A stretch of 64,000 nt of DNA from the NCBI GenBank assembly GCA_021229015.1, contig CM037795.1:12619193-12683192 (forward strand). The letters run 5' to 3'. Both the position numbers and the translations under genes were made by a program. This DNA comes from Solen grandis (taxonomy: Eukaryota > Mollusca > Bivalvia > Adapedonta > Solenidae). Under the pieces are notes generated by a model. The model did no database searches and was not told the DNA's origin. It worked only from the letters and a program-made list of their open reading frames with translations. Shown here piece after piece: positions 1 to 64,000 of the stretch (positions within the stretch are counted from its first letter, which is position 1; each line of letters begins with the position of its first letter).

Positions 1-896
1 GTGGGGTTCGAAAGATGTTAATTCAACGATGTATCTTCTATTCCATCAAACCTCTGCCATGTACTAGACTTGACGTCAACTTGTGTTTAACCTAATTAGA
101 CAAAAACAAACATGCATATGATCCATGTTGACTGTTGGTGAATTTAACACTGTATTGTATCTATCAAGCTAACTTCTGTTAGAACAAATATAACGAAGAT
201 ACGAAGAGTCAAGAAACAATTTCTATCTCTGAATAACCATAAACCAACATGACAAAATATATTTTTTCTTGGTGTGTGTTACAAATCATGTCTTTTTCAC
301 AAAAGACTAAAGAAAAAACGGACTATACATCTTGCAAATGAAACAAACACGTTTCTTGAGTTGTAATTGCTGAATTGGTGTGAAATTAACATTAGTTATG
401 GCGAGCGGAATGCAGTAAATACTCGGAATTCTTGTAATAATTAATATCTAGAAGTAAGTACAGCCTTTGAACTTGTTTTTAATGACATGTCCCGTCTATT
501 TTTTCCTATTATAGAACGTTTCCATAACGTGTCATTCATTCAAATTAACGTAAACAGCAATAATTTACAAGTATCGAACGGGAACACTCACCTGGCAGCT
601 ATTTTGTTTACCTTCGCACGATACCTCCGAGACAGGTGCGCGAAGTGTTGCAACAGTATGCGGCGTACAGTCCGTTCAGTGAACCAAAGGTACGAACCGT
701 AAAAAGTCGGTAAGAAACGTAACAGTACGGTTTGGCATACTGAACGCACACCTGTTGTGTTTCCTACCCACATGGCTTTGGAAAGACCCCGTGTTTCGTT
801 TTTAACGCCGTTTTGAGAGAAAGCTTGTGATTTTACTTCTTTTTGCCAACGATAGCAAACCAAATGATCACTTTATCAAAGTGGAAGTTCAGATGT
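1..896. other. No gene seen
   Basis: AT-rich sequence without a convincing exon. The short frames on both strands near 487-863 lack family resemblance or splice context. The last 13 bases (884-896) are the left target-site duplication of the SINE that follows. Confidence 0.5.
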
Positions 897-1214
897 TTGT
901 TATTGGGTTTAACGTCACACCGACAGTATTTCAGTCATTTGAAGACGATATCTACTTGAGACAGATATTTATAGTGCTGCCATACTGCAGTATCACGCCG
1001 TAGACATGTGGCATGATACCACAACCAGACACTTTATCCTGAGAACGGGCCAACCAGTCCTGAAACTACCCTTATACATGTATGCTGAGCGCCAAGCAAG
1101 GGAGCTATAACAGTGCTATGTTTTACAACTTTGGTACGTCGCGGCCGGGGATCGAACCCACGAACTCCCGCACCCAAGGTGGACGCTCTAACCACTCGGC
1201 GACCGGGGACGGCC
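897..1214 (-). mobile_element. SINE-A copy, full length, with 13-bp TSD
   Basis: tRNA-derived SINE in reverse orientation. The tRNA-like head, including B box GGATCGAACCC read on +, is at the right end (about 1140-1214). The body carries family landmarks such as CAGTATTTCAGTCATTTG and AGTATCACGCCGTAGACATG. It is flanked by an exact 13-bp direct repeat, GAAGTTCAGATGT, at 884-896 and 1215-1227. This fixes both ends and shows insertion by target-primed reverse transcription. Non-coding; relies on a LINE in trans. Confidence 0.9.
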
Positions 1215-1227
1215 GAAGTTCAGATGT

Positions 1228-2584
1228 GCCCATATTGCTACGAACACTTCAATTGAAGAATTACAAGGTATAGTTTACATCCGATTTAGTTCATGCAATA
1301 CTATTTTAGGATGATATGTGAGGGCTTTTTTATAGGACTAGAAAAATGTTGTGCTAATTGATTTTCGGTAAAATAAATTAATTCTAGTGAAAAAATTGAA
1401 AGAATAATTATATTTGTATACATTGTTTTAATAATTAAAGTTACATATAAGACAAATCCTCTGATTCTATATTGATATGCTATTTATCAAATCTTCCATC
1501 CATTGTTCCAATAGAAAGGTATTCCTAATAAAAGACAGTTTTCATATCAGTTTACGAGAAACAGGTTTTATAATCCGATTTGCAGGACGCGTGGAAAGAC
1601 ACGTGCGGTCAATTGACCCAATTATTGAGCCCAACATAATAATTACGGATCAAGTAAAGTATCACGAAGTATAACCAATATAAATATAGACTTTTATCAA
1701 GATATAAGAATCATATAAGTTTTGTATAAAGCATATTTCTATTGTAAATCTCCTTTTCATTATTGTCAGTGTATAATTCTATGAGTACATGTGCACTCTT
1801 CTGTAACCGTGTTTCGATTTGTATATCTGTTTATGATATTAGGAACATCATTATGTGCACATTATATAATTAATTGTATGAGATAAATAAAATCTATAAT
1901 TTATATAAAAGACATTTCTCTATATTTCAATCTCTGTATATCCCTTTTCTCACTTCCCTAATTGTTACTACACCTTATGCTTATTGTTATTTTTACAATG
2001 CTCCATGTTGTATATCAGGGTGATTAACAAAGTTTTATTCTTTTGTATTTGTTCGTTAATTTAGTAATTTTGTCACTTTTAATTAAAAAATACATTTATA
2101 TATATATTTCGATGAAATGTTTATACTAATGCTGTGTTTATGGCCGTGATATTTAAAGCTGATCAGGCCTGTACATTTAGTAATGCTAATCTCACTGGTG
2201 TGTATATGGGCCACATTTATAGCACGCGTTGCGGGTTAACTGCTGCTATGTAAAGTGGAGTCCACATGGCACGTACCCAGTATCACCACGTGCATGTCCA
2301 TACTTATTTAATAAAATGCAATCTTATCCTTTTACTATCTTTATCTGTACCATTGAGAAATAAAGATATATTTCGGTTCTGTTCTGTTCTATAACTTAAA
2401 CCGAAGAGAGAGAGAAAAAATGCGTGGAGGATTTGTTGGAAAGGAGAATTAGTTGTGCTTGGAATTTTCCGTCTCCATGACTTTTTCTGTCACATGGCAA
2501 CATTCAGTCAATTGAAAGTGATGGATGACCACTCATCATTTCTTTTATGTTCTGTTTATTTATTTGACCAAATAGCTCATATAA
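1228..2584. other. AT-rich intergenic stretch ending in a GTTCT-tailed fragment
   Basis: No supportable gene. At 2375-2390 a short GTTCT tandem follows an AATAAAG-type signal. The same tail ends the LINE at 41.6-43.58 kb and the decayed LINE near 54.7 kb, so the sequence just upstream of 2390 may be a severely 5'-truncated 3' UTR of that family. This is inference from the tail alone. Confidence 0.35.
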
Positions 2585-2768
2585 TCGTCTGACCTCGCTA
2601 ACTTAAACACTCACTCAGCCCCTCGCCGCGTGGGTTCGAATTTCGAAAGGGTCATTCGGATATTTCATGATTTTTCCAGCTGGTTTGCGGTACGTCGGTG
2701 GTTCTTAGCGGATGCCTCAGTGCATTCGGGGTCTACCTCCGCCTGTAATTAGCTGAGCGTAGCTAATA
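2585..2768 (+). mobile_element. SINE-B copy, left part, split by a LINE
   Basis: The tRNA-like head ends in the B-box region GGGTTCGAATT. The body has the SINE-B signatures CCAGCTGGTTTGCGGT, GTCGGTGGTTCT and CCTGTAATTAGCTG. The copy stops abruptly where the LINE at 2769-4640 begins. The missing 3' end of the SINE reappears at 4641-4668, so the two pieces are one SINE interrupted by a later insertion. Confidence 0.85.
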
Positions 2769-4640
2769 ACTAATTATTGTCCCAATTTATAAAAAAGGTG
2801 GCGAAAATAACCTTTCAAATTATAGAGGCATTACTTTAGTAAATATAATTGCTAAGATATTTTCCTTAACACTACGTAATAGATTGAATAAATGGTGTGA
2901 GAGTGGGGATGTTTTTATTAATGAACAATATGGTTTTCGTGATAATCGTTCTACAGCTGATGCGATTTATTTACTACATTCAATTATCCAGAAAGTATTA
3001 TCTAAAAAAGAAAGATTATGGTGTGTTTTTATTGATTACCAGAGAGCATTTGATACGGTTAATAGGGACGCATTATGGATTAAATTAGTTCCGTCTGGTA
3101 TCAGCTGTAAAATGATTAACATGTTAAAAAGCATTTATAATGTTGTGAAATGCTGTGTGAAAATTTCACCTACTATGCCTTTGTCTGATTTTTTCGACGT
3201 TACTGTCGGCTTAAAGCAAGGGGAGCCATTATCTTCGATACTTTTCATCCTCTTTATTAATGATATAATTAAAAATATTGATTTAAATGATATGGTAAAC
3301 CAAGATCTCGATCTATTGTCTATGTATTTAATTCTGTTTGCTGATGATATTGTACTATTTACAACAAACCCAATAAGTTTACAAGCACAAATAAATAATA
3401 TCTGTAAGTATTCAGATAAATGAGGTCTTAAAATAAATGTTAATAAGACAAAAGTATGTATATTTGAGAGAAAGAGAAGTAATTTTAACATTGAATTCGT
3501 CATTAACGACGATAAGATTGAAATTGTTGACAGTTTTATTTATTTGGGTGTAAAATTTACATACACAGGTAATCTTAAATGTATCGTTAAAACATTGTCG
3601 GATCAAGCCCTCAAGGCATATCAAAACTTACTTTCACTTTTCGATAGAGTCAGTATGAATGTTAAAACCAAGCTACATATGTTTGATTCCCTGATTGTTC
3701 CTATTTTATTATACGGTTCTGAGGTATGGGGAGTATATAATTATACAGAAATTGATAAGATACATTTGCGATTTTGTAAATACATCTTAGGAGTCCGTAA
3801 GCAGACACCTACTTCAGCAGTGTACGGGGAATTGGGAAGATTTCCTTTATCTATTCTAGCTAAAGAAAGGTCAATTAAATTTTGGTTAAAAATAATGAAA
3901 TCGTCAAATACATGATTAAAACACATGTATACGGATCAGTGTAATAATATTTCTGGTGCTTGTTGGTCAAAACGTATAAACTCTATAATTGAGCATCTTG
4001 GTTTCTCAAACCTGTTGTATGAATTTGATAGTACTATGAATTATTTTCCTATGATTAAAAGTAGATTATATGATCAATATGTTCAAGACTGGAATTCATC
4101 AATAAATAGTATGTCTAAATTGAGTTATTATAAAGTTTTTAAGAGTACATTTTGCTATGAATATTACTTAGACATAATTAATAACGAATCATATAGAAAG
4201 CAGTTCACTCGACTAAGACTGTGCTCACATGACTTAGAAATTGAATTGGGAAGACATAATAGAATTGAAAGAGAAAATAGGTTATGTAAATTATGCAATA
4301 TGAATGCAATTGAATCTGAATATCATTTCTTTCTATGTTGTTCCAGATATTCTGATGTTCGTAAAAAATATTTAGGTAGTGTATCATGGCCTACTGTTAA
4401 TAAATTTGTTTTCATGATGTCTACAAAAGGTAAAGAGCTGCTACATAAAATGTCAAAATTTATAAAAGAAGCGTTTGATATTCGAAAAAATACCCTTAAC
4501 AATTTTGCTGTTTCTTAAATGTATAATATTGTTTTGTATATCTTTGTATTTGTGTATTTGCCATACTTCAAAATATATATTGTAAATGACCAAAGGCAAA
4601 TTTGATTTGCTGATTTATGCCAATAAACTTGAAACTTGAA
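2769..4640 (+). mobile_element. 5'-truncated APE-type LINE inserted in a SINE
   Basis: Non-LTR retrotransposon lacking ORF1 and the endonuclease. It starts inside the reverse transcriptase at about 2776 and ends in a 3' UTR with AATAAA and a short AACTTGA tandem tail (about 4620-4641). Its RT and C-terminal Cys-His region resemble those of the LINE at 41.6 kb, but the tail differs (AACTTGA instead of GTTCT), so it is a sister family. SINE-B sequence on both sides makes it younger than that SINE. Confidence 0.85.
2776..4518 (+). pseudogene. LINE reverse transcriptase ORF with two in-frame TGA stops
   Basis: One reading frame runs from 2776 to 4518 without frameshift and is broken only by TGA at 3421-3423 and 3913-3915. 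RT motifs are in order: the SNYRGI box (about 2818), catalytic motif A FIDYQRAFD (about 3030), GLKQGEPLSS (about 3210) and motif C LFADDIVLF (about 3340). The C-terminus carries a Cys-His knuckle, CKLCN..H..CC (about 4285-4340), as in Jockey/I/CR1-like LINEs. The first stop stands where relatives have tryptophan (K-W-G-L-K/H), a single G-to-A change. Part of the active site is retained but the protein is interrupted; endonuclease and start codon are absent. Confidence 0.88.
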
Positions 4641-4668
4641 ACTAAAATACTGTCGCAGCGATGGTAAA
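4641..4668 (+). mobile_element. Detached 3' end of the interrupted SINE-B
   Basis: Reads AATACTGTCGCAGCGATGG and on to TAAAC, the standard SINE-B 3' end, which normally follows directly on the segment ending at 2768. It lies immediately after the LINE tail. Confidence 0.8.
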
Positions 4669-7600
4669 CTTAAGAAATCAATCAACCAATTTTACCCTCG
4701 AATACCAACAACCAAACTTAATGCTAAGCACAACTTAAAGTCTTCATTTCTTAACAAATAATGCCAGCTATTAAGGTAATAATTAATCTCAACTTGGTAA
4801 CGTACTTAAGAATTTTTAAGTATATATCAAATTCCTCAGCAGTAGATAATGTTTCTGGAATATGAGCAATCACTGGCAATTTAGGCCCGAGCCTGCTTGA
4901 ATTATTTTGGAAAATGATATTATCATAAAGTTTATGAATGCATTATTATATTATTATTATTATCTCCACTCATAAAAATATTTCTTTTCTCTGTTCATAC
5001 TTAGAATATATTTGATCACTGACAATATGGTTAAACAGGTGTTTCCAATTCCATATAAATACAAAATATCTTTGTATGACAACTCGTAAATGAAATAAAA
5101 CTTTACAATAACAAAACCCAAAACAATAAAAAGGCGCACGAGCCCATATAAGTATAAAAGCTGAAACGAAAAACCAAATAGAACTCATGTGTGGAGCCCT
5201 TTCGATTCTTCTTAGAAATTTGAAACTGAGTATGTCATATCCAAAACAACAGAAAAAGAACAAACAAACCCTAACAAAAATCTTTAACAACACCATTGGA
5301 CTCTTTTTCATTTTCTTCTCCTTCTTCTATAGTAATGGCTTGTAATCATTTATCGATTATTATGGCTATATTTTGACCTTGCATTCAAGTCAATAAATAT
5401 GTAAGATACATCAATCGCCACCAATTATTTAATTAGAAAGAAAGTTAAAAAGTAGTTAGCAAGTGAGCTAATGGCATACTAATGACATACTCATCAGAAG
5501 CGGTGAATCATCGATGTCTTCTAGTAATCATCTCTAAATGGGTCTATATTTCCCTGTCGTACATACGTATTTATTTGTAACATCGATTGATACAATTATT
5601 GTGGAAGCTTTTTATTTATCGATATCGCTCATTCTGGTTCATTAAAGGTTCTCATATCGCAGAGATGTTTGTAGTGCGATGTGTATAAATTTCAGTCGCC
5701 ACATGTTAATCCTCAAGATTTTATCTATATTTAGATAATGAGGAGTATTTATATTGAATTTTCCACAATGACCATGTGTTACTAAATTGCACTAGATATA
5801 TTTGATGTTTAGACTTTTTTTAAGTCTTAGAATACATAATTGCATGTATATTTATTATAACGCATTTTTGATTTTTTTTTGTGTGTGCATTGATGCATGT
5901 ATGTAAATGTGATATCAAAATTACACATATGACGAATTGTTAAGGATGGAAAGACTGCTTCAATTAATGTATCATCATTTTCATGGCAACGCATTGGTTA
6001 TAATTCGTCGCCGTTTTCCATATATGAATAATTATATAATGCGTCCAGGGTTCGTTTTTCACGAAATAATAAACAAGTGGCTGTTTATTTATCCAGTATT
6101 TCATAATTGTATACATATGTACATGTATGAATAATGATTAATGACCTTTTTTCCTAAAAATTCATATTGGTGAATATACAAATTAGATTTAACAAATTAA
6201 AATACAGGAAAAAAAGAAATAAAAATCAAAGCAGCCATTTTAGGTCTTAGACATCTTATAGCGTGGAGTATACAGTGCAGTTAAATCGGCTGCAGTAATA
6301 TTGCAAAGCAGAAAAGCCCCCCCCCCCCTTTCTTCTTTCTTTTTAGATGACTGGTTCAAAAATATATTTATTTTTCAAAAATATTCCTCAAAAATAATAC
6401 TTTGCTGAAAAGGAAAGAAATGAAATAATTGTTATGACGTTTGCTTCATTTCCAGAATGAATATGTCAGATGTTACATTTAGTACATAAAAGAATCATAG
6501 ATGAAACACTTAATTTAGAATAACATCAAAGTAAACTGAATAAAGGTATGTCTCGAACTTTCTAGTTCACAGCCAAGGGACATAACTATGGAGTTGCTGA
6601 AGACCATAAGTTTCTACCTACATGTATTACTTCTCTTAATTATGATGCAGCGTTCAATTGGATGTTAGTATACATTTGGCATTCATTTAATAAACAAGAC
6701 CACTTTTGATGCAAAGCACGACTTCCGGTTTTAGAACTCTAATATTCACTTTTGCAGATATAGATTTGCTTGTTTCCCTTTTCAAGTTTACCCATTCAGA
6801 CACAAATATGATTTTTTAAAAATATTTACCATATGTATCTCGAGAAATATTAAATTTTAGAAGAAACCCCCGAGTTTTGAAAAAATAAATGTTAATTCAA
6901 GCATACAAAGAGCTGAAATCATCTCTATTTCTGTTAAAAGTTGGTAGATTTTTTTTTCTTAAAAAGAGGCTGGTATATAAAGGATATCATACTTGCACAG
7001 AAAAAATAATAATTCTTCCAGTACTATGTTTTATAAGTTTAATATAATGATTTTCGTTAGTGTACCCAGGCTTCGGATATGCACATTTTTAGCGATGTGA
7101 AAAATAATGCAAATGTTTATCTGAGTTGTTGATAATTGTACCTTGTTGGAAAACAATGATGTTATACATCCAAATTACATGCAAGGTAAATAGAATAATA
7201 TATATTTAATAATATCTTTTTTATAGAAACAAAATTAAAGTGAATGATTATAGTTTTTTTCCCTAAGTTTTTTAAAACATGAAATGTTATAGTTATATGT
7301 GTAGCTAATGAAGAAGTTTTATGGACAGTTAAGGTTTGTAAACCCTTTAATATATATTTTTCTCTTTTTGTAAATTGCCCTTTTATGTTAAAAAAGGAAG
7401 AAAAAAAAACAGAAAAAAACAACAAAAAAACATTAAATTTATGTACATATTAGGGGTGTGAAATGAATGGAAAAAAATGATCATATACAAGTTGTAGTAG
7501 ACCTTATCTCTGAAGTTTATCTTCATCACCTCTTTCTGACAGTAATACATGGCCAATCCTTCTTCTTGTAACCTGTATATATATTTAATCTGTCTGCACA

Positions 7601-7751
7601 AAATTCAAGTTTTTTTTCTTTGTTTAAACATTATGTTTATTACATCAAACACTGTATTGCATTTGTTCTTTTTTTTCTGATAGATCTTCCTTGTGTCATG
7701 TTAAAAAATATAAACTGAATTTATGGTTCTCTGAAAAACAATTTTGGGATA
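4669..7751. other. Intergenic, no gene recognised
   Basis: AT-rich with homopolymers (a C run near 6318) and short hydrophobic frames such as the minus frame at 4970-5311. That frame has biased, low-complexity composition and no recognisable domain, so it is not called. No splice-bounded exon or repeat of known type was found. Confidence 0.4.
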
Positions 7752-7979
7752 ATGGGTGAAGTAAAAATATTGTCATTAAATTACCGGGGTCTGAACGGCA
7801 CAAAAAAGAGGAATGATGTGCTCATTGTTTTAAAAGAAAATAATCATGATATATATTGTTTGCAAGACACACATTTTACAAGAGAACAAGAAAAGATGAT
7901 ATATGCTCAGTGGAATGGAAATTGTTACTTTAGTTTTTCATGCTCAAATGCAAGAGGCGTAGCTATGTTTTTTTTATAA
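7752..7979 (+). pseudogene. N-terminal APE endonuclease fragment of the L1/Tx1-like LINE
   Basis: Begins with the strand KILSLNYRGLNG, then KRNDVLIVLKENNHDIYCLQ and DTHF, the usual start of the endonuclease that nicks target DNA in this LINE class. The frame ends at 7979 where an inverted SINE-B fragment replaces the middle of the domain. The C-terminal part (equivalent of the G.GFWK.N..LL segment) is recognisable in broken frames at about 8280-8345. Confidence 0.8.
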
Positions 7980-8005
7980 GAATATAAAACTGTATTCAGA
8001 GGAGT

Positions 8006-8107
8006 ATACCGCAAGCCAGCTGGAAGACTTCCTCACATGAAAATCCGAATGACCCTGCCGGGATCCGAACCCACGCGGTGAGGAGCTGAGTGAGGCCGGA
8101 GGCCCCC
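8006..8107 (-). mobile_element. SINE-B fragment, reverse, inside the LINE endonuclease
   Basis: Contains ACCGCAAGCCAGCTGGAAG, CCCTGCCGGGATCCGAACCC and the terminal GGAGGCCCC head. The SINE's 3' half is missing. It replaces roughly the middle of the endonuclease rather than merely splitting it, implying an accompanying deletion. No target-site duplication was visible. Confidence 0.8.
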
Positions 8108-8836
8108 TGGACAGAGATACACATGGAGACGAATACATCCTTTAAAACAAGCAAGACTTGATTTTTTTCTTTTAACTAACAACTTACTTCCATTTGTTAA
8201 GAAAATTGATATTGAATCAAGTTATTTATCTTATTACTCAATAATTTCCCTCATCTTAAACCCATCAAATATATTACATGGTAAAGGTCTTTGGAAGCAT
8301 AATAATACGCTTTTGGATGATATTGACTATATAAAATTTGATAAATGATACAATAAGGGAAACTAAATTGCAATATTGTTTTCCTGTTTATGACTTTGAG
8401 AATATTAATAAAATACCGGATGAAGAACTACAATTTCTTATAAGCGATCAGCTAAGATACCATATGTTATGGTTCATATAAAAAGAAACTTAGTGCACAT
8501 AAAGAATCAGAGATAAGAAATCAATGAAATTGGAAAGAATTTAACAGATCAAAATAAAAACAATTATCAGAATTAAAACAAAAACTACAAAAGGTAAGAG
8601 AGGATTCACTTAATTGTTACATATGAAGATCTAAAGCTGGATGGGTTGAGGATGGAGAAAAACCTTCAAAATATTTTGTAACCTTGAGAAAAATAATTAT
8701 CTAGATAAAATGATTTCTAAATAAGAATTAGAAGACAATAGTACCTTTTCAGATCAGAGTGATATTTTTTAATGAAATGAAAAGGTTTCATAAAAAAATT
8801 ATATTCAAGTCAAAATACTTCTACTGAAGAAAATAT

Positions 8837-8990
8837 GTGAGGAAGCCTTCCAGCTGGCTTGCGGTAGGTCGGTGGTTCTACCCGGGTACCTCTGTGTACT
8901 CGGGGTCTTCCTCCACCTGTAATTAGCTGGACGTCGCTATATGATTGAAATACTATCGCAGCGACGGTAAACCCAATTACAACAACAACA
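8837..8990 (+). mobile_element. 5'-truncated SINE-B with 14-bp TSD
   Basis: Lacks the tRNA head and begins at TGAGGAAGCCTTCCAGCTGG. It ends with the SINE-B 3' motif and a (CAA)n tail. Exact 14-bp direct repeats ACTGAAGAAAATAT flank it at 8823-8836 and 8991-9004. The insertion lies between the endonuclease and RT of the decayed LINE and so post-dates it. Confidence 0.92.
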
Positions 8991-9049
8991 ACTGAAGAAA
9001 ATATATAAAAGAACTAAATGCTTTTAACAGACCTGTCATACTGACAACT

Positions 9050-11421
9050 GAACAGTCTCAGAAACTTGAAGGATTAATTAGTCATGAAGAAGCCACAAAA
9101 ACTTTGGCAGCAATGAACAATGATAAAAGCCCTGGTTCTGATGGTTTCTCTATAAATTTCTTTAAATCCTTTTGGAAAAGAATTGGTTATTTGTTGTCAG
9201 GTCTATAAATGACGGTTATATAACTGGGAAAATGTCTATAATTCAACGACAGGGTGTAATAACATGTATACTTAAAGAAAATAAATCAAGATTATTTTTA
9301 AAAAAACTGGCGTCCAATAACATTACTGAATGTGCTATATAAAATAGCTTCAGGATCAATAGTAAATAGGTTAAAAACAGTTTTAGATCGGTTAATAAGT
9401 TCAGAACAGACAGGATTTTTGAAGGGTGGATATATTGGAGAGAATACTAGATTGATTTATGACATCATGCAATACGCTGATGAAAAAATATTCCTGGACT
9501 TCTGTTATTAATAGACTTTGAAAAGCTTTTGACTCAATATCATGTTATTATTAATAAAACACTAAAAAAAATTTTTGGGAAATCCATACAATCATGGATA
9601 AAACTTTTTTATAATGACATTGAATCTACTGTTATTTAAAATGGTTTTTATCAGATTTCTTTCAACATAGGCCGCGGCTGCAGACAAGGGGATCCCCTAT
9701 CACCATATATCTTTATCCTCTGTACTGAGATTCTAACTCAGATTATAAAGAGTAATAATAATATGAAAGGTATTAATATAAATTATACTGAACATTCAAT
9801 ATCACTGTTTGCTGATGGTGCCGCTTTAATTCTGGATGGTTATAACGAGTCCCTTCAAGAAACGTTAAGAGTTCTAAACAAGTTTGCTTACATATCTGGT
9901 TTAAAAATTAATTATTCAAAAACAAAAGTTATATGGATTGCTTCTAAAAAAATTCAACTATTAGGAATAAGATTCCATGTTGACCTGCATAAGATGTGTA
10001 ATTAATTATGATTGTAGGAAAAACTAGACAGATCTATTAAATCATGGAATTGGAGATTCTTAACTCCTATAGGTAAAATTACAGTTGTTAAAACAATACT
10101 TCTACCAGCTTTCAACCATTTATTTATTTCTCTACCTGACCCAGACGAAAATGTTATAAAAGATATTAATAAAAAGCTATTTGATTTCATCTGGCATGGA
10201 CCAGCAAAGATTAAAAGTTGTATACTAGTAAAAAATTACTTTGAAGGTGGTCTCAAGATGGTCAATCTAAAGTGCTTTATTCAAAGCCTTAAAGTAATGT
10301 GGACACAGAGGCTACTTCTTACAGATAAGAAATGGCAACAAATTGTAAAATTAACCCTAGATGTAAATAAACTTATTAATTGTGGTAAACAGTATGCAAG
10401 AAAGAATATTGAAGATCTTCAAAACATTTTTTTGGAAGTCTGTGATCCCCTCCTACTCAAAGTACCTAGATTTATGTAAGACAAGAAATATTGAAGACTT
10501 CTTAATATCTAGTCTACTTTACTATAACGAGAATATTCAAATTGATAAGAAACGTGTTTTCTTTAAAATGCTCTATGATGAAGGGATTAGACACATAAAT
10601 GATCTTGTTGATAAAGATGGAAAACTCTTTGATCATAAACAATTTGAAAATTGTACTGGTATTAAAATAAACGTTCTCCACTTCTTAAGCCTGATAAAAG
10701 CTGTAAATACTGTTAAGAAACATACATTAAAAACAAATGATATTTTATATAAATTGCCAAATCCTATTATAATGCCTAACCTTAAGATTTTGTTTGAAAA
10801 GGAATCAGGTTAATGATGTACCCACAAGCCAATCAAAATGGAATTCACAATACCTTTTTGAAGAGGATGAGTGGAAAAATATTTATTATCTACCTTTTGG
10901 TTTGTTTAAAGATACCAGTGTACAATGGATGCAGGTGCGATTATTGCACAGAATAATACCAGTAAATGATTATCTGTATACGTTAAAAATTAAGGATACT
11001 AATCTGTGTTCCTTCTGTAAAAAAGAACCCGAAACAATTGAACATCTTTTTTCACTTTGTAACAAGACAGCATCTTTTATTGAGCAAATTAAACAGATTA
11101 TGTTGAATTGTCACACAAAAACAGAATTTTGTTTAAAGTCTGTTTTGTTTGGATTCAATAACATTGAAATTGACATTTTAAATCTTCTTTCGAAACTTTT
11201 CATTTTTAAAATCCAAATTGTTAAATATGCCTCTAAGTATTGTAAATTTTAAACGTCTGTTGAGTGATAAATATAAAATAAATAAACATATACATGAACT
11301 CAATTCTTCTGAACAAGATGTGCAGAAATTTGAAGCAAACTTGAATTTAGTCAAAAAATATTTAGCAAATAAAAGAAGACATAGCCAGAGGATAGAAGAA
11401 ATGTTGATGTTGAAAAAATAA
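9050..11421 (+). pseudogene. RT and C-terminal part of the L1/Tx1-like LINE
   Basis: Motif order is conserved: KSPGSDGFSINFFKSFW (about 9130), GFLKGGYIGENTRLIYD (about 9415), [18 protein letters not shown] (about 9672), then the catalytic loop at 9805-9825. That loop reads F-A-D-G, with GGT at 9817-9819 in place of the second catalytic aspartate codon. A Cys-His motif CSFCKKE..E-H-L-F-S-L-C lies at about 11005-11060, and the C-terminus is lysine-rich. Frames shift at about 10005-10020, 10480, 10810 and 11250, and stops are scattered in the proximal RT. Confidence 0.82.
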
Positions 11422-11470
11422 GAAATAAAATCCTACATTTAGTTTCATTTTTTTTATAAATAGCATATTG

Positions 11471-11494
11471 GTATATATATATATATATATATAT
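11471..11494. repeat. (TA)n microsatellite in the LINE 3' UTR
   Basis: Uninterrupted TA dinucleotides shortly after the last coding frame of the L1/Tx1-like element. Confidence 0.9.
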
Positions 11495-11862
11495 TTCTTT
11501 ACAATGTAAAGACTGTCAGTTTTTTGTTTGTTTGTTTCTTGTTTTTACCTGTAAATTTTAAACCTTTATTACTTTCTAACAGCTATAAGTTTAAAAAGTA
11601 TTTTGTAGAGACTGTTGTTTTTATATAGATATATTGTATTCTAATAATCCAACTTTAAAATCAAAATTGTTAATCCCGAAACTGTTAGTCCTGTGTAGTT
11701 GTAAATAACTATAAAAATGTTGCTTTGTCTCTCATATATGTTGAAATTATTGTTCTAATATCTTGATATATGTCTGCATCTGTGAGGTGGTCGGTGGGAT
11801 GGTTCCCCGACCTACTTCCACCAATTGACGGGGATAATAAAGTTTTGTTTTTGTTGTTGTTT

Positions 11863-13558
11863 TTTTAAAGGGTATTCTTTTAATTCAAATCCACGATAAG
11901 TAAAGGGTTAACAGGGCCAATAGTTTGTCAGCAGGATTCGTCCTATGTAGACTTAAAAAATAATTATTGTAAAAATTATTTCACTTTTTTTTAGCTAAAT
12001 AGAATGCAAGTAGAAGAGACAGTAGTTGGTCACGCGGGAGTCTGGGTGTGATTATGAATTTTATTAATATTTTATTGGGTACTCAGACATCCTCCCGAAT
12101 CAAGGACCGCGTGATGTTAGAAATGATATTGTTAGTCCCCAGCTTGGCGCTCAACGTTTCTACAGTATAATTTCGAATGGCTCAGTACTGGGTGTGGTAT
12201 AATGCCACATGTCTGCGGCGTGATATTGCATTGTGGTATCACTATACCAGTTTTAAGTAGACCTAGCTTTCAAATGAGTAAAATGCTGTCGATTGGACCA
12301 GCAAACAAACAAACAAGGACCGTGCAAACTCCACTATCACAACCAATGAGAGGTCAATCGTGTTTCTTCGACTATCTACTGTAAATACATTTTGAAGTTT
12401 TAAATTTAACAAAAGATGAAGTAATTCCCTACAAGGAAACAACTTAACACTAAAGAAACGATACGATATAGATTGCCGCCCCCGTTTTATAAAAAAAAAA
12501 TAAAAAAAAAATAAAAAGGCAATATTTTAGTAGAACCCCTTCACCCACACGGAAGATTTATTCGTTTATAAAAAAGCTATTAGCAAAAAACTAATATTTT
12601 ATTGTTATTTCAGCTGCTTAAACTAGATATTTATAATGTACTTCACTTGAATGTTTTGCATATTTTACAGAGCGAATTTAATGAGAGACTAGTTGATCAT
12701 GGCATTCATGATATCCGCCTCGAAATATAATGACATTAAAAAATGACTTCCCGGTAGATGAATAAATCTTGAAATTGAACAAATGTTTCATGTGTTGTTA
12801 TAAGAAGGGAAAAGGCGTTTGCATCGAACGCTACGTTCTTCATCTTCGACCATTTTTTTTTCTTACAAAAGTCATTGTAATTCTATAGAAACCGAATCGT
12901 GTTAATATCAAAATAAATGTATACTTGATTGTCACTAGCTCCAACATTAAAGGCGTGGGTATCATGATATTTCCATTAACTGAAACGCGATACGAAAGTG
13001 GAATCGCATTTTTCGAGATAATGATCTCATTTTAATGAGGTCTCATATTTCATTTTTTTTTATGTGACATGATCTCACACCTTTCACAATATGGCAAATG
13101 AGAAATATCAAATTTGAATCACAGCCATATCTCACACCTGGTATATTCTCAGCCAAAAAAGAAAATACCCATCAAACATTTCTATCTATATACTTAGAAT
13201 TAGCATATGTTCTGGCTAATGTGAATCTACCTAGTTTAAGAATTTAAGTATTACTTAGCGCTAAGTATTGTTGGTCGAGCGATTTTGTAAGTGTATTATT
13301 TTATTATTGAGTTTGCAATAATAAGCATGATTATTACAAGTTAGAAAGGCCACGAAAATTCAAGCAATTTACCAGGAGTAAAATATTTATCCATATTAAC
13401 TGGGTTGATAATAACCTTGATGAAAACAAAAGAAAGTGGCAATCATGAGACTTGAATCATGGGGACTTGACTTTGCACAGCATGTGCCTTACCTCTAGGC
13501 CATTAGCTCAGTATATCAATAAACTTTTCTTTATTGGTATCAAAACCGCACTATCTGG
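11863..13558. other. Intergenic with a SINE-A remnant
   Basis: No gene recognised. A 5'-truncated, diverged SINE-A (+) occupies about 12131-12315, with CTTGGCGCTCAACG, GGGTGTGGTATAATGCCAC and an ACAAACAAAC tail. The rest is AT-rich with no exon-like frame. 13548-13558 is the left target duplication of the next SINE. Confidence 0.6.
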
Positions 13559-13872
13559 ACCATCCCCGGTGGCCGAGTGGTAAGAGCGTCCGCCTCGGGA
13601 GCGGGAGGTCGTGGGTTCGATCCCCGGCCGCGACATACCAAAGTCGTGAAAAATGGTACTGTTATAGCACCCTTGCTTGGCGCCCATTATATAAGGGTAG
13701 TTGCAGGACTTGTTGGCCCGGTGTCAGAATAATTTAACTGGGTGTGGTATCATGCCACATGTCTACGGCTTGATACTGCAGTGGGCAGCACTATATCTGT
13801 CTCAAGTAGACATAGTCTCCAAATGACTGAAATACTGTCGGTGGGACATTAAACCCAATAAACAAACAAACA
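13559..13872 (+). mobile_element. SINE-A copy, full length
   Basis: A well preserved tRNA-like head: A box GTGGCCGAGTGGTAAGAG, anticodon-arm region GTCCGCCTCGGGAGCGGG and B box GGGTTCGATCCCCGG. It is followed by the SINE-A body and ACAAACAAAC tail. Near-identical 11-bp direct repeats GCACTATCTGG (13548-13558) and GCACTATTTGG (13873-13883) flank it. The head resembles a serine-type tRNA but it is a retroposon, not a tRNA gene. Confidence 0.9.
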
Positions 13873-13954
13873 GCACTATTTGGGTCAAGCATCTTAACGA
13901 CATGATACGATTATACGGCCACACAAGAAATATAATTAGGTCAATATTCATGAA

Positions 13955-14945
13955 CAATATTTTGGATGGACCTTTGTTTACATTTTGTAAACTGGCGAGC
14001 ATTACCGACGACGACCCGTCAGACTTCGGAAATGCGAATATATTCTGGTGAGATACAACTGAAGTGTGGAAAGTATGTATGCACGGCAAATTAAGCTTAA
14101 TCCGAATACCTAGAGTGAGAGCTTATTTTGTTCTGTATTAAAGCAGCTCGTTCACTGATAGTCATTGACTACGATTTGATTTTAGAACTTGAAGTCCAAC
14201 CCTATTTTATATTTTTGAAATAAAATATGTATAAATTAATTGACTACAAATTTGGTTTTAAATCATCTGTGTGTATTATGTCTATCAATACCCATCTACA
14301 GATACATGGTCACTAAATGCAACATTCCGTGATTGTGAATAAAGAAATGGGTGGTTTCTCCATCGCTAGCAAAAGCGTTACGAATGGTCTTGAACCTGTA
14401 TTCTGAATTATCAAACCTATTTTAGACATTCTACTCACGTGTGCTGTGACATGACTTATCACATTCACTTTACGTGCATACGCTCACTTTACAGACTGAA
14501 CTTACGATTTCGCTAACCGGAACTTGTGAAGACGCCATGTTGCGTAACGTGTCATGTGGTACCACAAGGGCCAGCATCGGGTGTACTGTATTCTATATTT
14601 AACCGACTTTCCCTAAGTGGGCATGGACGAAAAAGCATTTCCCCTTGAAATGGGGCTTACACTTGCCGAGTTAATCTGTCAGGAAACAAAGACTTCAATA
14701 ACATTAATGAGGGAGAGTAAAATTATTTTTTTTTCTACCGATCATCTGTGAACGAGCTGCTTTAAGTATTTCAAGTTGAGAGGGGAAAGCCGTTCATCTA
14801 AGTTTTCCGTGCGTGCATGCTTCCCACACTTCAGTCGTGTCTCACCCCAGTATGTTACTAGGATATACGAGTCTGACGGGCCATCGACGGAAATCTCTCC
14901 AAATACAAAATGTAGTATTTTAACATCCATCCAAAATACTAAATA
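13955..14945. repeat. Inverted repeat, arms of about 200 bp
   Basis: Arms at about 13955-14165 and 14735-14945 are diverged reverse complements. Shared landmarks include TATTTTGGATGGA, TACATTTTGTA, CCCGTCAGACT, ACTGAAGTGTGG and AAAGCAGCTCGTTCAC. The spacer is about 570 bp. The right arm holds an 87-codon minus frame (14742-15005) with fairly normal amino-acid composition, but the left arm's frame is broken and no family is recognised. It could be a decayed foldback element or two copies of one fragment in opposite orientation. Confidence 0.7.
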
Positions 14946-15478
14946 GTGGCGCATTTTTGTGCAATGCAAGTCAACAGAGATAGGATATGTGGTAATTAGA
15001 TACAATATAGGTAATTTTACAATCCCGTTTAATTGCGTAGCATTTCTGGTATATTGAAATTACTACAATGGGCCTTATCATTTATCAAAAAGAGTTTAAA
15101 AAAAGAAAGAAAAAAAAAACTGAATAAAATATTTCCAAGCAAGATACCGACAGCACTTTTGAAGAACTATGAAAAATGACCCCATATGATTAACACATAA
15201 CCTGAATGTACTGTAAATTTATTACTTACCTTTAATAAACACATCTTTTTCGATCAAATAAGCTTCAAAGTGTACATTCATGCATTTAAAACATCAAATT
15301 TATTTATTGTCTTTATCTCATCACTGTAAATGATTTAGCAAAACGATGACAATACATGTATATTACACCTCAATAGTTATTTAGATTACCTGTAACCCCA
15401 GTTTTGAATACGCATTTCGATATCTTGAAATCTTCGAATATTGTACATGAAACGAAATTTTCTGATTGAAAACTGTCT

Positions 15479-15570
15479 AACTGTCTGTGCTACTTTGTAT
15501 AACTGTCTGTGCTACTTTGTATAACTGTCCGGCTACTTTGTATAACTGTCTGTGCTACTTTGTATAACTG
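15479..15570. repeat. 22-bp tandem repeat, about 4 copies
   Basis: Unit AACTGTCTGTGCTACTTTGT plus AT; the third copy has a 3-base deletion. Confidence 0.9.
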
Positions 15571-16994
15571 CTATTTGTCTTTTGAGTAAGATAAGATATA
15601 TTCCATATCCACTCATTTTTTTTCTTTCTTTCATATTTTTTTTATTTATTATTTCTTTTAATGCATACTCATGAAAAATTACTGACACTATTTCATACAT
15701 TCGATCCTCCTCACCTCACCATGTGAAAAAGAAACAAATAGAGGCGACTTATAAATATTCGAAATGCTACAAAATCGTATACATGTACTGTCTCAAGTAG
15801 ACATCGTTTCCGAATGACTGAAATACCGTCGGTGGGACGTTAAACTCAACAAACAATATAAAACGTATACTCCATTTTTCACCTTTTATAATTAAAAGAC
15901 CAACAACAACACAAACATAGATCACTCACAGTGTGGTTGATATCAATGAATAGTATGGATTTACTTTTACAGACAGTTTTCATTGGTAAACATAAAAATT
16001 TGAAAAGTTCAAATTTTAATGCATGTAGACCTAAGCAAAACTTTTTGCTCTGTTCAGTGAAATAAATCTTAAACCATGCTTTTTTTTGTTTTGTTTTTTG
16101 TTGTTGTTTTTTTGACAAAAAAGCGAAGTTTTATCGCAACGACATCCTTAAACTGATATTCTGATATTCAACCGTGTATGATAAATGACCAATGTGGCAA
16201 ATGTAACCCTAACAGATATGACCTAAACCAGAAATGATGGATACAAGTAAACACGAATGATGGATTTAGCAATTCTGTAATAAGTGCCTAAAGCTAAGTC
16301 GTCAAATTCATTAATAAATGAATTCATAAAGCAATTTTCTAATGGGAATTATGACACTGACTTTTGCAAATTTCAGATGGCATTTTTTTTTTACTGATCA
16401 AGTATCATGTTTGCTCATACATATTGGAGAACAAACGGAGCATTTGCTATCACGAAAAGCACACCACTAATGTTTTCCCGAATGTTAGGAAATACTGAAC
16501 ATCTGATAGAAGAATCATCAGTGTCTTTGTTTAGAGCACACTTTTCAGCTTCTGTTACGCTTTATGAAATTAAAATTTGGCGAAGAAATACAAAAATACA
16601 TCAGTTTTCTTTTCCGATTAGAGGCAAATTCAAATGCTTGTGATAGTTAAAAATGGCGTCATATACCACGTGGAATGGCCACAGCGAAGTCACTGGTGAT
16701 TTGTTATCATCACAAACAGAAGTCAAAAGTTTCCACATGTCATCCTCAATACCATATACTTTCAAGCGTGTCCAATAGACATTAATTGCCTGATATTATT
16801 TTGTAGGTAAGTTTGTTGTTTTGATTAATTAATTCTTTAACATATAGTATTGTCGGACGAAGGAGATTGGGATAACTGATACCATATATGCCGATAATGG
16901 CGTGATTTTCATAGCTGAAACATTTTAAATCGCTTTTCTATGCACGCGTAGCATCGCAAAAGATTCCATAGGTTGACAAGTTTGCTGTTTCAGC
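15571..16994. other. Intergenic; SINE-A 3' fragment at 15786-15856
   Basis: Only the SINE-A 3' end is present (CTCAAGTAGACATCG through GACTGAAATACCGTCGGTGG). The remainder includes T-rich tracts and a 78-codon plus frame at 16407 without recognisable domains or splice context. No gene is called. Confidence 0.5.
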
Positions 16995-17876
16995 TGTGTG
17001 TGACCAGCTGTGTGTGACTAGCTGTGTGTGACTAGCTGTGTGTGACCAGCTGTGTGTGACCAGCTGTGTGTGACTAGCTGTGTGTGACCAGCTGTGTGTG
17101 ACTAGCTGTGTGTGACTAGCTGTGTGTGACTAGCTGTGTGTGACTAGCTGTGTGTGACCAGCTGTGTGTGACTAGCTGTGTGTGACCAGCTGTGTGTGAC
17201 CAGCTGTGTGTGACAGCTGTGTGTGACTAGCTGTGTGTGACTAGCTGTGTGTGACCAGCTGTGTGTGACCAGATGTGTGTGACTATCTGTGTGTGACTAT
17301 CTGTGTGTGACTAGCTGTGTGTGACAGCTGTGTGTGACTAGCTGTGTGTGACCAGCTGTGTGTGACTAGCTGTGTGTGACCAGCTGTGTGTGACTAGCTG
17401 TGTGTGACCAGCTGTGTGTGACTATCTGTGTGTGACTATCTGTGTGTGACTAGCTGTGTGTGACTAGCTGTGTGTGACCAGCTGTGTGTGACCAGCTGTG
17501 TGTGACCAGCTGTGTGTGACTAGCTGTGTGTGACCAGCTGTGTGTGACTAGCTGTGTGTGACCAGCTGTGTGTGACTAGCTGTGTGTGACCAGCTGTGTG
17601 TGACTAGCTGTGTGTGACCAGCTGTGTGTGACTAGCTGTGTGTGACCAGCTGTGTGTGACTAGCTGTGTGTGACTAGCTGTGTGTGAAGCTGTGTGTGAC
17701 AGCTGTGTGTGACCAGCTGTGTGTGCACTAGCTGTGTGTGACCAGCTGTGTGTGACTAGCTGTGTGTGGGGGAGTGTGCAGCTTGTGAGTGTGACCAGCT
17801 TGTGATGTGACCAGCTGTGTGTGACTAGCTGTGTGTGACTAGCTGTGTGTGACTAGCTGTGTGTGACTAGCTGCAC
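16995..17876. repeat. 14-bp minisatellite, about 63 units
   Basis: The unit is AGCTGTGTGTGAC followed by C or T, so each junction reads CAGCTG or TAGCTG. Occasional units carry TATCTG or lose one base, and the array is disturbed near 17765-17815. From about 17520 to 17655 the C and T variants alternate strictly, giving a 28-bp higher-order period. A (GA)n tract follows near 17945-17980. Confidence 0.95.
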
Positions 17877-18239
17877 TACCCACTTTCCGAGCATTTGATT
17901 CTCTACTTTGAACAACGATGAACTAACCCTTAAATTAAAGATACAGAGACGGAGAAAGAGAGAGAGAGATAGAGAGAGAATAATTGTGTAATATTTTATA
18001 TTCAAGTTTCCATAGCAACGAAGACTAACTCCAAAGCTGAAATATCGGCGCATTTGAGATCCAGTATAGTCACCTAAGAGATATCTTATCTATTGTAAAA
18101 ATATAGTTCATTATTTCTCAAGACATGTTTAGGAATTTGCCAGGGATCGTCTGTTTTACAGGAGCGGATGAAGGATTTACCGTGACAGGGTGCAAATGCA
18201 ATGACACACCCTAGGGAGAAAAAAATATCCAGAATAAGA

Positions 18240-18734
18240 TATTTCGTTGTTTAAACAGATTTTATTTCAATAGTATGCACTTAAAGATAAAACATCAAGT
18301 AGAAATAGGTATCGGATTAGAGAACAAGTTTCGAAATATAAAAAACCATCTCCATATTTCGTTAGATGACATTTATATGCATGATCAATATCCGGTCATG
18401 TAAAATAATAGAAATTAATTTCAATTAAATTCAATAATTTAATAATTCTTCATTTTGAATAATAGCGAGATATTCTGGTCCGTATAGGAGGTTCTCAATA
18501 AAGAAAAGAGACGGCATAGTTGTAAATAAAATAAAGCAATATAATAAGCTATATTCGGTAGATTGAACCTCGCCACACGTGCAATTAGGAGAAAATACAG
18601 TATTTCGCCTAAGTAAATGATGATTTAGTGAACTGCATTCTAAATCTAATCTAAAAAAATTGTTTTATTGTTTAAGAAGTTCGTAATCAGGGGGGAGTAA
18701 AGACTGGTAAAGTAATAAAACTGTAATCGTAACC
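18240..18734 (-). pseudogene. Possible C-terminal remnant of a LINE
   Basis: On the minus strand around 18625-18545 a short segment reads NCTCGEVQSTEYSLLYC-like, resembling the Cys-rich C-terminal motif of APE-type LINEs (C-x-C..E-T/S..H/Y..L..C). Frames around it are broken. Together with the block at 19240-19830 in the same orientation, it suggests one decayed element. The call rests on a weak motif. Confidence 0.3.
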
Positions 18735-18745
18735 CTGTATTATGA

Positions 18746-19000
18746 CTTGACTATTTGAGTTTACCGTCGCTTCGACAGTATTTCAATCATATAGCGACAT
18801 CCAGCTTATTACAAGTGGAGGAAGACCCCGAATGCACGGATACATCCAGGTAGAACCACCGACCTACCGCAAGCCAGCTGGAAGGCTTCCTCACATGAAA
18901 AATGAATGACGAATGACCCTGCCGGGATTCGAACCCACGCGGTGAGGGGCTGAGTAGAGTGTTAGTCAGCGACTTTACCCTTTCGGCCATGGAGGCCTCT
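18746..19000 (-). mobile_element. SINE-B copy with 11-bp TSD, alternative tail
   Basis: Full-length SINE-B in reverse: body 18755-18900, tRNA-like head with GGATTCGAACCC (on +) and CGGCCATGGAGGCC at the right end. Instead of (CAA)n the 3' end carries the tail seen on + as TGACTATTTGAG. Exact direct repeats CTGTATTATGA at 18735-18745 and 19001-19011 bound it. Confidence 0.9.
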
Positions 19001-19239
19001 CTGTATTATGAATTGTAACATAATGTATAATCAAAGGAAAAAGAAACGCATGGTAAACTTTTGTGACAATTTTAAATAGGAAGTATTCGATGGTATTACA
19101 GTTTAAATTATTTTGATAAAGATTTTTTTTTTCGAACAATATAAATGCTTTAGAATAAGATTGGGTCTATCATAAGAGATTTCTTGAAAGGTTAGGAGGT
19201 AAAAACTTGAGTCTGGCTACTACAGTTTCTAGTTACCCT

Positions 19240-19830
19240 GCTTTTCTTTTTCCTTTGAGTATATTGCTGTATTGTGGGCCGGTGGCCTTTATTTACAATA
19301 AAACATCTCGTATTAGACTGGTTACAAAATGTTGAGTTTAGTTAATTGGCTTTTGAATGTTTTTTATGTTGTTGTTGTTGTTGTTGTTGTTAGGAGTTTT
19401 GTTGTTAAAAATTCAAGGCGGTAATGTCCCTTCATCATTTGTTTTACTAATTTGAACCATTGTTTGATATCTAAATTGTCTGAAGTAGTATTTGCAATAA
19501 AAGTTTTTCTTTTTTTACATTTTCCTATCTTATTCGTAACTTCATCTCTAATTTTCCTGAATTTTGACCATTAAGAATCATTTTTATAACGCTTAGCTTA
19601 ACAATGCTAACGGCGGCGTTGCTCTGTAAATTTGCGTATAATGTTTGTAACCCAATGTATGTTATTTGGTCGAGTAATACATTCCTTGTTTCGTATTGAC
19701 AGTTTCGCACACTTTGTAATGGCATTACTCATGTTTTCTGTTACATTATCTAATTATCATCATAATGTACATGCTGCATGTCATTTTGAGATAAAAAAAA
19801 AATGACGAAACTTTTCCCAGTCAATACTTT
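19240..19830 (-). pseudogene. Decayed LINE segment (endonuclease-RT linker)
   Basis: Minus-strand peptide pieces resemble the region just upstream of RT in Jockey/CR1-like LINEs. A 'TRPNNIHWVTN' stretch (compare the common I/TRPND-PW-T-IR pattern) lies near 19690-19650. 'KCKKRKTFIANTTSDN' followed by 'DIKQWFKLVK' lies near 19530-19440. Frames are broken and a (GTT)n microsatellite (19369-19391) interrupts it. Established pattern, inferred assignment. Confidence 0.5.
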
Positions 19831-19871
19831 CATATCGCCAAACAGTTCTTTTATAGTCAGTAGTCGTCAGT

Positions 19872-20044
19872 TTAACCCTTTCCCTCATAGAGGACACAAT
19901 GAAAAGACCTATGCGAACAGCATAAAACCAGATGAGATTTTGTAATTAAATTTGGTAAGGTTTCAGTTTGGTTTTCTGCCGATCAGGCTTTATGTGGTAC
20001 CTATTGAGGGCGTCAAAATGAGTATATATGAGGGAAAGGGTTAA
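19872..20044. mobile_element. piggyBac-type MITE flanked by TTAA
   Basis: Perfect inverted ends TTAACCCTTTCCCTCATA at 19872-19889 and its reverse complement at 20027-20044. The outermost TTAA on each side fits the TTAA target duplication of piggyBac transposons, and the terminal CCC fits their inverted-repeat start. The element proper is 19876-20040 (165 bp), non-coding, and would need a transposase in trans. Confidence 0.8.
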
Positions 20045-20159
20045 AGTGTCATGAGACCCCCCACAGAGTAAGTGTTACTCTTAATATTGTTTAAACCCAT
20101 TGCCGACAGAATTTCACACGTACTATTATTAATTTTTATATCACTTTTATTTATCACCA

Positions 20160-20420
20160 GTGTATAGTAGTGGCTAAATCGTCCGCTCCTTAACCGGTAG
20201 GTCATGAGCTCGATATCCGACCAGCTGTTAAAATGGTACTGATTTAACTCCATTGTGGTTGACGTTCAGCATATACGAATAGTTCCAGGACTGGTTGGCC
20301 TGGTGTCAGGATAGTGTTTCCGTTTGAGGTTTCATGCCACTTGTTTATGGCGTGACGTCACAGTAAGACAGTACTATATCCGGTCTATGTCTTTCAAACG
20401 ATAACTTTATCTACCGCTGT
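20160..20420 (+). mobile_element. Degenerate SINE-A
   Basis: Recognisable by GTAGTGGCTAAATCGTCCGC (head), GGACTGGTTGGCCTGGTGTC and TTTATGGCGTGACGTCACAG (body). It is much more diverged than the other copies and its tail is lost. No target duplication is visible. Confidence 0.7.
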
Positions 20421-21127
20421 TCATTGTGTTATTTTGCGATTTTCATTTGAATTTGGATTTTCAGACGATAAACTGCTTTAAACGGTGTCAAGACTCTCGT
20501 GCGACAATATAACTAATTGATGCATCCTGAAACAAAAATGAAACATCATCTAAAGCCCAGCCAAGCAAATTGGCTTTTCAACCTATTACAAAGTAGTTAA
20601 CATAAGGTAAAAATCACAATATGAAAATGCATATCTAGGAAAGTCATTCTCTCTTTTTCAAGATAAATAATTCCAATTTTGTAAACTATTTCTGTATAGG
20701 TGTAGAACACCGACAGAAATCCTTGTCGTTTTCCAGGGACTTCGTACATGTAACAGATATCAGAAGAACACATGTCAAATTATCAGAATAATTCCATCCT
20801 TCTGGTTAAATCTGCCCATGAAATTTATCTAAAATTACGTATAAAACATGACTCTGCAAAGGTTTACAAGTATCCCTGAAATATACTTGCAGAAAATCAC
20901 ATCTCCGATACACAGGTGAGCGGGAATTGACTGTGCCAGGCTTACAGGCTAGTTCTCACGGCTTGATCTGTTGAAACTTACCTTTAATTCATTTTACATA
21001 GGTCTCTCTGTTTTGATTTCAGATAGATGCTTTTTATTCATTTTAAAGTTACGCTTTATCAAGGAAAGATGTAAATGTACCAAGATTTAAAAAAACAAAC
21101 TGCAATATTAAAACAAGACATGGTTAG

Positions 21128-21372
21128 ATGCTTTTCCTGAGAACGGCTTGGATTATGATGGATAAATTTGGACTTATTTTCCGTGTCGCGGCGTGTGTCC
21201 ACATACTGGGAATTGTTTTGGAACCAGTGTATGGATCGAACTTAAAGATTGGGATACTCGGTGTCGTGAACGATTCTTCGAGCTGGCAATGGTTGATGAA
21301 AACCGGAAGCGCCATCAACATCGCTGTGGACCAGTTGCAGGAAGATCAGGTTTTACAAAACACCACATTCAG
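21128..21372 (+). CDS. Receptor guanylate cyclase-like gene, exon 1 (signal peptide and start of ANF-receptor domain)
   Basis: Possible starts are ATG at 21128, 21155 and 21158; the last two give a cleaner signal peptide, with a hydrophobic core before VYG-SNLKIG. After the predicted cleavage the sequence SNLKIGILGVV and ..AINIAVDQL matches the first strand and helix of ANF-receptor (periplasmic-binding-protein-like) ectodomains of natriuretic peptide receptors and membrane guanylate cyclases. These convert GTP to cGMP on ligand binding. The exon ends at the donor CAG|GTAAAG (21373) in phase 2 (trailing AG), which joins in frame to exon 2 at 40891, giving NTTF-S-YVYKDTT. Frame and family fit both support the exon; cyclase activity is inferred because those domains are outside the window. 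Confidence 0.78.
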
Positions 21373-24300
21373 GTAAAGCACGATTGCGTGTGTATGCGTG
21401 TGTGTGCGCGCACACGTATATTTGAGGAGACGACAACATAAAACGATAGAAAATTGTTATACCCAACAATTACAACTGTGTTTTCGACTACTTTTATTAT
21501 TACCACTGGATAGTTTTTTACAATTACTGCATAAACATATCTGAATTTATGATTTATTTAATTTCATATAATAATAATAATAATACATAATATAAGTTTT
21601 CAAGATAGAAATACAGCAGAAAAAAACGTATTCCCGGTAAGTAATTTTTAAATTGCTCTTGGTGAAAAGTGAAAAAACAAACCTAACAGGATTGTATGTT
21701 ATTTAAAATATAAATAAGTATCATTATTCATTTCATTACCAGTAGGTTGGAAATAAGTACCCAGAAATCCATGGGTCGGGTATAAGATTGCACTAAATTA
21801 CTATCCGTTACCCGATGTTGGCTTTTTCTATTTTGATACTTTGTGTGGGATTTTTTTCTTTATAACATTATATTCACGTCAGTAGGCAATTCATGACGGA
21901 TTGCTATATTTGACAGAATTCTACACACTATCAAGGATTTATCAAAACATTGCTTAAAGACGTATTTTTTGTGTACAAAAGCCTGTATCGTATCAAAATG
22001 TCTTCATTAGTGTATTTATACATTGATTACGGTACATCTGTACTGGTACCAGCAGGTAAAAGTATAGATGTTACGGTACCCGGGTAAAAAATGGACTCGT
22101 TTCAGCCTTAATTACCAGGACATTTTTCTTCATTTACTTTTTTTTCAAACATTAAATACCAATCACAAAATTCTGTGATAATATTTCTGTTCATACTTTA
22201 TTCTGCTCTTTTTTTAACCATCAATAAACAATCTGACTCGGTAAACGATTATGTTAACATCCTTCTATCTCGAATTTAGTAAGCAAAACATAGTTCTAGA
22301 GGATCTGATAAAGGTATTATCATAACTCACCAGTCTTACAAATTATAAGTTAAGGACAAAGATATAAAAGAATAAATCCTGATAATAGTATAGTTTCAAA
22401 TATCAAATGAAATTCGTTACGCAACAGAATCCTTGTTATTACTTGGCATTAAAAAAAAAGGGGGGGGGACAACCAGTAAGTACGTAAGTACTGGATTATT
22501 CCATATCCATACCTTTTATAAGTGAAAAAGTAGTTATGACAAATCTATGTCATTCATAGTGTGGGTGATATGGTTTACAACACGGTATCTCATCAGTTAA
22601 CATAAAATGATTATTAATTCATTTCATTTGGGGAATAGGTAAGACGGGATACGCCCACTAGTATTCAAGTGTTACTTGACGCTTGGTGGAAAAATGGTGG
22701 AAACGGGCAGTCGCAAGGCCTTCCTGTTTCTATGACTCTGTATTCATTGTGCATTTTGTGCACAGATCCGGCAATATGATTTTTATTGTTCTTTGTCTTA
22801 ATTTGATACGTATTTCATTCAAGAATGAAAAGGATTGAACAACAAGCAATTATCATTTTTGAGCTGCATTCTGCTTCTCAGAATGCAATCTCATTGCTAT
22901 GATCTCGGTCTCCGGAACCTGATAACTCAGATTTCAGTATACTTGCTCCTCACGAAGTAGGCCAAATTGTTTCTATATAATATCGTGAGTTATTCTTATC
23001 TTTCTCGTATGAGTAATTGTTTCAGAAAATGTTGTTTGTAAACCATAATTATTTTATAGTAATAACACAGCTAATAAAATGATATTTCATTCTGGTTCAT
23101 ATTTACAGATGAATATTACAGTCTGCGGCTATATGTACGGGCCTGCGAATGAATTTCAAATCAACACATATGTAGCTTAAAACTTTGCACCGAAAATATT
23201 TACGCAATTAGAATAAAATTAGCATAAATGGTCGACATTGCATTGGTGTTCATAGGATACAGTTAATACAATGTTTTACGACTTAAAAATAACGACTTTT
23301 TATTGTATGAAAGTGTGTACACTTTAAGACCGGGCGCCGTCCCAATAACCCATGTATTCCATCGAATCCTATAACATTAAATCAATCGACATATATTTCA
23401 GATTCTATGACATTTTACTATAGTTTATAATTCAATAAGGATACTTTGTTATTTTTTAAATAAACATTCGGAAAGTAGTTCGAAAAGGTTGAGATACATA
23501 TCAAAAATTTTAATACCGAAAAAAATCTTAATCATGACAGTATCATAGCAGAGCGTTATGGTATCTGTTCTGAAAGATTTTATTCCATTCAATTAAATGT
23601 CTATGATTTCAAAATCCTATGATTTACCTAACTTATAAGCTAGGATAATGTAGGACTATCGGTCCTTTGATTTTATTCCTTACAACAAAATCCTTAAAAC
23701 GGTTTTACGATTGTATAAATTAACTTGTCAGAATACATTTTCACCCAGTATTTAATCGTTTTTGCAATCGTCGGAAATATATTAAAGCACTCGTATGTGT
23801 GTGCGTGCGTGGTGCGAACCTGTTTTGATGGGTCGGTTGAATATTCACGTGTTTATTATATTCATTTATTAAAGAAAACTTTACCACTGGAGAAAAAACA
23901 ACGCACGTACAAAATTTACCATCTCCAAATGTCATCAACAATGACAAAATGGGATGTCTTACGATACACTCGGCATATGCGCCCTCTTAAATACCTACCC
24001 CCACTAAAAATGTTATCCTGGAGATTGTGTAGGACTACACCGGATTGAAGATATCATGACATTATCTGAATAATGATTCAATGACATGGGATATTCTGCT
24101 AATATTTCAGCTCCTCCGTTTAAACCCATACAGAATCATATCATATGTTTACACGTGATTTAAGATTCAATACAATTTCAATACAAGTCAAAATATATAT
24201 GATTCACAAACATGGGAATGTTATATACATTGCGTATATACATTTTTTTTATATGTTTGATTATTTGCTTTGGTGAATTGATGTTTTTTCACCTCATCAA

Positions 24301-24862
24301 GCCATTCCGTCTTTTTGATAAATATGTGTCAAAAAGGTGTATGTATTTTACATTTTGAAAAGAACAAAATCGAAAAAAATGAGATACTTTTAGTTACAAT
24401 GTCTACTCGTATACATGGTCATGTTTGTGAATCAAATAAATTGGGTTAAAATATCATATCATAGTGTGTTAAAATGTCGACTTAACACAAAACCTATCAC
24501 CAAAAGAAGGCCCTTCTATGTTTCCGTACATATATGACAAAGCTTTGTGAAGTTTATATAAACCTACTTGATTAATTTTCACATAAGGGCGCTCATTATG
24601 TTTTCCGTGTATTTCTACGATGAAATCGTAAATAATAAATTAGTTGAGTTACAAAGGAATCGATAACATTTATTTACGAGACAGACGATTACCCGGAAGT
24701 CTATTGAGGGATCCAGATGTGTCGACCTTTGGTGTGAACTAGATGACCGTTGTGAAATAAACACAGTGAGGTGGTAGCACGCTCACAGCATGTCATCGTG
24801 TTAATTTCATATACTAATTATTAATACATATTCGTGGGAGATCATTTTTTTTATTGATTACG

Positions 24863-25644
24863 CACAGGGACTCGAAGTTGCATGGGGCGAATCATTTCGT
24901 ACTTAGTGGTAACATTAAAAATAGGATGGGAGGACACTGTTCTGAGACCAAATTTGGAAAAACGCGTTCATAACGAAATTCAACATTGAAAATGGACCAG
25001 GTTGTGTTTTAAATGAATAAATTCAGAAATTCTAAACGTAAATGAGGTAGTTTTTCTCTTGTAACGATAATATCGTTGATTAATTGTTCCAATCGAGCTT
25101 GACAAGAGCCGGGGAAACCTACTTCCAGTTTCTTTAGAAGTGAATAGAAAGGTAAGTTTTTATTGGTCAGTCAAAATGTAAACGAAACTGACATTTCCCG
25201 GGAAAACATCATTAAGTTACGGAGGCCCAGAATAGCATAAACAACGCGAACGAAAGTGGGCGCAATGTAATCATTGTCGGACAAGAAGGTACAGGGAAGT
25301 CATACCTGCTTACACAGTATTTGATTCAAATATGTTGACCAATAAGCGCTTACATTTTATTCATTAGAAAAGAAACCGGAAGTAGTCGGTCCCGGCTGTT
25401 GTCAAGCTCGATTGGGACATTAAAACACTTGTTAGTCATTTATAAGAGTAAAACCAACACGGGAAACGACACGATTCTATATATATATTCATTTCAAATG
25501 CGTATAAACCATTTTATTAATGATCGTTATTTGCCGAAAATGTGATATTCATAATATAGCCGAAAATAGTGTCCTCCCTTCCTTTTTTTAATGCTACCAT
25601 TATGTATGAAATGATTCGCCCCATGCAACTTCGAGCCCCTGTGT
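24863..25644. mobile_element. Foldback element with about 300-bp inverted arms and a unique loop
   Basis: Left end (from 24863) and right end (to 25644) are inverted copies. Both carry CTCGAAGTTGCATGGGGCGA and ATCATTTC, continuing through CATTAAAAA.AGG. The inner arms match again around CCAATCGAGCTTGACAA, GAAACC/GAC..ACTTCC and ATTGGTCA. The arms meet a unique loop of about 160 bp (about 25175-25336), which holds a P-loop-like reading frame. No transposase is present. No target duplication was identified. Confidence 0.82.
25216..25335 (+). pseudogene. P-loop (Walker A)-like coding fragment in the foldback loop
   Basis: An open frame of 40 codons is bounded by TAA (25213) and TGA (25336). It contains NVIIVGQEGTGKSYLLTQYL, which fits hydrophobic strand + GxxxxGKS + helix; GQEGTGKS is at 25279-25302. 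This is the nucleotide-binding loop signature of P-loop NTPases and GTPases (for example Roc/COR or STAND families). Only the first motif is present, so the family cannot be named. It occupies almost exactly the non-palindromic loop, consistent with capture of a host exon fragment. A chance match is possible because the frame is short. Confidence 0.45.
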
Positions 25645-26479
25645 GAATGTCACACACGGAAAGTAATCCCTCAGAAACTATTTATTTCGCAATGACTTTA
25701 CCATTCCTGAAGATGGTTAGAAGTTATGAAATTTGATATAAAAGATAAATAAGTTTTTTACAGCATTTTTAAATCGTCAGTATGGTTATCTCTTATAGTT
25801 CCATTAAACAAAGATTAGCAGCTACCGGTAGTCTAAATCTCACAAAAGCACGTGACAAATTGTTTATCTCTCGCAAAGTCACGTTTTCAAATATCTCCTA
25901 TTTGAATATATGTGAAAGTAAAATGTGTCTTACAATAGAACATTACAATACCATCAAAATGATACCTTATGTATTAATTTATGTATTATTTATTAAATAA
26001 GACAAGAAATGGAAATGTTTTAGGAAAGTATCAATATGTTGATAACTATGTAAACGAATTTTGAAAATAAATCAAACTAAAAATAAATTATTGCAGTAGA
26101 GAAATGATTATTTACAATATAATAACAAGTACTATTACATTTTCCTCGGTGATTTTTCCATACTATTTTTGGAAAGTTTACAATATTCAATGATCTGCTG
26201 TGTGCCTAAACAATACCTACCACTGACTTAAACAGGAGTTTCCTGTCCCTGTTTAATATGTCTTTGGTAAAATATTGCCTCCGTTGACAGTCATAAACTT
26301 ACGAATACAATCTCCTTTTGGGAGATCTCACACACATTTATCTGCCACAGTGAGTTGAAAATAGCTGAATTTCAGCTATGTTTTACTTAGAACAAAAACT
26401 ATATTTTCAGTCAATGAACCCACTTAGAGCTGTGCTTCAAGTAGTGGAACCTTAATGCATGGATTTTTCTTATCACCCT

Positions 26480-27560
26480 GAGTCCGTCGTCAACAATTTG
26501 CTATAAACGACATCTCCTCTTAAACCGCTGGACAGAATTTAATTAAATTTGGCAAGGATGATCCTTGGGTGAACATTCACAAAAGTTACTAAAATAAACT
26601 AGCTTAGAACTCTGGTTGCCATGGCAACGGAAAGAAAAAATATGAAAACTTTAAAAATCATCTCCTTCAAAACTACTGGTCAGATTTCAAAATGTTTTAG
26701 TACAAATGTTCCTTGGGTATCCCCCTACAAAGATTGCTAAAATTATTTCGATCCACAAAAAACATGGCCGCCATGGGCGGGGCTAATTTGCTTAAATATA
26801 TATAGTGAAAACTTTAAACGACATCTCCTCTGAAACCGCTTGACAGAATTTAATCAAACTTTTAAACTTGGATATAGCCTGATTTCTAAGTTCAGTATAA
26901 TACACCGAATATTAGTTATTTGCTACTTTATTCCTGCTCTTTTGTGACAATAATCTTGAATAATCAATGATAATAATAATGATAATGATAATATTTATAT
27001 ATCCTATTTATGGTTCATTTTCCATTGCATGTTTCATGTAAAATCATTGTTAAGTGTAATGACGAAAATATAATTATAAAAAAATTTTAAGAAAACAAAT
27101 TCCACCATTTTCTACTGTACATAAACATATATATATACAAATACATAATTATACTACTATAAACTTAAGCATTTCATTTCCAGCTAGTGTAACCTGTTAC
27201 TTGTCTTTAAGAAATTCAAAGTCTAAACATTCATTAAAGGTTATCCGAAAAGATTTATAAAAAAAAAAAAATATTAAGTTGTCCCTTAATTTTTTCCCCT
27301 CTGAAACCAATGGCCAGAATTTAATTTCAATTTGCACAAACGGTTAACTCATAGCCTTCTACCATAATTGCTTATTTTAAGTTTATTTCTTAAAAATGGA
27401 GCACCAGATGGTTGGCTAGTTTCCTAATAATTATACTGTTTATATATTTATAAAAAATCTTGGTAACAAATGGTCAGATTTTAATTTCATTTGGCACAAA
27501 TTGTCACCTCATAGTTCTCTACCACATTGCTAAAATAAATTTTATCCTTTGAAAAAATGA
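26480..27560. repeat. Diverged bivalve-type interspersed repeat modules
   Basis: Modules built around 'CATCTCCTCT.AAACCGCT' and 'CAGAATTTAATT.AA.TTTGGCA', followed by a statement-like 'CCTTGGGT...ACAAA' segment, recur at about 26505, 26660, 26820, 27300 and 27465 with strong divergence. One module carries the palindrome GTTGCCATGGCAAC at 26615-26628, a canonical RFX X-box. No coding capacity is evident. Confidence 0.55.
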
Positions 27561-28969
27561 TGTCTTAAGTGGGGGCAGCTAGTTTCTGTATGTACTCTTC
27601 ATATACATGTATATAGTTAAATTCAAAATCATTTTCCTGAAGCTAATAATCAGAAATGTATTTTTCCTAATGATATCATGGTCCTTTCCTGCAATTCTAT
27701 CAAGTTATTGATCCCATGGAAAATGAGACCTTATTTTCTATTAATTATAATCTGTATAAAAACTCTGAGCATTTATTGCTACTAAAGGTCAAATCAAGTG
27801 GCCTGAAATGTTATAATTAGGTGCATGGTATTCTGCCCTCTATTGTCCTTTATTAAAAAAATTGTGTTTTCCTTTCCTGGAGCATAATTCTCTTTATTAA
27901 ATTAAGCTAATGATATTTGGTACATGCATCATTGACGTGGAGCGGATGTGTCGCAGGCAACTTTTTCTATTAGAGCGTCTTTTCCTTTCAGAGTTGGAGT
28001 CTTTTTTAAATAAAAAAAAGAGAAAATCTGCAGCATTACTTTGTTTCTATTAAAATTGTCTAATGTTGTTAATAAATATTTCCAAGAAGAGCTCTTCTCT
28101 TCAGTGTTTTTGCGCTTTTTGGAAAATATGTCCGCAGTGTTACTTTGTTCTTATTTAAGATAGGCTGATGATATATGCTAAATGTATTGACGGCTTGTAA
28201 AGGAGGCTATAATAAATTTTGGAGAATGGCCCTTCACTTTCATAATCATTTACCTTTGTCTTTAGATAAAATCTCTTATTTAAGATCAGCTGATGATATA
28301 TGGTTCATGTACCAATAAAATGGAAATCATGTGTTATTGTTCTTGTTAAACAATGTCCACAGCATAATTCACAATATATTCAAGTCGTTATCTCCGCTTT
28401 AACTCAGTCGATGTGCCCCAAGCTTCGCACATGCCTTGATCATCTTCAGATCAACTTGTAGAAACAGGGACAGTAACTCTTACAAATATTTTTTTTTTTG
28501 GTAAATTTATATAATATCTCCACTTTATATATACATATCGAAAGCTATTGAAAAAACATTTTCTATGCATTCCTTTTTTTTCCTTGCTGTATATTAAAAT
28601 TACTTCTTGAAAAAAAATACACAAAAATAAGATTTTCTTTTACAATGTTTAATCTTTTACCACACTAAAACTTTATAAAACCTTAGTCACCATCCATTTT
28701 TTTTCTTCTGTAAACTAACTTATGTAGTGTCAATAAGTAACACTTATCAGTCAGAGACGGTTGTAAGTAGAAGAACAATCACCCTTTAAACAAGGGGCCC
28801 AAGGCTGAAATCTTGGTTTGGCCGTACAGTTTTCTCACTTGGTTATTTTGCACCGAACAAGGATCATTATAGAATCTCCAATGATCAGGAACATTATTAA
28901 TTTGATCTCTGTAAATCCTGCAACGAATTCCAAATTGGCAAGGAATATGTAACTGTTATCATTGGGAAA
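27561..28969. other. AT-rich intronic stretch
   Basis: Nothing recognised apart from weakly repeated phrases such as 'TGATGATATATGGTTCATGTACCA' variants near 27910, 28150 and 28290, suggesting three diverged modules of about 140-240 bp. Confidence 0.35.
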
Positions 28970-29020
28970 CTTTTGTAAGTGGTCCCTGGTTTTAGTCCTG
29001 GTCTAGCTGCACATTTTTTC
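28970..29020 (+). repeat. tRNA-like SINE head remnant (family C)
   Basis: GGTCCCTGGTTTTAGTCC followed by TGGTCTAGCTGCACATTTTTTC resembles the 3' half of the tRNA-like head at 30105-30190, including the GCTGCACATTTTTT exit sequence. The 5' half is not recognisable. Confidence 0.45.
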
Positions 29021-29433
29021 GCCTTCTTAAATTGAAACGCTTTTGTTTCCTCCAAATATGTATATCTGGCCTTTGTTTCAATATTTTTACGTAATGTATG
29101 TCTTTTCATTTTAAGATTCCCTTCAAGTCTTGGCACTAGTTTTCTATTTATGTACATGTACTTCAATATATATACTTACGTAAACAAGTTCACATCTCAG
29201 TAAAGGTTATGTAAAAATAAAAAACAATTTGTTTTCCTGTTAACCCACATAAATGGTATTATCAGTTTTTCTTTCCCGCCGTGCTTATTTCAATATGCTC
29301 TCACAGGCAGCACTTTTGTACTTGTACGTAGTGATGTGGAAACAAACGGGCTGCACACTTTTCTCGTCCAATTTCATTAGCTGCATCACACTGACATTAA
29401 ACACGTTTGTTTATATAAGACGTAATAAAATAG

Positions 29434-29671
29434 TTACATGTTTCCACTAACCCGACCGACCCCCCCCCCCCCCCCCCCCTTCTTTTTTATTTTTTTTGTT
29501 CCGACCCTAGAGTTTTTTTCGTAGTTTTCGGCTTATTACGGATGGAAAACGCTATTTTTCGTCAAATTTTATAAAACATAAGGTAAAAATGGAAAACAAG
29601 TTTAGAATAAAAAAAATGTTTAGCCGACCCACCGACCCTATTCTTTTCGGAGATGTAAGTGGAAACAAACA
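29434..29671. repeat. Possible short MITE with homopolymer C core
   Basis: Short imperfect inverted ends (ATGTTTCCACT at left, AGTGGAAACAAAC at right) enclose a 20-base C run (29461-29480) and CCGACCC motifs. Related GGGTCGGTAGG sequence occurs beside the poly-A tract at 40355-40450. The ends are short, so this is tentative. Confidence 0.35.
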
Positions 29672-30104
29672 ACTTTTTTCGCCTAAGGCAACTATGCAGA
29701 GTTCTAGTTCTTCGTGTGTGTGTTTTTTTTTGTTTTTTTTTTGATAGTAGGTCTATATATTACTTCAACAACGGTAAGCATCCGCATTCTTATTTTGTTA
29801 TTTCAATAGTACGTGTATAACAAAAGAAAATTATTTATGTGTGAAAAAAGCCACAAACCATCTAATATTTCAAAAAAAAAAAATAGAACTTGGCAGTGTG
29901 TTGTTAGCCATTTTGTATCAGTGGCTTTTTGCGTCTGTATGTATAAGGAATTACATTCGCATTGAATCAGACTCAGTATCGGTATCTGAATCTGACAACA
30001 TTGTAGAGAGGGTCGTTTTAGGTTGACCTTTATATAAGCCAATCAAATCGGCGTCTACCAAATCGTAAGGTACACCGCATCAATCTCGCAATAAGATAGA
30101 AAGA

Positions 30105-30190
30105 TATGTAAGCGGTCGGTAGGTCATTTGGTAGAGTATTCGCTCTGTAAGCAAAAGGCCCCGGGTTGAGTCCCGGTCAAGCTGCACATT
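30105..30190 (+). repeat. tRNA-like SINE head (family C)
   Basis: GGTCATTTGGTAGAGTATTC followed by CTCTGTAAGC and CCCCGGGTTGAGTCCCGG fits a tRNA D-arm, anticodon arm and T-arm with internal A- and B-box promoters. Instead of a mature tRNA end it continues into GCTGCACATTTTTTC, also seen at 28990. It is therefore more likely a SINE head than a tRNA gene. Confidence 0.55.
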
Positions 30191-30561
30191 TTTTCACACC
30201 CTGTGACAAATGTTTTACCGAAGTCAGTTAGAAAAGCGCTATTTAATTGGTTTAAAAGCGAACACTTGTTTATGCATATAAATTACTTTAAAAGTCAATC
30301 TGACGTGAACCCTAATGCGATGTCGTTTCTTGATAATACTGACACACCGACCTTTATGCGCTCGTTTTGTAGATTGAGATTTAGTGGAGATTTTTCATAT
30401 CAAAAATTAATTTTGAATTTTGAGCCGAATACAGTTTTATGATTTTGCTGCATGTCTTATTACTTGTACCTCATTTTTCAGTAGAAAATAGAACTGTCTA
30501 TTTCTTCAGGTTGAGCGTTTCATTTTACCTGGATTAATTTTTCCATTCAGAAATGTCACAA

Positions 30562-30861
30562 CCGTCCCCGGTAGCCGAGTGGTTTGAGCGTCCGCCTCGT
30601 GAGCGGGAGGTCGTGGGTTCGGCATACCAAAGTCGTAAAAAAGGGTACTGTTATAGCTCCCTTGCTTGGTGCTCAGCATATAAGGGTAGTTGCAGGACTG
30701 GTTGGCCCGGTGTCAGGATAATGTGACTGGGTGTGGTATCATGCCACATGTCTACGACGTGATACTGTAGTGTGGCAGCACTAAATCTGTCTAAAGTAGA
30801 CATCGTCTTCAAACGACTGAAATACTGTCGCTTGGACGTTGAAGCCAACAAACAAACAAAC
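30562..30861 (+). mobile_element. SINE-A copy with B-box deletion
   Basis: Complete head-to-tail SINE-A with an ACAAACAAAC end. The B box is cut short: GGGTTCG is followed directly by GCATACCAAAG, about 14 bases of the usual T-arm being absent. Without the B box this copy is probably not transcribable by RNA polymerase III. Confidence 0.85.
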
Positions 30862-30914
30862 TATCTCAGTAAGATATATTGCTGCCTCACTGGATTTTTA
30901 CGCAGTTGACTGGT

Positions 30915-31090
30915 GCAAGTAACATCATCCTGACTTGGCTAACATGTCCTGAAACTACCCCTTTGTGCTGAGCGTCTATACAAGGGTCATCCAAAAATGT
31001 GAGACTGGTTAAACTTCTCAAAATAAATAACTAATTACAATTTTAACGACCTTGCCCGGGGATTAAACCCCCGACGCTCTAACCACTTGA
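30915..31090 (-). mobile_element. Degenerate SINE-A fragment
   Basis: ATGTCCTGAAACTACCCC, TGTGCTGAGCG and GGATTAAACCCCCGACGCTC are the reverse-orientation SINE-A landmarks in order. The rest is eroded. Confidence 0.6.
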
Positions 31091-32059
31091 AATTTGAAAT
31101 GAATAACTGAACCCCGTGGTAAAGTGATGGAAATCACCTTGCACATTACTTTCTTGTAATTACTTTGTTAATTCTCACTATGATTTCATGACAACATACA
31201 AAAATGTTAGCACTTTCAATATACTGATATAGTAATTTTGTGTGATCACGTGACCTAGCATAATTTGTATTGACAATTAGTAAATAATAATATGATCGTT
31301 TCTGTTCTAACTCACCAGGACCCTATCATGATTTTTTCATTTCCTTTGTTCCTATGGCGATGCCACGTATTCTGCTAAGATGTAAGGTAGGCAAGTTAAC
31401 TCTGTCTAAAAGGTGTCTCTGTACGATGAACTCAACTCATAAAAAGTGATTCTTAGAGTTCTATGCTGTAACTTTTCAAAGTTCTTGGCATAAGCGTGGT
31501 AACAGAAATACCATACAATAGGACAGTGGTTAAATTTAGACCTAATAAAGGATTTGTATATAAAATAAAAGTTTGTTGTCTGGGTCTTTATTAGGGTTTG
31601 CCTGACGACTTTGGTTGAATTAAAACTAACTCACTTAAGCGGTCAAAATAGATTCACGCCACCGCCTTACAAAAAGCATGGTACGTCATTTGGGGTTGCG
31701 CGGTGGGGGATTTAAGTCGGTAAGAACTCGCTTAGATTTTTTTTCTACTGGTGTAATTTTTTTTATATATGAGTGTCCATAAATTTGTATTACTGTTTGT
31801 CTCACATTTGTCACGACCGTAGGCCATAGCGACACCTTTGATATCGGCGGGAGGATGCGACTTACGTTACCGTTCAAAACATATTTTCACCTTACCTGGG
31901 CAGAATATGAAAATACGTTTGGACTGAAAAAGAGATTTTTCAAGGGACCGAGAAAGTGGGACAAACGGTTAATCGCAATTAAACCAATCAATTTTTGTAG
32001 TTCGGCAAGACACCATGGTCACATGATAATTAAGAATGTCAGTGACTGATGGGAGCCAA

Positions 32060-32560
32060 TCTCTTTCAGCGGAGTTTGTTTCTACCATTCAGCCCATCAC
32101 AGCTGTGGGTTCGAATCCCAGACTGGGAATCAGGTTTTTCATATATGGAGGCCCTCCATCTGGCACATGTTTCTACATGCCTGGATAAATGTATATAAGA
32201 AAAAAATAGAAGCCATCTTGCGGGCAATCAGAAAACATTTCTTTTTTTCTCTTTTAATATGTACAAAGAAGATCGATCTATTTGACATAGTCAAGTGTTT
32301 TACTAACACAGGACGACTTCTAAGTCGGATAAAATCTATTAAAACATTTTTCCAGACAATAGAAGCTGCGACCTCCTATTCTCTTTAAAAAAAATGAATT
32401 TCTGGACTGTGTTCTATACGTTGTGTCTCCTGAACGTTGCGATATGTCGGACATCTGGCAAAACAAGGCCTAGGGTTCCAAGTGATGGATCATCTTTATC
32501 AGTTGATAATTGTATTGCTATATGACTGAACTGTTGTCGTAGTAACGGTTTCCTCCATCA
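32060..32560 (+). mobile_element. Degenerate tRNA-headed SINE, SINE-B-like
   Basis: A good B box (GTGGGTTCGAATCCCAG) lies at about 32106-32122, followed by ATATGGAGGCCCTCCATCTGG. A SINE-B-like 3' end (GCTATATGACTGAACTGTTG) lies near 32517-32545, with unrelated sequence between. The two parts may be one element with an internal insertion or two independent remnants. Confidence 0.4.
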
Positions 32561-32998
32561 CTTATTTTGCCCTGTATGCAATATACCTGTAGCTGCAATT
32601 ATATTGCATTAATTTATCATGGAATATGATCGCTATTTATAATCTTTATACGAAGTTTCCAATAATTGTGGGAGAGTTGTCGCAAATACTTATGACAAAA
32701 TGGCATTTTAATATTGATTTTCCTGAATCAGATATCATTTTATACAATTAATTGATTCATAAACTCATTTTTCCCAGTCATATTACATACTTTAATGTTA
32801 CAATAATATTATTTTGAAAGATAAACTTTATTTTCCTCTTTCGTCAATAGGTATGTGAGGGTTGAGGGCATTCCACTCCATACTGTACATATCATATATA
32901 TATGAATTCAATACAATAAATATTATATTTACTATTAATAATCACTTCATAGATAGGTTTTGATGTATGCACCTTGAGATTTTTATTACATTTATTTT

Positions 32999-35903
32999 GA
33001 TATTTATATACACATATAGATATGTCTAGACACACATTTATATACACATATAGATAGATCTAGACACACATTTATATAAAGTCTAGACACACATATATAT
33101 ACACATATAGATAGATCTAGACACATATTTATATACACATATAATTTGTTCTAGACACACATTTATATACACATATAGATAGATCTAGACACACATTTAT
33201 ATACACATATAGATAGGTCTAGACACACATTTATATACACATATAGATAGATCTAGACACACATTTATATACACATATAGATAGATCTAGACACACATTT
33301 ATATACACATATAGATAGGTCTAGACACACATTTATATACACATATAGAAAGGTCTAGACACACATATATATACACATATAGATAGGTCTAGACACACAT
33401 TTATATACACATATAGATAGGTATACACATATAGATAGGTCTAGACACACATTTATATACACATATAGATAGGTCTAGACACACATTTATATACACATAT
33501 AGATAGATCTAGACACACATTTATATACACATATAGATAGGTCTAGACACACATTTATATACACATATAGATAGGTCTAGACACACATTTATATACACAT
33601 ATAGATAGATCTAGACACAAATTTTTATACACATATAGATAGGTCTAGACACACATTTATATACACATATAGATAGGTCTAGACACACATTTATATACAC
33701 ATATAGATAGGTCTAGACACACATTTATATACACATATAGATAGGTCTAGACACACATTTATATACACATATAGATAGTCTAGACACACATTTATATACA
33801 CATATAGATAGGTCTAGACACACATTTATATACACATATAGATAGGTCTAGACACACATTTATATACACATATAGATAGATCTAGACACACATTTATATA
33901 CACATATAGATAGGTCTAGACACACATTTATATACACATATAGATAGGTCTAGACACACATTTATATACACATATAGATAGATTTAGACACACATTTATA
34001 TACACACATAGATAGGTCTAGACACACATTTATATACACAGAGAGATAGATCTAGACACACATTTATATACACATATAGATAGGTAACAATATAGAATCT
34101 AACACACTTTATAACAATATAGATATCTAACAGACACACATTTATATACACATATAGATAGGTCTAGACACACATTTATATACACATATAGATAGGTCTA
34201 GACTTACATTTATATACACATAAAGATAGATCTAACACACATTTATATATACACATATAGAATAGTCTAGACACACATTTATTTACACATATAGATAGAT
34301 CTAGACACACATTTATATACACATATAGATAGATCTAGACACACATTTATATACACATATAGATAGGTCTAGACACACATTTATATACACATATAGATAG
34401 ATCTAGACACACATTTATATACACATATAGATAGGTCTAGACACACATTTATATACACATATAGATAGGTCTAGACACACATTTATATACACATATAGAT
34501 AGGTCTAGAAACACATTTATATACACATATAGATAGGTATACATATATAGATAGGTCTAGACACACATTTATATACACATATAGATAGATCTAGACACAC
34601 ATTTATTTACACATATAGATAGATCTAGACACACATTTATATACACATATAGATAGGTCTAGCACACATTTATATACACATATAGATAGATCTAGACACA
34701 CATTTATATACACATATAGATAGATCTAGACACACATTTATATACACATATAGATAGATCTAGACACACATTTATATACACATATAGATAGATCTAGACA
34801 CACATTTATATACACATATAGATAGGTCTAGACACACATTTATTTACACATATAGATAGATCTAGACACACATTTATATACACATATAGATAGGTCTAGA
34901 CACACATTTATATACACATATAGATAGGTCTAGACTTACATTTATATACACATATAGATAGGTCTAGACTTACATTTATATACACATAAAGATAGGTCTA
35001 GACACACATTTATATACACATATAGATAGATCTAGACACACATTTATATACACATATAGATAGTCTAGACACATATACACATATAGATAGATCTAGACAC
35101 ACATTTATATACACATATAGATAGGTCTAGACACACATTTATTTACACATATAGATAGATCTAGACACACATTTATATACACATATAGATAGGTCTAGAC
35201 ACAAAATTTATATACACATATAGATAGGTCTAGACACACATTTATATACACATATAGATAATCTAGACACACATTTATATACACATATAGATAGTCTAGA
35301 CACACATTATAACACATATAGATAGGTCTAGACACACATTTATATACACATATAGATAGATCTAGGAACACATTTATATACACATATAGATAGATCTAGA
35401 CACACATTTATATACACATATAGATAGATCTAGACACACATTTATATACACATATAGATAGATCTAGACACAATTTATATACAAATATAGAATAGATCTA
35501 GACACACATTTATATACACATATAGATAGATCTAGAACACATTTATATACACATATAGATAGATCTAGACACACATTTATATACACATATAGATAGATTA
35601 GACACACATTTATATACACATATAGAAGTCTAGACACACATTTATATACCATATAGATAGATTTAGACACACATTTATATACACATATAGATAGGTCTAG
35701 ACACACATTTATATACACATATAGATAGATCTAGACACACATTTATATACACATATAGATAGGTCTAGACACACATTTATATACACATATAGATAGATCT
35801 AGACACACATTTATATACACATATAGATAGATCTAGACACACATTTATATACACATATAGATAGGTCTAGACACACATTTATATACACATATAGATAGGT
35901 CTA
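32999..35903. repeat. 34-bp satellite array, about 85 units
   Basis: The unit is TCTAGACACACATTTATATA followed by CACATATAGATAG plus A or G. The A form creates AGATCT and the G form AGGTCT at each junction, giving two main variants intermixed along the array. Degenerate or short units occur at about 33069, 33420, 34085-34130, 34245 and 35060. Because 34 is not a multiple of 3, three units are needed per protein period, so the minus frames at 35195-35718 are repeat translations, not genes. Confidence 0.95.
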
Positions 35904-38090
35904 TGATTAAGTCTTTGACCCTCAAAATCCTTATCCCCCTCTTCTCTCAAACAAAAATTACTCCATAACACCAAACAAATTATTCCATTGTTGTACAAGT
36001 AAATCATTTTTGCCTAAAATATTCATTGTTTCCATTACAGTTTTATACTGGTAATTAAGAAAAAATCTTACCCCAATAACCGTTGGTAAAGTTCCCTTTT
36101 TGTCTTGCATTTATATATAAACTCTTTCATGAATATAAAAAGCAAATTAATGACAACATGTTTTCTGTCTTTATATCCTAATATAAAAGTATCAGCAGAC
36201 ATAATATTTAGAATACTGTCTTGATCAAAAAATAATTGCTGAATAAAATTTTGAATTACAGAGCAGTGCCAGAGCAAATGTTCAATTGTTTCAGAATCAT
36301 CTGAACAGAAAGTACATTTAGGATATCTTTATAGTTTATTTTATGTAACAGGTCGTTCGTACCTAAAATCCCGTGAATTATTCTGTATTGAAATCATTGT
36401 ACATAAGAGTATTTTGTTAGTGTAAAATGCAATTAGAAAATAGTTCTCCAGTCAAAATTTGGTATATTTACTCCCATTTTTTGTGCCATGTTTCGATACA
36501 TTTTAGCACAGTATTTGTTTTTGCAATTATATCATACATTGGTTGTGAACTTTTTTAGAATATCAACAAATGAAGGAGATAATAAAGGTCTGCACTTTTT
36601 CTTTCGATACATTCCTTCATATGTTTTAATGTATGATGTAACTTAATTTAAAATACCTTAGAAAGTCAGAAAATCTGTTTTTATTTTGTAAATTTCATTA
36701 AATTCTTTTAAATCATATAAATGTCCATGAACACTGAATAAGTCTCCAATGGTGTGTACTCCGGCGTGAAACCAGGCTTTTATAAAAACACAATTATGAT
36801 TTATTGTTATATTTGGATTGTAAAATAAAGGATAACCCAAAAGATCTTTTATCCCAAGGTTTTGTTTTTTGCACAATACAATATAGGAACTTGACATTTT
36901 TCCAAAATTCATTTTTGATTTTATATAATAACAACTTACATCACATAACATAAATTTCTTAACATCAAAATACAAGTGAACAATATCTTGCCTATTTCCA
37001 TTCGTAGATATAAGGCGCCTTACCATGTTATTTTTAAAACATGTACATGTATATAATTTTCTAAATCTACCATTTTTAAGCCTCAAATTCTTCAAATTGT
37101 TTGCAGATAATATCTTTTTTTACTCTATATTTGCCTTGCCAAATAAAATCTAATATAATGTTATTGAGCTGTTTTATGTAATGCGAAAATTGGTTAGTTA
37201 AAGATGTGAAAAGATGATTAAATAAGGGCAAAGTCAATGTTTTCACTACAGTTTTTCTACCAGTCGGGGAAAGTATTCTTCTTTTCCATTTTTTTAAGTA
37301 TTTTATGCATTTTGCTTATGTTGTCATCATAATTCAGCTAAATCATTCTCTCTAAAACTACATGGAATTCAATGCCAAGCATAATACATCCATGTTGGTT
37401 CCAGGAGAGTTTCCATTTTGTTTTAATAGTCTTAGAAATCTATTTCGCTTTTTCTATCCAAATTATTTTTGTTTTATCAAAATTTACTTTCAAACCAGAG
37501 AGAGAGAGAGAGGTTAGAGGGGTCAGGGTTTTAAGAGTTCCATTAAGAGATGTTTCGGAGCCGTCTAGTACTATAGGTGTATCATCAGTGAACAGAGATA
37601 GCTTATGTTCTATTTCATTTAATTTATACCTTTTATTTTTCTTATTTTCTCTGATCTATAATGAAAGGATTTAAGCACATAAGATAAAAATATTGCAACT
37701 GAGTGGATCTTCCACGTTGTATTGGAAAAAAGTTTGAAAGGATTTCACATTTGTTGATAGCAGAAATACTATTTTAATACAAAATTTTAAACCATCGTTT
37801 GATATCCTTACCAAAATTAAACAGAAATAAGGTTTTGTATACAAAGGACCAAGATAAAGAATCGAACGCTTTATCAAAGTCAATTAGTAACAGCAGGCCC
37901 GGAATGTTTTTGTCATCAGTATATGACATGATATCATAAATCAACCGTGTATTTTTTCCAATAAATCTTCCTTTGATAAAGCCTGTTTATCTAAGCTGAA
38001 TTTTATCTATTAAAAATATATCATTTTGCTATACAACCTGATTCAATTATAATTTTGGTTGCTCACTATTTTAATTATGCGCCTCCATGG
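35904..38090 (-). mobile_element. L1/Tx1-like LINE, decayed, 5'-truncated
   Basis: Minus-strand remnants in order: GKNTRLIYDIM and LLLLIDFDKAFDSLSW (about 37940-37860), SNIFILCA-type box (about 37680), catalytic loop F-T-D-D (37581-37592), KVNFDKTKIIWIE (about 37480-37440). An open 145-codon C-terminal frame (37095-36658) and a Cys-His motif C-T-F-C..E-T-I-E-H-L-L-W-H-C (about 36320-36255) follow. It parallels the plus-strand element at 7.75-11.86 kb but keeps both catalytic aspartates. A CT microsatellite has expanded inside the RT at about 37499-37512. Frames are broken throughout. Its 3' end directly abuts the 34-bp satellite. Confidence 0.8.
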
Positions 38091-38516
38091 AACAAATGAG
38101 CCCTTTTCAAATCCATGATAAATCAAAGCAATCCGTAATGAGAGACTGACGGCAGGATTTACATAGAAAAACTTTGATTATTTTTTCCAGCGTATAAGCA
38201 TGTTTGAATTCGGTATAATGCAAAGGGTATATAACTACCAAAACTGCACGTTTTCCTGCAATGTTGTACAAGTTAGGCAGCTAAATCATGATAACTCCGC
38301 CTGCAGTCTCTCGGTGTCTTGAGCGCTTTGATTTGTTTCGGAATGTCTTGGCACTGATTCCATTCATACATGTATATTGTATACCTAAGGTCATGACCCA
38401 CTTCAGTACTAGTGAACCTACTGTACATAATCGCATTGCATTCATTTGATAGGCTACTGAGCGCAGAATTATAAGATACGGACGTGCATTTCAATCGGCT
38501 CTTGTAATTATACATA

Positions 38517-38768
38517 GGACCGCCGTGGCCGAGCGGTTACAGTCGTGGACTACAAATCTCTCAGCCCCTCACTGCTGTGGGTTCGAATCTCGGTAGGGAC
38601 TTTGGATTTTTCATGTGAGGAAGCCTTCCAGCTGGCTTGCGGTAGGTCGGTGGTTCTACCCGGGTACCTCTGTGTACTCGGGGTCTTCCTCCACCTGTAA
38701 TTAGCTGGACATCGCTATATGATTGAAATACTATCGCAGCGACGGTAAACTCCAAAACAACAACAACA
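38517..38768 (+). mobile_element. SINE-B copy, full length, (CAA)n tail
   Basis: Head: CCGTGGCCGAGCGGTTAC, then GGGTTCGAATCTCGG; body with CCAGCTGGCTTGCGGTAGG and CCTGTAATTAGCTGG; 3' end ACTATCGCAGCGACGGTAAAC followed by CAACAACAAC. One of the best-preserved SINE-B copies and a useful reference for the others. No clear target duplication is visible. Confidence 0.88.
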
Positions 38769-39690
38769 AAAAATCACAAATGTCCGCTTTTGATTTACTA
38801 ATTAACAAGATAAACTCGTTGCAGGAGGTGGGGGCATTGCCTTGAACTTTGCTACATAAAGAAACGTTTATATGTAATGCTTTTTCGATGGATTACCTAG
38901 AAATAACAGTGTATTATATCAGGAAAACAGTAAAATTATCAAGAACTTGAACCCAAACTTGCGTTATAAACTGATCGAAGCGTCAATTGTGCTGGGTTTT
39001 ACATAAGAAATGACGTCATATGAATAACGTCACGCACACGACGTAATCCCGCCAATTTTGACCTTTTTTTTTCTTGTAAATAACACAGCTTATTTCTGGC
39101 CTTTAAAACAATACATAGGAAGAGAAAAAAAAATGTTTGTTTTGGTGAAAGATCGATGTTTAATTTCATTCGTCAAAAGATTTCACTCGCATTTTCACTC
39201 GTGGCGAGTGCGTTTGCCTGTATGGAATGAGTGTGACCAAAATCATATGTATCAACTATTATGCAACAATGTACCAACGTACTCGTTGAAAATAAAAAAA
39301 AATAAAGTTCTAACCTGTTCATAAACTGTATTTAACACATAAACTGTTATCAGTTAGAAACAACAGGGTTATCATTTTCCAAGAACGCCTAAACAGAGTA
39401 CCATCACCTTAATTAAACAATTCAGGTCGCTTGATATATCTGGTTACATTCAGCAGATCCAAATTCAAATTTTATATGCAAAGAAATTTCTATGCAGACC
39501 GAGTAGGACCAGAGTACTGTTTCATCAGCCAGATTCAAAATTCAGACACAATGAAGTCTTAAGTTTTATTAAAACATTAAACATAAGCAAAATAGCCAAA
39601 CCTCTGAAGGCCTTATTCTTTAAATTATCAAAATCTATTTTAGCAATAATGGTAGACAGCCCTGGGGTTATTATTTATGCACAATGATAT

Positions 39691-39730
<40 letters not shown>

Positions 39731-40311
39731 AGCCGTAAAGGCCTCATTTTTCAAGTGAACATTTTTTTATCAATGATAGTAGAAAACTCCGAGGTAACCA
39801 TTTATGCCGAATGAAATTAAATTCTGACCATTTGTCTCAGGAGAAGAATTTTGATTTTTTCTAAATGGAGTACATTAAGAAACTAATGATGAATATATAA
39901 GGAAACTATCTGAACCCCTAGGGACTTCAATTTTCAGTTATCAAGTTAATTTCTGACATTTTCTCAGAGTAGACCTTTTTTCAGTTAAAAATAAAATTGT
40001 GTTGGTTGCCATGGCAACCAGAGTTTTGCATTATTCATGCTTCAAAGGCTGGTTTCATCATTTTCTATTCTGTGGCATCAGAAGAAATGTCGTTTGAAGA
40101 CTGACGACGACGGGCGACGGGTGATAAAAAAAATAGCTCACCTTGAGCATGCTGTGCTTTGGTGGCTATAAACAATGATCAATGAAACACATTTGTAGAA
40201 CATTTCCAGTGACACAGGTTAACTGCTGATCGATAGACTACGCATGCTATAGCCGAATATACAAGCATATGATTTAATGCGACGAGGCCAAAAAATAGTT
40301 TCGTTTCTGGT

Positions 40312-40358
<47 letters not shown>

Positions 40359-40890
40359 GAGGGTCGGTAGGTAGGGATTTTTTTAATGAAACAAAAGGTA
40401 AAAACAACAAACTTTAGGTTCCGTTGTTAAAAAAGAGGGGTCGATCGGGAGACCTAAACGGATTTTTTTTTTAAATTTATTTGCCTTAAAAGAGTAAGTA
40501 TTGACTTTATACCATACACTGTAATGTCATCACTTTTCGTTTGGGATTATTTTTGTAGATGATGTAAACATTCATTCAAATAGATCTAGTTTGGACAAGG
40601 GAATAATTCCAGAAATGTTCGTATGTACCCACGAAATTATATCAGCCACATCAAAAGAAGCAAACATGTGATGCAGTATTCGGTCTATTCTGCATTAAGC
40701 GGACAGACATGGGAACAAGAAAAAAGATCGCTTATAAACGGGGTTGTTGCATGAAGGTTTAATTAAAAAGCAACAAAATGCTCGTGAAACAGGTCGGCTT
40801 CTGTGATGGCCGATTAAATATTTCACTATATTTTCATCAATATCTTGATGTGCGTTTGTCATTTCTTGTCCGATTCGATTTTTTTTTCAG
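38769..40890 (+). other. End of intron 1: poly-A tracts, CRE- and X-box-like palindromes
   Basis: No exon before 40891. Notable sites are TGACGTCA at 39011-39018, with a further ACGTCAC just downstream, and GTTGCCATGGCAAC at 40005-40018. There are A runs of about 27 (39700) and about 38 (40319-40357). The part 39590-40140 resembles widely dispersed bivalve repeats ending in GACGACGACGGGCGACGG and AGCTCACCTTGAGC. Confidence 0.5.
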
Positions 40891-40997
40891 TTATGTGTAT
40901 AAAGACACCACATTGTTGTCAGACGGGGTTGGAAACGTTGTAGATCTCGTCATGAACGAGAATGTTGACGTCATCTTCGGCTCACCTTCATCCAGAG
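40891..40997 (+). CDS. Receptor guanylate cyclase-like gene, exon 2 (copy a)
   Basis: 107-bp exon between TTTTTTTTCAG and AG|GTAATT, phase 2 in and phase 1 out. It encodes YVYKDTTLLSDGVGNVVDLV then MNENVDVIFGSPSSR. This corresponds to the ANF-receptor segment 'DT-C..A......V-V-IGP-CS', where the ectodomain's second strand meets the ligand cleft. The two cysteines usually flanking this segment are replaced by Leu and Ser. Joined to exon 1 it continues the domain without gap. The last 80 bases are nearly identical to the minus-strand exon 2b; the first 27 are not. No exon 3 follows on this strand before the gap. Confidence 0.78.
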
Positions 40998-41591
40998 GTA
41001 ATTGACCTTTACTGTTTTCCTACAAAACTTAAGGTATACATACTCCTCTTCCAATTGAATATCCTTACGCATTACAAAGAAGAACAAAACATGGTACAGG
41101 AATATCGACTAATTGACTTAAATTTGTGAAACAGTAAAGTTCATAACACGTATCATAAGGCTGAAAATAACTGAAATATGTAGTTGCAGTTGTAGTAAAT
41201 TTAATTTCGTAATGTGAAAGTAGTTCGTTAACTTATAAATTTTAATCTTATGCACGTTCAGTACTTTGATTCTCGACTGTGAACGTCCCTTAAAGGCATC
41301 TCGAAAGGAATGTGAGCCAGGCCCCCACCTGCTGTGACCAGACCTGCTAATTGCTGGTCATCACTGCAGGGAGTCTTTAGCCAATATAGTACTAATCTGT
41401 CACAGTAAAACCTCTGATGGGTTAATGCAAAACTAAATTACCTGCTATTATGGAAGTGAGACAGTAGATTAGTTTTACACAAAGCCATAAACATTTTAAT
41501 GAATGTTAGTGATAATGTGGGTTGTTTACTGTTTGATCCCTTACATATTCTTTATTGCATTAATTACTAGGTGTCAATTTTGTAACTGCAT
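40998..41591. other. Start of intron 2 on the plus strand
   Basis: Follows the donor GTAATT. No exon or repeat recognised. It is not visibly homologous to the intron following exon 2b on the minus strand apart from GTAATT itself. The LINE insertion begins about 41592. Confidence 0.4.
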
Positions 41592-43341
41592 GATTAAAGG
41601 TGACGCTTTTGACCCAAATAACTACCGCGGTATCACGATAACTAGCTGTTTTTGTAAACTTTTTACAGTTATAGTGAATGAAAGACTTAAGAAATGGTCT
41701 ATAGAAAATAGCATTATAACAGACGCACAATTCGGCTTTAAGCAGAACTGCAGTACGGTTGATAGTGTTTTTGTATTGAATTCATTGATAGAGAGACAGT
41801 TACGTAACAAAGAAAAGTTATATACGTGTATGATTGATTTTCGCAAAGCCTACGATTATATTGACCGAGATGCATTATGGTTTAAGTTAATACAAAGCGG
41901 GATTGATGGAAAGCTGTTGTCGATTGTTAGAGCTATGTATAATGAGGTGCGTTTGGCAGTTAAACATTTAAATACTGTATCAGACTTTTTCAATAGTGAT
42001 ATCGGCTTATTTCAAGGGGAAATCACATCGCCGATATTTTTTTCTCTGTACTTAAATGATATTGAGGCATTCTTGCAAGAAGATAATAATGTGGGTATTA
42101 CAATTGATCAATTATCTATATGTATGCTGTTATACGCGGATGATGCGGTATTATGCTCAAATTCTGCAGAAGGGTTACAAGAACTATTAAATAAACTTGA
42201 AATATACTGCAATAAATGGAATTTACATGTTAATACAGATAAAACTAAAGTAGTCATATTTAAAAAAGGAGGTAACCTACAACAGAATTTACATTTTACC
42301 TATTCTAATATAGATATAGAAATCGTCACCCAGTTCAATTATCTTGGATTAGTTTTATCTAGTGGCGGGTCATTTTCGCCGGCAACTAGAACTCTGAAAG
42401 ATAAGGCATTGAGAGCTATGAACTCATTATTTAATATTATCCGTGGTCGAGAGATACCAATCAGTATTATGTTTAACCTATTTGATTCATATGTTTTGTC
42501 ATTTCTCAATTACGGATGCGAGGTGTGGGGTCATATGAAGGCGGATTGCTTAGAAATAGTACATAGAAAATTTTGTAAATGGTTGCTTAATGTTAAGATA
42601 CAAACGAATTCTTTAGCTATATACGCCGAGTTGGGTAGATATCCATTATATATATCGCGATATGTTAGAATGGTTAAATATTGGTTGTCATTATTTGGGG
42701 TTAAAGGGGGGAATGTAATTTTAAATAATATCGTAAAATTTCATAGGAGGGAAATTACTGAAAATGAAAATATAGTTAACTGGTCATCGAAAGTAAGAGA
42801 TATTTTGCAGCAAGCGGGTTTCAACGATGTTTGGTTATTTCCAGAGTCGGTGAATATTCAAATGTTTTGTATGGTCCTATCAACACGATTTAAAGATATT
42901 TATTTTAGCCATTGGCAAACAGCAGTACAAAATAGCTCGTCGTTATATCTTTTTAAAGAAATAAAACTTAACATGGAAAGAGCGTCATATTTGCATTTAT
43001 TAGAAAATGTTCAACATAGAAATATCATAGCAAGATTAAGATTATCATCCCATAATTTATTAATCGAAACGGGTAGACATAGGCAAATTGAGAGAAATGA
43101 TAGGAAGTGCAATTTATGTAATAGAAACGATATTGAAGATGAGTTTCATTTTATTCTTGTTTGTCCATTATATGCAGTTTTAAGATCAAAGTATATACCA
43201 AAGTATTATATAAATAGACCAAATATGTTTAAATTTGTAAATCTTTTATGTTCTGAAAATAAGAAATTATTAACTAAACTAGCTATTTATTGTAAACAAG
43301 GATTTCAACTTAGAGATAATACACTTAATGATTCAGGTTAA
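41503..43341 (+). CDS. LINE reverse transcriptase, uninterrupted reading frame
   Basis: 612 codons without stop or frameshift. The first ~29 residues (41503 to about 41590) read through flanking DNA; genuine LINE sequence starts at KGDAFDPNNYRGI, so the Met at 41503 is unlikely to be native. Motifs: NNYRGITI; A, MIDFRKAYDYIDRDALW (about 41835); B', GLFQGEITSP (about 42004); C, LLYADDAVLC (about 42127); thumb LHVNTDKTKVVIF (about 42223). A C-terminal Cys-His knuckle CNLCN..H..C lies at about 43110-43175. Both catalytic aspartates are present. Truncated, so not autonomous, but young judging by the intact frame. Jockey/I/CR1-like group; the precise clade cannot be assigned by eye. Confidence 0.88.
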   Translation: MLVIMWVVYCLIPYIFFIALITRCQFCNCMIKGDAFDPNNYRGITITSCFCKLFTVIVNERLKKWSIENSIITDAQFGFKQNCSTVDSVFVLNSLIERQLRNKEKLYTCMIDFRKAYDYIDRDALWFKLIQSGIDGKLLSIVRAMYNEVRLAVKHLNTVSDFFNSDIGLFQGEITSPIFFSLYLNDIEAFLQEDNNVGITIDQLSICMLLYADDAVLCSNSAEGLQELLNKLEIYCNKWNLHVNTDKTKVVIFKKGGNLQQNLHFTYSNIDIEIVTQFNYLGLVLSSGGSFSPATRTLKDKALRAMNSLFNIIRGREIPISIMFNLFDSYVLSFLNYGCEVWGHMKADCLEIVHRKFCKWLLNVKIQTNSLAIYAELGRYPLYISRYVRMVKYWLSLFGVKGGNVILNNIVKFHRREITENENIVNWSSKVRDILQQAGFNDVWLFPESVNIQMFCMVLSTRFKDIYFSHWQTAVQNSSSLYLFKEIKLNMERASYLHLLENVQHRNIIARLRLSSHNLLIETGRHRQIERNDRKCNLCNRNDIEDEFHFILVCPLYAVLRSKYIPKYYINRPNMFKFVNLLCSENKKLLTKLAIYCKQGFQLRDNTLNDSG

Positions 43342-43581
43342 TATTTAAATAGCATATTTAATGTGATTTAAGTAAGTATTTCAAATATTTAAATTTTGTT
43401 AGTCACTCTCACATATATACATATATACATTATATATATACATATTTGCTTCATTAATATATGTATGTACTGTCTTTCATGTTGCATGCAGTATATCTTG
43501 TTGTTTTGTGATGATGAGCTTCGTGCTTAAGTCCAAATAAAATTTTGTTCTGTTCTGTTCTGTTCTGTTCTGTATTTATTT
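41592..43581 (+). mobile_element. 5'-truncated LINE with GTTCT tail
   Basis: The element begins within the RT at about KGDAFDPNNYRG, lacking ORF1 and endonuclease. It ends after a 3' UTR with CCAAATAAAATTTT and tandem GTTCT repeats (about 43547-43575). It sits in the intron after exon 2a, or at a scaffold edge close to the gap. A relative with the same tail is decayed at 53.2-54.7 kb. Target duplications were not found. Confidence 0.88.
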
Positions 43582-43900
43582 CATAGCTGTAGAACATGGC
43601 TACCAAATCCAGAGGGTGTGAGTTACATGGGACATAAATGGAAGTGACCTCCTCATGTTAATCCGGTACTCTAAGAAATGTAACGAAACGTTACTAACAT
43701 TGTAAAACGTGCTTATTTTATAATTGAATTGAAATTAATAATTAGTTTATGGAAAATCATGAGTGTTGTTTTTCTTCTTCATTTATATTATTATGACATA
43801 ACAAACAAAAATCAAGTATTTAAAACAGTGTTGATTTTCTGGCATAAACATGAGTTGAGGGAAGAATTGAGAGAATGAAAGTTTTTAGTAATACATAATT

Positions 43901-44000
43901 NNNNNNNNNNNNNNNNNNNNNNNNNNNNNNNNNNNNNNNNNNNNNNNNNNNNNNNNNNNNNNNNNNNNNNNNNNNNNNNNNNNNNNNNNNNNNNNNNNNN
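43901..44000. other. Assembly gap, 100 N
   Basis: Exactly 100 N, the conventional placeholder for a gap of unknown length. Receptor exons on either side point at each other across it, so order and orientation here should not be trusted. Confidence 0.98.
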
Positions 44001-44143
44001 CGTCTGCTTAATGATGCTGAGGTAACTGTCGATGACACTGTTGCTAAGCAACGTGTTGGGCGGATACGCAATACTCTGCATAATCGTCAGGTTCTTCAGA
44101 GCAAACTCGCTCTTCAATCCGGAGGCGCTGTACAGGCAAAGAC
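44001..44143 (-). CDS. Receptor guanylate cyclase-like gene, exon 4 (partial, runs into the gap)
   Basis: The acceptor CCCTTGCAG lies just upstream (44144-44152 on the minus strand). The first two bases GT complete the codon left by exon 3 (G + GT = Gly), giving LYLDYG-LCLYSASGLKSEF. It continues KNLTIMQSIAYPP to VIDSYLSIIKQT at the gap edge. In ANF-receptor domains the segment after the 'FGW..IG..Y' strand has a Cys, a helix with G, then 'YDSYLKEIK..ARVVI', which this follows well. Phase agreement with exon 3 and family fit make it a real exon. The 3' end is lost in the gap. Confidence 0.75.
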
Positions 44144-44194
44144 CTGCAAGGGTGAAGCACAGAAAGGTCGAGGGTCATTTTCGATATATTTCGA

Positions 44195-44375
44195 ACACTT
44201 AATATATATACGTATATATAGGATGTGACATGAATTGTTATTTCATATTAAACTTTAGTAACGAGTTCACGAAAATATTAAGTGTATATTGAGTGTTAAA
44301 TATAAGAAATATGTGATGGTTAAACGAAACCGGAAACAGCTGTTTAAGCATATTGTCATATGATAAAATGCAGTA
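44195..44375. mobile_element. Fragment related to the 58-59.7 kb foldback element
   Basis: GACATGAATTGTTATTTCAT, TTTAGTAACGAGTTCACGAA, GTTAAATATAAGAAA, ACGAAACCGGAA and ATTGTCATATGATAA occur in the same relative order as in the right part of the element at 58.07-59.72 kb, with internal sequence missing. Probably an internally deleted relative. Confidence 0.65.
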
Positions 44376-44679
44376 TTCTCTATTATATAGAGATATTAAA
44401 GATCTTAAAAATGTGTCTCAATATACGATAAGATGTTATATTTCTTAATACAATTTTCAAATAGATATGGTTTTATTTTTCAAAAAACATGAAAGCATAA
44501 TTAAATGTTATCTTAAGTATTCCTTTATATTACAGGCTTCTTTGAAATAACTAAAAAAATCTATCAAACTTAAAAGCACCGTATAATCTACTGTAATCTT
44601 TCAATTACCACTGACATTTATACAGTTTACCGCGTTAAGACGTTACGTTTATGACGTAACTTCCGCTTGTTGTTATTGT

Positions 44680-44717
44680 GTTATTCAAAATAACCTGCTG
44701 AAGGCGTAAGCCGAAAC
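44680..44717 (+). other. Hammerhead-ribozyme-like core, degenerate
   Basis: A perfect 6-bp hairpin (GTTATT/AATAAC, 44680-44694) abuts CTGCTGA (44695-44701). A GGC-GTAA-GCC stem (44703-44712) and GAAAC (44713-44717) follow. This is the order stem I, CUGANGA, stem II, GAAA of hammerhead ribozymes, which are known from Penelope-like elements and retrozymes of invertebrates. The core has C where A is conserved (CTGATGA), and stem III and a cleavable NUH triplet are not convincing. Probably inactive, possibly coincidental. Confidence 0.25.
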
Positions 44718-45138
44718 GTTGATGAATGATAACTTTATATGTGTTTTTGTTGGATTTACTAAATCGTAAATGATAACTACTGACCAAATTGTTATGAATG
44801 GTCCTAGCTATAGTGAGTATCTGTCAAGATTTGTCTGCGTGTGCAAAGTACTTGTACAAACCAGCAGCCTTTGAGGAGGGGTTATTCAATAAAACACTTT
44901 TTAAATATAAAATAAATCAGTTGAGATTGTACAGTGTGAATTTATCATAGTAAGTCGGCTGAAAAGTATTGCATTCCAGTTGGGACAAATGTAGATTTGA
45001 CCTGTCAAGTTTTAGAAAACACAGTTCCAGTTGCAAATGTACGGCAATTTAATCTTAAATGTATTTGCAACTCTCAATATACAGTTAAAATGTATTGCAA
45101 ACCAATAGAGACACACGCAGACTGTATAATTGCAACTA

Positions 45139-45438
45139 AAACTCTTTTTCAAATGCAATTGAAATTGTATAATTTCATCTTAAACTCTTTTTCAAATGCA
45201 ATTGAAATTGTATAATTTCATCTTAAACTCTTTTTCAAATGCAATTGAAATTGTATAATTTCATCTTAAACTCTTTTTCAAATGCAATTGAAATTGTATA
45301 GTTTCATCTTAAACTCTTTTTCAAATGCAATTGAAATTGTATAGTTTGTATAGTTTCATCTTAAACTCTTTTTCAAATGCAATTGAAATTGTATAATTTC
45401 ATCTTAAACTCTTTTTCAAATGCAATTGCAACTGTATA
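45139..45438. repeat. 43-bp tandem repeat, about 7 units
   Basis: The unit starts AAACTCTTTTTCAAATGCAA and continues TTGAAATTGTATAATTTCATCTT. One unit carries a 10-base internal duplication of TTGTATAG (about 45345) and the last is partial. It lies in the intron between exons 3 and 4. Confidence 0.95.
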
Positions 45439-45534
45439 TTTTTAAATTTTTAAAAATTAATTTAATTCTTTATCTAAAATACAATTCTAACTGTATTCTT
45501 GCAAATACTACTCTATCTCAAATATAAAACAAAC

Positions 45535-45738
45535 CGTAATCCAAATAAAGCATCCCGATCTTGGTCCATCCAAATTCCTCGAAAAAGAGAGCAAAAGCCT
45601 TCCCGACCTCACTGAGGGGACCGACGGTCCGTATGAGGGTCCGGAACAAGGTCTTGTCGGACAATTCAAAACTGTTGGCACCCCATGTGATGTGAGGAAA
45701 ATTCCAGTGTGACGTAAGATGGGAGGTCGGAACGTTCA
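45535..45738 (-). CDS. Receptor guanylate cyclase-like gene, exon 3
   Basis: 204-bp exon. The acceptor TCTTCCAG lies directly upstream on the minus strand and the donor is ACG|GTTTGT. It encodes VNVPTSHLTSHWNFPHITWG, then SFELSDKTLFRTLIRTVGP and FFEEFGWTKIGMLYLDY. The 'A..A..WN.P..SWG..S.ELS.K..YPT..RT.GP' pattern and the FGW strand are diagnostic of ANF-receptor ectodomains of natriuretic peptide receptors and membrane guanylate cyclases. The first two bases TG pair with the phase-1 G that ends exon 2 (GTG, Val). This is the most family-diagnostic exon of the window. Confidence 0.85.
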
Positions 45739-46138
45739 CTGGAAGACAGACACGGACGCCAAATTTTATTGGAATATATCTAAGATATATTGTCATCATA
45801 CATGCATGAGGAATAATGTGGTATGCTAGTTAGATTCACACACATTGATCAGTACCGACATGCATCTGACTGTAAACTTTATATACTTAATTGTACCGTT
45901 GTCCAATGAAAGTGTACTTTAGTTATGGACCATCATGTTAAGAGTTTGATTCTCTGAAGGAAAGAAGGTTTCGAGGAGAACCATTCACTGTTTTCCCAGG
46001 TAATCAATTGAGTTGATAATATTATGTACTCATTGATTTTGGTTTGGGGATAAACTAGAAATATCATGAAGGTGATTAATACACACATACAGTGATTTGA
46101 CTCAGAATATGAAACCAGACAATGGTCTTTTCTTAGCA

Positions 46139-46560
46139 ATTCTGAAGTTTAAAAGGGCCATAGCTGTGTCAAAATTTATGGATTTTGCCCACAGTTTATC
46201 TTAAACTTCATTTTATTTCAATGTGTATTAAAAATGTTTATAATGGTTGAGCCTTTGATGTATGACTGATCGGACAAGGTATTTTTGTGCAAATTCTAAG
46301 TCGAAAAGGGGCCATTACTGTTTGAAAAGTTTACGTTCTTTGTGCAAAGTCAACTGACTTGCTTGACAATTTATTGAGATAAACATGTGTACAGTACAAA
46401 AATATCAAAACCCACTTGGCTTATGATGAAGTATCAATCGGACAAGGTCCGGAATTTTTGGCAAATTCTTAGTCGAATGTCAAACATTTACGGATTTTGC
46501 CTTAAAACTTGGCTTTCTTTTTATTGAAATGTACATGTGTTTTGATCTAAAATATCTAAA
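46139..46560. repeat. Diverged tandem modules of a bivalve-type repeat
   Basis: Three modules about 155-170 bp apart (46139, 46293, 46464) share 'TTCT.AGT..AAA.GGGCCAT' or its start, 'TTTATGGATTTTGCC' and 'GATCGGACAAGGT'. Lies in the intron between exons 2b and 3. Confidence 0.6.
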
Positions 46561-46684
46561 TATGTCATCCCATCCATGAGTTAGACGGACTGATGGACAT
46601 ACGGACACGCCAACTCCACCATTTTTTTAAAGGGGGGGGAGGGGGCGGTATACCAACAACGAAATGATTTTTATTCAAAATTAC

Positions 46685-46791
46685 CTCTTGATGAAGGGGA
46701 GCCGAAGATGACGTCAACATTCTCGTTCATAACGAGATCTACAACGTTTCCAACCCCGTCTGACTGTAGGACGGTGTCTCGGAATATATAG
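46685..46791 (-). CDS. Receptor guanylate cyclase-like gene, exon 2 (copy b)
   Basis: 107 bp between TTATTCCAG and AG|GTAATT on the minus strand; same length and phases as exon 2a. It encodes YIFRDTVLQSDGVGNVVDLV then MNENVDVIFGSPSSR. Against 2a it differs at 5 of the first 9 whole codons, then shows only 3 silent changes in the remaining ~80 bases. Its first base (C) also gives Ser when joined to exon 1's AG, so it could splice to that exon. Exon 3 lies 946 bp downstream on this strand. No exon 1 for this strand was found up to 64000. Confidence 0.8.
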
Positions 46792-48139
46792 CTGGAATAA
46801 CACAAACGTAAAAATACAGACTTGGACAAGTACATCTTATCGAAATGCAAATACATCATTTTCACGATACGGACATCAAATACATCATTTACACGAGACG
46901 GACGTCAAAGACAACGCACTAGAAAATAACATTACAGGCGTCAAACTTGCTTTCAAAAACTACTGGCCACTAACCTGCGTTTAATTTAAGACATATATAA
47001 TTCAAGAATAAATAGGATTGAACAACAGGCTAATAGCCTATGAGAGTCCTCTCCTTAGATTGCGTTTCGGAAACAACAAAATCTGATATTTTCGTCGGCT
47101 TAAATATCTCACATTCTGTATCCTAAACCTTAGGAAAATTCTGAGACCATTTTCTGGACGGGCTTGCTAATAACAAGGTTAATAACTGAATAATCAGTTT
47201 CTGTGTTGAAAATACAACAACCTCATTTTGTGATATCAAAATATTATTTCTTGAAACGCAAGCACGAAAACACCATTTTTTTTTCAGCCTGTATTTCAGA
47301 ATCAGACTCTTGAAATGTCAAGCTTATAAGAAACCTTTTAGTAATGTATTATTTAATCAAGATATCATTAATACTAATTTCAATGTCTAGAAAGCATATG
47401 CATATTTTATGAGGCTTATATTAAATAAATTTACTATTCAAGTAAATTTTGGCATTAAAGAATAAGTAATTTTAGAGTCTGAGTCTAAAATGTAGTCTAA
47501 AGGATTGCTGAATTACGACACGGGCCCGCCTTTCTCAAAACACCTGGTACCTTTGATAGCATTAGCTGTTTATTTTTGTGAATGTTTTTTTCTTCTTCTT
47601 CTTCTTCTTTTGTTGTTTCTTTTTTTCTTTTTGGTTGTAATAGCTGAAAGATTTTTAAATTTGTGGCAATTGTTGCTATTGTTTTTCGTCAAAAGTAATG
47701 ATTCACTCAAATCACAGTATCAGAAAATACTTAATGTCGTATCAATTTCCGTGATGCTTTGAAGACAAACATGAGGAAATTGTTGAACTCAACGAATAAC
47801 CATTTGAGGAATGATGGCAATTTGTGTCCTGGAATACTGTCGTATTTTGTTGCGAAAAATAACTTCGGGATCCAGCGGTCCTTGTAAACTGAAGATGGGC
47901 TAATGGAAATACAATATCATTATTCATATTATACCGAAGTACAAACGCATCAAAATATTATTTCAATAAAATCATTGCTCGCACAAATGAGAGCTGATTT
48001 GTGTTTGATTACAATTAACAAGATAAGATTTGAAGTATCACCCTTTTAAGGGGGGGGGGGGGGCATTTAAAAATTGAAGCGGATATAACATAAGATACTT
48101 CTATGGCGAAAGAAAAAATTTATAAGAAATGTTAAAGAT
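46792..48139. other. No gene recognised; (TTC)n and G-run
   Basis: Near 47005 the phrase GGATTGAACAACAGGC matches one at 22832 (GGATTGAACAACAAGC), a shared dispersed repeat in intron-like positions of the two exon sets. A TTC-rich tract lies at 47592-47610 and a G run at 48050-48063. Confidence 0.45.
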
Positions 48140-48150
48140 AGAAAGCATGC

Positions 48151-48443
48151 TTGTTTTGATTGTTTTTACGTCCCACCGATAGTATTTTAGTCATTTGGAT
48201 ACGATGTCTACTTGAGACAGATATAGTGCTGACAAACTGCAGTATCACGCCGAGGACATGTTGCATGATACCACACCCAGTCACACTATTTTGACACCGG
48301 GCCAACCAGTCCTGGGACTACCTTTATATGCTGAGCGCCAAGGAAGGGAGCTATACCAGTACCTATATTTACGACTTTGGTTAACCCACGACCTCTCGCT
48401 CCCGAGGCGGACGCTCTGACCACTCGGCCACAGGAAAGAAAAA
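48151..48443 (-). mobile_element. SINE-A copy with 11-bp TSD
   Basis: Body and head in reverse orientation (GTCCCACCGATAGTATTTTA to GACCACTCGGCCACAGG). It has lost the B-box part of the head (TTTGGTTAACCCACGACC replaces the usual GGGATCGAACCC). AGAAAGCATGC occurs at 48140-48150 (with 48139 T) and at 48444-48454, consistent with the target duplication. Confidence 0.82.
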
Positions 48444-48454
48444 AGAAAGCATGC

Positions 48455-49421
48455 ATTAAATATCAAATAAAGTTAACAATATTTAAGAGAGGAAATTGAA
48501 TTTCTGCGTAAAAGATACGTGTCATTTAAGATAATTCATAAATGAATATCTCACGTTGCAGATCGTACACACACTTCCGCAATCGTCTGATGACAGATTA
48601 CCTTCCTTATAATGTATAAACCCATAGAAATAGTTAAATGGCACAATATCTTAGATACGAAAGAAAATTCTATGTCATGAAAATCTGCTCTACACCGCCA
48701 AATTATGTGATTCGTGGTATATTGGTTAGCACAGAATCCATGCTTAACCAGCGTTTCTTTTGTATAAATGTAGACGACCTGCATGGGCAAAAGAATTTAT
48801 CTTCTTTTTTGAGCATGTCTTTCTTTGCTCCAGCAAGACCTGGTTAGTGCACACATGTATATAAAAAAAGTAAGAATTAAGAAGGTCAAGTGATTGTACG
48901 TGTACATTTTCGGGGTCGTACTCGGGTGTGTGTTCGATAATTGTCTGTCGCCTCAACTTGTTTCCATTTCCTCAGAATTATGTAGAATCCGACAGGAATT
49001 TAATCAATGTTAAAAATATAAATTAAATTGTACACATATTGAAATTCTATGTAAGTTACCAATTAAGAACATACTACAATAAAATTAAAAAAGTTAATTA
49101 AAAAAAAACATACGTTTATCTAGTCAATGTTAATTTTAAATCTTTTACTTACACAACAGAAATAATTACCAGTTATAATTTGAATCATAGTCACTCATTT
49201 TTTTATTTTATTCTTAATTTTGATGTTCTTTATTTTTTATTTATTTATTTTTTATTTGTTTATTTATTTTTAGGCCTGGTTTTTTTTTAGTACGATATCG
49301 ACCTTCTGTGTAGGAAGACCTGGGCACGGGCTTACTAAAAACAAATCGAGCGCTTCGCGCTGTCGGTGTCACATGAAGCTCGTGCTACTCTTCACAGCTC
49401 AGTCACAAACTTAACGGTGTC
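48455..49421. other. No gene recognised
   Basis: AT-rich; includes a T-rich tract with TTTATTTATTTATT-like repeats (49210-49275). Nothing exon-like was identified. Confidence 0.4.
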
Positions 49422-49479
49422 TTCCCAACTGTCCCACTTTTATATAAAACAGTAAAAATCAAGGTGGGACAGTTGGGAA
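49422..49479. repeat. Hairpin at the left end of the MULE
   Basis: Arms TTCCCAACTGTCCCAC (49422-49437) and GTGGGACAGTTGGGAA (49464-49479), perfect 16 bp, loop 26 bases. The same motif forms the right terminal repeat, so it is probably a transposase-binding site. Confidence 0.85.
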
Positions 49480-49930
49480 TCATGCTTAATTGGATAACAA
49501 TAGACTGTCATGGATGAGTGACTATAGTCTTTACCTAAATGGATGGAATATTTCAGTGCAATTATTTGTCTTATTGTCTTATATTATTAAGAGCAATTTG
49601 CAATAGTATTTATGGTTAGTAATATATTGCATTAGTATTTATAATAAGTTATATGCTATTAGCAAAATTATTTATAATAAGTATTTATAATACTTATTAT
49701 GTTTTAGGATGTTGTCAGTATTCTCTCTCTCTCTCTCTGAAATGAAGAAAACAAACTCTTTATGTTTTCATATATTTATTATTTTTATTTCATGTGTCAT
49801 GAACAAATCAAATAAAGACAGGGCTATATTCGGATGTGGTACAATTTATTGTATTTTGTTTTAATTTGAAAACAAGCATTTCATTTAAACAACTGTGACA
49901 TTCCACCCTACTGATCTGTTCTATACAGAG

Positions 49931-51340
49931 TTACTCGTCAAACCGAATCAAATGCGATGCACAATCGGCATACTCCATCACAGTGATTTCTTCAGCCATG
50001 TACTTGTGTTTCAGGGCAGACAGTCTCTGTTCAAGTTGTCGGTATTTCCTCCTCTTCTTTTCTCTCACTCCTCCGGCACTGTGCTGAAGAATTTTGATAG
50101 CATTGGCAGCTTCAATCCTTTGTATTGTTTCCAAGAACTTGTAAATGTTCGGATGTGACTGTCTCATACTTTTCTTTAGTTTGTTGTGCCAGCCTTCCAA
50201 GTTGTTTGTTGTTCTTGGTCCTTCTGTCTCGAAATGGTTCCAGTTGTCCTTGTCTCCCTCAACCCAATGTTCAGTGACATAGTCTGTGAACCTTGAAACA
50301 TCCACTGGAATCTCTGCATTTTCAGCATCCGTCAGTGCGACAAACCACACATCTTCAACATGTTGTATGGGGACTAGAGGCAGAACTGCAGCTCTTCTTC
50401 CTAGTTTCTTAAAGTCCTCATTCTCAGAATACAGTCCAACTAAGCCAAGCTTCTGTATCTTCCGCCAAACACACTGTGTGTAATGAAAAAAACACCCTTT
50501 CACATTCACATTTGGAAACACTCTGCGAGCTGCCTGCTTGGTTGCTGCCTCAAAGTCTATCAGGAGTGTGTCTGGTCCCAGTTCCATTCCTATTTCCCTG
50601 CATTTCTGTTGAAGATGTTGAAAAAGTCTGCAGTAAATCCTTTCACTTTTTCCAGGCAGAAGGGCAAACACTAACGGATACATGTGTCCATCAATATATC
50701 CATGGAGTGTGTAGACCTGGCTGAATATGTCTGGGCACACATAAAATGTTCCGTCTCCATATATGGTTGGGTTCTGTGCCAGATGCTGGAGATTTGTTCT
50801 TGTAGCAAAAATCAGCATCCTGTTGTCATTCTCTGCCTCATCAACCAGTAGGAACTGCTCACCAGTGTGCGTTTCAGTCCATTTTCCATCCAAATCTATG
50901 TCACTCCTGGACTTTGGTATCCCCGGTCTCAATGCACCTCTTTCCCTGTATAGAGATGACTTGGTGGAGGGGAAGGTTGGTAATCCTTTGCAGACTTGTT
51001 CTGCATCTTCGTCCCATTCTCTGTCTCTCAGACTGGATATGACTTCTTCATATATTGACGGAATCGGCGTGGTTTCTTCGCGTGCCCTCTTTCGCATGAG
51101 TTGATTTATTTCATGGCGCTTCAGTTCCATGTGTTCGGCTGCATGATTATGGGTATTGGTCACAGAAACTGGAATGTTGTCAGCTGTTGTGATTTTAGCA
51201 GAACAGGTTCGGACATGACAGACCCAGTACACCCTTGTTGGTTTTCGGTTTTTGACCTGGTATCTGAATCCATTGTAAACCAGACTATCACCACCACGTT
51301 GGTTCTTGACAAACTGCACACTCACTTGTGCATTTGCCAT
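49931..51340 (-). CDS. FLYWCH + MULE transposase, intact ORF
   Basis: 469 residues in one exon, no stop or frameshift. Residues about 8-66 form a FLYWCH zinc finger (F25, Y27, W39, C41-x4-C46, then H64-x-H66) expected to bind DNA. Residues about 185-390 form the MULE DDE domain: first Asp in GDGTF (D196), second in LLIDFEAA (D262), the C-x2-H signature GCFFHYTQC (C283, H286), and the Glu in TNNLEGWHNKL (E382). It ends with a basic Lys/Arg-rich helix. The enzyme would cut and join element ends in the nucleus. FLYWCH-MULE proteins are common in invertebrate genomes. Flanking inverted repeats argue for a mobile copy rather than a domesticated host gene. Confidence 0.92.
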   Translation of the reverse strand: MANAQVSVQFVKNQRGGDSLVYNGFRYQVKNRKPTRVYWVCHVRTCSAKITTADNIPVSVTNTHNHAAEHMELKRHEINQLMRKRAREETTPIPSIYEEVISSLRDREWDEDAEQVCKGLPTFPSTKSSLYRERGALRPGIPKSRSDIDLDGKWTETHTGEQFLLVDEAENDNRMLIFATRTNLQHLAQNPTIYGDGTFYVCPDIFSQVYTLHGYIDGHMYPLVFALLPGKSERIYCRLFQHLQQKCREIGMELGPDTLLIDFEAATKQAARRVFPNVNVKGCFFHYTQCVWRKIQKLGLVGLYSENEDFKKLGRRAAVLPLVPIQHVEDVWFVALTDAENAEIPVDVSRFTDYVTEHWVEGDKDNWNHFETEGPRTTNNLEGWHNKLKKSMRQSHPNIYKFLETIQRIEAANAIKILQHSAGGVREKKRRKYRQLEQRLSALKHKYMAEEITVMEYADCASHLIRFDE

Positions 51341-51983
51341 TTTAGCTTATAATTTCAGACGATGTTACTTAGTGAAATTTTACTATCAAATGAAGACATT
51401 TACATCAGAATGTAAATATATTGTATCTGATACAGTTCAGTTCATTAATGAGATATCACAGTTTGAAAGTCACAATAAATTGATAACCAAAAATGTTAAT
51501 TACTTCAAATCAAATTGTTTACCTTAAGTAGTAAACTGCTAGATCAAAGGATTTTTTATTTCTTAATCCAATCACTTAGCAATATATACAGGATAAATGG
51601 ACTTTAGTTGGACCAATCAATTAAAATTTAAAAAAAAAGGTGATAATTATCTTAATAAGTTCAAATTATTTTTTATCTTTATCAATTCACATAAGCTTTA
51701 AAGCCAGAGATCAAAGGAATGCATGTTTACACTATAAATTACAATTAATTTAGTAACCCTAATTAATGGACCTTAATAAACACATTTTAGAAAGAAATAA
51801 TACAATATAACTAAAACATGAAATTTTACCTCTTAAAATACAAAATCAAAAAAAAAATCAGAAACAAAATCAGATAATACAACTTCAATTCATTTTAATG
51901 TGTTGTAGTTTGAAATAGATTATAATCCCTTATCAAAACACACCCAGCAAGGTGCTAAAAATCTTGAGTGGGACAGTTGGGAA

Positions 51984-52377
51984 ACAAAATATCAAAAAGT
52001 GGGATTACGCAGAGTCGACTAACTTAACATGGGGTAACAATGTGCAAGTTATAGCGATCAAATTAATCAACGGAATGAATAAGCCACAACACCTTTTTCC
52101 TTTCCCTGTTTCTCTATTATTCTGGGTCTTTGTAATTATGTTTATACCATTTAGATTTTCTTCTCTGTAAATTAATAATAATGGAAACTTACAAGTGCTA
52201 TATTTACGCAGAGTCGTGTTATTTGTATATTGAAATTAGTATTAGAAAATTCATATTTTCCTAATGAATATCAAGATTTTGTTTAAACAACTATAAATTA
52301 TTAAGATGGTTTCATCATTATATATTTCTGCATTTTTTGTCTCTGTTTTTAAAAAGTCATATTTTCTCAACATTATC
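51984..52377. other. Short block bounded by a 13-bp direct repeat
   Basis: TTACGCAGAGTCG occurs at 52005-52017 and again at 52204-52216. The 186 bases between may be an inserted short element with a 13-bp target duplication. No inverted ends or tail were recognised in it. Confidence 0.45.
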
Positions 52378-52389
52378 TCAATACGTAAA

Positions 52390-52492
52390 TTCTCTGGGTC
52401 TTCCTCCACCTGTAATTAGCTGGACATCTCTATATGATTGAAATACTATCGCAGCGACGGTAAACCCCAATACAACAACAACAACAACAACA
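52390..52492 (+). mobile_element. 5'-truncated SINE-B with 12-bp TSD
   Basis: Only the last ~100 bp of SINE-B, from GGGTCTTCCTCCACCTG to a (CAA)n tail. Direct repeats TCAATACGTAAA at 52378-52389 and 52493-52504 bound it exactly. Confidence 0.92.
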
Positions 52493-52533
52493 TCAATACG
52501 TAAAATCTTTTCATAGCTTGAATATCTGACAAA

Positions 52534-52834
52534 TGTTTGTTTGTTTGCTTGTTGGGTTTACCGTCCCATCTACAGCATTTCAGTCATTTGGAGATTGTGT
52601 CTACTTGACTAATTGAGACAAATATAGTTCTTCCATTCTGCTACACTGCAGTATCACGCCGTAGACACGTGGCATAATACCACCAACCTGTCACATTACC
52701 CTGACACCGGGGCAACCAGTCGTGGAACTCCCCGTATATGCTGAGTGCCAAAGCAAGGGAGGTAAACCAGTACAATTTTTACGCCTTTGTCACAGCCAGG
52801 GATCGGACCCGCGACTTACCGAAACCGGGAACGG
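52534..52834 (-). mobile_element. SINE-A copy lacking part of the head
   Basis: TGTTTGTTTGTTTGC tail, body and B-box region are present. The anticodon-arm/A-box stretch is reduced (GCGACTTACC runs straight into GAAACCGGGAACGG). No clear target duplication. Confidence 0.82.
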
Positions 52835-53199
52835 TCTAGCAAATATCATGACCATTAAGTTCATTTCAGTTTCAATGTCTGACACCTGAAATTGCTTCTT
52901 TTCATTTATACCTTTGGTCATCTGAAGGCATGTTATTTTATGAATTGCCAATGACTCCCCACAATGGGCCACTTCACCAGATGTTCGGTAATACCCGGTA
53001 TAATTCGCTGATTTAAATTGACCTATCAGTGACTTGGGAAAATTCTGTACGTTTATTTTCCATTGAACAATGTGTGGAATTATACACCTGCGTTCGGGGA
53101 GTGCTCGTTGATTTACGTAGGTTTACGTCTCATGATTATTATTATCAGATGCGCAATTTTGTTTTAGGAAAGATTTAAGTACAATTGATACAATGACTA

Positions 53200-54720
53200 G
53201 TCTTAAAAGTACTGTTGATTGTGGGCTCATTGCAAATAAAATATTATATTGTACCTTTATATATCTCGGCAAAGCTTTGACTCTATAGAAATGCTTTATG
53301 ATTAAACAAGGAAATTTTAAGAATTCTTAAATCAATGTTTTCTGTAGACAAATCATGTGTTCAACATTGTAATTCTCTATCGGATTATTTTGATATATCT
53401 AATGGATTGAGAAAAGGTCAAAATAATTTGCTGATATTTTTTTTTCATTATTTTTAGAGGACCTGGAGTCATATCTACAAGACAGAGTACATTGCGGATT
53501 GGATATGTATGCATTATGCTTCAAATTGATTGTTTAACTGTACTCCGATGACATGGTAATCTTTGGTGACTCTGTGGAGCATTTACAAAGTAGTCTTAAT
53601 CGTTTAAGTGATTATTGTCATACGTGGGGACTAGAAGTAAAAAATGAGAAGACTAAAGTGATGGTATTTCAAAAAAAGAGGACAAAATAAAACAAATGCA
53701 GCATGGTTTTATAATAACATTCTTTAGAGGTTGTTTACAATTTTAACTATTTGGATGAGTTTGTTTTTTTTTAAATTATACAGGTACATTTGTTTTGAAC
53801 AATCAGTTCATAGCGGATAAGCTCTCAATGCCATGAATCTTTTATTGGAAAATATATTAAATGAATATGATTTAAGTCCAAAAATTTCGCTTCAATTATA
53901 TTACGCTTTTGCTGGGTCCATTTTAAGTAATGCTTGTCCTGTTTAGGGGTTTACTAAGACTAAAGAGTTGGAAAGGGTTCATATCAAATTTTGTAAATTA
54001 ATTCTCGGGGTGAAACAAAGTTCTTGTACGAAATCAGTATATGGTGAATTAGAACGATATCCCCTATATATTAGCAAATACCTTCAAATAATCAAATATT
54101 GATTTAAAATAAAACAATCGGATAATTTTATTCTAAATAAAGTAAATATTAATTCGGAGGAACATAGCAGATTGGCCTATATTGTAAATTATGCTAATAC
54201 CAGAAGAAAACAAATATTAAATGCAATTAGTAACATATAATCTGTTCCTCCAAGTGTGTATCACCATATTTTCCATGCATGTATATTAGAGGGTCTGGTT
54301 ACCTGCCGCATAACGTAGTGTCAGGGGCAGGTAATCCATACCAGACTAGTATAGCAGCCAATCATTTTTAAGGATTACTAGGACTGACGTTCTCCGTACA
54401 ACAAATGTTTTCGTGGGGCCTCCATGGCCGAGAGGGTAAAGTCGCTGACTTTAACTCTCACTCAACCCCTCAGTTCGAATCCCGGCAGGGTCCTTCGAAT
54501 TTTCATGTGAGGAAGCCTTCCAGCTGACTTGCGGTAGGTCGGTGGTTCTGCCTGGATTCCTCCATGCATTCGGAATCTTCCTCCACCTGTAATTAGCTGG
54601 ACGTCACTATATTTATATATATATTGTTTGTATATTTGACCTTTTTTTACATGTTCTGTATGAATATGTTTTGACGAGATGCTATGTGCATAAGTCTGAA
54701 TAAAATTCTGTTCTGTTCTC
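53200..54720 (+). pseudogene. Heavily decayed LINE of the GTTCT-tail family
   Basis: Recognisable pieces: DLESYLQD (about 53460), LYSDDMVIFGD (the motif-C box, 53538-53570), SDYCHTWGLEV then KTKVMVFQKK (about 53610-53680), and GVKQSSCTKSVYGELERYPL (about 54010). The 3' end has AATAAAATTCTGTTCTGTTC (about 54699-54718). Many stops and frame changes; an intervening SINE-B at 54416-54612 splits its 3' part. Same tail type as the LINE at 41.6 kb. Confidence 0.78.
54416..54612 (+). mobile_element. SINE-B copy, 3' end missing, inside a LINE
   Basis: Starts GGGGCCTCCATGGCCGAGAG and runs through GACTTGCGGTAGGTCGGTGG to CCTGTAATTAGCTGGACG. The final ~45 bases of the SINE are absent, replaced by TATATTTATATAT. 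Confidence 0.85.
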
Positions 54721-54947
54721 ATTTCGGAGTGTAATGCTTTATTGACTCATCTGGCTTATCTTTTGCTGATTGTTTTTTAAAAAAAGAGGTCACTAATTCA
54801 ACCGCTGTCACGTGCAGAAATCTGTCTGGTCAGTCTGTCTGGTCAATCTTTACAAATTCGATTTCAATGATCCTTTTACAGTGTGAAAATGTTACATATT
54901 ATTATCTGAATATCTCTGTTGAAATACATATAGCCTCCGTGTGTTTA

Positions 54948-55565
54948 CTACTCAAAGTTTGCTAAACACCACTTACTATTTTCCCGTAGATTTACCTGCT
55001 AAGACAAGCTACTTTAAAGGCATGCTACATTAAAGTTTACATTAAAACAAATCTTGCTTTTATGCAGAAGTATTGTTTATGTACCAAACTTACTACCAGT
55101 TACAAAAAATAAGCCTTTCGGATCCTCAATACTGGGAATTAATCATAATTAGAAAGTGCGAAATTTTGAGAAAACACCTTAAAATTTAAAGTCAGCTAAA
55201 TTCAGAACTTTGATCTTCAAATATTCATGTTTTCTAAATGGAATACTTTTAAGGATATTTGTAACGATGTTGACTTGTTCATGGCCATTTTTTTTCTGTA
55301 TTGATCACAAGATTTAACTTCCATTTATAAAATGCCATTTCTTGCAAAAAAACACACTTTTGTGAATTTGCCAACTAATGACAGGAATTGGCTAAATCGT
55401 TGTAACTCATTTTTGAGTCTCTTTTCTATCATTTTGACAAAAACTATGCGTAAAAATGATGGTCAGCTAACGCTTTCCTTTCAGGTACATAGCATTACAT
55501 TAAGCATGTGTTTTCATGTGACTCTATGTGAAAATAGCCGGTGGTGCTTAGCAAACTTTGAGTAG
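54948..55565. mobile_element. MITE with TA target site (Tc1/mariner-like)
   Basis: Inverted ends CTACTCAAAGTTTGCTAA at 54948-54965 and the complement at 55548-55565, with further imperfect pairing (CACCACTTACTATTTTC against GAAAATAGCCGGTGGTG) to about 40 bp. TA flanks both sides (54946-54947, 55566-55567), the target-site signature of Tc1/mariner elements. 618 bp; the 77-codon frame inside is not transposase-like. Confidence 0.8.
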
Positions 55566-55591
55566 TATGGTGAACAATCTATCTTCAGCAG

Positions 55592-55740
55592 ACGAGATTG
55601 TGAAAAAGACCGTAATTAAAGCACATTGTCTAAAAGACCGTAATCAAAGCACATTGTCTAAAAGACTGTAATCAAAGCACATTGTCTAAAAGACCGTAAT
55701 CAAAGCACATTGTCTAAAAGACCGTAATCAGAGAGGATTG
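55592..55740. repeat. 28-bp tandem repeat, about 5 units
   Basis: Unit GCACATTGTCTAAAAGACCG plus TAATCAAA; the terminal units are diverged. Confidence 0.93.
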
Positions 55741-55878
55741 TGAAGAAGACCTTTAAGGATGACCACGCGATTGGGTTATTCCGATATTGAAGAATATGTG
55801 TTGACATAATAACTAGAAATGTGTCCATATAACACGGATGCCCAGTCATTTTGTTTCATTGGATTTTTTTAGGTGATA

Positions 55879-56005
55879 CGTTGTTGTTGTATTGGGGTTC
55901 ACCGTCGCTGCGATAGTATTTCAATCATATAGCGACGTCCAGCTAATTACAGGTGGAGGAAGACCCCGAGTACACAGAGGTACCCGGGTAGAACAACCGA
56001 CCTAT
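55879..56005 (-). mobile_element. 5'-truncated SINE-B with TSD
   Basis: (TTG)n then SINE-B 3' half in reverse, ending at CCGGGTAGAACAACCGACC. Flanks read TTAGGTGATACG on the left (55867-55878) and TTAGTGATACG on the right, a target duplication with one base lost. Confidence 0.85.
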
Positions 56006-56665
56006 TTTAGTGATACGACCTTGACCTTCGAGCTAAAGACCTGGTTCTTGTTCACGACACATTTTCTTGTCCTGAAGATATTTTGGGCCTAGTTATTTCA
56101 AACCACGACAAAAAAGTAACAGCCAGTACAAACTTGCCTGTACATGTTAAGGGGCAACCGAGTCACCTTGACTTTGAAGTGAGTGACATGTTCTTGTTTG
56201 CAATATATTGTCTGATACTAGAGACCATTTGTGCCTGGTAATTTCAAAACACGAGTATACACAACAAAGATACAGCCCGGGTAGGACTGCTTGTTCAAAT
56301 AAAATAACACAGTAACATCGACCTTGAAACTAGAAACTTTGTTCCTGTTCGTGACACATCGTCTATTCCGAGGGATCAAGTTATTTCAAGACACGACAAT
56401 TCTCAACAAGGTGACCTGGTCCAGTGTTCTCAAAAAATTCTGAAGTACGATCTCAGGCTCAAATTTGAGTATTATACTGGCATCATTTGAGTTTGAATAT
56501 GAAAATCATACTTAGACTAACTACCTTTCTTATTTTCAAGAACACGGGGCGAACTTCGAGCAAGCAAACTGGTTCTTGTTCGCGATACATCGTTTTGTCC
56601 TAAGGATCACTTTTGCTAAGTTGTTTTTAAACACGACCTTACACAATAAAGTTACAGCCGGAACA
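56006..56665. repeat. Four diverged modules of a bivalve-type repeat
   Basis: Modules at about 56015, 56150, 56315 and 56545 share 'GACCTTGA..TTGAAG/C', 'CTGGTTCTTGTTC.CGA', 'ACACATCGTCT' and 'AAGTTATTTCAA.ACACGAC', spaced about 135-230 bp. No coding content recognised. Confidence 0.65.
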
Positions 56666-57611
56666 CGATTTCTTGCACACACACACACACGCACACAAAA
56701 CAGGTGTAACAATATATGCTCGTCGCCATTTCATGGCGTGACATAAATAAATCATTGTGCATATAGAAAAAAGATAATTAAAAACTGTAAAAGTCTTAAA
56801 ATGTCTAGAGATATCGGCCATACATTTAAAGCTTCAAAGATAATTCGGTTTCTAGATACTATCGAAATATGCTATTGGTTGGTCCTTTTTCCTCTGAGTA
56901 TAAAATCTGTTTAACAGTATGCTGAGACTTGTACAAAGCATTAGTTGGCTTATAATAAACATCATGTAAGTTTTCGTTTTCAGTTGTTATTTTTTTTTCT
57001 CACTATGCTTTATGCAATAGACATAATAACCTGACAGAGATATTAAACGGTCCGAAATAACGTAGTTGCTCGTGACAATAAGACAGGTGAAGGGATTTGA
57101 ACGAGATGTCGCTGAGACGCTTTACACCTTGCAGACGCCTGCAGGCGCTTAAAAGACAGTATCACTCCTAAAAGGCCTGCCATACATACAATTTGTATTT
57201 GGTTTTATCAACATTAATTGAAGAAAAAACTCAGTATATTATAATTGATATGAGCCATAAATATAAAACTTAATAAAATAAAAAATAATGTACGTTAATC
57301 ATAATACAGTTTTTATGTCTAATTTGGTGCCTTGTTCGGACAGCTTATTTATGACTTCTTATACCCTTTATTATTAATTTTATATAGATACGATCGATTT
57401 ATTTGCATTCGTTTCAAATTCACATCGATCTGTTTATCTGTTGCAATTAGCTTGAATTACGAGAATAATGTATTGTGGTATCAAAATGGAAACATATAGG
57501 AATGGAATATATTTATGTTTATGTTTAAATAAAGGTGCTGAAATGACTGGCAGTTTTTGACTTAGTACACTTTTGTTTTCTTATAGAATATATCCCATAA
57601 AACAAATATGT
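56666..57611. other. No gene recognised
   Basis: AT-rich with a CA microsatellite (56673-56690). No splice-bounded exon or transposon signature was seen. Confidence 0.4.
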
Positions 57612-57900
57612 GCTAGTTTGTTTTATTGTTGGGTTTAACGTCCACGGACAGTATTTCAGTCATTTGTAGATCATATCAATTTGAGACAGATGTAGTGCTG
57701 CCACACTGCAGTATCGTGCCGTAGACACCCAGTCACACTATTCTGACACCGGGCCAACCAGTCCTGGAAATACCTTTATATGCTAAAGGTCAAGCAAGGA
57801 ATCTATACCAGTACGACTTTGGTGTGTCGCAGCCGGGGGCTGAATCCACGACCTCTCGATTCCAGGGCGGACGCTCTAGTCATTCGGCAACCGGGACCGG
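57612..57900 (-). mobile_element. SINE-A copy
   Basis: TTGTTGGGTTTAACGTCC through CATTCGGCAACCGGGACCGG; internal ~25-base deletion (GTGCCGTAGACACCCAGTC). Similar 10-bp flanks AATATGTGCT (about 57606) and AATATATGCT (about 57902) suggest the target duplication. Confidence 0.85.
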
Positions 57901-58069
57901 AATATATGCTTATACTTAAATACTTGTAGATAAATAAAGTCACTCCTTACAAAAAAAACATTGGCATCATGAAGAGAAAAATACATTTAAAAAATATTGC
58001 GACAGTACAAACAAACATAAACTCTGAAGCATTAATTTCACTTTTTCTTCATATTGGCAATGTTTGCCA
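57901..58069. other. Short spacer, nothing recognised
   Basis: AT-rich. Confidence 0.3.
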
Positions 58070-59675
58070 AACATAGGCAATTACTATCTTTTTATATTTA
58101 ACACGTTATATATAACTTTTAGGTCGAATTACATCACTCCGCGTCACGCACATGTATTCTATATGTATGCATACTGTGTTGAACTTGAACAGCTGGATTA
58201 AATGTCTTTGATTCATTATTCATATGATGCTGAAAATGTATGAGAAATACAGAAAATAAATCGTTATTTTCAGTTATTATTTGAAACTATTTTCTTGGTG
58301 TTAGATTACAAAAGTAATTCTTTCCTTCATTTGTTTGTTTGTTTGTTAGTTGTTATAATCGCGTTTTACTGTCGCTTATAGGTCATATGGTAAAAGGAAT
58401 CTGATATGAATTGTCATTTCATAGGCGAGCTTAATAACATTTTCTTGAACGAGTTTAGTAACATTTGATATGAAATAACAATTCATGTCAGATCCTATAT
58501 ATATATATGTCGTATGCAACCAGTAGTTTTTAGTCATCCATGAAGTTGTACATATACCATGCTCTTCACGTGCACCTTATGCTGTAGATGATCATCGTGG
58601 TTTATATAGAATAAGACTAAATGATAATCAATCGTTTAACATTCTATAACACTGTTTTCTATTAATGCATATGGCGGCTACTTTCAGTTTTACAATCTCA
58701 TGTTATCTCGCGGTCACATGATCGTACACGTATTTTAACGAGATCTTACTTATACCGGTGTGAGGTTATCATGTCTATGGTTCATATGGTAATTTCTATT
58801 CTACTTCGAGAGTATTGTACTGCGTTTTACAATACGTAAGGAATTACTAGGAGCATGGTAAGATACAACCGAATAACGTGCTACTAATTACATCCACATC
58901 GTCTAATTTAAAATTGTAACATGATATTCGATCGCCATGATCATAAAACTTTATTTGAATTCCAATCCTCATTATTTTCAGCCTTAATTTTACTGTCTGA
59001 CATCTTCAACATTATCAAAAGACAACATCAATTAGTAAAAAAAAAAAAAACATAATTTTAGCTGTGTTTATGGTGTAATATTTCCTTAGTTGAAATTTCG
59101 GTTAATTGGATCGTGAAGTCCATGAGCTAGTCTTTCCCGTCGAAAACCAACCGAGGGAGTTATATCAAAGATATATAGGATATAACATAAGTTTTTGTTC
59201 ATATCAAATTTTACTTAACGAGTTCATGAAAATTTCATTAAGCGAGCCTCTGTCGAGCATAATAACATTTTCATGAACGAGCTAGTAAAATTTAATATGA
59301 AATAAAAAAAAAATGTGTCAGATTCTTTTATCACATGACTAAGACTCAGTAAACCGCGAATAAAACAACAAAAATCAAAATATGGATAAACGGACTGTGA
59401 ATGAATTACTATTTGTAAACTTACACCAAGGAAATAATTTCAAATGATATATGTAAATAACGATTTAATGTGTGTATTGTTCATACATTTCAAACTTTAT
59501 AATTATGAATAATGCATTTTTAATCAAAGTTAGTTGCATCAAACACATTTAATTCAGTTGTTTGAGTTCAACACAAAATGCATTTATAGAATACATGCGC
59601 TTGACGCTGAGTGATGTAATTTGGCCTTTAAGTTATATGTAACGTGTTAAATATAAGAAAACTTGTGATGGGTAT
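58070..59675. mobile_element. Foldback element, about 1.6 kb, arms about 400 bp
   Basis: Sequence from about 58075 to 58480 reads inverted at about 59675 to 59260. Matching landmarks are TATTTAACACGTTA, ATTACATCACTC.GCGTCA, GCATGTATTCTAT, TGTGTTGAACT, AAATCGTTATTT, TTTCTTGGTGT and ATCTGA. Each arm's inner end contains its own hairpin (GATCTGACATGAATTGTTAT-type ends, 58396-58497 and 59180-59330). The middle ~680 bp is unique with no recognised gene. A smaller relative is at 44195-44375. Confidence 0.75.
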
Positions 59676-61341
59676 ACGAAACCGGAAGCAACTATTAAAG
59701 CATAATGTCATATGATAAGTTACTATATGAAACGCTTTCTCCCGGTCGGGAAATTAACGCCGAACCACATAGTAACAGCAGATGCTCTGCCCATTTGGCC
59801 ATCGAGCAGAGCCGTTGGCTTACTTTCAGAATATTTATTGATAAAGGTATAATGAATAAAGTTAACACAATCCCCCCTCTCCCCCCTCTCTCTCTCTGGT
59901 GCTAGACTCCACCCCCGAGCCCATGTATTTTGAACAAGCTTTTTTCTTATTGACTTCAATATATCCCAGGTGATGCTGACAAAACAACGCACTTTGCCGT
60001 TTCAGCACAAAAACATTTATGCACACGAGGGCTGATCAAAGCGTTTTGCTATTTCTTTCTACAAGAACTCTGCGATGCGCAAGTGACCTCAACGCTGACT
60101 TTGTTGAAGGGGAAGGCTGGGGATGACGCTTTTCAACTGAGAAAGTTAAGCAGTCGGACAGCGTGAAGTCCGCATTCGCGATGGATGTGAAATATTGAAT
60201 AAATAAGAAAAAGAAATGGATGTGATAATGTTACAGGAGCCTTAATTGTGCATATTAACAATAATTCTATTTTAATCAAAAACCCTTCTATATGGTTAAA
60301 ACTCTCCATTTTGAAAAAAGTACAAACGAACAGTATTTTCAGATTTTTCTCATTTTTTTCAATGAATGCTATTTAGGTACTTATCTTTAAGATAAAAGCT
60401 TAAAAACAATATTTCACCTGTCTTATTCTTCAAGAAAATACATTTTAAGTAAGTGAGTGGTGAAAGGGAAAGTTTAACTTGGGAGTAAATGAATATTAAT
60501 TTATTACATAAAAAATTAGGGGTCTGTAGACCTATTACCGAAAATCCGTGTACATTTCATAACGCATATGTGCTGCAGATTAGGGTCCTCTTAATCGTTT
60601 TAAACAGTTTTTAGACGGCGCAGCCATCTTATGCTGGAAAACGAATTCAGGCCTCGCTGATTTGTATATTTTCCACAGCAATATATATTCTAACACCGGT
60701 TCAAATTAGCGAATGTAAATGTACTGTAAATATTGCGGTTGAAATATAACAACCTGTTTTCGATCTACACTTTTCCATCATGTATTTTATTTATTTTTTC
60801 ATGCAAACAAAATCTGCTATATGTGCAGTACAGGTGATAGTGTAAAATTAACACGTGTGTGATAATAGAAACTGTTGCGATCGTCATGTGAAAATATTGT
60901 AAGTAATTACAATTCACGCTCCCGTCGTAATTCCACATCTTTTTTATTAATTTTAGCGCCATATTAATGCTATAAAGCTAGCAGCCGGAAGAATCGAAAT
61001 ACCATACAAGATTTAAAGCCGTCTGAAGCTATTGTAATTATACGGTATAGTGAAGTCTTTCCCACATTCACTTTATTAATTTTAAGTTTTCACTGCTGTA
61101 CTGAATTCTTGGCTACCGCAACCAAACTGTCATTCTAGCAGCGGGAAAAATCAAAATTATATACTTAAAATACAAAGTCATTAAATAAGTAGCCGTGTAA
61201 AATTGTTGTAAGCATGTATAAGTCAGTCTTTCATGACATTCATTTTATTAATTACGATTCTAAATAAATGGCTACTTGGTTGCTGACGGTGACCAGGCAT
61301 AAAGCTATCTGACTATCAGCTCTACGAAAAACGCATGTATG
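59676..61341. other. No gene recognised; two diverged ~157-bp modules
   Basis: Around 60930-61255 two modules share 'AGCAGC.GGAA.AATC.AAAT' (60980, 61137) and 'CATTCA.TTTATTAATT' (about 61065, 61243). Earlier, CTCTCCCCCCTCTCTCTC lies at 59877-59895. No exon is supportable. Confidence 0.4.
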
Positions 61342-61352
61342 GCAATTATTCT

Positions 61353-61609
61353 TTACTTGACATGACTTTTTGAGTTTACCGTCGCATCGACAGAATTTCA
61401 GTCATATAGCGATGTCCAGCTAATTTCAGGTGGAGAAAGACCCCGAATGCACGGAGACATCCGGAGAGAACCACCGACCTACTGCAAGCCAGCTTGAAGG
61501 CTTCCATACATGAAAATCCGAATGACCCTGCTGGGTTTCGAATCCACGTGGTGAGGGGCCGAGTGGGTTCTAAAGTCAGCGACTTTACTCTCTCGGCCAC
61601 GGAGGCCCC
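61353..61609 (-). mobile_element. SINE-B copy with 11-bp TSD, alternative tail
   Basis: Full body and head in reverse (TTGAGTTTACCGTCGCATCG to CGGCCACGGAGGCCCC). The tail at left is the TGACTTTTTGAG type rather than (CAA)n. Exact direct repeats GCAATTATTCT at 61342-61352 and 61610-61620. Confidence 0.93.
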
Positions 61610-61620
61610 GCAATTATTCT

Positions 61621-62639
61621 GGAGCACTATTGAGCTAAGAGATAAACTGTACGTTACCTTACAGTATCTTTACGTTAGCTGGAAATACCTTTAAGGACAG
61701 AATATATAAGACCAAACTACCATTATAATTTATCTCAAACATGTACATGTATCATATTACCATACTAATCATATCATAATGTTGATACCGTTTTAGATGG
61801 AGTTATTTTACATGACATTTGTAATCTGTTGGGGATAAGCGACATTTGTAAATCACGCACACATATAACTCCTAGGAACAAACAAGAAGTTACATTACGT
61901 TCGTGTCGTGACTTACTGGAGAGATCGATGAACATGGCGACCCAAAATAACGACAAAATTAAACTTTACGTGTCAGAGTACATTTACGTAGAGAGAGAGA
62001 GCGAGTTAATGACAGTGCAGTATGTACTGCTAAAATGTGATTTAAAAAGAAAGCAAGAATAATATTTGAAGGATACCTGATCCAATTCGTAAACAAACAA
62101 GGACAATGTGCAGTTATATTGCGATACTACGAAGGCTGGGGAGGGGGATCAAAATTTTAAAGTAATGATTTTTTTTATTTATATATCCGAAATACTTTAT
62201 AACGGGAACAATTGGACAATATCATTCAGTAAAATCTTTTTGTGGTATATTGTATTGTCATCTTTTGAAACCACAAACATCTTTTTATCAAATCAATTTA
62301 GTATTTTAATGGTATTGCGATACATGCTAATTTTGGCATTATAGAAACGACAAATTACTTTTAATCAATAAAAATTGTAAAGTCATCCAAAAATCAATAA
62401 AAATCATGAAGTCATCCTAAATTCGTGGGTATCATAAGCTCTGACAATATAAATTTGTCAGCGATTTATTTCAAAAGAATGCCTTTCTTTTTTACCATGT
62501 CCGAAACAGATCATCTATTGAGAAAATCACGTGTTTGTCACAAAGTTAGGGTTACTTCTAAGTCGCATAGAATCTATTTAGACATTTCTTCTAGAAATGT
62601 CTCGATATACCCTGTCTTATTCATAGAGAAATGGAATTT
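61621..62639. other. No gene recognised
   Basis: Short plus frames at 61829-62062 and 62108-62344 have no recognisable domain; one contains a simple GAGAGAGAG tract. 62341-62420 has a short duplicated phrase (ATCAATAAAAAT..AAGTCATCC). Confidence 0.4.
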
Positions 62640-62893
62640 GACTTGGTTTGACTATTTGAGTTTACCGTCGTTTCGACAGTATTTCAATCATATAGCGACG
62701 TCAAGCTAATTACAGGTGGAGGAAGACCCTGAATGCACGGAGGCATCCGGGTAGAACCACCGATCTACCGGAAGCCAGCTGGAAGGCTTCCGCACATGAA
62801 AATCCGAATGACCCTACCAGGGTCTGAGGGGCTGAGTGAATATTAAAGTCAGTGACCTTATCCTCTCGGCCACGGAGGCCCCCTCCCCCCGCA
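62640..62893 (-). mobile_element. SINE-B copy with 10-bp TSD, alternative tail
   Basis: Tail (GACTTGGTTTGACTATTTGA), body and head in reverse, with part of the B box lost (CTACCAGGGTCTGAGGGG). AATGGAATTT lies at 62630-62639 and 62894-62903. Confidence 0.9.
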
Positions 62894-62903
62894 ATGGAAT
62901 TTC

Positions 62904-64000
62904 ATCCGTAAAATCTTTCAAAGAGAATCAGTGATACCATCATATTACAATTGTATAACCAATGTTTGCGGTTATTTTAGTACATGTTGAAAACATATGA
63001 TATTGATATATTTTTTCCATTCGCTTCTCATTTCAGTATGATTGTTATACATGATTGTAATACAGTCTAATTATGTTTGTAAGGCGATGCACAACGTGCA
63101 TGTTTTGCCTAACAAAGAACTGAACTGGGTTAAACTTTGTTTGGTAATTATTTCCCACCCTATAAATAATCAAAGCGCTGAAGGCACTGAAGTTGTGTGT
63201 GTCTCAAATGAAAGAGTGCTTGAAGAGCTGCAAGTCGATCACTAATAATTAAATTCACTTTGATAAACAAAAGAAATGCGGCCATTTCTCTCCTCTCAGT
63301 GCTATCAGAGCTTTGATTTGTAGTCTCTATAAATGGATTGAAATAATTATACAAATTTTCTGCCCAGGTCAGAGGCTCCGAACTCATCTCGGATAGTAGA
63401 TATACAGGTTTCGGTCATTTTTAGTGCAAGACATAAACCTTGGAGATATCTGAGGTCGATAGACTGATGTGATTTTTAATATGTTACAATTATTTGTTTT
63501 GGACTTCACATGGGTTTTTGAAAATGGCCTAAAATGACCGAACGCTGCACATTTACTATCAAATTTATTTGCGGGCTACCTTTGCATGGAAACAAACTAT
63601 ATTTGGGCGCATTGTAAAGCGATCACGTGATAAATAAGTTACATCATTCGATTGCAGTTACAACAGCATAGAAAAATAAGTCCTCTATAATTTTTCATGT
63701 CACAGGCGATTTTTGTAGCCTGTTAGTATATATTTTTGACACAGAATTGATTTTTCAGCATTTTTGCTTAATTCTAGTTTTACTTATATATATACACACA
63801 ATTGTTTGATCATATTTACACTATTGAGAAGTTATTCGGTTTTAAATCTGGGAGAACCTGGGTTGAAAATTAGTACTATAGTTGATGTGACTGAAGTCAT
63901 ACACAACTAAAAATATCGCATCGTTTCTAGAAGTATTGTTAATGCTTATATAGAACTATCGTGTGTGAAAATCACCTACCAGGACACGGACGTTGTCGCC
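62904..64000. other. No gene recognised; short MITE-like block at 63410-63542
   Basis: TTCGGTCATTTTTAG (63410-63424) and CTAAAATGACCGAA (63529-63542) are inverted ends, one base different, enclosing about 105 bp. This suggests a tiny non-autonomous DNA element. The remainder to the window end shows nothing exon-like that could be supported. Confidence 0.5.

Follow-up and report, generated by a model that had tools for sequence, protein, structure and literature searches.

Two candidate receptor paralogues cut off at an unsized assembly gap in Solen grandis

Described relatives and how the window compares

Natriuretic peptide receptors, which have membrane, kinase-like and cyclase parts, share the ANF_receptor family with five exons located in the window analysed here (the whole stretch of Solen grandis DNA, 64,000 nt). 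The relationship is distant, and in the window no membrane, kinase-like or cyclase part is visible, the 3' halves being missing at an assembly gap. Among solved structures, the best relatives of the family profile were natriuretic peptide receptors (clearance receptor, E 8e-34; receptor 1, E 9e-25), whereas the joined window sequence alone matched metabotropic glutamate receptor 5 better (3e-7) than natriuretic peptide receptor 1 (8e-5). Assignment to the receptor guanylate cyclase and natriuretic peptide receptor group was based on the names of the nearest relatives and on the family-profile ranking.

The two closest relatives are Mya arenaria proteins named receptor-type guanylate cyclase gcy-6-like (P0001) and gcy-13-like (P0002). 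They carry the same ligand-binding domain, and exons 2, 3 and 4 align to them in order; compared with the joined hybrid query, their identity was 54% and 68% over 87% and 67% of the query, respectively. The two models run on for 276 and 228 further residues, which are absent from the window (gap), and Pfam identified no cyclase domain in either model. P0001 and P0002 are 50% identical over their aligned part and are encoded on contigs of different length; since both are found in Mya arenaria, a single clam can carry two or more paralogues of this family. In the literature searched, no paper named Mya arenaria together with receptor guanylate cyclase, and a broader search on guanylate cyclases in bivalve genomes listed a single paper, on a diatom.

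Two other known arrangements resemble this locus. Convergent tandem duplicate pairs are, as here, homologous genes adjoining on opposite strands, whereas in the window neither candidate gene is complete and their relative orientation depends on a join of unspecified size. Mutually exclusive exon pairs, like exons 2a and 2b described below, are homologous, have equal length and equal phase, and shift the frame when used jointly. However, such exons are neighbours on the same strand, while in the assembly 2a and 2b occupy different strands, and flipping the contig to the right of the gap would still leave 20.1 kb or more between them.

Five receptor exons facing the gap

The features are listed in Table 1. 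The only run of N in the window is exactly 100 N long, a length commonly used to mark an unsized join, so that its description as a placeholder in the sequence-only reading fits common practice. That reading had also placed exons 1 and 2a on the plus strand and exons 2b, 3 and 4 on the minus strand, all facing the gap. This layout was confirmed; the splice sites are usable, and each of the five exons matches bivalve ANF_receptor-type receptors.

Table 1. Positions of the receptor exons and neighbouring features in the window (genes A and B are putative).
Feature	Position	Strand	Remarks
Exon 1, gene A	21128-21372	+	ATG, hydrophobic leader, start of ligand-binding domain
Exon 2a, gene A	40891-40997	+	107 nt
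Candidate gene-conversion tract	40918-41003	+	nearly identical to 46764-46679 on the opposite strand
Non-LTR retrotransposon reverse-transcriptase ORF	41503-43341	+	between exon 2a and the gap; RVT_1 E 1.3e-32
Assembly gap	43901-44000	.	sole gap in the window, 100 N
Exon 4, gene B	44001-44143	-	cut off by the gap
Exon 3, gene B	45535-45738	-	204 nt
Exon 2b, gene B	46685-46791	-	107 nt, homologous to exon 2a

A profile made from three relatives only (P0001, P0002 and P0004) was run against 2122 six-frame segments of at least 20 aa; the five segments above the inclusion threshold were these five exons (E 3.2e-5 for exon 1, 6.3e-11 for 2a, 6.6e-12 for 2b, 1.4e-30 for exon 3 and 7.2e-17 for exon 4), and the next-best segment had an E of 1.7. 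By this measure, the set of five exons is more than chance. By tblastn, exon 1 was matched by P0001 residues 30-73 at E 0.23, exon 2a by P0002 at E 4e-10, and exon 4 by P0001 and P0002 at E 6.5e-15 each. Exons 2b, 3 and 4 joined scored 74.4 bits with Pfam ANF_receptor (PF01094; E 1.2e-20), above the cut-off of 25.4, and exon 3 was detected with this model in its read-through frame (E 5.7e-10). Exons 1 and 2a alone scored 18.8 bits, below the same cut-off.

The frame of exon 1 is open from the ATG at 21128, with two more in-frame ATGs at 21155, and its donor (CAG/GTAAAG at 21372, the slash here and below marking the exon boundary) leaves over two bases of a split codon. Exon 2a has the acceptor side TTTTTCAG/ and the donor GAG/GTAATT, and exon 2b has TTATTCCAG/ and the same donor. 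Exon 3 combines the acceptor side TCTTCCAG/ with a weaker donor, ACG/GTTTGT, and exon 4, with the acceptor side CCCTTGCAG/, is open up to the edge of the gap. The first intron of gene A would span 19.5 kb. In the retrotransposon ORF beside the gap, 256 of the 7996 scored proteins matched at E <= 1e-50, with Mercenaria, Ruditapes and Mytilus among the matches listed; no clear target-site duplication was found around the element in the two stretches compared, the best being 10 nt.

Searches for further parts of the receptors covered several regions. For a second exon 1, which gene B would need, the minus strand of 46792-64000 was searched by tblastn, both the exons of the window and the two relatives serving as queries, and by the profile (six-frame segments of at least 20 aa); none was found. 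Similarly, exons 3 and 4 of gene A were found on the plus strand neither by tblastn with the two relatives nor by the profile on such segments. In the own-exon tblastn, the matches examined included those of exons 1 and 4 and the lower-ranking ones of exon 3. Exon 1 matches near 13655, 30644 and 48366 (E 0.03-1.1) were rejected as a dispersed repeat with stops inside. A Pfam scan (E <= 0.01) covered three frames of 29501-43900 (-), 44001-58400 (+), 49400-64000 (-), 44001-50000 (-) and 38001-43900 (+), and one frame each of 1-14600 (+) and 15001-29500 (-); apart from domains of mobile elements, its sole hit was ANF_receptor, at exon 3. Kinase or cyclase domains were not found in the frames scanned, in which exon 3 was the only one caught of the four receptor exons covered (2a, 2b, 3 and 4). 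Rfam gave no matches at gathering thresholds.

Two copies of exon 2

Exons 2a and 2b share their length, phase and donor, 30 of their 35 residues are identical, and each aligns to P0001 residues 75-107 and P0002 residues 8-42. By these similarities, 2a and 2b derive from one exon and have since diverged. In P0001 and P0002 the exon 2 segment is single-copy, and exon 3 sequence follows it directly. The introns beside 2a and 2b, by comparison, resemble each other no better than shuffled sequences do, the observed local scores having been reached by 54 and 69 of 300 shuffles. Apart from exon 2, the flanks of the gap (36001-43900 and 44001-52000) have in common only one 25-nt match (E <= 0.1). Since the introns are unrelated, the two copies represent neither a pair of alleles nor a recent duplication.

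Differences between the copies are concentrated at the start of the exon, which reads YVYKDTTLLS in one copy and YIFRDTVLQS in the other. The first 27 nt contain 14 differences, with five amino-acid changes, whereas the last 80 nt contain three, all synonymous; the nearly identical tract of 86 nt, which extends past the exon end, matches at 96.5%. The best split had a P of 7e-8 and was equalled in none of 3000 permutations (weak splits skipped), but much of this split reflects amino-acid change: at third positions only, 4 of 9 versus 3 of 26 differ (Fisher P 0.055), and among codons for the same residue 1 of 4 versus 3 of 26 differ between the two parts. A better argument comes from the fourfold codons, of which 3 of 15 differ, immediately next to introns that cannot be aligned. 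This suggests a short gene-conversion tract in the final 80 nt of the exon.

Two genes or one, and the orientation of the right contig

The five exons very probably represent a pair of paralogous receptor genes that both break off at the gap, and the most likely explanation is a commonplace gene duplication into which an assembly break happens to fall. Gene A would contribute exons 1 and 2 on the plus strand and gene B exons 2, 3 and 4 on the minus strand, both running toward the gap, with the missing exons of each lying inside the gap or on sequence that belongs there. Both would fall in the natriuretic-peptide-receptor / receptor-guanylate-cyclase ligand-binding family, and each presumably makes its own receptor, whose extracellular domain, going by the family, would bind a ligand; both genes are predicted to be complete and expressed. 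While exon 2 is doubled, the searches described above found no second exon 1, 3 or 4 in the window, which counts against two genes. The lack of kinase or cyclase domains in the frames scanned near the gap, by a scan that caught one of four receptor exons, and the sub-threshold Pfam score of exons 1 and 2a also speak against this reading. Gene B would, however, have an exon 1 of its own outside the window; given the 19.5 kb of the first intron in gene A, this exon could lie beyond the window's end. The sequence-only reading had left two options, a pair of receptor paralogues or one gene with the exons in the series 1, 2a, 2b, 3, 4; of these, the paralogues have the better support, given that one exon is present in two diverged versions, 2a and 2b, whose flanking introns are unlike.

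Given two genes, the chance that they truly lie tail to tail, as assembled, is a little over half. It is also quite possible, though the less favoured form of the two-gene reading, that the right contig was placed backwards, in which case the genes form a head-to-tail tandem pair, each cut at a contig end. An unsized join would leave room for this, but the sequence gives no positive sign of it, the flanks of the gap sharing nothing beyond what is described above. In two published studies, parallel order is the commonest among tandem duplicates (72-94%), convergent order is a minority (3-14% in 11 vertebrate genomes; PMC2547482), and Hi-C scaffolding makes contig orientation errors at 4.3% (3D-DNA with short-read human and worm contigs; PMC7672694). 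The rarity of convergent order argues against the tail-to-tail form, not against two genes. A rough product of these rates, which derive from other organisms and assemblies, gives 3-4% for parallel order plus an error versus 3-14% for true convergence, strongly favouring neither. Even if the right contig is misoriented, the true picture is likely still two paralogues, then in parallel.

Placing all exons in one gene with an inverted right contig, in which exon 1 is followed by either 2a or 2b and then by exons 3 and 4, is unlikely. Both 1-2a-3-4 and 1-2b-3-4 are in frame, to which extent the earlier claim that all exons are phase-compatible holds, and it is only through such alternative use that its one-gene option could survive, as is implied by its own list of junctions, joining both 2a and 2b to exon 3. 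Equal length and phase, a length of 107 nt that is not a multiple of three and would make joint inclusion non-functional, and the lack of a second exon 1 in the window are all consistent with a mutually exclusive pair; joint inclusion is reported to be non-functional in 60% of human mutually exclusive clusters (PMC5740500). Against such a pair, the distance from 2a to 2b after flipping would comprise 2,903 nt to the right of 2a and 17,209 nt to the right of 2b, to which the gap and the remainder of the right contig would be added, and the adjoining introns bear no mark of an exon having been duplicated locally. A more specific form, in which the variants more than 20 kb apart would swap the start of the exon's ligand-binding part while copy exchange keeps the rest nearly identical, is more doubtful still.

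There is also little probability that one copy of exon 2 is a stray duplicated exon or the remnant of a dead paralogue beside a single functional gene, a possibility that overlaps with the two-gene reading. Gene A does show only exons 1 and 2 before the retrotransposon, but each version of exon 2 keeps an open frame and good splice signals, synonymous changes account for all three differences in the closing 80 nt, and exon 1 of gene A lies upstream in the right phase. A haplotype artefact, with both alleles of a single locus scaffolded next to each other in opposing directions, which the near identity of 86 nt might recall, is close to refuted and was rejected, since the introns on both sides of exon 2 are unrelated, as are the gap flanks apart from exon 2 and one 25-nt match, and the first 27 nt of the exon differ at 14 sites with five amino-acid changes. 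Finally, the series 1-2a-2b-3-4 was rejected, as it produces a frameshift and stops and doubles a segment that is single-copy in both relatives; joined in this way, the five exons cannot form one mRNA, and for this order the claimed phase compatibility fails.

Significance for annotation

The pair is an ordinary case, with relevance mainly to annotation: automatic gene prediction could miss the two truncated receptors altogether, and the five exons should not be fused into one gene. In addition, the two-paralogue reading would offer a modest instance of paired receptors that stayed, or were made, nearly identical over a portion of one exon while its surroundings diverged.

Receptor exons on both sides of the gap

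The window has a single N run, exactly 100 long. The sequence-only reading had described receptor exons on opposite strands facing this run, with exons 1 and 2a to its left and exons 2b, 3 and 4 to its right. A profile built from three related proteins only was run against the window's six-frame segments of 20 residues or more (2122 in all). It matched all five exons above threshold (E 1.4e-30 to 3.2e-5) and no other segment, the next match having E 1.7, and the observation is therefore real and beyond chance. GT-AG splice signals are found at the receptor exons, the weakest donor being that of exon 3 (GTTTGT).

Exons 2b, 3 and 4 together scored 74.4 bits against ANF_receptor (PF01094; cut-off 25.4), while exons 1 and 2a alone scored 18.8 bits, under the cut-off. 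Two of 441 candidates in the first database search had E <= 0.001, both Mya arenaria receptor-type guanylate cyclases (gcy-6-like and gcy-13-like). In an alignment-based second search of 5865 candidates, five proteins had E <= 1e-5; these comprised the first two together with a further Mya model, one Saccostrea cucullata (oyster) protein and one other protein. Against solved structures, the family profile placed natriuretic peptide receptors on top (clearance receptor, E 8e-34; receptor 1, E 9e-25); this ranking rests on the profile, because the single joined sequence put metabotropic glutamate receptor 5 first (3e-7; natriuretic peptide receptor 1, 8e-5).

Features of the window (window positions)
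Feature	Position	Strand	Remarks
N run	43901-44000		
Exon 1	21128-21372	+	left of gap
Exon 2a	40891-40997	+	left of gap
Exon 2b	46791-46685	-	right of gap
Exon 3	45738-45535	-	right of gap
Exon 4	44143-44001	-	right of gap; frame open up to first N
Near-identical 86-nt stretch	40918-41003 and 46764-46679	opposite	candidate conversion tract in otherwise diverged exon copies
Non-LTR retrotransposon reverse-transcriptase ORF	41503-43341	+	612 aa, uninterrupted; intron after exon 2a, near gap
RVT_1 fragment	2770-3423	+	reverse transcriptase
RVT_1 fragment	9640-10005	+	reverse transcriptase
RVT_1 fragment	about 53439-53678	+	reverse transcriptase
FLYWCH + MULE transposase ORF	49931-51346	-	471 aa
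tRNA call, Pro (CGG)	13564-13634		sole one in window
Dispersed repeat, ~310 bp	894-1212, 13559-13871, 30561-30861, 48140-48434, 52538-52821, 57603-57895		
Second dispersed repeat, about 150-260 bp	18743-18997, 38507-38769, 54417-54612, 61358-61607, 62638-62882, 8835-8991	both	
Tandem array, 34-nt units	33002-35903		68- and 102-nt periods; 2.9 kb
Tandem array, 14-nt unit AGCTGTGTGTGACT	16992-17873		63 copies
Tandem array, 43-nt unit	45123-45442		seven copies; intron between exons 3 and 4

Two copies of exon 2 and the number of genes

Judged by their sequences, exons 2a and 2b are one exon present twice: both are 107 nt long and in the same phase, they encode YVYKDTTLLSDGVGNVVDLVMNENVDVIFGSPSSR and YIFRDTVLQSDGVGNVVDLVMNENVDVIFGSPSSR, and they have 86 nt in common at 96.5% identity. 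The adjoining introns (about 500 nt on each side) showed no similarity above single-base shuffles, 54 and 69 of 300 shuffles matching the observed local score. Moreover, only one 25-nt match outside exon 2 was common to 36001-43900 and 44001-52000 at E <= 0.1. Together, these results argue that the copies are old paralogues, and on the same results both alleles and a fresh local exon duplication were rejected. The most sensible account is the ordinary one, a pair of paralogous receptor genes interrupted by an assembly gap, which was one of the two options of the sequence-only reading.

As drawn, both genes lack their 3' halves at one and the same gap. The ligand-domain profile, run on the whole window, found no further receptor exon on the minus strand left of the gap or the plus strand right of it, and a Pfam scan of the minus strand of 29501-43900 and the plus strand of 44001-58400 found no further receptor domains. 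Should the drawn layout be right, the true gap is then probably many kilobases, which a placeholder of 100 N would allow. Of the four receptor exons covered by the Pfam read-through scans, only one was detected, so that the failure to find a cyclase part carries little meaning.

Were the right contig flipped, as the other option of the sequence-only reading has it, two tandem genes, and not a single gene of five exons, would still be the most likely outcome. Published rates, which come from other organisms and assemblies, favour neither layout strongly when combined: 3-14% of tandem duplicate pairs are reported as convergent and 72-94% as parallel in 11 vertebrate genomes (PMC2547482), and one Hi-C scaffolder is reported to mis-orient 4.3% of contigs when benchmarked on short-read data from human and worm (PMC7672694). 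Possibilities of a dead copy or a changed orientation overlap with the two-gene account, so the probabilities of these readings need not add up to one.

The one-gene alternative, in which the right contig would be inverted and transcripts would use either 2a or 2b in a mutually exclusive manner, is quite improbable. The two exons do share length and phase, and 107 is not divisible by three, features reported as frequent in mutually exclusive pairs (PMC5740500); however, the flip would leave at least 2,903 + 17,209 nt between them. All five exons had also been called phase-compatible. This holds for 1-2a-3-4 and 1-2b-3-4, which are open, but not for 1-2a-2b-3-4, where the join of 2a to 2b breaks the frame and brings in stops. 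The two Mya cyclases have the exon 2 segment once each, with exon 3 sequence immediately after it. The proposed serial five-exon gene is thus ruled out.

Mobile elements and repeats

A bivalve mollusc is the most likely source of the window. Few relatives of the retrotransposon are named, with Mercenaria, Ruditapes and Mytilus among the matches listed. Another match in the list carries the name of a Thiodiazotropha bacterial bin and probably stems from host DNA that ended up there. Since the tRNA call lies within a copy of the ~310-bp repeat, it probably marks the head of a tRNA-derived SINE and not a tRNA gene. The FLYWCH and MULE ORF is probably a DNA transposon. Strong GC skew was observed in 34001-36000, overlapping the array of 34-nt units.

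A candidate gene-conversion tract in exon 2

The exon 2 copies differ at 14 sites in the first 27 nt and at three, all synonymous, in the last 80 (best split, P 7e-8). In the last 26 codons, three of 15 fourfold codons differ and the copies show a synonymous divergence of about 0.18, although the introns start a few bases from the near-identical part and are unalignable. For this pattern, a short gene-conversion tract between the two copies would be the simplest explanation. Two observations speak against it: third positions alone do not significantly separate the two parts (P 0.055), and the 5' part is, by eye, also the less conserved one between the two Mya cyclases.
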